This document shows, piece by piece, positions 1 to 64,000 of a stretch of DNA of 64,000 nt. The notes below the pieces were generated by a model. That model was not told where the DNA came from and ran no database searches. It saw only the letters and a program-made list of their open reading frames with translations. The translations under genes were made by a program, and so were the position numbers. Each line of letters starts with the position of its first letter. Within the stretch, counting starts at the first letter, position 1. The stretch lies in assembly GCF_021155765.1 (NCBI RefSeq), contig NC_060106.1, forward strand, positions 8,625,501 to 8,689,500, in the 5' to 3' direction. The stretch comes from Diprion similis (Eukaryota > Arthropoda > Insecta > Hymenoptera > Diprionidae).

Positions 1-1511
1 ATGAAATGGTAGAGGTACATCCCTTGGTTAAAATACGTGAGTTACATCGGAATCGGAGGGGGGCACCAAACTAATATTCCTTATTAGCATTAAAATTGAC
101 GATGAGATGCTCCCGGATCTCTCGGCTTTTGGATCCCCGGATATTACGCGGCTAATGCTGAAGGGTACTTTCTCTCATAAGTTTTCCAGTTAACTAAGTA
201 TCCCGGCATACACCGATTACATGTAATCGACTGAGCGTTCTCTTCAGCTCTCGTAATCTCAATATTTTGTCTCGTTTCTCTTGCTATCTCGATGGCGTCA
301 ATATTTCTAAGTTTGGTAAGCTTCGGATGTCAGAAAATAGGTTCGTTGTAAAAAATGATGTCAAAATTTATTAAAATCGGACGGCGTTGAATATTACAGA
401 ACAATTTTTGTGGTCGATTTGGAAATTTGATGTTGATAGTGTTAGATTCATATCGAATTATAGTTTACAGCAGTCTACACCGCGTTTTTCTCAGTGTGTA
501 CGCGTCAAAATATGGCTATCCACTCGTGGCGAGGGGGCAGTGATGGTGGAATTTTGCAGAGTCGATCACTCGAGAGAGGGGATCCAACCCTTCGAGAGGA
601 CTCTACACGTCCGTTTATTAACTACCCTTCCAATAGATCGTGCCGTGAGCCGTTTAAGCCTAATTGAAACGCGTTGTTACAGTGCGTAAATGGGGCTGGA
701 GCTTCCCGTGGTCAATCATGCATCCGAATATCAGACTGATTGCTTGTTGACCTTGAAAAAATTTTCGCCGAAACCAACGAATTTTAATTTTAATGCTCTG
801 AAAGTCTTTACGTAGGTACTGGAGTGTTTATTATGGAAGAAATTCAAATTCAATTAAAATGAGTTGAGTCTCATTCAGAGAGATAAAAATTATTCTGTAT
901 ACTCAAATGAGTAAAAATGTCAGTAACCATCGCCTTTCGGTGGGGTTAGAAAATTTATTTTAATTTCAGATCCGAAACGACTAAATTGCGTTGGTTGAAA
1001 TTTTTTTTTGCGCAATAACGGTTGTCTACGTATGAGAAATTTTTCAAGCTTGTACAGCAACATCAATTTCGAATCTTTTGGATAAAAAATTTCCTGGATA
1101 ATGTCACAAGCTTCAGCCTTATGTAAAAAAGTTAAAATCGTGTTACTTCTATTTGTCTAACCAATAGCAAAAAAATTGTTAAAAATTTTGTTCTCTCTTT
1201 CTGGTCTAAAGCTGAACTTCTCCCACTGATTTCCCTCGAAAATATCAATTGACCGAATAAAATTTTTCTAGATATCAATGCAACAAAACGACTAAACCGA
1301 AAAATCAACTCGACGCATATAACATCTTGAAATTATCATTATCCAACACAGAATTTCTGCTATCAATTTCCAACATGCTGATACAAAGCAATAACTGAAT
1401 AACCATAAAAAAAAAGAATATGTAAAACCATATGAGTGTCTTTAGAACGAAAATAATAGTAAATAAAATCCAGGATTGGCATGGAATGCATCCCGCTATT
1501 ATTATTTTATT

Positions 1512-1800
1512 ATTTTCATTGAGAATCGCGGCGTGGCTCGTTTCACACGTTGCATGTTCGGCCCGTTTCTCTCTACTTCTCTCGGTGAGATCCGTGCAAC
1601 GCCTCGACCACTCTTGTTTGTAATCTTCGTACTCTTGACAAATGACCTGTCCAGCCGCGTTATACCACGCGAATCCTCTGCCTTGATTGTTTTCTCCAAT
1701 TCCGTTCTGCCCGCCCGAGGCAGTCGGTAGCTGCTGGTATACCCTTCCACATATAGTCGAGCTGCAGGGATCCTCGGACAAAAGTGAGTCCGAAGGTGTA
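1512..1800 (-). other. Possible protein-coding exon, unidentified
   Basis: On the minus strand this GC-richer stretch sits in AT-rich surroundings and reads open in a frame with regularly placed cysteines and aromatic residues (motifs STICGRVYQQLP, FAWYNAAGQVICQEYEDY and EWSRRC). A second minus frame is also open over the same bases, which weakens the case. A plausible acceptor (CCCTGCAG) lies near 1770, but I could not fix both exon boundaries and I recognise no family. It may be an exon of a gene extending off the left edge, or a relic. Confidence 0.2.
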
Positions 1801-4800
1801 TATGTACGCGGGTTATATCCGCGTATTTCTCGCCGGCATGCAACGTTCGCTTGCGAGCGTACCGGAGGGTGAAATAAGTACAACACACCCCCTGACATCT
1901 GAGTCCAAAATTTAATGCGTCAAACTTCGTTGACAAACAATGGAAAGTTTTAAATTACGCTAAAGTAAAGAGTGCGCAAAATGAGGCTAATGATAATAAT
2001 AATCAAATTATAAAGAGAAAAACAATTCTAGTAGCTACCAGAGCATTCTGATGTATGTAGTTTACAAGGAAATTGGGATACCATAAATTGTGACAAAGAA
2101 GCTAGAAGATTCATTTATTTCGTCTAGAAAAAAAAAAACAAAAGTTTTTATTCAAGTGCTTTTACAAATTCGTAGAATAATAATGACTTTTTATTTTTAT
2201 ACAGGTACTTAATTAATAGAAAAACAAAAATCAATTGTAATAAGAGTGAAACTTTATTCGTGTAAAATCTGCATATTACGTCGATCGCTGGAGCTTATAC
2301 GAAGTACAGTTGCGTGGCAACGAAAGCTATGTACAGCCGGATTAATCGAAAAGTTTTATAAAATGATTGCTCGGCGCAGTCGTCGAGTCAGCGATGCGCC
2401 AGGGTATAATCCATCCATGGGTGGGGAACCGTTCGCATTACACCACGTCATTCGGTTTCCTGAGTGGCCTCATTGCGTCATTCGCAATAATTTTTTATTC
2501 AATGCAGCTCTAAGTTTGCAACCGTACCCTCGTGTACATAGGATGTATCTACAATTATTTCCTACGCGAACGAAAGGGTTTTATCGTCCAACTTGGCTGT
2601 ATACTCTAGAGCCACGAATTACCAGCAGAAAATTGCGAGTCCAGCGATCAGTTCACATTTACTTCGAAAGAACTTTTCCCTTTCCTGACATCGCATGGAT
2701 AGTAAAGTTGGTTCATTCCATATAAATTATGACTTGTAGAAATACACATCTCTGCAAATTGAGCAAAGTTTAAAATTCCCTGAAATACGTCAATACTCCA
2801 CGTACTCCTGAGGATGATGGATGTAATTCTACGGCATACAATTTATGATGAACTTCGGCCAATTGTTCAGTCATTACGAATTGCATTTTTCATTGCCGTT
2901 CCGATTGTGAATTCTAATTCTGAGAAAAGATCAACAGTTTGTTGATAGTATTTTAATTGCAAAATCTTATGGCAAAAGCAGATTCAGATTCTTGGTCACT
3001 GCTTATGACAATGAGTATAATTTTGAGTTTTTCCAAAACGTTACAAATTTTAAATATTAGGTCAGAATTTTGTACCGACTCATTGTAGAAATTTAAAAAG
3101 TTACGCTATAAACTTTACACAAATTTCATAACAATATACAAAAGACATATAGCACGAAATTAGAGATGTAGTAAAAACGAGGTTAACAAATTTCATTACT
3201 TCAATATTTCTTCCTGTAAAATATCATATCACTCGGTATGTGTAAACCATTTTCTTCATTTTTCCAATCAATAAATTGTATTGATATGAAAATTTTGGAG
3301 CTGCTTGTGAATATCGGGAGAAGAGCTTGAAAAAAAATTATTTCAAAGTTTGTAATGGTACCAGCTGATTCAGTTGTCCCGTTGTCTTCAGAAGTAAATT
3401 TGAAATGCATCGGTGCCTTGGATTCTGAGTACCTCGACTAATTCCCAATTTCGAGGATGAGTCCACAAGATGCTTCCCGACGATGATATAAATTCCCCAA
3501 TTAACGTGTTTTGATTTTGAAGTGGAGTGTAAACTGAAGTTGATCCAACTAAATCGTTTCAAATTCAAAGTTCCGAGGCTCCTCTCCCCATCAGTTGGCA
3601 GTTTGATGAGCTTTGAGCTATGAACGTTGCGCTCCTGCAGGAGTGGTTTCATTTGTACGGGGTAAAGGGGGGACTGAAAGGATCAACTCTCACGAGGAAT
3701 GTATGAGGAGAACTTTCTCGAGTGAAAGGAAAATTCTGCAGGAACTCAAAAAGCTGTCAAATGTTTTGTTATCATTCAAAGAAACATGTAAACTGTTATT
3801 CGCTGTTCACTATTAAACGTGCACTACGTTTCGTTGCTTCCGGAGTGTGATTTCACATTTAATCACTAATCAAACTTGATCCAGAATCGTTTGATTTACG
3901 AACGATAATCGTTATTCAAGGAATCATTGGTCGATGAAGCAGATCGGCGATTCTGGAATATAATGCGAGAGAGAAATAATAGGTAAAGGATCAGATTTTA
4001 CTTGCGGTACGTCCACCTTCGCAATCGAATCAAGTTTTTCGGCATAAGAATGAATCTTACAAAGGTAAACAAGCCTTCGTTGTCATTGCGATGCATTGCG
4101 TCAACAGGACACTCCATCCTAAATCCTCCGCTGAGTTTATGGCTAGGTAAAGTTATAAGCGAAACTCCCAGCTGTGTAATAAAATTCATCGAGTCACGTG
4201 GCGCTATAAATATTTATCGGACTCAATACGATCTTCGGGACCCGGCTGCCGGTGATACGTGGATTTTTATTGATGCGGGAGATCAGCCAGACCGACGAGG
4301 AAAAAACCTTGGAATTCATGCCAAAGTCAAGTCTAGATCGGACGATCTCACAGTATCCGCAAGAATATTTCAAACCAAGAGTATTTCTTTTAGGGGCTGA
4401 TTCTGAAAACTTAAGACTTTACTTCTGTTCAATAACTGGAAAGTTATTAGTTCTCTTCGTCTATGGAGTTATTGAGTCACCAAGATTAAGAATATATCTT
4501 CTTAATGCTATCGATATAAAAACAAATTGACGTGGAGAATGTCGGTGAGGTAATGTAAACATAAAGTGTTATGATTGGGTGACGATGTTCGTTAGAATGC
4601 TCGTGACGAGCCGTCAGTCTCTTGAAGATATCTGAACAGTCGAGACGGTTCTTCCTCGCGCACTAAAAGTAGAATAAAATCAAGTTAATGTCAATTCACT
4701 GTCTTTATATGCATAGTATTGATCTTTCTATACTCAACAACGTTGATTACGGATGTGTCTAGTTTTCTTCTGCATTGATTTGACGCACTTAATGCTCGTA

Positions 4801-7341
4801 ATCACGAGAGAACATTAACTCTAGTTCTGTAACGAGGTATTGCCAATCATAATTCACGCAAAGACATTTTTCATCGACGATTGAACTTATATCTCTATCA
4901 TCTAAAATTGCCTTCAGTAAAAATGATTACCAACAGTGATACTGTTTCAAATGAACTTCTGTAGGTATTGTTACTTTCTTGATTAGCCAAGTGGCGCGTT
5001 GATTACTGGGACTACTGTCAGTGCGAATAAGCGTTAAAGACTCGGCAGCCGAGTGTCGGGAAATGAATTCTGTAGAACGAGCAAACACTTGGTGCAGTAG
5101 ATAAAGCCCCGGTCAAGTCAGCCGCGCAGTGCGGCACACCGAGTCTGCTGCAGTGGGTAAGTTCGAAAAGCTTCTTTGACGGTGGTGAACTCGTTAGTTA
5201 CCAGCGGAAGTGTAAAGTAATGAGTTCTTTAAGTCAGGAATTGATAAAGTTCGTGACAAGATATAAACCGTTCTCCAAATACTCTGACCTCTCACACAAT
5301 GTGTCAATTTGAAATGAAAACTTTTGCAAGGAGTAATTGTTCCCGCCTTCCAACTTAATCATCAGGATTTCGCGTGAAAATCTATCGGAATGCTTGTATG
5401 TGAAGGTATGAATGGTGTAAAGCACAATTAAGAGGCTGAAGCACCTCCAACGCAGAGCTGCGCTAATACTGGAATAATTATAAATCTGCCGGATCCTCTT
5501 TCTCTCTGGGTATTCAACTTGAGCTAATGATCGTTCGATCATGGCCATGGAAATTGGAGTTCATTTCAAGCAGCGTGCGATTATCTCACAAAGGGTTGTA
5601 TTCAGCGGCTAAACCGTGGGATCAACTAATCGTTCATAAAATATTACAAATTATTCCTCGATGTTACCGTCGCGTGATCACAACGGTAACTCAAATCATT
5701 ATCGACCTTGCGAAAACTGACAATACATTACCTGGGAGCAAGATCCCCAGTCTTAAAAAATCTATCATTACTCGCGTCTCAAAAATCTCACCCGCACTAT
5801 CGTCTATTCGTCTGCTAATTGCATCAATGCTCCTCTTTTTCTGAGAGGACGTATTGATTTAAAACCTGATAATTCAAATCATAGTCAATACGTGACTGAT
5901 TGTGAGAAGGCTCATTCTGAAACTGGCCGATAGCTGTAGTTTTGGCTGATTTTTTATTGCGATCGTTAATAGCAATGGCGTAGCAATGGCCGGCAATACT
6001 GGCTGGTTAACCGTAGGACATATTGGCACAGTGCTGATCAACAACACTGTTCCAGATCAAGACCCAAAGCGTAGGACCTGCCTGATTATGCCCGCTGATA
6101 ACCAACAATGATCCATTACTGGGACTGAAGGCTGGACTGCAGTTGGTAACATTGGCAGTTCTACTGGTCCTGTACTGAGCCTGTGATAAAACTTTTGAAC
6201 ATAAAAATTTTGAGGTACGTACAAATGAAACGGGACGAATTTTAAAAAATTCATATTTTGAAAAAAAAAAAATAAATAAAAGAATTGGTAAAAATTATTG
6301 ACCTTTCATCATATTTGGTTATACAAAAAAAGTATTGGTTTTGGTAAAAAATCACTTTTTCTAATTTCAACAAATCTTTCCTAACTTCTAAGTTAGAAGA
6401 AAAACCGACTCAATTTACATTTGCAGTTTGTAATTAGAAAAAAACATTCTAATTACATTTGAGATTCATAATTAAGGAAAAACTCGATTATAAGTCTGTA
6501 CTAATGAGGATCATGTTAACATCCATTCAGTATTCACATATGACGTAGAATATGAGGTTTACGTACAATATAAGGTATTCTTATTAACACATGTTTAACT
6601 GCAGGTATATTCTTATTAATTGTAAGTATATTTTCGTAGTTCATATACGGGTATACGCAAAACTGAACAATACACTGCAGCCTAAGAACAAAGGCCCAAA
6701 TGACGGTCTTCAAACCAAGTAGTACGTGGTTATGAACGTTCTTTTCTTTTTTTATCTCTAGTGTTTTAAAAAGCTCTATTAGCCGAATCAGGTAAGTTTT
6801 TGACAGTCTGTCTTCCCCCATGCAGACTATTTTCTGTAACAATTTGACTATCCGCATCACGACTATCGCTGGTAGATGAGCTGGTTGAGTATCCTTTCTA
6901 ACTGCATCGTCTTCACAGTGATTGAGAATTTCTAAGGCTAGTTTGTATTATGCTGTTTGTATTTCATCGATTTCTGTTAAATAGCGTAGACCTCATACAT
7001 CGACATCGCAAAAAAAAAAACACTTTCACTTTTACAAACGACAAAGATGATTTTTCGTTTCCTAGTTATTAGATTCAATGTTTCTGAGAATATTCAGGGT
7101 AGATTTAATTGCGATTTGAGCTAGGTTGCTCTTTTTCTTTACATCTACCGTAAAAAAAAACCGAGCTTGTTAATTTAACGCCAAAGTAGTCAATCTCTAT
7201 GATCACTTCGATCACTTCATTTTTACACTTGAACAAATTGTTTGCTCGTGACATGCCTATATTAAAGATCATGATATTATATTCCTGATTCTTTGTGATG
7301 AGATGAGAATATTGTCACAATATCTCCAGTAGAAATTTTCA

Positions 7342-7573
7342 TCAGGCTCAGATAAGGCCATGATCAGGTTTACCTCACAGCCTGATGAGGTACACACATC
7401 AGGTTACCTCATCAAGGCCTCACCAGAAATGTAACGTACCATTCTGGAATGCTCTGATGAGGCTGTATTCACGCACGATGGTCAGACGACCTTGATCGGG
7501 CGTTGATCAGAACTTGATCAGCGCCTCGTCCGGCGTTTATTAAGTTAGGTTGAGGCACCACCTGATCAGGTTC
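7342..7573. repeat. Cluster of CTGATSAGG-like short palindromic repeats
   Basis: About ten copies of near-palindromic words of the type CCTGATGAGG, CCTGATCAGG, CATCAGG and TTGATCAG occur in both orientations within about 230 bp. The base composition differs from the flanks. This may be an old miniature transposon or a degenerate satellite fragment. No open reading frame is present. Confidence 0.45.
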
Positions 7574-8346
7574 CGGAACGGATTGTTCAGATTTACTGAT
7601 TTTTTAAATAACGTTACGAATTATTTAGCTTCTAATAGATGCAAAGCGAAGCTTACCAAAATGTATGTTTGGTGAAATAGAAGTAGAACTTGAATCTGCG
7701 AGCAAATCAGTGGGGGTCGGGGTAAAACCTTATTCGCGAGTATTTGGACTACTCATACGTAAATATATTAATCTTAAGAATATTTTGGTAAGAGCTTTTT
7801 TCTTCTTCTGTAAGGCCATTTGCAATAGCTAGGGATTGCGATTCAATCTCCGTAGCTTTCCCGTAAAAAGTTTTCTTCCACCTCGGAACGAGCAAGCTTG
7901 ATCAATATATAAGTCTGTTTTGATCAGCTTTTTTTCTACTCATTTGGTAAGACGTTATAATACAGTCATTGATGTTGATACTTACTAGGCGGCAGCTCTC
8001 CAGTACTGTTTGCATGAGATCTTTTTTCGCATCGTCGTTATCTCTTACTTAATGTAAAATCAGGTTTGCCGTACGGGAGTTATTGCTTTGATTGACATCG
8101 CTCGATGAATGATGAAGTGAGATCATAGTTGGTGGATTATGTTTTTATCACACGTGGGAATGAACTGTGTACACTTATTACAGATACGTTTGCTACAGAG
8201 TTAGCCGTACTTCACCACAAAACTGTTTTAATTTCAAAACCCGTTTCAAACGGTGACATGTCGTCCTTCTATCAAGTAACTTTTACCTTGAAGGTCCATC
8301 TTCCATCGATAGCTTAGGTAATTCCATCATGTCGAACGCATATTAT

Positions 8347-8372
8347 CAATGAGCTAACAGTGTGTGCAAGTT
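8347..8372 (+). promoter_or_regulatory. Upstream promoter element of OR-A
   Basis: CAATGAGCTAACA followed by GTGTGTGCAAGTT. It lies about 220 bp before the initiator of OR-A and is the most diverged copy of an element found at the same relative place before OR-B, C, D, E and G. Identification rests only on comparison between paralogues inside the window. Confidence 0.4.
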
Positions 8373-8566
8373 TGACGTGGAGCTCCATGGTACTGATACA
8401 CATAATTCTCGGAAAAAAATAGTCGCAACAACCAAGATATAAAATGTATGAACTACAATTGTAACCCTTGCATATCTGAAGGGGCTCTTACTTGTCATTG
8501 GCTGACCACAGCTTGCCTCTCTTATCCCCACACAGTTTTTATTCCATACGTTCTAAGATCCATTGG

Positions 8567-8572
8567 CCAGTC
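8567..8572 (+). promoter_or_regulatory. Initiator (predicted start site) of OR-A
   Basis: CCAGTC with the predicted +1 A at 8569, 86 nt before the ATG. It aligns with the initiators of OR-B, C, D and G and is followed by the shared GCGGACGAACCTC block. The expected downstream element at +28 (GAAGC) is poor in this gene. No TATA box is seen. Confidence 0.45.
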
Positions 8573-8654
8573 GCGGACGAACCTCAACGGCAAAAGAAGC
8601 ATTGCCTTTTGGTCGACCAAGTTTTAATAAGTGACATAACAAAGCAAAAAAGTT

Positions 8655-11600
8655 ATGTCGAACAGCCGTACGGTGGAGATGATAGAGGGCAGCGATAAGT
8701 TCAACGAACAGTTCGTCACTGCAATTCGCACCTTACGTCGCATTGCGATTTACATGGGAATTTGGCCAGAAAAAAAACATGAGAAATTGTGCAATTTATT
8801 GTGGTACTATAATTCGACAAATTTGGTATTTATGAACTTCGGTTTAATGTGTAACGCCATCAGAGTAAGAGACGACATGAATAAAGTTATTTCTACCATA
8901 AGCGTAGCAAGTGGGGTAATGTATATAATGGTGAAGTGGTTTACATTTTCTTCGCACAAGGTACTTATCAGGAAACTGGTATATATGATGAACGAAGATT
9001 GGACCAGCTTGGAAAACAACACTTTGATTCCTGAAAGCGTACCAGATTCGAAACGATTAATGTTAAAATACTACCGAGTGTTAAATATATACGTCTACAC
9101 CGTCTTGACTGTAATGGTTTGTGGAAATGCAAATTTCGTCATCACTTTTGTTGTAGCCACAAATCATCGCGACAATAATACAGATCTGGATAACCTCTTG
9201 CCGGTGATTCACAGCTGGTATCCTGGTGTCGATTACGATCGAGCTTACATCATTGGGGTGATTATGAAATGAATAACTTGACTGAAACTCAAATAAGATT
9301 GGATCGGATTTGTATTTCGAATAAACATGTCGCTTTGAATGCATGCTGAAGCTGTGATAGTAAGAATAAAGACCAAGAGTTGGATTATTCGAATCATTTG
9401 CGATTGTGCAGCTAGAGGCACTAAGTGATGGAAGCAGCGCACAATAGTTGTTTGTTAAATCATTCGTCTTAGAGCGATTTATTTACGAATTATAATTTTG
9501 ACAAAATTCACTGAATTTTTTTAAATTCTCACAAGACTTAATAATCCACACTCAATCTGAGATCATTTGGGACACAATTGAAGGTGCAAACGAAATATAT
9601 AGTGTATAGTTGAGCGGCAAGAAGCCCAGTATCTCGAAGGATGGAAAAAATTTCAATTCCAAAAGTTTCACAGCTGAAATTGGTATTGAGCGTGTCCGTT
9701 TTATCACGTGCACAGAAGTACGTTGACTGGAAATCGTATCATGGTGTTGATATCCACGATTTTTTCAGAACAATCGGTTTATACGATGCCTTATTATTTG
9801 AACCACGAACGATTACTAATGAATGCCGGTTTCAGACTAAATCTATAAATAGGTATAGAAACGGGACTGAGAAAATTTGAATCTGGTACCGTGTTCCGTT
9901 TGCTAAGCGGCGTGGTCAAAGAAATGAAATTCAGGTCACGGAAAACAGTTTTTAAGCTTTGCAATCACATCGAATCGAATTTGTGATTGATCAAGCTTGA
10001 TCAAAGACTTATTATGTCATTCATATCGAGTTCCAATAATGAAAATATACGTCGTGAGGCTCAATTGTAGCGTTCAATGCTGTCTAGGTTTTGATGGTCC
10101 GTCAAAACCTGGTTATTAGAAAGCGATATCAGACCTTGGGTACATGCAACTATACTGAAGTCACTGTGAAAAATTAGTTACCGATCAATCATTCATATTG
10201 CTTGCACCGTAATTTATTACGCAAATGAAGAAAACTTGAGAAACAATATCCCGGTATAAGAAATGGACAACAGAAATACATGGAGCAAAAAAAACTAGGC
10301 TCATTTCTCTTTGAGTAACGAAATAAAATTTCTAATTTTCGTGTAAAATTTACGATCAAGATCCGTTAGATAAATAATATTTCAGTGAAAATTCATTCAT
10401 GTTATAATATTATATGATTCAAGTTTTTGGCCGCTGCTCAAATAATGAGTATGATAGCAGTAATTGTCGGAAACACTGTAGTCGACGGTTTCTTCGTTAT
10501 TACAGTTCTGAACACTACCGCTCAAATCGAGATTCTGGGGTACGCATAGATGTGCAAACATGTGGTAGGCGTTTACGTATTAGCAGGTTTTATACTCTAC
10601 TAATAATATAATCTTACACCTTCAGAATCTTTATTGAACAAATGAAATATAATTCGCTGGATCCCGAATGCAACAAAACGAATATCCAAGAGGTGGTAAA
10701 GCGTCATCAGGTGTTATTGAGGTAGGTTCTTAATTTTATCGTTTTGAGAAGAATATTTTGAGGCATTCCATACTATCGGCTCTTTGTAAAATGAACTAAT
10801 TTTCAATTATAGCGTGGCAAACAACATACAAGAATGTTTTGGTGCGATAGCCTTCCAGCGCGTGTCTATTTCTTTAGTCGGTATCTGTTTCAGTGCACAC
10901 GTATTTCTTAGGGTATGTAAAACAACTGCTTTTTTGGGGGCTGAGCAAAAAAAAAAAAAAACCTTATTTATAAGTACACACGACCTTTTGCTCTTAATCA
11001 AACTGTTATTGAATATTTTTTTGACCATAATTTCATGTCTTAAGTCTAGGTACAATTACAAAAGTTTACCACTAGAAATACAATACAAAGGTTTGAAAGT
11101 TGAAACAAAGAAAAAAGTTGGTGTTGGGCTTGATGGCAATTTTTCAAATTGAAACTGGACATCCCACAATCTGTGGAGCATGATTCCTCTTCTTTATGTT
11201 TGTGGTTGCGAATAATCACTCTATTCCGATGTTCGGAATTCGTTATACTCGAGCAATATTGTTGGGAATCTTGACAACCATTTTTCCTAAACTGTTTGTT
11301 ATTTCGTTTCATCTGAATCCAACCGATGAAAAATTTCTCACGCATCTCTACAAAATCGCAGTTTGTGAGTGATGCGTGAGTCTACACAGTAATGGATGTA
11401 GATTTTGAAACTATAGTATTATCTGTTACAGGAATTACAAAACGTTGGAGAAGGTAACGCGGCTGCACTGAAGTACGGGTTCACTTTTCTCGCGGCGCTC
11501 GGAAATGTCTTCGCCTACTGTTCGGTTAGCGATACTTTGGCCACTGAAGTAAGTATAACAAAGTCTGCAGAATCAAAGCCTTAGGAACCGAATTTCTTAA

Positions 11601-12281
11601 TCCTTATTTATGTTCATAATTTATTATTTGGAATAGATTTGCCACCTTTGGCAAAATCGATTATCTAATTACACGCTATTACATAAAGACAAGCTTACTG
11701 ACCGGAAATTTAGTGACAGCGTAGTTGAGTTGAAATGGTTTGGCAGTGATTTCTGCTATCCACTATCCTTTCAAACTTAAGTCCTGTGTACTTTTACACG
11801 CTCGATTCCAACAATATCACAGCTATGTATGGGAAATCGAACTCACGGAATTTGTACAAAAATTACATCAATTGCAAGTACTCCGTGCTTTTAACCAACG
11901 TGAGCTTTTTTGTTCAAGAGTCTTGCTATCGGAACGCATGTCTACAATTCGGAATGGTATAATGCTACGTCTTCTGCCAAACTTTCATTATCAATATTAA
12001 TGATTAAAGCATCGCGACCGATGATAATTACTGCAGCCAAAATCTTTCCCCTCACGATGGAAAATTTCACAGTGGTGAGTATTTTACTTTTAAAGTTCTG
12101 CGCGCGTTCGAATCATTATGTGCTACGTATAGACGACAATATGTTCGAATCTGTTTTCTCGGTAGCTCGTTATCTTAGATAATATAATTATTACGGACAC
12201 CTACCTACATGCTTACAGATCATCAAATCGATCGCATCATATATTTCCGCACTACGAGCATTCAGCGTGTCTCACGTCTAA
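8655..12281 (+). CDS. Odorant receptor OR-A (7tm_6 family), complete, 7 exons
   Basis: Insect odorant receptor of 416 residues, expected to form an odorant-gated cation channel with Orco in sensory dendrites. Coding exons: 8655-9257, 10424-10539, 10626-10721, 10813-10912, 11432-11548, 11919-12074, 12219-12281. All introns are GT-AG and the reading frame joins at every junction. Exon 1 (201 codons) carries the GIWP motif (residues 35-38), hydrophobic segments near 48-69, 77-99 and 143-168, and an HSWYP motif before the splice site. Exon 2 gives the VVDGFF segment, exon 4 the SVANNIQECFG motif, exons 6-7 the ending FPLTMENFTV then SYISALRAFSVSHV. The start aligns with the MSNS start of OR-B. 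The donor of exon 1 reads GGG|GTGATT where paralogues read CAG|GT, and the codon-level join still holds. The length is normal for the family. First gene of the array. Ligand unknown. Confidence 0.9.
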
Positions 12282-12936
12282 AGATATTCGAGCAAACCGA
12301 TACAGACATACCTACGTGACACGAGGTAAGCGATGAAAACACACATTTGTTGGGTGAGTTCTAAGATACAGTTATAAATGAAAAATGCAGTGCGCAGTCC
12401 ATGTGAACCTGATACATATTGTTGAAATCCTTCGTGGATATTTAGTGACTTGCAAAACGATTTCTCTCTACGAAAATAATTTATCGCTTCATTGTTCATT
12501 TCATTGATGAAATAATGAAAATATTCAAATTCTTCTTTGCACTCGAACCTGTGTAGAAAACACCTTCATCGTATTCCAAGCTTTTGTATTATGACAGGTA
12601 ATTTCTTTAATTTCCAAAGTAGAATCAGTAAATAACACCACACAGTTCTCGCTCTCACATATTCATCGGCGTTTATTCTCATTAAACATGTATTTCATAT
12701 TTCGGCAGAAATAATCAAGAACATTTAGCGCAAGCTCCGTTGGTGATAGAAGAAAATCGTGTCATTCACTGCGATATGCACGTCTTCGACAATGTTTCAA
12801 ATTGACTGACCAAGCGATGAAAATACGTGGATACGACTTCGGCTAATGAGTATAAATGTTTGTTGTTAATAGTCAGGATTCACAATCCGCCATGTTATGC
12901 ACACTGAATTTGCATTTGTGTATTTATGTGAGGATT

Positions 12937-12942
12937 AATAAA
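12937..12942 (+). terminator. Candidate polyadenylation signal of OR-A
   Basis: AATAAA 656 bp after the OR-A stop. It lies in a block that also recurs after OR-B (19382) and OR-C (29140), each followed by related sequence ending in an ACTTCKTTGWRAGTC-like word. That recurrence makes it more credible than a chance hexamer. Confidence 0.4.
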
Positions 12943-14727
12943 CCTTCGTTCGCATCCAAGATCCTAACTTCGTTGAAAGTCTAATTTTTTGCTCAACTCA
13001 CTTTGTTTTTCCCAGCTGATCATTCTCTTTCTCAATTCGATTCGTATGCATCACTGATGGTATATAATGTTATGTAAGTGATATGCAGTTAAGTAGTAGA
13101 TTCTGTCTCGTAGGTTAAAGTTATAATGGAATCCACAGTTTTTTTTTTTAATTCGGAGGTCCACGTACGGTTTGCTGGAAAACAAACACGCAGCCTGTTT
13201 TTAAAAAAACTAGGTATTGGACGGAGAAAATATAAAATTTTGAAATTATTGCGACAAAATAAGAGGATTCAATTATTCACGTACCGTTAACATGCACCAG
13301 TTATTTTTGCCATAGTAAAGTGAAGAGACACAGGGTTTCACGTTCGCAGAATTTTCGTTCCACATTCATTTCGAGCTGATCTAAAGATCAAATTTCGTTC
13401 AAGTCTTGTTAAGGGTCACCTAAGTGTAATCCTCCAGAACCGTCTTAAAGCCAACATTATTTTAGAGTAAGTACTTGGGGAGAAAAGTAATCTATCTATA
13501 CCAATATTGCAAAGGGTAAGATTTGTTTCTATGTTTGTATGTAAGAGGTAATCTCTGAACCTATTAAACCGATTTAAACAATTCTTTCAAGGGTTCAAAA
13601 CAATACGTTTTTGAATTTTATCATAACGTTTACACTTTCCCCAGCTGTGGCCGCAGACTCGGAGAAGTGTGGGAATTGTGAAAAAATTCAGAAATGTATT
13701 GTTTTTAACCCTTGATACAGCCGTACAAGTTTTATGAGGTAACGCGGAGTTTTACGCCTGAAAGAAAATGATAAACCCTCTCGAGGCGATAAAAAGTTGA
13801 ATTTTTCAAGTTCCGTGCCGCAGCTGACGTCTCCAAAAAGTATGAAAAATTTGGTACGCACTGGTATAACTTTGACGAGGAAACGTAATAATCGAAGAAT
13901 GAAAAAACAAAAAATCGACTAATAACAAATGATTCCTTGGCTCTGATGTGTGTTTTCGATGTTTGACTCTTTTCCTTGACTTTCAAGTTTCCCTGAATTT
14001 TTCGGTCAAGTTGGAAAATAGGTCGAGCAGCGAGCAGGGGTCTCAGTCGTGTTAACACTGGTGTATGGTATATTACTCTTACTTGAATGGTTCTTGTAAA
14101 AAAAACTAGAAGCAAAAATCGTAGAGGTGGCTGAATAGGAGAAACAGAAGCCAATTTTCTTGAAAGTCGTGAATGAACCTTCTTCACTTTGATTTGAAGC
14201 CGTTCGTGCACACAAATATGCGATGCGACTACTTTTCCATCTGCACATGATTCGTAGTATTAGGTATGCACAGAGTTGCAAGTTTGGTATGACGAAAAGA
14301 AATGGCCCTTATGGACAGTAGTTTGTTAACAATAATTACTGTCAACTAATAATTTCGCAGCACATGTGCAAAAATCCGCTAAATATCAGTCACGCAGCGT
14401 CAAAGTAAGATAGCACTGACCTGAAATACGAATGACAAATGATGAGATTATCATCGATATCAGCAATTCCGTTCAGTACACCACAAGCTACGGAATCCAT
14501 AATAAAAGTTCGTGTTAAAATATTCACTACAAAATGAAACTAACTTTTTTGTAAAACGCATGAAGAACGCTTTATTTCTCGAAATGTATAACGAACAACC
14601 CGTATATACTGGAAGACGTTTCATACAGTGACGTGGTCAAACCTCTATCACGTCGTTCTATTAAACTTTGCGGGTAAATTTTGTATTCAATAGCTCAGAT
14701 GATTTCAGAATTGGAAATGTACGTTCC
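12943..14727. other. Intergenic region between OR-A and OR-B
   Basis: No gene seen. Around 13490-13540 there is a word series (TATACCAATATTGCAAAGGG, then TTTGTTTCTATGTTTG) resembling the edge of a dispersed insect repeat. A minus-strand frame at 13732-14211 is open but has low-complexity, shadow-like composition and no recognised motif. Confidence 0.4.
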
Positions 14728-14754
14728 CAATTAGTTGAACAGAGTGTGCAATTC
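14728..14754 (+). promoter_or_regulatory. Upstream promoter element of OR-B
   Basis: CAATTAGTTGAACA followed by GAGTGTGCAATTC, 180 bp before the predicted start site. Nearly the same 27 bp stand before OR-D (30382) and OR-G (40891), with weaker copies before OR-A, C and E. The first half holds an ATTA homeodomain core. The binding factor is unknown. Confidence 0.55.
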
Positions 14755-14905
14755 TTGGGTCCATATAACTTTACCCTACCGATACCTGCAATTTTCAGAT
14801 AACTGGTCGCATGATTCAAGATATAAAATTTATGAAACGCAACCCTAACCCTTGCTTCACTCGTCCCCACCCAATTTTTATTCCACACGCTCTGAGTTCC
14901 CTCGG

Positions 14906-14939
14906 TCAGTCGCTGAAGAACCTCAGCCAGAAAAAGATC
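14906..14939 (+). promoter_or_regulatory. Initiator plus DPE core promoter of OR-B
   Basis: TCAGTC (14906-14911, +1 A at 14908) matches the arthropod initiator TCAGTY, and AGATC at 14935-14939 sits exactly at +28 to +32 and fits the downstream promoter element RGWYV. There is no TATA box at -30. The predicted leader is 84 nt. The same arrangement recurs in most other genes of the array. Confidence 0.6.
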
Positions 14940-14991
14940 ATAGCCTTTCAGTCCGTCGGATTTTTAAATAGGGAAATAAGCGAAATAAGAA

Positions 14992-17900
14992 ATGTCGAAC
15001 AGCAGTAGCGTGGTAATAATGCGGGACAATAATAAGTTCAGCGATCAGTTCGTCACTGCGATTCGTGCTTTACGTTGCCTTATGATTTACGTGGGAATTT
15101 GGCCAGAAAAAAAATATGAGAAATTGTACAATTTATTGTGGTACTTCCATACGACAAGTTTATTATTCCTAATCTGCGGTTTAGTGTGTGGCCTCATCAA
15201 AATTAGAGATGATATGGACAAAGTTATTTCCAATTTAAGCGTTACAACTGGAATGATATATGTAATTGGAAAGTGGTTTGCATTTTCTTGGCACAAAGAA
15301 CTGATAAAGAAACTGACGAATTCGATGGATGAAGATTGGATCAGCTTGACGAATAAGAGTTTGATTCATGGGAGCGTACCAGATTCGAAACAAATAATGC
15401 TAAAACGCTACGAAGTCTTGAATATTTACGTTTACACCATCTTCTTTGTGATATTAATTGCTGATATGAATTTCGTCGTCGATTATGTTGCTGCCACAAA
15501 TGATTACGGCAATCATACAGATTTGGATAACCTCTTGCCAGTATCTTACAGCTGGTATCCTCTCGATTATAACCAAGGTTATATCATTCAGGTAATTGCG
15601 AAATGAATATTGTAAATAATCAACTGAGATGAGATTAAATTGAATACGTATGATCATAAAAATCTGGGTCTTGGAAAAACATCTCAAACTTTTGCATTCA
15701 CTGCGGTCACTGCAAGAAGTCAGTTAACCATTTACTCAATCGACAACCAAATTATGATTTGATAAACCACATCTTGATATAAGGAACAGACCTCCAAACT
15801 ACATCGAGTAAGAGAAAATGAAGACGCTAACTGTTAATTTTCATACTGTATTCAAGAGAAAATCCATTCGCATGATTATGTTATTTTTAATCGAACTTTG
15901 GATGATTTAAGTTCTTGGCTGTTGCACAAGTAAGCAGTCTGCTATCCGGATTGGTAGCAAACACTGTGGTCGACGGTTTTTTCTTCATTGCGGTCTTACA
16001 TACCACAGGTCAACTTGAAATTCTCGGGTAGGCACAGATGCGCAACAATGTAGTAGGCGTTTACGGATTAGAAAATACTTTACTCTATTAATAATTCACT
16101 ATGTTTCAGAAATTTCATTCACAAAACGGAATATAATTTATTGGACTCCGAATGCGTTAAGAAAAATGTCAGAGAAATGGCGAAGCGTCACCAGCTGTTA
16201 TTGAGGTGGGTTTTTGCTTTTGTCAATTGATAAACAAAATTCATCAGCAAGGCACGTTGGAAAAACTCTTCTTTAATTCCAGCGTGGCAGCTGACATACA
16301 AGAATGTTACGGTATGATTACGTTTCTGCACGTGACCGTCTCTGTAATCTGTCTGTGTTTTTCTCAGTACACATTTCTTCTGGTAAGTAAGGAACTTTTA
16401 TCCCACGGATACTTTGTAGTAACCAAAGTAAGGAGGCGATCCTGGGCCAAAATTCTGATTCTGATATTATTCGGAAATATCATAGGGTCTACAAAAATCT
16501 CAATATTTCCCAAATTTGAAACCCATAAGCTTAACCGTTTACGAAAAACACGCGGATTCAGTTCTCAATTTATTTTTATCTTCGATTTTTGAAAAAAGTA
16601 TGACTGAAAGTATATATTTTTCCTGAATAAAAAATCTTCATTGTCCCCTCTTTAAAATTCGATAATAGGTTCTTATAGATTCAAGTGGGAACAGATATAT
16701 TACTGTTTAAAAGTCATAGTAGTTTAATGTGCGAATTTTCAAAAACCTGATGTATTATGCATCAAGCAAAAATGGCTGAACGTATGGAACAACACGTCAA
16801 AAGTTTTATATGTCGAGTCAAGAAAACACCCGTAGAAATTATGAGATCTGCCCTAGTGGCTCCGATTTTGGGGATACCATAATATCTTCGTGCATCTTCC
16901 GATACATTAAAACAGCAGTCAAGTTGACAGTTTGAGACCACATCGTCGGCTTACAATTGGCGGAATAGGGTTTATGCATTAACTTGCGCTGCAATAAGTA
17001 GTCTCGGATTTGTACTTGGTCTGAAATCAACATTGGAATAGAAAAAAGTTTGGCTTAGGCTTGTTCGCAGTTTGACCAATTCAAAATTGACGTTTCAGTA
17101 CAGATAGTTTCTCTTCTTCACATTTGTCGTTGTGCATGAATGGCAACAAGTTTGTGAATTTACATTTTTGCAATACAACTCAAGCTCCCTGTAAATGGTA
17201 GCCCATCGAAAGCCAATCGATCGACAATTCCTTACACATCGTTGTAAAATTTTTATTTGCAGACTAGGTTTCCAATTTATGCGAATGTTTATGTATTTTT
17301 AGAAAGGAAGTGTTAAATGTAACATCAAAAATATTTTATGAAAGACGACACTGTTTTAGCAATGATTTTAACGTCATTTGGTGTTGATGAAATCACAATT
17401 TACACTGATAGTGCTGAATTTTATACTAATTGTAAACGATGTGGACTCTGATCGATGTTGCAAATATTTTAAGAATGTACAGCAACGCATGTACATTTCA
17501 AAACTGTAATTCTGTCTGTTGAAGGAATTACAAAAAACGGAAGGAGGTCGAATGCTTGCGCTGAAGTACGGAATCACCAGTATTGCAGGGCTGGAGAATA
17601 TTTTCATCTATTGTTTTGTTGGCGATACTTTGACTAGTGAAGTGAGTATAATAAACTTTGAGGAATCAAAGACTTGATCGAAATCATCGTTCATTTAATA
17701 CTGCGCCAAAAAGAAAAGTTTTCCAACCGAAGATTCAGTAAAAACATGGCTGCGTTAAAAAATTTTGATACTTATGTTTAATGAGTAGAACTATATCCTA
17801 CGGAAATATCATCACTTTCACATGTTCGATTCCGACAAAAACTATGCAAAAGTATACAAGCCTACGGAATTGGTACAAAATTACGTACCTCCTAAGTCAT

Positions 17901-18294
17901 TCCGCGTTTTTAATTGGTGTATGCTTATCATTTTCTAGGGTCTTGCTATCGGAATGAGTATCTACAAATCAGAATGGTACAACGCTGGATCATCTACAAA
18001 TCTCTCGCTGTCAATAATGACGGCTAAAGCATGGAAACCGATAGTTCTCAGCGCCGCCAAAATCTTTCCCCTTACAATGCAAAGTTTTACAGTGGTGAGT
18101 ATGAATATGATTCTCAAATTTTCCGCGATCGAGTTCGTATCAATGTGTGATATGTGCGGAGAGACCAAAGTGATCGATTTTGTTTTTTCCTTACCAATAA
18201 ATGATGTGGTGAAATTTATCGTTACCTACAGATAATTAAAGCAATCGTATCATATCTTTCTGCACTACGAGCATTGGGCGTAGCTGACGTCTAA
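14992..18294 (+). CDS. Odorant receptor OR-B (7tm_6 family), complete, 7 exons
   Basis: Odorant receptor of 415 residues, expected to act with Orco as a ligand-gated cation channel. Coding exons: 14992-15591, 15912-16027, 16110-16205, 16283-16382, 17525-17641, 17939-18094, 18232-18294. All introns are GT-AG and phases equal those of the other array members. Exon 1 has GIWPEKKYEKLYNLLWYF and SYSWYPLDYN just before CAG|GTAATT. Exon 2 encodes VVDGFFFIAVLHTTGQLEIL. Exon 4 holds ADIQECYGMITF. Exon 5 gives ENIFIYCFVGDTL. The C-terminus is SYLSALRALGVADV. The ATG was chosen by alignment with OR-A and OR-C. Intron 4 is the longest (about 1.1 kb). Closest relatives in the window are OR-C and the truncated copy at 22.9 kb. 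Intact, so probably functional. Ligand unknown. Confidence 0.92.
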
Positions 18295-18557
18295 GGATAT
18301 TCGAGGCAACTCGTGAATAGATGACCAAAGTAACGCGATGAGAACATACATTTGTTAGGTAAGTCGTGAAATGCGATACTGAAAATATGCAGTGCACTGT
18401 GATTGTGAATCGCAAAAATGTTGTGTAACGCAGGTGCGGCTTAAGAGCACTTTTACATTCTAGTACTTAATAATGCACTTTTGTAACTTGTGATGACAAA
18501 AAATTGTAAACCGTACTTTTGTTGTATCAAGTATAATGTATTATACTTTTACACATG

Positions 18558-18563
18558 AATAAA
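18558..18563 (+). terminator. Candidate proximal polyadenylation signal of OR-B
   Basis: AATAAA 264 bp after the stop, in ACATGAATAAATG. A second one at 19382-19387 lies in the block conserved after OR-A and OR-C, so either could be used. Confidence 0.35.
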
Positions 18564-19381
18564 TGTATGATGGCTTCCAAGGTTCGCGCAAGGTTTTTTT
18601 TCTGTGAAGATAAATTAACTTTTGATACTCAATTTCATGGGTGAAATCAGACACACATCCAAATTTTTTACAGAAAGATGGTTGACTCTACAGAAATCAG
18701 TTCTACGGGACAAATATTCCACAGAATATGTTCTACAAACTCGTTGCTACAGTAATATTTTCATACAGAATATATTTCTCTCTTCCAACTCATTACCCGT
18801 TCGATACAACATACACTCAACATCTTTGAAAAAACACAAACAATTTCAATTAAATTAGGTTGAACTGAATTAAATTTAATCAAAATATACGATGATTAAG
18901 TCTTTGGTTTTATGATTCGATGATTGCTCTGACTGTGTGTTGGATCCAACACAATTTGGAGAAAAACATTGTAAAGAAAATATTCTTTGGATAAATGTTC
19001 TGCAAAAAAATATTTGCATGGAAACGAGTCTGTCTCAGAACTGATTTCTATAAAATTGAACCGCATTCGTCGTCACCAATAGAGACAGTAATTCATATCA
19101 CACATTTTTCCCGTTTAAAAATTTTATCATGTTGATTCTTATTTAACATTTATCATCCGCTCTAGCACAGATGATTGAAAATGTCTGATACGACACCCGT
19201 CGTCAATAGAACACATTCGTGAGCTGTCGTCGATCACAAGCCTTGAGATGCTTGTATTTAAAAATTTTTCGAATTATTAGTGTAAGCGCCCACATATAGT
19301 ATCTAGAAATGCTTACTGTTAGTGTTAGTATTCAAGTATTAGAATTTATTGTACTATATAATTGTACACACTCAATTAGAG

Positions 19382-19387
19382 AATAAA
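19382..19387 (+). terminator. Candidate distal polyadenylation signal of OR-B
   Basis: AATAAA about 1.09 kb after the OR-B stop. It is embedded in sequence paralogous to that around 12937 (OR-A) and 29140 (OR-C), with a shared downstream ACTTCGTTGTAAGTCAAT-like word. Confidence 0.35.
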
Positions 19388-19969
19388 CATTTGCTCAAAG
19401 ATGTATAAGCATTCGTCCAAATTCAAAGTTATTACTTCGTTGTAAGTCAATTTTTTTATTAGCTGATGTTTTGATTATTCAAATGCTGGATATGCAGGAA
19501 AAGTAGTAAATCGTGTCTTCCAATGGGTTGTTAAGGTCACGAGAAGCTATGTACAATGAACCTTAATTTTTTCCACAGGCACGTGATGTCACTGTCGATT
19601 TTGAATGACGGGATGAACAGTAATATCTGATATTAGTCCGTGTCTAAAAAAAATCGAGCTTAATTCTGGAGTTGCTTCAACAATTAAACCTATATTCTCA
19701 TATATATTTATTTTAGGAGGAAATTGTCAGTAAAAAGAGTTGTACCAACAAGGAAGATCAGTTTGGTATCCCTCTCTGATTTCGTTGGAACTCATGTGTG
19801 TTATAGAATATTGAAAACTAAGAGACACGTATTTTTTTTATCTGCGGAAAAACGATTTAAAAGGGTGAAAACGAACCCTAAAGACGGGCACCCAACGAGG
19901 TGATTCCTTGAATGAATTTGGCAAAATTATTTATTTAACAGCGCACTATAACAGGATACCCGTCAAAGT

Positions 19970-20231
19970 TATCTGGTGTGTACTTTTACCAACTCGATCC
20001 CGACAATAATTAAGCATAAGTATACAAACTCATAGAATTGGTACAAAGATTACATTTCTCCTAAGTCATTACGCTCTTCCAATTGATGTGGGTTTATCTT
20101 CTTCAAGGATTTGGCTATCGGGACGGCTGTCTACAATTCTGAATGGTGCAACTTTATGTCATCTCTAAATCGCTCACTGTCGATAATAACGGCCAATGCA
20201 TGGTAATTGTTCACAGTCAAAATCTTCGTCA
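19970..20231 (+). pseudogene. OR relic: intron 5 and exon 6 only
   Basis: Positions 19970-20107 align with the end of intron 5 of OR-B (shared words such as GAATTGGTACAAA and CTCCTAAGTCATT), followed by a decayed exon 6 at 20108-20231. The exon reads DLAIGTAVYNSEW and then SLSIITANAW before an in-frame TAA at the place where intact genes continue with KPIVLSAAKIF; part of that segment is deleted. No exons 1-5 or 7 are found nearby. Sequence at 19500-19740 matches intergenic DNA at 24040-24210, so this is a remnant of a further gene duplication in the OR-A/B/C set. Confidence 0.75.
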
Positions 20232-20739
20232 GGAGTAAATAAGTAAGTTTATTGTTTTATTCAGACTGACAGTCCGTAGAAATGAGTGTCGAATTGACAT
20301 GGATATAGAAAAATCTATTCTACACTGGAGGAGTTTTTTACTCTACGGCTGCACTTAATCTTGATTTATTGTTTTTCATTTTCTTGTAAGATATAAATTC
20401 GTCTGCTTTTGTATTCGCAACGTTACAAATATTCGAGCGATCTGTCTCAAGATCGGTAGGTTGGGAAATCTATCTATAAGTTGTAAAGTCAGACGTATGA
20501 ACTCGTGTAGAAATTTAACAATGTTTAATCGCGGTTCAAGGTAGAAAAAGCACGATTATGAGGTCATCTTGAGTAAATGTTAATTTCACCTTAGAAAATT
20601 TTCTTTTCATATCCTAGACAGCACAAGACTTGAAGTTAGCAAAAAGATGCTCAAAGAATGCACGTCTAAAATAGTAATAGCGTTTTTGCGGAACACGGAA
20701 CCCGTTTAACACTCAGTGTCCGACATTCGTTGACTTTCT

Positions 20740-21280
20740 TTGGTGTTAATCTCCCAATTCATTTTCTGTCATAGAGCTAGCCCCACTCACTCTCCCTCTT
20801 TGAAGCCGCGTTGCAGTCTTCAGCAGAAGCATAAACTCCGTTATCGTTTACTCGGAGAGGGCGCTCGCACTTCCGGGATGGAGTATATAATAGAGCGCTC
20901 ATTTCAATTCAGGTCAGTTGTTAATCCGCTTTCAGCGGACTCGCTACGGATATACGTTCAGCTATCTATCGCTTGTTACAATATCTCGTAGAGAATTACA
21001 TTAGCAATCTCTTATCGACACACTATCTTGTTCCATTCTCTCAAGACGGGCGGCTAAACGAGCCACAACTAATCATTAGAAACTAAAGAGTCTAAAATCA
21101 CTGTAGGATGAAGAGTCTAAATCTACTAGAAGCTGACCAGTCTACACTTACTCAAAACAGAACATTGGGTTTCACCACGCATTGATAAACTATCACTAAT
21201 CGAATACCATCGCTTTGTGTATCTTTCAGGCTAAACCGTCAACTTCGCAGACTCTCAATTGATTCTTTGCTTGCTATTTA
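20740..21280 (+). other. Possible solo LTR fragment with TATA-initiator promoter
   Basis: A GC-richer stretch whose style resembles an LTR promoter: TATATAA at 20884-20890 and TCAGTT at 20914-20919 (+1 A at 20916, TATA at -32), followed by a 5'-leader-like region without long open frames. No gag or pol sequence lies nearby, and I could not find convincing TG...CA ends or target duplications. The fold-back element begins just downstream. It could instead be the promoter of an unrelated transcript. Confidence 0.3.
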
Positions 21281-21283
21281 TAA

Positions 21284-22280
21284 CACAGGCACACAAAAAA
21301 AAAAAAAGGTCAAGACCCAGAGGGTAGAACCCCCTACCCCCCCGTTTTTGGGTGCGCTGAAACCGAATATGACCATAAAAAAAAAATTCAACTAGCGGTT
21401 TTCCCGCTACCACCCCCTTATGGTGGTTGAAATGTATTTTCTCATACAAAATCGAGTGGGGTGTGTATTCCTATGTTTTCTGGGTCACTGAGAAGGAAGG
21501 AGGCTATCTCACATGATCTCTATTAAAGTGTAGACCCATAGCGCAACTTTGTCACCCCCATACGCCCCCTTATGGGGGTTGAAATATATTTTCTCATACA
21601 AAATCGAGTGGGGTGTGTATTCCTATGTTTTTTGGGTCACTGAGAACGAAGGAGGCTACTTCACATGATCTCGAATAATGGAGACAAGAAATGAAGACAA
21701 CCCTCATTAGGGTTGATGCTGAGGGTAAACGAGGGGATCAGATTCATTTTCGGTGGTCTTCTTCGTTCTCAGTGACCCAGAAAACATAGGAATACACACC
21801 CCACTCGATTTTGTATGAGAAAATATATTTCAACCCCCATAAGGGGGCGTATGGGGGTGACAAAGTTGCGCTATGGGTCTACACTTTAATAGAGATCATG
21901 TGAGATAGCCTCCTTCCTTCTCAGTGACCCAGAAAACATAGGAATACACACCCCACTCGATTTTGTATGAGAAAATACATTTCAACCCCCATAAGGGGGC
22001 GTATGGGGGTGACAAAGTTGCGCTATGGGTCTACACTTTAATAGAGATCATGTGAAATAGCCTCCTTCGTTCTCAGTGACCCAAAAAACATAGGAATACA
22101 CACCCCACTCGATTTTGTATGAGAAAATACATTTCAACCACCATAAGGGGGTGGTAGCGGGAAAACCGCTAGTTGAATTTTTTTTTTATGGTCATATTCG
22201 GTTTCAGCGCACCCAAAAACGGGGGGGTAGGGGGTTCTACCCTCTGGGTCTTGACCTTTTTTTTTTTTTGTGTGCCTGTG
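21284..22280. mobile_element. 997-bp fold-back (inverted-repeat) transposable element
   Basis: The element starts CACAGGCACACAAAA and ends in its inverse TTTTGTGTGCCTGTG, flanked on both sides by TAA (21281-21283 and 22281-22283), a 3-bp target duplication. The outer arms (about 160 bp) are near-identical inverted copies; the same 56-residue frame translates identically from both. Inside are roughly 150-bp repeats (TTGAAATRTATTTTCTCATA to CCCCCTTATGGGGG): one full plus one partial copy in the left arm, two full plus one partial copy in the inverted right arm. About 90 bp of unique sequence forms the loop (about 21677-21767). No transposase is encoded, so it is non-autonomous. CAC ends with a 3-bp duplication would suit a CACTA-like source, but the superfamily is uncertain. 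Confidence 0.85.
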
Positions 22281-22283
22281 TAA

Positions 22284-22910
22284 TTAGTTTCTCCTTGTAC
22301 TACGGGCTACTCTTCCGAGTTTCTAGAAGCTTCGTAACTATTGATCTAATCAACAATGATCACCCACTTTGCCACCTCGCAGATAGACTATCCTTTTAAG
22401 AACTATTTGCTTTTTCTGGATTCTACGTTGTGCTCGATAAACCTTCTTCTTAACAGTTTCTGCATCGAGTCCTGACTTGAATCACCGAATCAGATATTCT
22501 TACGCATTTTAAACAATGCATTTGCCATTTTTTGACACCAAAAAATATCTTAACGTTCAAAAGACATGAACGTTCCAAAAAAATATTCTGATATTTGTGT
22601 GGATGTTATTTCCGGAAAAATTTTTGTTACATGAATTTTCGTTTAGTCGCTATTTCAGTATTTTCGTGTAACTTTTTGTACGCCGTGATGTTAGAATTAG
22701 ATAATTCTCACGGAATTTTAAGTCTGAGAATAAATCCAGGTTTGCTTTTAATTTTTTTTCCTTTCTGTTTGACAGTTTTTGATGATTTTATCAGGTACGC
22801 CCTCTTACCTGGCGAGTTAGTAGGGGTAGCGAGGGTGTTTTCATTGACATTCCCTCCGAAGATGAATTGTCGTTTGATGGTTAGGTCAAATGCATTATTC
22901 ACTGTACGGA
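22284..22910. other. Intergenic sequence, no gene seen
   Basis: AT-rich DNA between the fold-back element and the truncated receptor copy. The open frames here lack any receptor-like or other recognisable motif. The missing 5' part of the following pseudogene was not found here. Confidence 0.4.
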
Positions 22911-23716
22911 CATCACGGGCTTTATCAAAGTTAGCCACGATATGGATAAAGGCATTTCTAATTTGATCGTTACAAGTGGGCTAATACATATATGTCATTG
23001 AAAAGTGGTCTAAATTTTCTTGGCACAAATTAATATTAAGGAAAACGAATAATCCTAAAACACTACCAAGCCTTGAATATTTACGTTTAGACCATATTGT
23101 TTGTGTTAAATATTGCCAATGTGAATTTTTTTGTCAATTTTGTTGCAGTCACAAATCAACACAGCAATCATACAGATTTGGATAACCTCCTAGCAATGTC
23201 TTCCAGCTGGTATCCTCCTGATTATAACCAAGGTTACATCAATCAGGTATTTGTGAAATAAACATTGTAGATAATCAACTGAGATGAAGTCAAATCAATT
23301 ACGTACGGTCATGAAAACCCAGGCTTCGGAAAAATAACTCCAAGTTTTTCCTTAACTATGTTCACTATGAGAGGTTTATTACCGTTTAATCAATCAGCGG
23401 ACTTTCACCGTTAATTATTACGCAGAGAAGGACAGTTTGAGAAACAATATCGTGATATAAGAAACAGACTTCGAAAATATATCGAGTCAAAGAAAATGAA
23501 GACGTGAACTGTTAATCTTCATACTGTATTGAAGAGAAAATCCATTCGCATGATGATGTTATTGTTGATTGATCGTTTCTGGAATTTTGGATGATCTTAG
23601 TTCTTGGCTACCGTTCAAGTAAGCAATATAGTATCCGGATTTGTAGCAAATACTGTGGTTGACGGTTTTATCTTCATTATGGTTCTACACACCGCTAATC
23701 ATCTCGAAATTGTGGG
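22911..23716 (+). pseudogene. Truncated odorant receptor pseudogene (parts of exons 1-2)
   Basis: Exon 1 is present from about the 75th codon only (22911-23246). It resembles OR-B and OR-C (VSHDMDKGISNL, NHTDLDNLL, SSSWYPPDYNQGY) but carries frameshifts, an insertion near 22990 and a deletion of roughly 70 nt near 23050. It keeps the CAG|GTATTT donor. Exon 2 (23601-23716) is fully open (FLATVQVSNIVSGFVANTVV ...) and exactly 116 nt, but its donor is AT instead of GT. Exons 3-7 are absent before the OR-C promoter. Closest to OR-B. Confidence 0.85.
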
Positions 23717-24403
23717 ATAGGCACAGATCAGAGTATTAATAAATGCCTTGTAAAGAGCTGAAAAGTATTTTTATTGTAGGATTGAAGATTCAAATTTATC
23801 TCGCCTTGGAAGTTTTTCATTACCTTATATTTCTGATCTTTTGCTACTCTTAACTTTTTTATCATCAACCTTCCTCCGCAAAATCACGGATCACAGTTAT
23901 AGATAATTGTATGAACTACAAGAATGCTCTTTAGACATTTTTTTTAAACATACAATTACGGACATTAATAAAACAATTATTACACCCTTAATTTCAAGAT
24001 GGCGGCAGAATGACAACACCCCTCCCAGTCACGGAGACTGCACAAATTTTGCACGAACACGTGGTTTCATTGTCGATTCTGAATGGCATTGAACAGCAAA
24101 ATCTCAAATTCATCCGTGATTGAAGAAAGTCGAGATTATTTTAAAGTTGCTTCAACGATTAAACGAATATTCTTAACATAGTTATTTTACGAGAAAAGTG
24201 TCAGTGAGAAAAGTTATTTAGAATTCGTCAATCTGATCTCGTTTGCACGAAGGATGAAATCATACCCTTGATTCGTATGTCTACATGTGGTTTCATGTAG
24301 TGACGTGGTCATTTTTTCATCAAATAATGTTTACTTTGCGAGTCCAGTTTTTTATTTAGTAGCTTATGTAGCCTCAAGCTTGAAACTCTTGAATGCACAT
24401 TCC

Positions 24404-24430
24404 CGATTAGTTGAACAAAGAGTACAATTC
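24404..24430 (+). promoter_or_regulatory. Upstream promoter element of OR-C
   Basis: CGATTAGTTGAACAAAG followed by AGTACAATTC, 228 bp before the predicted start site. The ATTAGTTGAACA half is conserved with OR-B and the second half is weaker than in OR-B, D and G. Confidence 0.45.
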
Positions 24431-24629
24431 AGGCATAAAACTTCACCCTTCTTTTAAACACAATTTCACCACAAAACCACCACCATTGCATCAATCCAGG
24501 TAAAAAATTTATGAAATGCAACCCTAACCCTTCCATCTTTGGAGGGGCTGCGACTCGCCGCTTGCTGACCACGACTGGACTCACTCATACCCATGTAACC
24601 TGTATTTCACACGCTCTGACTTACGTTGG

Positions 24630-24663
24630 CCAGTCGCAGACGAAACTCCGGGAGAGAAGGATC
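24630..24663 (+). promoter_or_regulatory. Initiator plus DPE core promoter of OR-C
   Basis: CCAGTC (24630-24635, +1 A at 24632) and GGATC at 24659-24663, exactly +28 to +32 and a match to RGWYV. No TATA box. Predicted leader of 83 nt before the ATG at 24715. Confidence 0.55.
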
Positions 24664-24714
24664 ACTGCCTTTCGGTCAATCGGGTTTTCAAGAGTGATAT
24701 TAGAGAAATTCGCA

Positions 24715-27700
24715 ATGGTGGACGAGAATCAGGTGATAACATTACAGAGGAGTGATGAGTTCTGCGGTCAGTTTATCACTGCGTTTCGTACGTTACGTTA
24801 CCTCATGATTTATATGGGAATTTGGCCAGAAAGGAAATATGAGAAATTGTACAATTTATTCTGGTATTTTCATTTGGCAAGTTTATCATTCCTAATCTAC
24901 GGTTTAGTATGTGGCCTCGCCGACGTTAGTCACGACATGGATAAATCCATTTCTAACTTGGGTATGACAAGCGCAGTAATATGTGTTATTTGCAAGTGGT
25001 TGACGTTTTCTTGGAACAGAGTACTCATCAGAAAGCTGATGCATTTTATGAATGAAGATTGGATTAACTTGGAAAACAATACTTTGATTTATAAAAGCGT
25101 ACGAAATCCAAGAAGATTAATGATGAAATACTACCGAGCCTTGAATATTTTCATCTGCACCATATTATTTATGGCTCTTATCGCTGTTATGAATTTGGTG
25201 GCCGATTCTGTTGTAGCCATGAATCACCATGGCAATGTTACAGATCAGAGTTACACTTTGCTTGTACCCTCTAGCTGGTATCGTCACAATCACAACCGAA
25301 GTTACACCAATCAGGTAATTAACAAACGAATACTTTCAGTAGAAATTGTAATAAAATCAAATCTGATACCTCCTCGAAAGAACCTTGTGACGATAAGGAC
25401 CAGGATTTTGAATACGCAAAACATTTGATTTTGTTTCACTAGAAGCACCACGTAGTGAAAACTATGTCAGAATGATTATTTGTCAAATGATTCTTTCACG
25501 ATCATTTATTTGGAAGGTGGTGTTTTTAAAAATTTGATGAATGATTCACCGAAGTTTCAAAATTCTCAAAAGATTAAATATTGACACGGAACCACTGAGA
25601 TCTGCCATGGTAAATTTAACGATGCGATCAAGACAGAGTATAGTTCAAACATGTAAATAACTAATATTTGAACGTATCGAAAAACTTTGACTTGAACAAA
25701 AATTATCGTTAAGCATGCACACTTTGGCTCATGCAAAGAAGTATGTTCAATGAAAATGTTAGCATTGTGTTCGTGTACCCGATTAATCATTGAATTAATC
25801 CAAATATTATTGACAATGGGAAAGCAACCGGTTTATTAGAATTTTACTATAATTGGAAGTTAAGATAATTACCGGCGGCTGATAATTCCGAGCTGTAACT
25901 ACAATCAGTGTAGAAACGATATATAGTAAAAAAATCTTATTCTGATACTATTTATTACGCACAAAGGAGCGCTTGACGAGCAATATCGCGGTATGGGAAA
26001 CAAACCCTGAAATTTTTCGAGTAAAATAAGGACACCAAGCTGATTTGTCGACGAGTTAGAAGAAAATTCATATCATTCATGCGATACTTGCCATTAAAAT
26101 TTGAACAATTATGTGACTGTTAATCGAACTTTCAATAATTCAAGATTCTGATTACCGCGCAAATGACGAGTATGGTATCAGGATTGCTCGGCAACACTTT
26201 GGTTGACGGTTTCTTCTTCATTACGGTCCTGCACACTACCGGTCAATTCGAGATCTTGAGGTACGTATAACTGCTCAAGTACGTGGTTGGCGTTTACAGA
26301 TCGGCAAGTGTTTTAACTCACTAACATTTCGACATTTTCTCAGTGATTTCATTGGAAGAACGAAATATGATTCATTGGATCCCGAACATGACAAAACAAA
26401 AGTCAAGGAGATGATAAGGCGTCACCAGATGTTATTGAAGTAATTTGTTGACTCTATAGTTTCAAAAAAGAATATGATTTACGAGGTTCGATGAAAACAA
26501 CTTTCTTTCAATTCCAGTGTGACAGCCGACATACAAGAGTGTTACGGTATGATTACCTTCCAGCAGCTGGCTATCTCTACACTCTATCTGTGTTTCTTCG
26601 AGTACGCATTTATTATGGTACGTATCAAACTTTTTGAATGTCAACGTGTCGCATTACCAAAACTATGAGGGCAGTGCCAACAATTATAAGCAACCGATGA
26701 AGTACCCTATAGTTCAATTCTGTTAGGATTTCTGATTAAGATCACGTGTACGAAGATCACGAGACTCAGTTGAGTCTCGAGCCAAGTTTCTTTCCCTCAA
26801 AAGAGAGTCGAGTTTGATCTACGGTATTGAAAATTTGTTTTCTTATAACTGTGGAAATGAAAATAAGGAAGTATACCGGTCTAGCTTCAATTATGTGCTA
26901 GTGCGGTACATGACATTATTTCGTAGATACCTAATTCAATCATATAAGTATCCTTGAAATTGTTTACTTCCAGGCTTAACCACTTTTGCACTTTCTACTG
27001 TAGAGAAAAAATTTAAAATTTACAGTGACTTTTGCATAAGGACTGATATAAATGTCCCACAAATATACGGAAAATTAGATAATACGCAATCCCATAACCA
27101 TCCCATTCTGAAAATCTGAGCTATGACAAAAGACATCTTAATTTTCCGACGGTGTGGACAAAAGTTATTTCTTCTATGGAAGCCCCAAAAAGCTATTTTT
27201 CCGTGACGGAAATGTTTTTTGGCTGTTACTGGATATCCATAGAAAAATGAAGCACCGATTACAAAAAATTCGTACTTTTTCCAAACAAATATCACCATGC
27301 GTTAGACACTTTTTCTAACAGCAATAAAGGCGAAAAATGAATGAAATAGTTGTGAGGCGATTTGGGGATACTTGTATCATAGTACGCCTGATAAAACATC
27401 AGCATAGCGATCAAATGAAAATTTTGGCGCCTGCATAACTTACTCAAAATTGGCGGAATTTCCTACGTGCGCTCTAGACTGTCATCTCAGAATCCATACT
27501 TTCATTTTCAAGGATCTTGTTTTGGAGCAGATACGAAAACAGAAAAGAGTTTGTTCTGGGCTCAGTCGCAATTGATCAAATTTAAACTTCGCGTCTCCGT
27601 AAAGCTAGTTTCACTTCCGTTCTTTTATAATCATTATTTATTTCGAGGTTTGAAACGTATTATATGTGCTTCGGTGACGATGTAAGTTCCTTCAAGACTG

Positions 27701-28519
27701 TAATCCTTTGTGCGATAGGAACTACAAAAGGGCGGAGAAGGTCGAATGGTTGCGCTGAAGTACGCACTCACTAGTCTCACAGGATTGGAGAATATTTTCG
27801 TCTATTGTTTTCTTGGCGATAATTTGACTGATCAAGTAAGTATAATGAAGACTGGGGAATCAAAATCTTAAGTACAAAAAATGTTGATATTTCTTTTTTT
27901 CTCGTGTGACTGATGAATTTTCATATAATCATTATTTGAGGCGAAACCGTCTACCTGATAACGCGCGGAGAAGATAAATTTTTCGAACAATGATTCGGTG
28001 AAAACACGGCTTTGTAGAAACGGCTTGCAAGTAATTTTTTATAATTACCAGGATACCTTACAGAGATTATTATTATTATAATTAGATGTTCGATTCCAAC
28101 TGGAATTATGTAAACAAGGTTTTTCTATGCTTCTCAACTAATGCAGGTTTTTTCAATCTAGGGTTTGGCTCTCCGTATGGCTGTCTACAATTCAGAATGG
28201 TATAACACTACGCCATCTGTAAATCTCTCACTATCAATAGTAATGACAAAAGCATTGCAGCCGATAGTTCTCAGTGCTGCCAAAATCTTTCCTCTTACGT
28301 TGCAAAACTTCACAGTCGTAAGTATTATTATGATTACAAAATTCTCCGCACGTTCATATCAACGTGTTTTCTGTATGGATGCCAAAGTCTTCTGTTGTAC
28401 GTTGTCGGTACCAAATGATCTCATATAATATCATCAGTACGTATATATTCTTGCAGATAATTAAATCGTCCGTATCATATCTTTCTGTACTACGGGCACT
28501 CAGCGTGTCTGAGGTCTGA
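24715..28519 (+). CDS. Odorant receptor OR-C (7tm_6 family), complete, 7 exons
   Basis: Odorant receptor of 415 residues, predicted Orco-partnered channel subunit. Coding exons: 24715-25314, 26145-26260, 26344-26439, 26518-26617, 27719-27835, 28162-28317, 28457-28519; all GT-AG and in phase. Exon 1 begins MVDENQVI and contains MIYMGIWPERKYEKLYNLFW and SSWYRHNHN (the usual P after SWY is R). Exon 2 holds MVSGLLGNTLVDGFFFITVL, exon 4 TADIQECYGMITFQQ, exon 5 ENIFVYCFLGDNLTDQ. The C-terminus is SYLSVLRALSVSEV. The frame is open upstream to 24511, but the shared initiator lies at 24632 and paralogues start at the position aligned with 24715, so the shorter start was taken. Intact; ligand unknown. 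Confidence 0.91.
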
Positions 28520-28785
28520 ACAAATATGAATCATCGATTAAATAGACGAAATACGGTAGATAGAATTCGTTACCAAGATTCGTGTAAGGATGATGGATTT
28601 TACTCTACTTAATGAGTATTCGATCGCTCACGACGTGTTGAAACCGATTTTATTTCCATAAGGATAAATTATAGTTTTATGTTATATTCTATGAATTAAG
28701 AGAAGAAAATAGAGACACCACATTATATGACACAGTTTTTGCGCCGCTAAATTCTCTGATATTTATTCTTACTCAACATGTGTCG

Positions 28786-28960
28786 TACAGGGTGAGTCAC
28801 TTGATGTGCCTAAAAGTTTAGTTAACGCGACGTTAGTCCCTTCAGCCAAACAGAGAAGCTTTGATATCTTAGCTTCGATTATGGTCCTACAAACTGTGTG
28901 CGTGATTTCGCGTCAACTAAGCTCCTTCCATTCCTGCCACATCCAGTGACTCACCCTGTA
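28786..28960. mobile_element. 171-bp mariner-type MITE with TA target duplication
   Basis: CAGGGTGAGTCAC at 28788 and its exact inverse GTGACTCACCCTG ending at 28958 form the terminal inverted repeats, flanked by TA dinucleotides. The interior has no coding potential. Short length, TA duplication and these ends fit a non-autonomous Tc1/mariner element. At the paralogous site after OR-B (about 19150-19175, AACATTTATCATCC then GCTCTAGCACAGATG) the element is absent, which supports insertion after that duplication. Confidence 0.8.
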
Positions 28961-29139
28961 TACTCTTGCACAGATGATTGAAACTGTCCTATACGATGCA
29001 TCGGCGACTGAAAAAACTCGTCATCCGTTGTTTGTCATAAACCATGGCACGCACGTAGTCAACAATGCGTTGAGTTTAGTTGAGAATTAGAATTCACTAT
29101 ATTGTACACACTGAATTGACGAAAATCCATAAATGTGAA

Positions 29140-29145
29140 AATAAA
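29140..29145 (+). terminator. Candidate polyadenylation signal of OR-C
   Basis: AATAAA 621 bp after the OR-C stop (about 450 bp if the MITE is not counted), in the block that also follows OR-A and OR-B. If it is used, the MITE would lie in the 3' untranslated region. Confidence 0.35.
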
Positions 29146-30381
29146 TTAACGTTCATTCGAATTCAATAACGTTACTTCTTTGTGAGTCAATATTTTTGCT
29201 CAACCTGCATTCCTCTTTACTGGGTTATGATCTAAACTTATGGTCTAATCTACAGTGAAAGTAGTTACTCGCGATTTCTAGGATTGTTGAGTTTACAAGT
29301 TGTAATGACATTTCGAGTGTCCTGAACAATTACTGGATATATGGTTTCTTACTAAATTTCCACGTCAATCGAGGTAGACGGTTGCGAAAAATCCTGCATC
29401 CATTAAAATATTGTTTTTTTCTTCAATATGGAGTTGAAACATGTTTTAGAATGGCGAAGTCTCCTATTCTTGGATGCAGAAGACTGCGGTTCTAACAGTC
29501 AATGATCTTAGAATACCACACCATTTTTTCGCTATCGAATTTCAGAGTGGTAATAGCTCATGTACTTCTTAGGATGGCTCTTATATTAAGGATTTGAACA
29601 AATTTTTCTACAAATAATTATCTGAAAAACATTTTGGTAGCGTAATTTTGTGTCGCAATTCACAATGGTGCATACAGCATCATTTTGTTTCTCGTTTGAA
29701 TAACTGCTATTCCAGGATATTGAAAGGTTATTTATTTTTTCAGCATTAGATGAATGTTTAAAAATCCAAAAACATTGTGAATCCGAGGCATGTCGGCAGC
29801 GCAAGATGAAAAAAAGTTGAAGGTCTTTTATACGACATTTTATACGGAAAAACAAGCGTCTTCAGGCCGACCATGAGCCAGTCCTCGAACTTCCCGTTTT
29901 CACACTGCAGGTTCCAAGTTCACGGAACAACGAAATAATAATATTCAATCCGAATCTCGAACTACAAATTCAGACTCGTGATTGACGTTTTAAAATCCCT
30001 TGGATTCGTATTAGCATTGAAGAAAATTATCAACACTTGCTGGGTTCTACTGTCACCATGTACTGTCGGACACAGTTCGGTTTGAATTCAATTTTCTTGC
30101 AACATTTGAATATGTATCCAGGTTTGTATTATTTTCTGGGCAAATCATCAGCTAGAGAAGTTGTAAGTATGTACAAGTAAATCAACGCCATTCGTTCGTA
30201 CAAAGTTGGGTGAACGTAGGATCGTAACACGTGACAGAATCGAACGTATTCAGTTTCACCCAGCAGAGGCAAGTTTTTCCACCCCACGATCAAACCCTCC
30301 GTCCGTAGAATCATTCCCTCCGTCAAAGCCCACTTTTTATTCAACGCTTCGCGTGGTTTCCAACTTTTCAATACTCATCGG

Positions 30382-30408
30382 CAATTATTTGAACCGAGTG
30401 TGCGATTC
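30382..30408 (+). promoter_or_regulatory. Upstream promoter element of OR-D
   Basis: CAATTATTTGAACC followed by GAGTGTGCGATTC, 215 bp before the predicted start site. It is nearly identical to the copies before OR-B and OR-G. The whole region 30340-30610 is unusually well kept between OR-D and OR-G. Confidence 0.55.
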
Positions 30409-30594
30409 TGACGTTCAACTTCGCCGTGATACTTCCAATTCCGTGTGCGCCAGACACATCGCAGAATATCCAAAATTCATGAACTTCGCCCACAGCGCAT
30501 GCATCTCTGCGGGGAACATCCTTTGCCATCGCCTGATCGCCGAGTGCTTTGTCTGTATTGACAGTATTTCTAATCCCCACTCTGACTGCTTTGG

Positions 30595-30628
30595 TCAGTC
30601 GTGAACAAAACTCCGCAGCAATTGCTTC
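30595..30628 (+). promoter_or_regulatory. Initiator and weak DPE of OR-D
   Basis: TCAGTC (30595-30600, +1 A at 30597) is a perfect initiator. GCTTC at 30624-30628 occupies +28 to +32 and matches RGWYV at four of five positions. Predicted leader 85 nt. No TATA box. Confidence 0.5.
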
Positions 30629-30681
30629 AATTTCAGTCTTTTACCAACGAAATATTCAATTGTAACACAGTGTAGAACGCA

Positions 30682-33559
30682 ATGTCGGAAGATGCTAAGG
30701 TCAGGATTATACAACGCAACCATATTTTGAGCAATCAATTCACCGGAGCGATTCGTAGTCTGCGTTACGTTATGATTTATTTAGGTATTTGGCTAGGAGA
30801 AAGATATCAGAATTGGTATCTTTTCGTGTGGTTTTTTCATTCGGCAAGTTTAATATATTTAACCGCCGGTTCAGTAGGCGGTCTCATCGTTCTTAGACAT
30901 GACGTGAACAAAATCATTAACAACTTGGGTATGTCAAGTCCAACGATACTCATTGTCTGTAAATGGCTTACATTCGCTTGGCGTAAAAAACTGTGCAAGA
31001 GGCTTATGCATTACATGAACGCCGATTGGGTCAACTTGGAAAAAGATACTCTTATCAATAAAAGTGTGCCGGATTCCAAACGAATAATCGTAAACTACTA
31101 CCGAACATCGAATTTTTTTGTCTGCACTTTCATAATCTTGGCTTCTGTTGCCACCGTGAATTTCCTTGGTCAATCTCTTTTTTCTCTCAACCAACGCGAT
31201 AATAATCTGGATAAGGATAAAATCTTCCCGATGCCTTACAGTTGGTATCCTGTGAATTACAACGGATCAAGTTATATTATTCAGGTAAATATGGAATGTG
31301 AATTTCCATCAAACACTAGGGTGAAAGTAGATTTGACAGTAATACGAAATAACTTTGCGTGGTTCATTGAATTTTGAATAATTCAAGTTCCTAGTGTTCG
31401 CTCAAATAAGTAGTATGCTATCAACGTTTCTGGCGACAACCGCAATCGACGGCTTCCTCGTTGCTGCGATTCTACACCTCAGTAGTCAACTCAAGATTCT
31501 GAGGTACGAAGAGCATGTGTGAAGAATGAACATAGATAAAATCTGTCGATTTGAAAGAATTCGATCCCACAAATCGTCTCGTTCTCTTCCAGACATTTCA
31601 TAGAAGGAATTACTTACGAACCGTGGCATCCTCAAAATTACAAGAAAAAAGTGAGAGAAATAGTGAAACGCCATCAAGTGCTGTTGAGGTAAGTCATATT
31701 GTATCGGCTACTGTTTTGAAAAAGTACTTTCTTCACTTACCTCTCAAACAATATCTCTTCAATTTTAGCGTAGCAGCCACGTTGCAAGAATGTTACAGCA
31801 TCATTGCCCTGCAACATGTAATGGCGTGTGTGCTTGCGCTCTGCTTTCTTGAGTGTTCATTTCTCATGGTATGTACGCAGTAGATTTTTTCAATTCTGAT
31901 AGCACTCTACAGAAGTGATATTTTTTGATGGTTTGAATCTTCATGGCATAATTTGATTGAAAATCATCAAATTGCAAATTAGATAGCAATTTTCATTTTT
32001 GATGCTGAATAATGGTGTCATTATTTCAAACTTTCGTTAGAAAAATTTTGGCTTATGGATCTTTTTAAACAACACGAATTTATGACGTTAGAATATTTCA
32101 ACAAATATCGTAAATATCTATGCACCTGTAAATAACAACCATGGCTACTCAATGGAATAATTTCAAACAAGTGGGAAAATACTCTGTCGTGAAACATTGT
32201 TGACAATGAAAATTTTATGTTATGCGAAAAAGCTTCAAGAGTTTCACTAACGGTTATTCAACGTCTGAATGTGGTTTAGGAATTACAAGAAAACGAAGCT
32301 AGCAGAACGAGTCTCTTAACCTTCGGACTTTTCGCTATAGGATCGCTGGAGACTGCCTTTATCTACTGTTTTGCCGGCGATTCGTTAACTAATGAAGTAA
32401 GAAAGATTAATTAAATCATCATGATTTATTGCAGTTTTATGATTTGCAAAAAAATTCCACTCCCGTTAGGTGCACGAATATCGCGGGAAAATCAAAAAAC
32501 TGAGAACGATTATAGAGCAAACTGAGGATTCATTGAAATCAGAGCCTCATCAAAATATGATACAATAGAATTTTGTTTACCCGAACGTCCGTCATCCGAA
32601 CCCCTTCGTTATCTAATCTACGCTTTGTTTCATTAGAACGTTCTATTACCCGAACAAAGATCTAAAATTTTGGAGAATGAGCCGCTGAAAGAAAAAAAAT
32701 GAATAATTATAAATCGTTGCATATCCATGAACATTTTTTCGTTGAAATCAACAACATTTTTATGAACTCTACACGCAAATGGAGTATAAACATAATTCGA
32801 CGTGTGAAAGCAACACAGTATGTGTGTAACATGAACTCAAAAATATATTCACTACCCCACTACGGTCCTAATGGTCGTTGTCGTGTAACATCATTTTATC
32901 TATCATATTATTGTTTCGCCATCCAATTTCTGACTAACCTAAATTAGACCCAGCCTCAATTGAGAGGTTACACCACCAAGTAATCTAGTAAAACCCCATT
33001 TTGAAAATTTTTACCAATGGTGGAATTTTTTCTCCATCAGGTATGGTCTAAAAAATGAAATTCTTCAACAAAAGGTACTAGCTATAGCATAGCATAAAGA
33101 AAAAAATGTTAAGTTTCGAAAATCAATAAAAAATTTAGGCGGTATCCGAACGTATCTTCGAACTGATAATGTATTCGTCTCAAATTAATGCACCTCATCA
33201 TTTTTAAGGGGATGGCTATCGGATTGGCTATCTACAGATGTGAATGGTACAGTTTCTCAAGATCGACTAATCTCTCATTATCGATAGTAATGATCAGAGC
33301 ACAGAAGCCGATAGAGATTAGCGCAGCCCAGATTTTCCCCCTCACGTTAGAAAATTTTACAGTAGTGAGTACTTTGATTTAAAAATTAGTTCGGCCTTTA
33401 TGTCTGTGTATACTCTGTATCAATGCCAATTAGATGTTCTGCCCTGTCTCCTAAACGGTAAATAACTCTATAACTGGTATTTGCATTCGTTTGCAGATAG
33501 TCAAAGCCGCTGCATCGTATCTCTCTACTTTACGAGCTTACAGCATGATGGAAGCCTGA
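30682..33559 (+). CDS. Odorant receptor OR-D (7tm_6 family), complete, 7 exons
   Basis: Odorant receptor of 416 residues. Coding exons: 30682-31284, 31388-31503, 31593-31688, 31769-31868, 32280-32396, 33209-33364, 33497-33559; GT-AG introns, all in phase. Exon 1 begins MSEDAKVR, has MIYLGIWLGERYQNWY (the usual GIWP is GIWL here), VPDSKRIIVNYYRTSNFFV and PYSWYPVNYN. Exon 2 holds TAIDGFLVAAILHLSSQLKI, exon 3 HFIEGITYEPWHPQNYKKK, exon 4 SVAATLQECYSIIALQH, exon 5 ETAFIYCFAGDSL. The C-terminus is SYLSTLRAYSMMEA. Its closest relative is OR-G, with the same SVAATLQ, ETAFIYCFAGDSL and SYLSTLRAYSM motifs; the two are counterparts of the three-gene block duplication. Intron 5 (about 0.8 kb) holds possible transposon-like words near 32580-32660. 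Ligand unknown. Confidence 0.92.
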
Positions 33560-34180
33560 AGAAAATTAAGTCAGTCAATCGGCGACGGGCAAAAAAAAAC
33601 TTTTGTGGGGACATTCATCGAACAGTTTTCAAAACACATTAAGTAGAATATGAAATCCGAAAAATTATGTTCATCTGTCGAGACTCCTTCGCATAGTAAT
33701 GATTTGAATCTCATGCTATTTGTGCGTGATGATATCTTTATGGAATCAAATCGGTTTTTTATTTGTCGACTTGAGCAAAAAATGCGTGATTAAGGTAAAG
33801 CCTACATTTTAACCGAAAATATACGAATATAAACGTAGTAGATAAAATTTTATCGATTTTGTAATTCCATTATTGTGTTACCTGAAATAGTTTCTGCAAA
33901 TAATATACCTATTAAACGTCAATTCAATTATATAATTTGCATTTATTCGACAATAATTGGACCTTACGAATATTCCAATCGTTGCTTATAATATAAAACT
34001 GAAACATTCGGCGGAACAGTTATCCATAACCTTATTCGAATTGCAAGTATAAGGTACACAATCCAATTTACTTCACGAAAACACGTAGAATGTTGGTCAG
34101 CCACCGATAATTTCACTCCAGTCTTCCGAAGTATCTACCCATCTACTAATTCATCGCCGGATTATTCGCTTGATTGATTG
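33560..34180. other. 3' flank of OR-D
   Basis: No gene. The variant polyadenylation signal ATTAAA at 33911-33916 is kept at the paralogous place after OR-G (43815-43820), in both followed by CG, and is the best candidate 3' end signal. Confidence 0.4.
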
Positions 34181-35420
34181 CATCAAATTAGCAACGAAAA
34201 GGTCATTCGCCGAAATGTAGTGTTTTGACTAGAGTTATGCGTACTCCGCACACCCTCGGAACATATTTTCCAAAATTGACCCGACTCTTCATGAATACGT
34301 ACTAGCTGCTGATCATGTGGTGTAAGTACCGTGACTTTTAGAGTGACGTACGGCGTTGTTGGAATGGGTGGAAGCATCTGCAGTCGTATAGTAGATCTAA
34401 TCAGATCCTTCGAAGTAGTTTTATTGCACATACAACGTTAACAAGGAGCTCGATCACCCACCTCGGAATCACCACAAATTGAAAAAGCCAAATAGCTAGC
34501 TACTGAATAGGCACTGGATTTGTAGCAACCTTCGGGATCCTGTAGCAGGTAACGACAGTCAATGCGGCATTAAATGGGACTGAACTTCAACACAAGCTCC
34601 ATGTACCATGATGGATGGTTTGCAAACGCTTTTCACAGTTGCAAATATCGCAAAATCACGCAGTAACTGGACATTGATTTAATCCCAAGGTGTTCATCAA
34701 CATTTTACGAATACATTTTGATATATGAATGCATTCTATAGCTTTCGTCATTGCTGGTATCAGGTTTCGCATCCAACGTAACGTTTACTGGCAACATTAA
34801 CTTGCACCCGCTAAAATATTCTTACCGTTTACAGATGCGCAGCAGTCTTTAGAGGCATCCTGAACCACTGGTGCCATTCACATCTCATCGAAACGGGATC
34901 CTGATACCCTGTGAACGCAGCTTAATCCACACACCGGGCCATCATGGCGGTTGTTGACACTCACGTGATGAATCCTGGCACGGATTTAGCTATCATAAAC
35001 TCAGGGTGATTGGTTACGGCACTGACTAACTCGAAGAACACTACTTGAACTAATTCGAAACCAACCACTCGCCAAACAACTCGTTGAATATTTCGGACAC
35101 ACCGGGCACGAGCTTTTCGCCATGACAACGATACCGCGTACAGCTTGCGATCAGCTGCTTTTTCAGGCAATGGGTGGCTGGATGGTATGCGGTGCTTCCA
35201 TCTCTGAAACAGTGGTTGAAATCTGCAGGACCGTCGAGGGTGCGCTATCCAGTATTATCCTGAGGATGGCGTCGGGGGTTGACGGAAGGTAAGGAACCCG
35301 CGAATCTCTTTATCCCAGTTGATGGTACGCCGTAGAAATCGATGCCTGCTATCGGCTGCTGAACGAAATATGCCGTCAGGGTTTGGAAAATTCTCGGTAG
35401 AGAGCATGGACGGATATTTT
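34180..35420 (-). other. Unrecognised GC-richer block, possibly decayed coding sequence
   Basis: A stretch of about 1.2 kb that is clearly GC-richer than its surroundings and has no counterpart in the second duplication block. On the minus strand several short open pieces follow one another in different frames, for example one at 34183-34431 with MLPPIPTTPYVTLKVTVL and one at 34961-35170 with KLYAVSLSWRKARARCV, separated by stops. This looks like a degenerate gene or transposon remnant, but I recognise no family and see no terminal repeats. Confidence 0.3.
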
Positions 35421-36219
35421 CATTTCTTACTTTTCGAGTGACAAGTAGGAAGATTCTAATCGCGGGACTTTTCGCTATTTATTACTACCAGACAAGATAT
35501 TTGACAATCATCATTTGTCTGGCATTTTTCTCTATAAATGTGAACTCTACAGCAGATTAGACTAATATTAGATTCGAATAAAAAAATTATCTGTTCCTCG
35601 CGTGTGTAAATTGATATGTATTTTCGTACTTCTGTGGAAAAACTTTTGACCATGGTCTTCAATGGAGGAACAATGCGCATGGTTTACGAGATTTGAATAA
35701 TACTCCAGGAAAAACTATCGAGATTGAAATAAAAATTCCACTTTATCAATTATGTCATTGCATTCGACACAACGTACGGCAATTTTTAGAATAATAATTT
35801 GTCATTTTGGAGTACATACGTCCACAATCTAATTTCATCGCTCCGAACTCATGTATAACTAATATCGTGGAAAGTGTTATATTCAATTAATAGAGATAGA
35901 ATGGAAAATATTCAGTTTCATTATTTTTGTTGTCATGGAAATTTAGGGTTTCAGTAATTCGTTCATTTAAACTCGTATTCAGAAGAGTCTTTTTCACAGG
36001 CAGGCGATCATCATGCGATAACGTATGACTGCGCATGTATCGATTCATCCAATCCTTTTGTGAGAAAGTTTCCTCAGGTAAAAAACACATAGGGCGACGA
36101 AATCAACCCTGAATCCAGACAGGGGGAGGGTATCCGCTGGATATTGCGACTCCGCCATATGCACAGTCCATTTTTTATTCAACGGTCTATCAAGTTTGGA
36201 ACTTTTCATCCTGCATTTG

Positions 36220-36246
36220 CAATTAGTTCTATCGAGTCCGCGCTTC
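36220..36246 (+). promoter_or_regulatory. Upstream promoter element of OR-E
   Basis: CAATTAGTTCTATC followed by GAGTCCGCGCTTC, 198 bp before the predicted start site. A diverged copy of the array-wide element. Confidence 0.4.
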
Positions 36247-36415
36247 CATTGTAAAAGTTTGTCGTGATACCTTCAAGTTGGGGGACAAGATATCCTGCAG
36301 GATTTAGAATGCATGAACTTTTTACACGGTAAAAGAAAACAAAATTTACTATCGACTACATCGATCTGCATGGACTATATCGATAGAATTTTTAATTCAC
36401 TTTGAGCTCGGCAGG

Positions 36416-36449
36416 TTAGTCGAGACTGAAGTTTCACAGTGAGAAGATC
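36416..36449 (+). promoter_or_regulatory. Initiator plus DPE core promoter of OR-E
   Basis: TTAGTC (36416-36421, +1 A at 36418) and AGATC at 36445-36449, again exactly +28 to +32. The promoter of this broken gene is better kept than its later exons. Confidence 0.5.
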
Positions 36450-36544
36450 ATCCTTCCCAGTCGCCGAAAGTTTGCCTATCCCGAGCTTGCGAAATAGAGC
36501 TCGAGTCTTTTATTAATCGCTTCGTGACTCTCTAGAAAAGAATA

Positions 36545-37640
36545 ATGCTGAAAAACACCAAAACCATAAAACTTATCGAGAATGATAAGATCCACGATGA
36601 GCCGAACTTTTCATTTTATACCTTGCGATTCTTTATAAAGTTTTTGGAGATGTGGCCACGAATTAACTCGAGTGGTTGGCTCGATAACATGGCATACTTA
36701 AAGTCGATTGATCTAATTTGTCGATTACTCTGTCCAGTGACTAGTCTTCACTTGCAGAGATCCGATATGGTCAAAATCGTTGATGACCTAGACTTAGTCA
36801 TACCGATGACCTATGTCTTTCTAAAATTTGTTTCGTTGATTAACCGTAAAAATAAGACGGGGAAGCTTGCTTGTACCATGGAAAAGGATTCGAATGACGT
36901 AGAAAAAATTTCATCCATAAATCAAAGTTTGTCGGATAGCAAAGATGTAAGGGAATCGCACTTTCATATTGCAAAAGTTTTCTTTTATGCCTGTTTGGCC
37001 ATTGAAGGAGCCTCTATCGGCAATTTTACCGGTAACGCGATTACAACTCAAGACTCTACTAGTAACGGAACAGGATGCAATCAACTCTTGTCTCTACCGA
37101 ATATCTGGAATTCTCTGGATAAGAACTCGAGCTCTAATATTCAGGTAGTTATTTTCCGAATACTTAATCTCCAAAGATAAGAAATCGTTTTTGTCTTTAA
37201 CGTAATTTATGTTATAATGAAATTCTTAACATATTTTCATGGTCTGGTATCGGACATTAATGCAATTTCACTATTTAAAAAATACACAGAATAATTGTTT
37301 CTTGCATAATTCAAGTTTTTAGCAGTGATAATGAGTCAATCGATAATTTCGACGATAGCAGTACTGTCGAACGGATCAATCGACAGGAACTTTATAATCG
37401 ACGTTTTGCACTTGTGAGGTCGACTTGAAATTTTGAGGTACTAATTTCAGTGAGTTTGAAAGACGTTAATGAAAGTTGTCAATCGTAATTCCATATTTTT
37501 TACAATTGTCTTTTGCTCCTCAGACGTTTTATCGAACACAACTCTTACGATCCTCCGAGTTATGGAAGAAGAATGTCGAATATATTTTCGGAGGAAAATG
37601 AAGGAACAAAATTTAAAAGTGCCAGTGACTCGGGGTTCAC
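36545..37640 (+). pseudogene. OR-E: odorant receptor pseudogene with intact first exon
   Basis: Exon 1 (36545-37144) is a fully open 200-codon exon, exactly the array length, ending NIQ then the donor GTAGTT. It is strongly diverged from its neighbours, with conserved landmarks such as SDMVKIVDDLDLVIPM and SLSDSKDVRE replacing the usual forms, and it has lost the SWYP motif (IWNSLDKN instead). Exon 2 (37316-37437) is 122 nt instead of 116 and has an in-frame TGA at 37415-37417. Exon 3 starts at 37524 (RFIEHNSYDPP) but diverges after about 15 codons and has no recognisable donor. Exons 4-7 are missing in the 440 bp before OR-F. The gene cannot give a full receptor. A short product limited to the N-terminal half is conceivable. 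Confidence 0.8.
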
Positions 37641-38042
37641 TAGTGTTGTAAGATTGAAAGCACGAATTTTGATTAACAAGTGCAGGTAATCATTCTTTCT
37701 ACGAATCGCAAACGTCGATAGAAACGTACAACTGTAATAAAATGGCAAGTAAATTATACTGCTATAAAATACAATTGGAACAATGAATTAAAAAAAGAAA
37801 TATTGCGCAGTTTACTTCGAGAATAACAATCTAATAATCGCTACTTATATGATTGGATTCTCAGTCATGTAAGATCCCACCCGTATTTTTACATTTAAAT
37901 TATGCGCGATTCGTCAGGGACCAGATACTTGGAGAAAATTAGTGTCCATTATTCACCTGTTATTTGTCATCGTTTATAGTCACGCAACCTCGTTTATCTA
38001 ATCAAATTTAATCGCATCGGTATACTTATGACTCGACTCATG

Positions 38043-38077
38043 TTAGTGAGCGTCACAAGCCGGAATTTTCGCGACAG
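38043..38077 (+). promoter_or_regulatory. Possible initiator and DPE of OR-F
   Basis: TTAGTG at 38043-38048 (+1 A at 38045) and CGACA at +28 to +32 (four of five positions fit RGWYV). The implied leader is only 35 nt, shorter than in the other genes, so this is tentative. Confidence 0.3.
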
Positions 38078-38079
38078 AG

Positions 38080-40135
38080 ATGTGGTCTCATACTGAAAAT
38101 GAAAGTACGAGCTGCAGTCCAAAATCTGGGACCAAAATACTCAAAGGAAAAGAAAATTTCCAATCGAATTTTCTAGCTCATTTTAGAGAGATAAAAAATC
38201 TCCGGCAGATACCCGAGATACCATGGACCAAAGAAACAAGTTTTAACACGGCAATGGGGGGCGTAAGGCATGGATTGAGTTTGATCGCATCTTGGCCACT
38301 GATGCTAGAAACTTGGAGAATAACGGTGATTTGGTTGTTTTACGCTGTGGGATTTTTGGTGTGCGTATGCGGTACTTTAGGCGGAGCGATTAATGCTCGG
38401 AAGGACTTCCAGCGTTTGGTCGCGGTGCTTGGTCAAGCCATCCCAGTCACGGTGATAGCCATCAAGTACGGGTTATTCAGGGCGCAAGTGAAGCCGCTGA
38501 ACCAGATCCTGAAAAGCATGGAATCGGACTGGGAAAGTGAGAACTTGAATTCACGAAGGGACGATCCGGGGGCGCTACGACGTCGTCAGATAATGACGAA
38601 TCATGCCCGAGTACCAAGGATTTTTTTCAACGTTTACACGACGGTCGTGATGGTTTGTTGGATATTGTTCACCATCGGACCAGTAACCAAGAGAATATCG
38701 TCACGTGATCAATCTCCACCGACTGCCAACAAACTTCCTCTCAATTCCTGGTACCTTTTTCCCTTCAGTCACAGCTCCATTTATCAGGTGTGTTTTTGAA
38801 TCGAGAATGACTTAACGTTTCTTTATCATGGTTTATTTTAATGCCAGATTATGTACGTGTTCGAGGTATTCTTCGGGACTGCAATGGTCATCGCACACAC
38901 TGGCATAGACAGTTTGCTAGTCACCGTAATTTTTCACCTTTGCGGACAGCTGGAGATACTGCGGTAAGTATGGAATTTAATAACATCATAGCTTCGGTGA
39001 GAATTCATCCGAGGAATTCTGCGATTCACTGTCACGAATCTCAGTTTATAGACTAGCAACGAGTTGATCAAATGCTTGCTATTCGATGGGAATTTTTTTG
39101 CGAAATAAACTTTGGGATTTTCAGTACAAAGTCGTCTTTATTTGATTATTCGTACAGACTAATGAGTTGCGCACAAATATCGAATTCTCTTGAAATATTA
39201 TGACGCAATGAGATCTACTCGTATTTAATCTTCACCTTTTTGTTTATCCTATTACAAGGAGCTGCATTGAGGAGTTTCGGACTGAGGAACGAAGCATTAA
39301 AAGCATGTGGGCCGACGTGAAGTTCATAGTCGAACGACACGAGGCGATAACAAAGTGAGTTACATTCGATAAAGCAGGTCAGAGGTAACGATTTACTATT
39401 TTTTACCTGAAACATTCTCTAGTTCAGCTCGTAGTCTGGAGAAATCCTTTAATGGAATTTTATTGAGCCAGCTACTCGCAGGCACACTACATATTTGCTT
39501 GGCAGGATTCAGTGTTCTACAGGTACGCTAAAATTTGAAATCGCCTACTTAAAAAGTTCAATCCTAATTCTACCCTCACTACAATCTGAAAACCATAATT
39601 TGTAGGCAATGGAATCGAACAACACTTCGGTTCTCGTGAAGTTCGGCCTTTTGCTTACAATGGTTCTGCAGCAACTATTCATTTACAGTTTGGCTGGAGA
39701 TTACTTAACGTCCCAGGTAAATAATTCTTCTGTGATGCCCAGGATCGAGCCAAAATTCAATTAATTCGAATGCAATTTCTGGCCCGAGTTGAAGAGTACT
39801 TTTTTAGAGATCATTTGTTTGATGTAGGGTATTCTGATACGAGTAGCTGCCTATAAAGCCACTTGGTACAAACTACCGCCATCGGTGAGTAGATCATTTT
39901 TATTGATCATGATCAGAGCAACGAAACCGATTACGCTTACTGCTGGAAAATTCTCTGTCATGTCATTACCCAATTTTACCTCGGTGAGTTTTTGTTCTAA
40001 ATATTTGGTGGAACAAAGTCTAGAATGGAAGGACTATTAACGACATTTTACATTTCATACAATTTCTAGCTAATCAAATCAGCGGTATCGTATCTCTCGG
40101 TTCTGAGGGCGATGAATACGGACAAGACTAACTAA
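38080..40135 (+). CDS. Odorant receptor OR-F (7tm_6 family, divergent), complete, 7 exons
   Basis: Odorant receptor of 450 residues, more distant from the others but with the same gene plan. Coding exons: 38080-38787, 38848-38963, 39259-39354, 39423-39522, 39606-39716, 39828-39983, 40070-40135; all GT-AG with matching phases. Exon 1 is 236 codons, about 35 longer, because of a polar N-terminal extension (ENESTSCSPKSG...) before the first hydrophobic region. Motifs: LIASWPLMLETW, FLVCVCGTLGGAI, SWYLFPFSHSS in exon 1; HTGIDSLLVTVIFHLCGQLE in exon 2; FIYSLAGDYLTSQ in exon 5 (two codons shorter than usual); FSVMSLPNFTS then SYLSVLRAMNTDKTN at the end. Intact. A decayed duplicate lies at 45.8-46.8 kb. 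The start codon is the first ATG of the exon; an inner one at residue 59 is less likely. Ligand unknown. Confidence 0.9.
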
Positions 40136-40517
40136 GTAGTTAGAACTGTTGAAGCAGGTTAAAATACTTGAATTGTAGTTGCATCGTGTGGATAATTTTG
40201 TGTTATAGATAAACATTAGGAAATTTACTAAAGGACTATAGTTTACTGTGTTTTTCTCACAAACAATGTTTCGCTCTCATTATTTTACTGATCACTTCAT
40301 TCACCCTTATTCAATTTTCTGAATACAAACTGCAAAGTACCGCATTCAAATAACAGTGGTATAAATATTTGGTGGTAACCAACAACATTTAAACTTTTTC
40401 CCTAATCCATAACCAATGATCGATAGAACAACCACTGCTTATTGACGTTGTTTAGACAGATTTATATTCAAGTGTAGCTGCAAAGACAGTGCACGTTTTA
40501 TAAATTTAGCACCATTC

Positions 40518-40523
40518 AATAAA
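40518..40523 (+). terminator. Candidate polyadenylation signal of OR-F
   Basis: AATAAA 383 bp after the stop, directly followed by a second overlapping cluster (CAAATAAAG). Confidence 0.35.
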
Positions 40524-40890
40524 ACAAATAAAGAAAGGCAAAAATACTTCGAAAACCCAACGCATTTTAATAGTTTTATATCACGAATGAGTTTATGAAA
40601 AAAAGGTAGTCAGAATTTGCTACGATTAGATTTTTCTGCAACAATTGAATTCGTATTTCAATATCTACTTTTTTGCAAGCACATTATCGTCTAGAAAAGT
40701 TAAAGTCAAGTACAAGTAAGTCAGCTCTATCCATTGTTACCAGGTTAGTCGAACGTGAAAACCACACTTTGCAACCTGAATCGAACGTATACAAGACGGA
40801 GTCTCCCCTCCATAAAAATATTCCCTCCACCGCAGTCCGCTTTTTATTCAAAGCTTTGCGTATAGTTTCCAACTTTTCAATACCCATCGG

Positions 40891-40917
40891 CAATTATTTG
40901 ATCCGAGTGTGCGATTC
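40891..40917 (+). promoter_or_regulatory. Upstream promoter element of OR-G
   Basis: CAATTATTTGATCC followed by GAGTGTGCGATTC, 215 bp before the predicted start site, the same distance as in OR-D. Confidence 0.55.
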
Positions 40918-41103
40918 CATCGTCCAACTTCTCCTTGATACTTTGAATTCTGTGTCCGCCAGACATATCGTCCAATATTTAAGATTCATGAACTTCGCTC
41001 ACAGCGCATGCATCTCTGCGTGGAATGTTCCTTGCCACTGCATGATTGCAGAGTGCTTTGTCTGTATCGACAGAATTTCTAATCCCGAGCCTGACTGCGT
41101 GGG

Positions 41104-41137
41104 TCAATCGTGAACGAATCTCCGCGGCGAGTAGATC
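41104..41137 (+). promoter_or_regulatory. Initiator plus DPE core promoter of OR-G
   Basis: TCAATC (41104-41109, +1 A at 41106; one change from TCAGTC) and AGATC at 41133-41137, exactly +28 to +32. Predicted leader 83 nt. No TATA box. Confidence 0.5.
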
Positions 41138-41188
41138 AGTATCTTCTTCGGCCGATGAAATTTTCTATAGTGAAAAGTGCAAGACACA

Positions 41189-43453
41189 ATGTCGGAAGAG
41201 TCTGAAGACATGATTACACAGGGCAACCATAATTTCAGCAATCAATTCACCAAAGCGATTTATGGACTGCGTTACGTTATGATTTATTTGGGAGTTTGGC
41301 CAGGACAAAAATATCAAAACTGGTACCGTTTCATCTGGTTTTTTCATTCGGCGAGTTTGATATTTCTAGCTACTGGTTCAGTAGGTGGTCTCGTCATGCT
41401 CAGACACGACGTGAATAAACTCATCAACAACTTAAGTATGTCAAGTCCAATGATACTCATTTTCTGTAAGTGGCTTACATTTTCTTCGCGTAAGAAACTG
41501 TGCGAAAAGCTTATGCGATCCATGGACGAAGATTGGGTCAAGTTGAGAAAAGGTACTTTGATTTATAAAAGTGTGCCGGAGTCTCAACGAATAATCACCA
41601 ATCATTATCAAGCTTCGAATGCTTTCGTCTACACCTTTTTGATCGTAGCTACGATTGCAACCATTAATTTTGCGACTGATTCCCTTCTTTCTCTAAACCA
41701 TCGCGGCAACAATACTGATCAGTATAACCTCTTGCCAATGCCATACAGCTGGTATCCTGTCGATTACAACCGATCAGTTTATATTATTCAGGTGATTATG
41801 AAATGTTAATATTCTGATCAAACTCTAATGCAAAAGTATATGTGACACGTAATGTTCGAAGCAGTAAAAACAGCCCTCAATCAATCACTGAACCTTGAAT
41901 AATTCAAGTTCTTGGTCGTCGCTCAAATAATTAGTATGGTAGCAACATTTCTGGCAACAACTGCAATAGATGGCTTCTTCGTTACTGCGATTCTCCACGT
42001 GAGCAGTCAACTCAAGATTCTGAAGTACGCTATGCATGCATGAATAGAAAATAACATGTGGCAAATAAAAAGAGCTCGATGATAATTTTTTTTTTCGTTA
42101 TTTTCCAGACATTTCGTTAAAGGAATCACTTATGAACCGTCACACCCTGAACATCACAAGACGCAGATTAGAGAAATGGTAAAACGTCATCAGGTGCTGT
42201 TGAAGTAAATTTCATTGCCTCGTTTCCTGATTATTACCAAAAAGCATTTCACTCGCTAATCTCGCAAATATAATTCTACTTCTAGCGTAGCTGCCACGCT
42301 GCAAGACTGTTACAGTCTCATTGCTCTGCAGCATGTAATGGCATGTATGTTTGCTCTTTGCTTCCTTGAGTATTCATTTCTCATGGTAGGTAGGCAGAAA
42401 TATTTTCAACTCTGAAAGTACTTTATAGTGGCACCATAAGTATTTTGCAGTGCATGCAGAAACATAATTTGATAGGCATTCCGATGGTGAATCAGGCGAA
42501 ACTTTTTGTTGTTTATGCTATTAAAATAACTGTGAAATCATTTGCAATTTTTATAAGAAAAATCATAACCCATGGTGCGTTTGAAGATCTTGAATCTTAA
42601 AGCCCACCAATGTATTCTTTTAATATCAAAATGATGTTTAGGAACTACAAGAAAACGGACCGAGCAAAACAGTTCTCTTAAAGTTTGGACTTTTCGTTAT
42701 CGGATCACTGGAGACTGCCTTTATCTATTGTTTTGCCGGTGATTCGTTGACCAATCAAGTAAGCAAGAATAACTGTACGATAATGTATTTCCAGTTTTAC
42801 AAATCACAGGAAAATCCTGTGCTCATTTACGAGTGTAGTTAAATGATTGAGTATTCACACTCAGGATATATCAAAATCAGTGCCTTGTCAAATATAATTT
42901 ACGTTTTAATTTCTTTTCCACAATACCGCACTGTATAGGAAATAATACTTATCAACTTGACTTACTGAACCCCTTTTATTTTTGCAAAAAAACTAACATA
43001 AATCGGCAGACTAGCTACAAAAAGTTAACATTAATTCAACGCATGCTGCTCATTAATGGCTGTAGCATTCGCATTCAATCAATGCACGTTTTCTTATTCA
43101 AGGGTTTTGCTCTCGGATTGGCGATCTACAGTTGTAAATGGTACAATTTCGAAAGATCCATAAATCTCTCATTGTCAATAATAATTATGAGAGCACAGAA
43201 GCCGATTGAGATTAGCGCTGTCCAGTTTTTTCCACTGACGTTAGAAAATTTCACAGTCGTAAGTAATCTCATTACATTATCAATTTGTCATTTATATCTG
43301 TGCATTCTTCGGCCGACTATCAATCCGGTATTGTTTTTTGTTTCCTAGACGTTAAACCATTTTATAATCTTTATTTGCTCATGCTTATAGATAGTCAAGG
43401 TAGCTGCATCATATCTTTCTACTCTACGAGCTTACAGTATGGCGGATGCTTAG
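41189..43453 (+). CDS. Odorant receptor OR-G (7tm_6 family), complete, 7 exons
   Basis: Odorant receptor of 416 residues, close paralogue of OR-D. Coding exons: 41189-41791, 41909-42024, 42109-42204, 42286-42385, 42642-42758, 43103-43258, 43391-43453; all GT-AG and in phase. Exon 1 begins MSEESEDMIT and has MIYLGVWPGQKYQNWYRF and PYSWYPVDYNRSVYIIQ. Exon 2 holds TTAIDGFFVTAIL, exon 3 HFVKGITYEPSHPEHHKT, exon 4 VAATLQDCYSLIALQHVMA, exon 5 ETAFIYCFAGDSLTNQ. The C-terminus is SYLSTLRAYSMADA. The frame is open for four codons upstream of the ATG, but only from a GTG; the ATG aligns with OR-D. Predicted Orco-partnered channel. Ligand unknown. Confidence 0.93.
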
Positions 43454-43814
43454 AGAAATCTCAGCCATTCAATGAATGCAGGACAAAAGAAAACTAATGG
43501 GAACACCGATTGAGCAAGCTGCAGAATAAATTAAGTAGAATATGGAATGCAGAAAACACGTGCATCTATTGAGACTTGTTGATATTGTAATTATTCAAAT
43601 TTAATGCGCTGCGTGGGTGGCGATTTCTTCTTTTATGTACTTCAATTGTTATTTAGTTTGTCGATTTACGTAAAAATTTAGTCGAGGAAGCTTATTTTTC
43701 ATTTCGATCAATGGTACGAGAACATGAACGCATGAACTAGAAAAAATGTTTCGCAATTTCGTTATTGTGACATCCGAAAAAGACTTTGCAGATGTTATTG
43801 TAACAAATACAGAT

Positions 43815-43894
43815 ATTAAACGCGAACTCTATATAGTATCAAAAATTGGTGAAACCTGCATTTTCTCATACCCTTGTTCATAGCAACAAATAAA
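43815..43894 (+). terminator. Candidate polyadenylation signals of OR-G
   Basis: ATTAAA at 43815-43820 aligns with ATTAAA after OR-D (33911), and AATAAA at 43889-43894 lies 436 bp after the stop. Either could end the transcript. Confidence 0.35.
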
Positions 43895-44739
43895 TAGGAT
43901 TTTTTAATGTTTTTTGATCTTTATATGTGATCTGACTTATGAAATGATTTACATAACTAATGAATTCAATAAAATCTTTGTTTTTTGGATCGTGCCTATG
44001 AAATTTATATAATAGTGTTGCCCATTCAGCTTTGTATCATATACCTATAGGTATATCTATTTTCATCACACTTTTTTATCCAGTTTATTTAAACTCATTA
44101 TTTGTATCGCGGTTTGAGAACGGATAGAGAACTTTCGTTACAATCTGAGAACTCGTTTGATTGATTTTGATAAGCAACGAAGCATTATGTCCGCTTGCAA
44201 AAAAAAATTTTTAAATATGTCTGCTAGTTGATTTCTTTGAAAAGGCAAACAGTTTATCTGAGAGCTTAAAAAATATGTTTCATTCTAAAGTGACCTTTGT
44301 TTATTCATACGCCATGCTTTCAAATTTCGTAGTTCGTTTCAAGTTTCAACAAAAAACAATACTTCTTACCTGATAACTTCGAATACCTAATGATGTAGTT
44401 ATTGGAGATCAGAATTTAATTGAAAATGGTCAAAAACTAAGAAAAGGATCATTTTTGAGTTATTCCTACAATCTGATTCCTATCGTTGCAATTCTTTATG
44501 ACTATTACCTGGGAAAGTCTCAAAACCGATGAATAAAAAAAGTATGGAAAATATTTTGCTCCACGAGCATTATCCTCAATTAAAATCTTAGTCGCGAAAT
44601 GGCTGAAGTTTCAATAACTCGTTGTTCCCTTAGACCTGCATCTAGAACAATCCGTTTGGTCAGAAGACTGCATAAAGCAAAAACCAGACCGTACTATGAA
44701 ATTATAACCATTTGCCTAGCTATAAGAAGGCTATTTTAT

Positions 44740-45245
44740 GGACATTGCGACTCCACCATATACATGATAAATTTTTTATTATTCAATGCTCTATCAAGTT
44801 TCAAAGTTTTCATCGTACACCTGGCATTAGTTGTATCAACTGTGCACTTTCGTCGTTCGAGTTTGTCGTGATTCCTTCAAGTTGGGTGGACAGGACACAT
44901 TGCGGAATTTAAAATGCATGAACTTTTTACTCGGCATTCATACAGTGTGTCTGCACGGGAATCGCCACTTACTGTCGATTGAAATCGATTTGCGTCGACT
45001 GCATTGATTGAATTTATGATTCACTTTGGCGTGAGCTGGGCGGGTTAGTCAAGACCGAAGCTTCGCAGTGAGAGGATTATTCTTTCCAATAACTAAAAGT
45101 TGCATATTTTTCCTGTCGCAGAAACAGAACCAAAGCTTATTATTCGTCACACAATGACTGTCGAAAACAGAAATATGCTCCAAACCATTGAAACTACAAA
45201 GCACACACGGTCAGTGGCGGTGAATAGACGAAAACTGAGACAAGA
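44740..45245 (+). pseudogene. Relic of an OR-E copy: promoter and start of exon 1
   Basis: 44740-45080 aligns with the OR-E promoter (TTTTTTATTATTCAATG, TCGTGATTCCTTCAAGTTGG, AATGCATGAACTTTTTAC) and keeps TTAGTC at 45045-45050 with GGATT at 45074-45078, the +28 position. An ATG at about 45153 begins a frame (MTVENRNMLQTIETTK) resembling the start of OR-E but runs into a stop near 45248. The rest of exon 1 is not seen. The predicted upstream element is degraded. Confidence 0.6.
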
Positions 45246-45789
45246 ATAAAGTGAAAGGTAAGAGCAGATAAAATCAGTAGTGACGTAATTAGAAGAATGT
45301 AAAATATTTTTTGGGGTGAAAATAAGAAGGAAGAACGCAGAACTGCTGGTTCTTTAAATACGTTAAGTATCTATAAATTAAAAATACTACTTTTTATCAA
45401 TTTACCCCAACAATTGTTTTTCATGCGAATTCTAAAAATTGAGAGCGACACACCAGAGCGATGCGATAAACTCGTACTACTATAAGGTGCTATTGAATTT
45501 GATGTCTAAGAGAATATTACACAGTTTAGTTAAATAATAATTAAGCTATCATTCAGCGTCACTGAATTTTTAGTCTCGTAGCGAACCGGCTGTATTTCTA
45601 CAGTTAAATTATGCGCCAGCCGTTCGAGACCAGAAGCTCATATACATATAGCATCCATTATTCGCCTATACTTCGTCATTATTTTCGGTCACGCAAATTG
45701 TTTATCTGCTCAAATTTAAGCACAAAAGTATCCCCGTCGGTGCATTTATTGTTACTGTTAGTCACGAACTCGAAACTTCCGAGCAAGTA

Positions 45790-46830
45790 ATTTTTCCCAA
45801 TTGAAAATTTATATGGAAGTTACAGGCAAAAATCCAGGACGAAATATTCAAAGGATAAGAAAATTGCAATTCAACTTGCGCAGTCATTTTTGAGGAATGA
45901 AAAATCTTCGACAGATCCAATCGGACTGGGAAAGTGGGAATCTAAATTCATCGACGAATCATGCTTAAGTACCCGGGATTTTTTTCAACGTTTATTAACG
46001 GTCGTGATGATTTATTGGATATTGTTCACGATGACATCAGCAACCAGGGCGATATCATCACGTGATCAATCTCCTGGTACGCTTTTCCCTTCAGTCATAG
46101 CCCCATTTATCGGGTGAGTTTTTGAGTCGAGAATGTCTTAAAGTTTTTTTATCATGGTTTATTTCGATGCCAGATTAGGTACGTGTTCGAGGTAACCTTG
46201 GGAACTGCAATGGTCATCGCACACACCGGCATAGACAGTTTGCGAGTAACCGTAATTCTTCACCTCTGCGGACAGCTGGAGATACTGCGGTAAATATGGA
46301 ATTTAATTCACATCGCAGCTTTAATGCGAATTCTCCCAACGAATTTTGCAATTCGCTTTCAAGAATCTCAATTTGCAGACCAGCAACGAGTTTATCAAAT
46401 GCACGGGGATGACCCGTTCACTCACAATGGCACTGCAGTAACCGTTTACTTTTTCTGGCTGTGGTCTATCTTAGTCACAGCTGAATACTTTTGTCATAAT
46501 ACCCTGAATTGGAGGAAAAATGAATTACCCTTGATGTAATTTTCGGGTTAATTTCGAGAGTACTTTTTAGTAGAACGCCAAAAAACCACGTGTAAATCCA
46601 TTTGGTAAAAGTTACAGTCACTGATAAGCAGGTAATTTCTTTTGGTTCTTTTTAGAACAACTAAATCGATTACACTAACTGGTGGAAAATTTTCTGTCAT
46701 GTCGTTATTCTATTTTACCTAAGATGTGAGTTTTAAATTTGAATATTTGATGTAGCAAAATCTAGAATATGAATAACAATCGACGACATTTTACATTTGA
46801 TAATATTATCAGCTGATGAAATCAAATGAT
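45790..46830 (+). pseudogene. Decayed copy of OR-F
   Basis: Pieces of OR-F in order: N-terminal part of exon 1 (about 45813-45905, with a TGA), a large internal deletion, then the end of exon 1 (45915-46114: SDWESGNLNSS, RVITVVMIYWILFTM-like, SSRDQSPGTLFPSVIAPFI) whose CAG|GT donor is lost. Exon 2 (46173-46291) is nearly complete (VTLGTAMVIAHTGIDSLRVT). Exons 3-5 are missing. The end of exon 6 survives at about 46655-46725 (GGKFSVMSLFYFT), and a short exon 7 stub at about 46812 ends in a stop. Clearly non-functional; it belongs to duplication block B. Confidence 0.85.
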
Positions 46831-47060
46831 AAAAATAAAGTCAACTTCTATTTCCATAATCCTTACACGTAACACATTCTCAAGTTAGTCATAGTATGCA
46901 TATTACATAATTATTTCTCAGATAATGAATATACGCTACAAAGTATGTAATTTGAATAACCGTGGTACAAAAATTTTGTGGTAACCAACAACATTCAATC
47001 TCTGCCCCCACTCCAAAACCAGTAATCGAACTGGCAGCTAGTGCTTGTTGACATTTTTTG

Positions 47061-49743
47061 CCAAAATCAAAGCCAGGCGTAGCAGTGCGGGAGGGGGGGT
47101 AGCATCTGTTTACAAGATTGGCACCGCTTAGTCAGAATTCGACTTCGAACCGCGTCGGATGTCAAAATTCGCTTTGCACTTAGTATTTACTTTCGAGACG
47201 GTCGCTAATCGAACATAATAGCAAAGTTGTTGTGCTTGGTGGAAAACTGTTTATAAAGTGCTTAGTTTATAGAGTGAGAGACAATTGAGTTTCGAATTTT
47301 GGTACAGAATTCGATTTTCTAAAATGTTCGTCAAAGTCGGATACTGTGTGAATCTCGTTAACCGCTTTCTCGCCAATATACGCCAAAACGAAGAATGGGC
47401 GATTCAGTGCGCGATTCAATGCTCGCCTGTGTGAATACGCCTAAGCAACACAAGCACAGGCACTTTCACATGTTTGCAAAACGCGAAAACAGATTCAAGA
47501 AACAGTATAGAATAGAAACATGCTTCCGGATGCATTAGCGTCCGACAAAGCTGCAGCCATCTACGGATATACTCGATTCAATGTAATGTGGAGGGCAAGA
47601 AGCCTCCCATGATATAACGTTTGCTCCATAAGTGTATTCTCTCATAATTTATCACCACCGGTACATAAATGCGACTCGGTTTCTCGACTTTGGTCCACAC
47701 GTGCGTACGTTTTTATTCTTCTTGCTCACCACAGTGAAAAGCTTGTATCAATTCAGTGAAGTGAATGTGGTGATGATGCATCGTTGGCGAATTCGATGGG
47801 ATTTAGTGGAACGAGAGGAAGCATGAATCAACGGCTAGAGGTGAGTGTATACAATGTGTATTCATGTATTTTATTGCGTACTTCCATTATTATATTAATA
47901 ATCAGATTATACAGTCGTATTCTAAACGTTAGTTTTGATGGATAGAGAAAGAGAAAAAAATGGTGAAAAAAAAAAAAGTTGCACCTCTACAAAAAGGTAA
48001 CGCTACGATTAATAGGTAATTAATAGATATGCTATAAGTAAGAATGTACAAAATAGTACCTACGCATTTAACTATATGCAAACGCGTCTCAAAATAAGTC
48101 CTACCTTACCGTAGCATTTCTTTCGTAAAGAATTATAGTTCAATTTTTTTATTCAAAAATGTTTAATCTTCGCGTTACAATTATGGTCGCCGAGTTCACA
48201 CTCAGTCGCATTATGTGTCTCAGGGATGAACGGTGTTCAGTATCCACAATGGTTTCCTACATCCGTAATGGACTTCGGCATGAACGCGATATAAGACTGG
48301 TCACACTCCAAAGTCTTTGCCCGCAAGCATGCGTTTGAATATCGCTTCGATGTGTGATCAGGCTCATGGATGATTAGGTCAATATTTACTACAGTTTTGG
48401 CACTTACTTGGATATATAAGATTTTCGATTGCACTATAAGTCGGTATGTAACTCTATACCTACGTAACGCGTTATCATCGGCGATAAGCCCTTGATTGGA
48501 CCGCTGCAGATCAAAACACCGACGAGGGTAGCCCCCCAGGCACCAATCATTTTTCGCAATTAAAAAGTGAATTTTGTAGTTCCGGAAAATGATTTTCTTT
48601 CACTGTAATATTCGTATTTCAATGCAAGGTAATTATCTCGCAAGTGATAGAAATCAAAAGGTAAAAAAAAAATAAGAAAAATGAAAGTGGATTAATGCTA
48701 CATTTTTCAAAAGTTGAGAAACGGTAACTTCGCATTTGTTCGGGAATTTCAAATTTGTCCGGGGTTTCGTTTTCATTCGTTCAATGTTCTGCGTTTGACA
48801 AAAGGGTAAACGACTATTTTCATGTTCTGCTTCATTCTGATGCTTTGACAGACCACTTTCACCGGGAAAGCGGTGCAAAACTGCGTGGGCAGCATGGCAA
48901 GGAACTATTGATTCAGAGTCGGTTGATAAAATATGCGTATGTCTTGATTGTCGATCCGGTTACTGTAGTTGCGATTCAAGTTCTGTTGCATTGTATAGAA
49001 AATTAAACAGCAGGACTGACGGAATACCTGATGGATATGAAACGATAGTACAATTAACTTAGAAGTATGAAACTTAACTGAATAGCTTAACGATATAGTG
49101 AACTAAACTTAATCATATGGATGACGATGGATATGGTGTGGTTTTGCCGCCCTCCACGAGCGTGTGAATAATTGTGCTGCGCTTATGACGATAATGCTAA
49201 TTTTCGTTTCTTGTATTCTGTTTTTATATATATAGTACATTTGAGAAAATGGGGTTTTCCGATCTGGTCGAACACTAGATGTATGTCACAGGCAACTAGG
49301 ATTAGACTAAACGAGCGTTGGAATGGCTGGTTACAGGGATAAATCTAGCGGGAATTTTGTGCTCTTATTTCGATTGAAAGGATAATGAAGTTTACTGGAT
49401 CGATAAAAGCAAATCTGTCGGACAGCGCGATCGAACACTTGAACAACAGTTTTGAGTATATGTAATATATATCATACAACATGTATATACTAATGAATAT
49501 AATACGGCAAAATTCCATGTCAACTTTGATTGTTTCGTAAATTTTCAAATAACCGTTAACATAAAGCTTGTATTGATGAAAAACAAAAGTATTTACATAA
49601 TTTTTACTCAAACGCCATTCCAATTTCATACGACAAGAAAGTTATAAAACATTCCTCACCCGTTGTTGCAAGTATATAGTATCAAAACAAAAACAAAAGG
49701 GAGAAGAAACTAGTTCCTCGGCTATAAAACCTGGCCGGCGTCT
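47061..49743. other. Intergenic region between the OR array and the storkhead gene
   Basis: No gene is firmly supported. 47100-47846 is somewhat GC-richer and ends in a good donor after a short ATG frame (ATGAATCAACGGCTAGAG then GTGAGTGT at 47841), so it could hold the promoter and first exon of a plus-strand transcript, but no matching downstream exon was found. The 3' untranslated region of the minus-strand storkhead gene should occupy the part next to 49744. Confidence 0.4.
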
Positions 49744-52700
49744 TTACACTAAACCAAAATCCGTGTGAATCGGTAGATCGCAGTTGTTTGGCTTCTCCGC
49801 AGCCGCCATGTTCACCTCGACCAAGGTGTCGACGCTGTTGATTGAGCAACCCTTGAGAATTTTCTGGGCAGCTAAACTGGTGAACTGTACCTGCAGGTCG
49901 CTCAAGCTCGGATACGGATAAAGGTCACCGCGACTTGGTGATTTCTTTAAATTGGGTTCAGAACCTTGTGGTACGCGCTGTTTGGAAGACTCCAAATTTT
50001 CGATGTAAACGTTGTTGAACGAACCGCCGAAGCCGTCGAAGGACTTTGTGGGTGACGGAGGGTTCGAGGCCAAGTTGCTCTTGGAGCCTGGTCGCAGTAA
50101 ATTTCTGTAGCTGAGTGCGTCCTTCGACAGAGAGAGACTCAATTTCCTAGAGTTGTTCATCGCGTCGTTCGTGTTCTTAGAAGTCGGTATTGTGGAGGGC
50201 GGGTTTTCGTTTGGGTGAACCAGTGAGATTTTTTCAATATGAGATGAACCGTCGATTAAATGAGCCTGGCTGTTGTTAAGATGATTCGTTAGTTTCAGTT
50301 TGTTTGGTGGATCCTCATCGACTTTCGGCTTGTTTTCCTTGTCGGATTCAGACACTAACCTGACCTCCTTACCGCCATAAAGGGAGGTTGGTCTCTCCAG
50401 TTTGACCGGCTTGAACTGCAAGTCCTCGGCGATCTTGGTTTTGTATAACTTTTCCTCTCCCATTTTCACGATTGTCGGCTTGTAGAACTTCTCGCCAACC
50501 ATTTCCTTCTCCTGCTTATCCTTCGCTGAGGTTGACTCTTTGCCAGCGTTACTCTTTTTCAGTCCGTTCTCAAAAGTGATGACCGACCTCATTGGCGAGT
50601 TGTTTTGATGCACGTAAATCTTGGTGCCTGGTGCCCCAGATATCGTTGTCGTCGTAGTAGCATTCGAAGCCAACGTGACGCTGCTCTGGACCCGTTCCTG
50701 GGGTGGACTTGTTGGACTCAGATTTGTCGATACCTGAAGTGTAATCGAATTCTGCGCCTCTTGCAACGGTGTGAGAGCTCCCTGCTGAATGATCTTGAGA
50801 GGTGACGACTTTGCCGGGAGTGTCGAACTCTTCATTGGCGAAGATGAAAGCTTACCGCTTGATGTTGACTTTCCACTAGAGTGCGTCGAGTGACTCGACG
50901 AAGTCTTTTGGAGCACCTGAAACCATCACGCATGGCATGATCAATCGCTGAACGTGCAATCATCGCATCAACGTATGTCCTCGTCAGAGATTGCGCGTAT
51001 TCCTTACCTTATGCTGTGGAGAACTATTTAACGACTTCGTGCCACTTCCAGTTGAGTCGTGGCTGGGTCGTCGGGAGCTGTGACGAGTGCTCGATCTACC
51101 AAGAGTACCAGTTTTCCCAGGGCTTCCATTTGAGGCTCTGACTGAACCGGAACTTCCGCCACTTCTGCTTGGCGATGAGTTCGCCGAATGTTTTCCCGTC
51201 TGCGTTTGGCCTCGGTTCTGGTAAATGTCCTGCGCCCCACTCGGTGGTAGGACCGACGCTCTCGACGTGCATCGACTCAGGCTGGAACACTTCGATCTTG
51301 GCAAAGTCGAACAAGGTGATCGATGACGCCTCGAACTTCTGGGTGTCGAGTTTGCGAGCAGGCTGGACGAGTCACCGCTAGCTTGGCGCCGATGGCGCCT
51401 TGGAAGCGTCGCTGATCTGGCAGAGCTGGAGTCATCCCAGACTTGAAAACTGGCCTGAGACTGGTCCAAACCTTCCAGCATCTGTGAATACAAATTAAAT
51501 CTTTGCGTAAGGAAACAATACCGTATAAATCCACGACCAGTTAACTGCCCTGGATCTGATATTTACCGAAGGACTAGCTGCCCTAGTTTGGGTAGCGACG
51601 CTGTGCAGATGAACAACACGAGGGTTAAACCACTCCGTCGGTGGATACTGGGCACTGAAGGTTCCCATAAGCGGACTGCCCTTCCTGCGTGAGCTGCGTC
51701 GAAAGAGTCTCGACAGTAGTCCAATTTTCTCTGAAAATATGTTTGAGAAGCCTTAAAAAGAGAGCGGATCGTGTAGGAAAGTTAAGCGCGAAGGATACTG
51801 GGAAGGGTTTGCTATCAGCTAAGGTGACTAGAAGCTCCGCGTCCAACCAAGGTGTCGTAGAGGTTCAAAGATAACTATAAACAGGGCAACCTAATATAGA
51901 AAACTGCAAAGCCAGTTTGAAAAAAAAAAAAATTCCACAACCTCCACGATCTCACTACATCGTATACGTTCAAAAATTCCAGAGTTTCACCCCCCGTCAC
52001 CAGATCAAACCCTTCCCGATGGGACTCACTCGTAGGACTGTGAGGGGTGCTGTCTGTACTGGCATATTCAGCACTCGAGGAGGTGTCGCTTCTGTCTGGT
52101 CTTCGCGGCAAGGATCGAGAACTGCCACTCCTGTGAAGGCGTCTGGCGGACCCCCAGAGACGCAGAGAATGCCTTCGCTCCAAGCGTCCAGGAACAGATC
52201 GACATCTGGCGAAGAGGACCTTGTCGTTAGGATTTCCTGAAAAAAAGAAGAGGTGTCAAGATCACTCGACACTACGGACACCGAATTTTTGATTCACGCA
52301 TTCGGAGTGCAGCTATAAGAGGCTACGTTTTCACGTTAGTAAGTACCAATGCATTATCTGTAAATACCAATGCATTGACATGTATTTCAAAGTTAATTTA
52401 CGCAAGCTTAAGTGAGTCTACGTAACTGCTTGACTTCGTGCAAATTTTCACCAAGTGTACACTTGGCTTCCATTATGATTAATACGTGAATAGTTATTCG
52501 GGAAGGTGGGTATCATCCGCGGATATCAGCCTCTGGTAACTAACGGTAGAAGATGTCGTGACCAATAGCTAATGTATATCGTTGTGCTAAACGCTTTCCA
52601 AGCACATACTGGCATCAAAGACTCGGGCTCAGGTATCGAGCGAGACACACGTGAGATCAAGAGAGCACGAAGCAATTGTGTCAGCGAACATGAGCTCGGC

Positions 52701-55472
52701 ACTGCCGAGACAAACGTAGAAGCGGGAAAATCATGGAAATCTAAGGCCTTCCGTACGGAGTGTCGTGATGTCTAACCTCGCTTTGTTCAATTTGCCGCCT
52801 CTTAGTCAGTTCCGGCTTGTACCTACCACTACTAAATTCGTTGCAACCAAGGCACGACCCAGACGTCACGTTGTTTCTTTGTAGGAACAAAAACCATGGT
52901 GAACGTAACGAAGTTTAATTTTTGTGATTTAGGAATCATACAAGCAATGCAGTGTAAATACGGAATTGACATCATGCTGTGATAAAATTATATTTAAAAA
53001 ACGGGACACAGATCTTAAACAAACGGTGCTGGTTTTTTTTTTTTCAATTAAGCGCACGCTCTTGTTAGCTGGAATCGAGCAAGTCACGGAGGACAGTTTT
53101 AGTTAATGCTTTTCTACTTTTTTTCATACGATTACATCAAAATTTACGACACTGGTTATGTTGCCAAAATGTTGCGACTAGGGCAATCATCCTTGAACTT
53201 CTGAGCTTTGTGAAAACAAAATTTATTAAAATTATTATTTCGTCGACAGACTGTATATTTTGATGACGTACTTGATAAGATATTTCGATAAAGTTTGAGA
53301 TTTCGTTAATATTTTCCTCGCCAGAACAATATTCTAACTACACTGCGAAGCTGCTATACGTGGTATGCGTTCCGATTCCATCGAGTTTGAAAAGTTTCTC
53401 CAAAATTGTTGATCCGTTTTTACTCCGTACGAATTGATCGCGATTCTACTTTGCCTTTCAACTAAAGCAGCCGGTTCATAGTATACAATAACGCAAACGG
53501 GATCGTTCTGGTTTGTAAAAAACAGCAACAATTCGAAGAACTAATCTATGAATCTCCTGTAACTCCCAGTTTGAGCCGAGGAGAAAAAAACAACTTCTCA
53601 TCATAATGGACAAATCTCGTCATTGTACATTGCTATTAAAAGCACGACCAATTCAGACCTTGACTGGACGGAGGTATAATCTCAGTCTTTTGCTTGTGTG
53701 GCAACAACCGCGTATTACGAACAAGTTCCACGCTCTGTGTACGTGCCCGTGAACAAGCGTATGTCCTATCCTATCCTATCCATGCATAAGAAGCTGTCCG
53801 CATTGCGGGACGAAGATAGGCGTTCGAACCGTGTGGCGCTACGGGCGTTTTCTCGAGTAAAGTGGATACTGTAGAATATGCATGAGTGCATAAGCCGGGG
53901 CAAGGTTTCAGCGTTACTTGGGTAAGAGATTTTTCGTCGTCCACAAATTGGTTATTTTCGCTTTCTTGTGTTTAATGTGTATTACAACGCCCAGAAGAGA
54001 GTAAATACAACAATAAATGGGAATGGAAATAAGAATCCGATTGGTGAAGGTACGCTAACAGGGAGTCGTCATGGACGTGCATACTCGTGGGAAAATACAA
54101 ATATGGTTTTATTGTTTAAGATACATTTCAAATTTAGAAACAATTTGTTCTATTTGTTTCTACCAAGCTGGATTTTCATTTCCTTGAAATCACAGGTAGA
54201 ATGCAACGGTTTTTAGCCAACTTATAACCGCCTACGTAACCCGGATGCCACTACAAGTGCTGACTAACATTTCTACGTACTTGGAGTAAAGTTATTCTGT
54301 GTTATTTCTGAAAAATTATCGCGACAACATTGCGGCTCTGCAATTTTAGGCGCAGCATTGCAAGGTTCAAATACTTGCCAAAAACACCACGTTATATTCC
54401 TTCGTGTCCGGGTATAGATATAAACTGTCTAAGGCCGTAATATCTTGTTTGTTCGGCTGATTGTGGCCAAACAACTGACTGCAGTCCCATTCGCAGGATA
54501 TTTCGCAATTTTGCCGCATTTATCTTCTACCGTACGTGTCTTTTGTGCCCGACCATTTATAACGATTTTCGTATATTGACCTTACCGTACAGAACCTTCA
54601 TATCATCGTCAGATCCTTGAACAACGGTCATTTCCTATGTGGCTATTGAATGATAAGTAATGCCGGGTTTGCAAATTCTCCTCACCGGCCGTGAGGAATT
54701 TTTCTTTTTAAAGAAGTAACGACATGCCGTTTCATATGGCAAGTAAAAATGCCACGAACCGGTTATGCCGTTTAAAATAGCCAATGTTTCAGCGCTTTGC
54801 CACAACGGAAGCCTGACTTGGGTTACATGTACCATGATCAACTAGCATTGTATTGTAGTAGAAATTCTCATTCATTTGTGTGGAACGAAAATTCGACAAC
54901 AATCAGACTAAAGTAGGTAGATGTATATTTATACATTTATATAGCTTTATAACTGCACGCAAAAGGAGAACCTGGCAGAAGAGGCTAAATTGCGTAATTT
55001 TAGAAAGTCCGCATACCTCCACAGATTACGTCTGCCAAATTCGTCTGCACGGCCTGGTGGGTGACGTCACCGTCTCTCAAGGTCAGCATCTCGCCGTGAA
55101 CCAGCGCCATAGCTTCGTCGTTGCTCATTAGCATCCCGCCTTGTCCTCTGGAACCGTGAACTTCCCTGGAGTTCCTTCTGGAACTCCCGGAGTCCCGCCT
55201 GAGCCGCCTGGTCTCGGGGGTGACGACAAAGTAGCCCTGAGAAGTGTGATAGATTTTCCTCTCCTGCATCAGCTTGGCCAGCGCGTCGTAGACGAGATCG
55301 CGTCCTGGCCGCTGCATCGCCGGGAACGCGTTTCTTAGGGCTGCCCTAAGGGTGTCCAGGGTAGCCGCCTGCCGCTGGGACGTCAGCTCGAGGATAGCCC
55401 AGCAGAGGGCTTCGGGAAGGGGCGTGAATTGGCCCTGCGACACGGGCGCGACTAGGCAGTCCTCGATATCAC
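49744..55472 (-). CDS. ko: Storkhead-box (STOX/knockout) protein, last five coding exons; 5' end missing
   Basis: Minus-strand exons in transcript order: 55472-55017, 52236-51991, 51730-51567, 51481-51008, 50916-49744 (stop TAA). All are flanked by AG/GT and the phases join (first exon enters with two nt of a split codon). About 837 codons are covered. The first exon holds the storkhead winged-helix domain at about 55440-55200 (QFTPLPEALCWAILELTS, RDLVYDALAKLMQERKIYHT, SQGYFVVTPETRR), the family signature. Later exons are Ser/Arg/Lys-rich and low complexity, except for GLLSRLFRRSSRRKGSP followed by PPTEWFNPRVVHLHSVATQT in the third exon and a C-terminal SLSDLQVQFTSLAAQKILKG then INSVDTLVEV block. 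Storkhead proteins are DNA-binding, transcription-linked factors; in Drosophila the family member is knockout. The exon(s) encoding the N-terminus must lie beyond 64000 or were not recognisable. It is unrelated to and divergent from the OR array. Confidence 0.9.
52237..55016 (-). other. Intron of the storkhead gene
   Basis: A 2.8-kb intron between the winged-helix exon and the next exon, with donor GTATGC and acceptor TTTCAG on the minus strand. Holds a short CCTAT repeat near 53766-53781. No other exon or gene seen inside. Confidence 0.6.
53766..53781. repeat. Short (CCTAT)n tandem repeat
   Basis: Three consecutive CCTAT units in CCTATCCTATCCTATCC, within the storkhead intron. A minor microsatellite. 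Confidence 0.6.
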
Positions 55473-56745
55473 CTGGAACAAAAGGTGAGAAGAACGTTTC
55501 ATTATTAATGCGGAACCTGGGGTTGAGATTTTTCCTCCGTCGGTTTCCACGGCACGTTTCACCGGTCTGCAGAAACTTGGCCTCATCCCTTCTGGAGCAC
55601 GTTCCAGGGCTCCCGGGTTTCCCTGCCAACTCCTGATGACATTACAGAGCCGCACGAGGAGAGTCCGCAGACTCAGCTAGGAAGTCTGAACACGTTCGAA
55701 ACTCCGAGCGAATCAATACGAAGCGGAAACTCTGCGGTGTGCAGGATGTACGAAACACGATGTAGGTATTCAGCCAACAAAGCTGTATCGGCTGCGGGTC
55801 GAATTCTGAATGTTTCTGATCAATGAAAAACAAGTTTGCTCCGGAAATCAGCTGGATAATTAGTTCAGTTGTCTTCCGACGTCTGTACTTTATACCCTTC
55901 GAGCCACTGCATACTGACTGATGCGTAGGTATATAGTTACTGGATTATTAATGGCTCGCACACAATGAGACACTTGCGTTTTGGCATTGACATTTGTTTT
56001 TCTCATGTCTCTTAGGATTATGTTGTATACATGTTGCATACGCATGTCAGATACGTAGGAGAGCAGAAGCTCGACTCTCGGTCTGACAAACCGCGCTGCA
56101 ACAAGACGGTGTGTGGCTGGATATAAGCCGGGCAGCGAAATCGTTAGATAAAACAAGACTACAAGCGCGCAATTACCGGGCCACAAGAGTTCCTACCAGG
56201 GCTCGCCTTCTTCCTAGCTCCTTAACATACGTGGTGAGTTGAAACGCAGCTTCTGGGAACACCGCGTTGCAGCATGGACTTGTGCCTGCAGTCGACAGGC
56301 GCCAGTAGAACGCGGCTGTTGCAGCGTATGCGCGCTACGGGGACGTCTTAATTAATTATTACAGATCACGATTTATGGTGTGCGAATTGTTTCTGGGGTA
56401 TAAGCCTGCCTGCGCATGCCACCGTTACGTTTTATACTTTCTAAGGACGCGACGTGCTAACAAGATCTCTGGGAACTTGTTACACCGCGTTGGCAACTCT
56501 GCTGAGCCTCGGCAATATCGCGAACCCATTAGATCTGACAAATGGTGCACCGCCGCAAGTGCAATAATTGGTTAGCTCCTGTCGTCGCGTCGCATGGCGA
56601 GGCGGCCATTTGCATTCCCGAAAGAACTCGAGCCCTCCGAATACCAGCGTGACTGTCAGCTCAGCAAATGTTCGCCGCGTGCCGGAAAACGCTCGAGTGA
56701 CAGTCAGCAAGAATTTGCTACGTGCTAACGTTGAGATTATGCACA

Positions 56746-56785
56746 TGGTGAGAGAGAGAGAGAGGAGAGAAGAGAAGAGAAGGAC
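56746..56785. repeat. (GA)n-rich microsatellite
   Basis: A purine run made of GAGAGAGAGAGAG followed by GGAGAGAAGAGAAGAGAAGG. In insects such runs are GAGA-factor-type sites; here only the sequence is seen. Confidence 0.6.
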
Positions 56786-59700
56786 ACCACGATCGTAGTT
56801 TTAAATTGTCCGCGAGAGTTCGTTCAAAGACCGATCGTTCCTATTGGCGAACATCAACTGCAGTGAAATTTTTCTCCGCGAACGAGGTTTCCGCGGTTCG
56901 TTCATTTCACCAACCGCCGCCCGACTCGCCTTCGGAATCGATAGTCGCTCTTTGGACGCATATCAAACGGTGAATTGGGGTGCGACTCACATCATGGCAA
57001 CTGCGTGGCGCGTCACCACCACGAAAAATACGTCCTCCTAACGGAGACCATCAACCCCCCAAAGCTGAAATTGTTAAAATTCAGAACGTCGGCCACCCTT
57101 CGCAGTCTCGCCCTCAACTACGAACAGGTTTTAACTCCGATAATCCTGCGACCGTAGAATTTCCAAAGCTTTAGGCTTAAACGTGCCTCTCATTAATAGG
57201 TGCACTTAAGTCACGTCAGGATCACTTTATTCCGCGGAGAACACGAGCCACGAAATATTGATTTCGTCATCCATCACCACAAAATTTTTAAAAGTGCAAT
57301 ATATTTGATGAGATTTTTTTTGGGGGAGGGGGATGTTCGTGAGTTTCACCCTCTCGATCGAACTCTTCGCGTTCATTGTGTTCGCTGTGCTATAAAGGAC
57401 CTGCTACATAGTGCATATATCAGTCTGATCCACCCTTTAATTCTGTTCCTTTCACCCCTCGGGGCCGGTCGCGTTAACAAAGCCCGTCCAACAATCAGGT
57501 GGTCGATTCGTGTCCAGGAACGAAGCGCAGGGATCGACCCCTGGTATTTGCTCGGCAGTATTACGACTAGACAAGTAATAAGTTCAGGGTGGAATCCAGA
57601 AATTGGATTCACTTGGGAGTATTTTTTATACCTATCGCATATCGTACAGCCAAGGGTCCTTGCACCCTTGCAACAAGAAAATTAATGCAAAAAATCTCAT
57701 ATCGGTGGAACATAAATATACCCTGTGCCCGCAAAATAGAAGGAATTGCGATTATAATAAAGCGGTGTGGCGTGTCCCTCTGCACGCATCGCTCGCTGAC
57801 GTGTCTTGAATTCTTATGCACTTTGCTCCGAGTTAACTAGACGCTGGGAACTGTGGAGACTGGATCTTTCCAAGCACCAATATTGAAGAGAAGAAATTAT
57901 GAAATAAAACAAATTATAATACGTCTATATAAATTCTTTGCTGGTACTCGAATTGCAATTAGTTTCTTCAAAGGTTTCGAACTCAGGATGGATGATGGGC
58001 AGGATGACGTCCGCAAAGTCGAGCCTTGTTGAGCCGGGATTTCGTAAGATTGGATATGGAATGTATGTAATTGATTTCCGACCTACTCCTGCTCAGGCAT
58101 CCGAAGAGAAATATTGGAACGATATCCAAATTGACCCTGTCGAGACCCTCGGCTTTGTCATTTCTTCTCAGTAAATGGTATTCGGCAGCGACACCTTGCC
58201 GCCGTTCAAGGTCGTCGGAATAATCGTGGCGCCAGCGGTGAAAGAGGCGGATCAGTGGCGGTTAACCAGAGAAACGAATGGAAGGAAATACTGCAGGGAA
58301 GCGAACGAGCTAACGAACGAACAAACATAGGGAGAGACGGACGCAGTTCTTTCCCACGAGAATCGGTACGGTGCACGGTATGCATGCATGCATATACGTG
58401 CAGGCACAGGTAGGCATCGTGGCACCAAGGGAGTGGCTCGCCCACGCAGGCCGTTAGACAGCGTAAAAATAAGGAAAGTAAAACAGGTGCCTTGTGCCTT
58501 CGCCTCCGAGTGTATCGCGCATGTATAACTCCTCGAGAGATTTTCTCAACCGAACAAACAAATCGAACCGAACCACGCGTGGTATCGCTTGTCGGGTCGT
58601 AGAGCCTGGCGATATATTCGTGGTAAGTTATGACGTCAAAGGAGTGATAAGCCTGCCGAATAAAATCGACGAAGTAGTAAAGACGGGCGAAGAGGTGTGG
58701 ACCGAGGGCATGAATTGCGGAAAAAATGGAGCGCAGGTTGGGCACATTTTCATGGCTAGAACGTTGCTCGAGTTGGTATGAATTACGACTTCCAGTGGTG
58801 CAACTCTCTTCGATTATACCCTCAACCACGTTATACATTGCTAGATCACGTCGGCCGTTCTTTTGTTCATCCCCATGTGCAGCTGTTTACCGTCTGAACT
58901 AACTTGATTTATCACCCTCAAGTTCAACCTTTGGGTGCCAGGCTCTTGGGATCATTTCGTAACCATCTCGCCGTCCATTCGTTGGTTGGTCAAATCAATT
59001 GTTACGCGTTGGCGTAATTGCTACCACGCTCTTACACTTCTATCCGTCCACCTCGTGTCTTGGTAAATTATCCTTGACACGGTGTCACAGATTTATTACA
59101 TACAATATTTACTCAATTTTTGCGTGTACTAATCATCCCACGTATTACCTCTTCATCGTTTGCTTCTGTGTCCCCGGACATTCGTAAATTCATCATTTCC
59201 GGGTGCTAATCTAAATTAAGAATGGTAAAGACTCAGATTAACAATGTGCAGTGTTTCGAGTATTATTGATTTGGAGAATCAAAACTACAAATGCCCGACA
59301 TTCGAAATGGTCCTTATTCACGTAAAAGTGATTCGAAACAATGGTTGACTTGAATTTAATGTATTAGGAAATTGCAGCATCTCGTGGTACTTGACCAGAC
59401 ATACAAAAAAACTACGGCAAAAGCTATAATAGACCCAATGGAATTTCGCTCGAAAGCCTTCCCACCATCAGAAATTGACTCGGTACCTATATAGTTACAG
59501 ATGAGAAAAATGGTGCCCGGCTAATGCAGGAGTACGTCTGCAGGTCCGCTGCGGACGGCTCCAGACTCAGTCGTGACTGTAAATCACTTTTCCTTTCGTA
59601 GTTCCGACGCCGTATAACTGACAACAACCGGCCTTCGACATAGTTTTATGGATGCCACAACAGTACCGACCCACCTAATAGTACGTAATGCGGTGCCCGT

Positions 59701-62169
59701 TGCAGCGGGGTACGGCTGACGTGAAATCACGAAGAACTCGCGCTCGCCGAGAGCAACTGTCCGTCAGATTGTTCTGGTGCCTTATAACGTGCAGAGCTGG
59801 CGTTCCGACGTTGCAAAACAGTCTATATACAACTCGTGGATCTGGCGTGTCGATCCAAATTCGCGCTAAAATCGTTTTCTAATCCTGCGGTGACGCGCCG
59901 ATCGTAATCGTCGTTGTACAGATCGGGTTGACCGTATCTATGGAGACACTTTACTGTCACGATTAAGGCCGACAGCCACCGATTGATAATGTCACTACTT
60001 TGTACTGCAAATTTAGCTACTTTTCAGGGGCTAATATCCCGGAAACTTTCCGTCTTAGGTCCTACAAACTCAATCTTCTGCGGCAGTGGAAACGTTCGAG
60101 TAGACACGTAAGGAATACCAAAGGCTCTATGGTGGGTGTCATTCATAGTAGCAAGGAACGTAACTTTTTGGATTGAAAGTTCCTGCAGGTAAACCATGCG
60201 GGGTTAGATTTATGCTTACAACTGAATAGATAAATATAAGCACAGCGAGTTACGCCAGCGTCGATTCCGGAACGACGACACATACACGCAGACTTCGGTG
60301 GGAGGAGACCGTGTAACGTTTCAATCTAGCCTAGATCTCCTACTTTCGTTGGACTGCTGCTTCCATCAAAGCAAAAAGCCTGCTCAATGCGGCAACGATA
60401 AAAGACAACCATGATCCTTAGATCGTAAGCCGCATGCACTAACGAACTAGTCTCAAATCGAAACTAGGAACAATATTGTTGCAGATTCCCACCGGATTCC
60501 CCGTTTTTCCTCTCTCGTACTTTCTCGCGTACTTTACTTATGTTATACGAAAACTTTTCAGAGATTTGTGTTCACACGGGCTCAAGCTCTCGGGCAATGA
60601 ATTATTCAGGGAGAAGTTTATTCGTGTCGTGAAGACACCTTTTCCTCGCCATTCTTACGAATAATTATCCAACTCAACCATTACCAAGTCTACAACAAGT
60701 ATTTCACTAGATTACAATTTGAATCCTACCATGAAAAAATTTCTTCGCCGAGAAAATTTTGGATCAGACGTGTTCTTATTTCCGAGATTCGATCCCACTC
60801 TACAAGCGTTGACTGCGGCGGTGGGCATCAAAATCCTTGGCACACCTGCGCCACATGCGATACGAACGATAAAATAACACGTTCAGCAAGTAGTCAGTCA
60901 TTTTCCGAGATAGAAGCGCAAACCTGAAGTCGAGAGATGAATATTTTTCTTAAACGAGTATAAATTCCATACGATTAGCGACGCTAGCTTTGCACTCCGC
61001 AGCGTTTATCAGATAACTCATTACACGCTCTAATCATATATATTGCATGATAGTTATACCTAGCTCGTCTTACGAGATGAAGTTTTGAGTGTGCATATCC
61101 AGTTTTCCTCTTGCGGAGAATATGAAAGTGCGCAATCAAAATCATGTTGCAACTGTTCACGCGAACGAACGTGAGAAGTCAAAAGTTCAGATTAAAATAC
61201 CCTTACAGAAGTCAACCGACCTGCGATGATTTTAACCAACTACGACGCGCGCTAGGCTGTTCTCCACATACTGCTTAACTTTTCTCTGCATATCCGAACC
61301 ACGATGCATGCGCAGTCTGCGGACAAAATCGTGCAGACAAATATCTACTTCGTAGAAATGTACGCTGCAGTAGTTATGAGGCCCTGCTAATAGTAAAGAG
61401 GAAAGGAAAAATGCGCGTAAGAGTTGGCCGACTATGGCGCACATGTGATGACGGGAAAGTTGGGTCGAGAAACAGGACGACCGAGAGGTTGACATTTTTT
61501 CATCCTTTCGTTACGCGATCATCGATATGGAAACAATGGAAGGACAGAGTGCCACGGTATAACTGAGCGATGAATAACTGCACAGTGCAGAGTGAATCTT
61601 AGGATCAACTTCCTGCGACCGACGCGACGGCTGCACGGTGCGACCTTTCGATCTGCAGAGAGTCTGCTACAGTCGGTGTGGTTTTATGCAAATCCGAGAC
61701 GTGCTCTCGGATGTAAAGCAGCGTCTGTCATCTTGGCGAACGCCAATGCTGCAGCACCCTTCCCTGCAGTTCCTGTTACATGACGATATTGGCGCAGCTG
61801 AGCGCGCGCCAATCAGTTCTGCACACCGGACGTTCGTCATTGTTATTCACTTTTTCTACCATTCTCGGAATCGAGAGAAAAATGAAGATGTAAGAATTTC
61901 CGGAGAAATTTATAACGTGCCGCGCGATTTTGTTCTCATTCGCTGGGATGATTTTTTGCTCGGAAAGACTGTTTCTCCATTGACTGACATTTCGTGACTG
62001 TGCAAGAACCCCGGGACGACGGAGCTTCGGATGACTGAACGGATTACGAAAATCGTACAATCATCGCGAGTTAAATGTTCATTCTCAATTCCAACATGAC
62101 GTAAAAGACAACCGAGAGGAGGATCCAAACTCCCACGAGACTCTTGATCGCCAATCGGCCGACCTCGGA

Positions 62170-62192
62170 TATGAGAGAAAGAGAGAGAGAGA
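62170..62192. repeat. (GA)n-rich microsatellite
   Basis: ATGAGAGAAAGAGAGAGAGA-type purine run in the upstream region of the storkhead gene. Confidence 0.5.
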
Positions 62193-64000
62193 CGGGAATT
62201 TGTCACAGAATCTTCGCTTTGTTACTCTACGTGGGCGAATCAACCAGATCCCTCTCACCTTTCCCTTTGCTTCCACGTTTACATCTACCGCATGCTTATA
62301 CGCGTTTTCCGTAGGCGGAACGAGCCGTTCGGGCAAAGGTTTCAACTGATAGAAAGGTTGTTTCTAATAATAGTTTACTGCCACTTGTCCGAGCAGGTGT
62401 CACCGTCGGTTAGAAACCGATTTATACGCCACGCGTCAGGATATTTGTTATGTGATAATAACAATAACGCTGCAGTCGCTTGAAAGTAAAGCTCGGTTGA
62501 TTTTCCATAAATTGGTGTGAAAAATGATGGAATGATTGAGAAATAATTCTCGATATAAATCATCATTTAGCGAATATCGTAATTTTCACTTCGCGCACAG
62601 ACTTATTCGGTTCGTTGCATGGATGTAATCGGAGTCTAAAAAAGAAAAAGACTGCGAGTAAATTATTTCGACGAATAGGAAATTAAATTATAACGTCCGA
62701 ATTTGCTCTCCAAGTATCCTGCAGTCTAGCAGTTTCGTTACACTCCTAAATCCAGGGACGTTTGTTCGTTGAGTAGATCTGCTTACGCGGTTGACGCAGA
62801 ATCGTATGGTTAAGCTTCGATACCGTTATACACGGTGCGTGCGTGCGTGTATAATTGGCAGGGGATCGTGTTTCTTACATAAGCTATTTGCATTTGATTT
62901 GGTATATCAGTAGTAGTAACAAAATGCCTTGAAGTTAGCACGGACAAGTAGGAATGGCCGTTATATAGTATTGATTGCGGACGGTATACCGGCACGCATA
63001 AATCCCATCGTGAGATTGCACTGTATTACATGGTATATACATTTCTGTATTACATATAATCTGTGTCGAGTAAACAGGCAGAGATAGATTATATTGTGCA
63101 GGGCAACAAGGTGTACTTAAGACCCGCGCGCGGTTAAACAGTAAATGGTGAAATCCATATATCGGTCCAGGACAGGTGATATAGGTGGCGGATAACCACA
63201 CCTTATTCGTGAGCCGGTACATCTGATTTCAGTAAGACAATCGTAAAAATAATAAGCGACGAATGGTGTCTGCAGACCGTTTCGCGCGCCGTGCAACGCG
63301 GTCGTAATGTAGGAACTGGAAATTATTGCGCAATTTAATATCGAAACTGTGAAATCCCATCGCTAAATATCGCCGCAGAGGTACTTTGCATTCTTCGTTT
63401 GTTTAAGAGCATGCACCGATCTGTTATGTTGCAGATTTTCATGCACTCGCAGATTTCTAATTCTTCGTTACACGCGATCCACTCGACAAGTGACAGCAAA
63501 TAGTCAACTGCTAACGGCGAGCAAATTCATTTGAATATCTCTATGGGTAGTCCGATGCTGTAGGGTTAGAGGCTTGGAAGGTAACTCGAAACTCATCTCG
63601 TGTACAGTGCACATGTACACACATTGTCCACGTTATATATCGACAAGCAAAATAGAGAGAATGATTTATTGCGGATGAATGAGTTGAAAGTAATGAGCAC
63701 AGTTTTTGCTGCTCGTTGTCCTTTGTTTTTGTCGGTAACAGGTATCGAGAGCATGAAATCTTTGTCGTCACAGGTGAAACTTATTCGCATAGATGCTCCG
63801 CAGCTACTGCAGCACTCTGATCTCAAATTTTTACCAAAAATTGTTAATCTTTTCTCGGTCAAGTTGTCGGTTAGTTATTTTTCGCACAATAATTTTATAG
63901 CATCGTATATATTGAAATGCAGCGGTGAAGAGATGTTCGTTTTACTCGTAGGATAGCAAGTGCAGTCGGTGAGTGAAAGAAATAAGGAAAATGGAGAAAT

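What the first reader, a model, noticed from the sequence alone, without database searches (positions are those of the whole stretch)
14906..41137. Array-wide TATA-less core promoter with initiator and DPE at exactly +28
Taking the A of YCAGTC/TTAGTC as +1, positions +28 to +32 read AGATC (OR-B 14935), GGATC (OR-C 24659), AGATC (OR-E 36445), AGATC (OR-G 41133), GGATT (OR-E relic 45074) and GCTTC (OR-D 30624). The spacing is fixed even where flanking bases differ. Initiator TCAGTY and DPE RGWYV are established arthropod core-promoter motifs. That this OR set is DPE-driven is inference.
Basis: partly seen in the sequence, partly recalled or inferred. Interest (0 to 1): 0.7.

Follow-up and report, generated by a model that had tools for sequence, protein, structure and literature searches.

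The report
Inherited initiator, patchy DPE in receptor array
A row of duplicated insect smell-receptor genes shares a well-preserved initiator-like start signal inherited from a common ancestor, but the second promoter signal said to sit 28 bases downstream fits only some of the copies and is not a rule for the array.

Summary
The letters are as quoted, but the claim built on them is too wide. RGWYV at +28 fits 4 of 7 initiator-bearing leaders (B, C, E, G). OR-A and OR-D have all six exon modules without stops and a good initiator, so the count is 3 of 5 apparently intact genes and the DPE is not array-wide. OR-G reads TCAATC, outside the stated YCAGTC/TTAGTC. Only OR-B fits TCAKTY and RGWYV together.

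The fixed spacing follows from descent: the leaders are homologous and gap-free from about -10 to +37. Column shuffles give P = 0.006 for at least 4 of 7 at a preset +28, and 0.16 at any offset. Positions +28..+33 (RGATCA) are somewhat better kept than their surroundings (P 0.04 to 0.08), so an ancestral DPE lost in some copies remains possible.

In 200 kb of other OR loci there is no +28 peak. An unrelated six-gene OR array has invariant TTCAGTTC and a conserved downstream block, but no RGWYV at +28. Best reading: TATA-less arthropod TCAGT-type initiator promoters, inherited by duplication, with an optional, decaying DPE. No 5' ends were mapped.

The parts
8567..8572 (+). OR-A initiator CCAGTC, A+1 = 8569 (not in the finding)
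8596..8600 (+). OR-A +28..+32 GAAGC: 2 mismatches to RGWYV
14906..14911 (+). OR-B initiator TCAGTC, A+1 = 14908
14935..14939 (+). OR-B +28..+32 AGATC: fits RGWYV
24630..24635 (+). OR-C initiator CCAGTC, A+1 = 24632
24659..24663 (+). OR-C +28..+32 GGATC: fits RGWYV
30595..30600 (+). OR-D initiator TCAGTC, A+1 = 30597
30624..30628 (+). OR-D +28..+32 GCTTC: 1 mismatch to RGWYV
36416..36421 (+). OR-E (probable pseudogene) initiator TTAGTC, A+1 = 36418
36445..36449 (+). OR-E +28..+32 AGATC: fits RGWYV
41104..41109 (+). OR-G initiator TCAATC, A+1 = 41106
41133..41137 (+). OR-G +28..+32 AGATC: fits RGWYV
45045..45050 (+). OR-E relic initiator TTAGTC, A+1 = 45047
45074..45078 (+). OR-E relic +28..+32 GGATT: 1 mismatch to RGWYV

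Best explanation
Each OR copy of this tandem array was duplicated together with its core promoter: a TATA-less arthropod-type initiator (GGYYARTCR, A = +1) about 84 bases before the ATG, with conserved islands at about +9..+17 and +28..+33. Most likely RNA polymerase II starts at or near this A. The ancestral leader probably read RGATCA at +28, which fits the DPE consensus; it has been kept in B, C, G (and E) and lost in A and D. A strict DPE is then at most an optional aid to TFIID binding, not the driver of the array. Shown: letters, homology, gap-free register, conservation pattern, failure in A, D and the relic, and no +28 peak at the other OR loci scanned. Inferred: that the A is the start site, that TFIID contacts the downstream islands, and the ancestral state.
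For: Letters and counts. Homologous leaders. Invariant columns -4 G, -3 G, +1 A, +3 T, +4 C, +12 A, +13 A, +16 T, +33 A (also -10 T and -26 T); the best 5-column windows, overlaps aside, start at +1 (0.89), +12 (0.77) and +29 (0.72). +28..+33 identity against +6..+37: 0.688 vs 0.494 between clades (random-column P 0.041), 0.675 vs 0.545 over all pairs (P 0.079), 0.70 vs 0.488 for E and relic against the rest (P 0.046). Inr-to-ATG distance 83-86 in A, B, C, D, G. All six exon modules found without stops in A, B, C, D, G. An unrelated OR array has TTCAGTTC in 6 of 6 aligned leaders (7 sense against 0 antisense in 50 kb), 126-151 bases before the likely ATG, with identity 0.65-0.76 from +1 to +40 and 0.25-0.43 from +41 to +84.
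Against: No 5' end is mapped. Conservation is not confined to the core promoter: in the five intact genes -100..-91 is 0.71 and +51..+60 is 0.63; in the C12 array -70..-51 is 0.67-0.75. Fourfold-site identity averages 0.62 among A, B, C, D, G (21-49 sites per pair), so +28..+33 (0.65 in the same five) is hardly above near-neutral sites there. Two other OR pairs (C1, C10, read by eye) show no shared TCAGT upstream of the likely ATG, so this initiator is not universal in ORs here.
Confidence: 0.66

Rival explanations
1. A true Inr+DPE promoter class: the ancestral DPE at +28 is functional and selected in B, C and G, and A and D use weaker variants that TFIID still reads.
For: RGATCA consensus at +28..+33; E identical to B and G there although its exon-1 protein is 19-25% identical to the others; column-shuffle P 0.006 at a preset +28; island conservation P 0.041-0.079; YYAGTC+RGWYV peaks at +28 in the window (5 against a mean of 1.04).
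Against: A (2 mismatches) and D (1 mismatch) are apparently intact without it; no +28 peak over 200 kb of other OR loci; 0 of 6 in the C12 array; MTE and Bridge absent and +24 G only in G, E and the relic.
Confidence: 0.2
2. The start lies elsewhere and the YYARTC block is a conserved 5'-leader or transcription-factor site, not an initiator; for instance a TATA-driven start upstream.
For: TATAAAAT at 8438 (A) and 14822 (B); conserved columns further upstream, -100..-91.
Against: The TATA word is absent from C, D, E, G and the relic; the initiator columns are the best conserved of the leader block; an unrelated OR array has an invariant TTCAGTTC in its leader.
Confidence: 0.12
3. Everything beyond the initiator is residual similarity from recent duplication or gene conversion, with no function at +28.
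For: All leaders are homologous and gap-free; fourfold sites among A, B, C, D, G are about as similar (0.62) as +28..+33 (0.65); P for at least 4 at any offset is 0.16.
Against: Between the deep clades +28..+33 exceeds its surroundings (P 0.041-0.046).
Confidence: 0.4

Closest known systems
Arthropod TCAGT initiator (Inr, TCAKTY in Drosophila)
   Same: B and D fit exactly; A, C, G, E and the relic have one mismatch; C12 array 6 of 6 exact. The consensus TCAKTY is in PMC1538597 (passages); the name 'arthropod initiator' is recalled.
   Different: Start site not mapped here; G has A at +2 where the consensus has G or T.
Inr+DPE core promoter (RGWYV, 27 bases from the Inr A)
   Same: B, C, E, G fit at exactly +28; no TATA box at -30.
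   Different: A, D and the relic fail; no function shown; absent from the second OR array.
Tandem OR arrays of ants and bees with readthrough and bidirectional promoters (PMC12393541; abstract and passages)
   Same: Head-to-tail OR copies, each with its own leader.
   Different: No transcription data here; 'core promoter', 'motif', 'initiator' and 'TATA' do not occur in that paper's main text.

Membership tests
Initiator (Inr) promoter | TCAKTY around the start site | tested here: inconclusive
   2 of 7 exact, 5 of 7 with one mismatch; start site unmapped
DPE promoter | RGWYV at exactly +28..+32 | tested here: not met
   as an array-wide feature 4 of 7 leaders, 3 of 5 apparently intact genes; met for B, C, E, G singly
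DPE promoter | No TATA box at about -30 | tested here: met
   best TATAWAAR match has 2-4 mismatches, 7 of 7; A/T-rich tract noted
DPE promoter | Activity depends on the element and on its spacing from the Inr | not testable with these tools
   needs a reporter or in vitro transcription
DPE promoter | Capped 5' end at the Inr A | not testable with these tools
   no transcript data held
DPE as a general OR feature in this genome | +28 peak of Inr+RGWYV at other OR loci | tested here: not met
   (TCAKTY sense: 4 at +28, mean 5.61) and C12 array 0 of 6

The most novel reading that the evidence does not exclude
Each tandem OR array of this genome carries its own conserved downstream core-promoter signature (RGATCA at +28 in part of this array; a GGGAGCAAC-like block at +21..+29 in the C12 array) on a shared TCAGT initiator, so that arrays differ in how TFIID is engaged: an array-level core-promoter code for receptor expression.
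Probability: 0.12. Interest if true: 0.55.

Novelty: new member of a known kind. Interest (0 to 1): 0.22.

Why it matters
In ants, OR arrays are read through, have bidirectional promoters and appear to silence neighbours by interference, with evidence that bees do the same (PMC12393541, abstract), so where each copy starts matters for how one receptor is chosen. A start signal inherited with each duplicate gives a concrete place to test this in another insect. Showing that the DPE string is missing in two apparently intact copies keeps a motif match from being taken for a rule.

Tried and rejected
DPE as a general OR feature: offset scan +18..+40, both strands, 200 kb from seven other OR places of the genome. 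TCAKTY sense: 4 at +28, mean 5.61; TCAGTY sense: 2, mean 1.78; YYAGTC sense: 1, mean 1.96; loose YYANWYY sense: 38, mean 35.87. No +28 peak. The scan includes intergenic and satellite DNA, so it would miss a few true sites.

Leader homologues elsewhere: DNA searches with the OR-C and OR-G leaders matched only this array. They scored 2 candidates each and missed most of the paralogous leaders in the window itself, so they are insensitive. Protein searches with exon 1 of B and of E gave no match outside the array better than E = 0.48 and 0.61.

Helper motifs: MTE at +18 has 4 to 6 mismatches of 10 in 7 of 7; neither Bridge half fits in any of 7; G at +24 only in G, E and the relic.

Other OR groups: the C1 and C10 pairs, two C6 pairs and four leaders of the C12 3.7-Mb group showed no shared TCAGT leader that I could recognise. 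One C6 pair shares TCAGTT, which I read as coding. First exons there are not defined well enough to count as misses. The C14 pair was only glanced at. Loci L040-L043 were fetched but not analysed.

Coding explanation of the leader: OR-C's exon-1 frame is open far upstream, but the frames of A, B, D, E and G open within 15 bases of the ATG.

The organism was not identified.

Full report
What is there. The window is G000:C2:8625501-8689500, part of a 269-Mb genome with 103 segments matching the insect odorant-receptor family PF02949 at E <= 0.001 (120 candidates scored, a lower bound). It holds a plus-strand OR array: A (ATG 8655), B (14992), C (24715), D (30682), E (36545), F (38080) and G (41189), with relics at about 20.1 kb, 22.9-23.7 kb, 45.0 kb and 45.8-46.7 kb. 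Exon 1 of B finds nothing outside this array in its own genome better than E = 0.48.

The letters. Every pentamer and coordinate in the finding is correct. The list is incomplete and partly mis-scored. OR-A has the homologous initiator (CCAGTC, A+1 = 8569) and reads GAAGC at +28. Against RGWYV: B AGATC, C GGATC, E AGATC and G AGATC fit; A GAAGC (2 mismatches), D GCTTC (1) and the relic GGATT (1) do not. That is 4 of 7. OR-G's initiator is TCAATC. Full agreement with both TCAKTY and RGWYV occurs in B alone.

Which copies look intact. Modules of all six exons, without stops, are found for A, B, C, D and G; splice junctions were not verified. OR-E has an in-frame stop in its exon-2 module (37310-37441), and no exon 4-6 module was found between there and OR-F; I take it as a probable pseudogene. 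So 3 of 5 apparently intact genes carry the DPE string. A and D, which lack it, have initiators with 1 and 0 mismatches. A DPE is therefore not array-wide.

Why the spacing is not evidence. The seven leaders are homologous and need no gap from about -10 to +37, so any motif of one ancestor sits at the same distance in all. Pairwise identity over -9..+37 runs from 0.41 to 0.80. Column shuffles of +7..+37 that keep the sequences aligned give a mean of 0.19 matches, P = 0.006 for at least 4 at the preset +28, and P = 0.16 for at least 4 at some offset (20,000 shuffles). The preset P in effect asks whether one ancestral sequence held RGWYV at +28, and is not corrected for other core elements that could have been reported. 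Independent shuffles reached 4 in 0 of 20,000 but treat paralogues as independent. In the window as a whole, YYAGTC+RGWYV does peak at +28 (5 against a mean of 1.04), 3 of the 5 being leaders B, C and E; the looser TCAKTY count is 4 against 1.83 and is matched at +30.

Evidence for some constraint at +28. Positions +28..+33 have mean pairwise identity 0.675 (0.688 between clades), against 0.545 (0.494) over +6..+37; random-column P = 0.079 (0.041). Of 27 contiguous six-column windows 5 (3) do as well, the +28 window itself included; the others start between +8 and +12. E is identical to B and G over +28..+33 although its exon-1 protein is 19-25% identical to those of A, B, C, D and G. This fits an ancestral RGATCA kept in part of the copies. 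Against it, fourfold-degenerate sites among A, B, C, D and G average 0.62, close to the 0.65 of +28..+33 in the same five.

The rest of the core promoter. Invariant columns near +1 are -4 G, -3 G, +1 A, +3 T and +4 C; +12 A, +13 A, +16 T and +33 A are invariant too. There is no TATA box between -45 and -18, but an A/T-rich tract lies at -33..-22 in 7 of 7 (58-92% A+T). In the C12 array the same stretch is 42-58% A+T. MTE and Bridge do not fit in any of 7.

Other OR loci of the same genome. Over 200 kb from seven OR places fetched, Inr+RGWYV pairs show no peak at +28. In an unrelated array (C12, leaders at 9,036,372 to 9,057,279, minus strand) six aligned leaders share an invariant TTCAGTTC, which occurs 7 times on the sense and 0 times on the antisense strand of that 50 kb, 126-151 bases before the likely ATG. 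Identity is 0.65-0.76 from +1 to +40 and then falls, although -70..-51 is also high. RGWYV at +28 is found in 0 of 6, and at no offset from +20 to +40. So the TCAGT initiator recurs in two arrays, but the downstream sequence differs. It is not universal: the C1 and C10 pairs show no shared TCAGT.

Known background. In Drosophila promoters the consensus forms used are Inr TCAKTY and DPE RGWYV at a distance of 27 bases; 66.5% and 22.1% of promoters were scored as having them (PMC1538597, passages including a table). The fly DPE depends strictly on an Inr and on the spacing (PMC8384218, abstract and passages). In a study of Ftz target genes the Apis mellifera row of a conservation table is negative in all seven columns (PMC6472829, passages). 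Full-text searches for odorant receptor with DPE, initiator or core-promoter terms returned one paper, on mosquito doublesex (listing only), so I found no report of DPE use in OR arrays in that library. PMC10542623 (passages) describes sawfly OR clusters but nothing used here. The name 'arthropod initiator' is recalled, not from a call.

Verdict. A real, inherited initiator-type leader with a partial and optional DPE match; ordinary in kind. The DPE claim should be cut back to 4 of 7 leaders (3 of 5 apparently intact genes) with function untested.

Noticed in passing
G000:C12:9036372-9057279, minus strand (L014-L017): Six paralogous OR leaders share invariant TTCAGTTC 126-151 bases before the likely exon-1 ATG, with a conserved TCTYGGGAGCAAC-like block at about +17..+29 that is neither MTE nor DPE by consensus.
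   Followed up: partly
36545-37600: OR-E has an open, very divergent exon 1 (19-25% aa identity to A, B, C, D, G), a stop in its exon-2 module and no exon 4-6 module, yet a leader identical to B and G over +28..+33. Exon 1 ends in CAG|GTAGTT about 0.9 kb upstream of OR-F; use as an alternative first exon of OR-F is conceivable but untested.
   Followed up: partly
8569-8655, 14908-14992, 24632-24715, 30597-30682, 41106-41189: Initiator-to-ATG distance is 86, 84, 83, 85 and 83 bases in A, B, C, D and G (127 in E).
   Followed up: yes
-33..-22 of each leader, e.g. 14875-14886: An A/T-rich tract (58-92%) sits where TBP would bind, without a TATA consensus.
   Followed up: partly
8438 and 14822: TATAAAAT lies upstream in A (-131) and B (-86) only, far from -30.
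   Followed up: partly
20099-20200 and 22903-23714: Fragments of a further degraded A/B/C-type OR copy lie between B and C.
   Followed up: partly
9255-9262: OR-A's exon-1 end reads GGG|GTGATT where B, C, D and G read CAG|GTRA; effect on splicing untested.
   Followed up: no
G000:C6:3530530-3540000 (L027): A tandem satellite of about 312-base units lies next to the C6 OR cluster.
   Followed up: no
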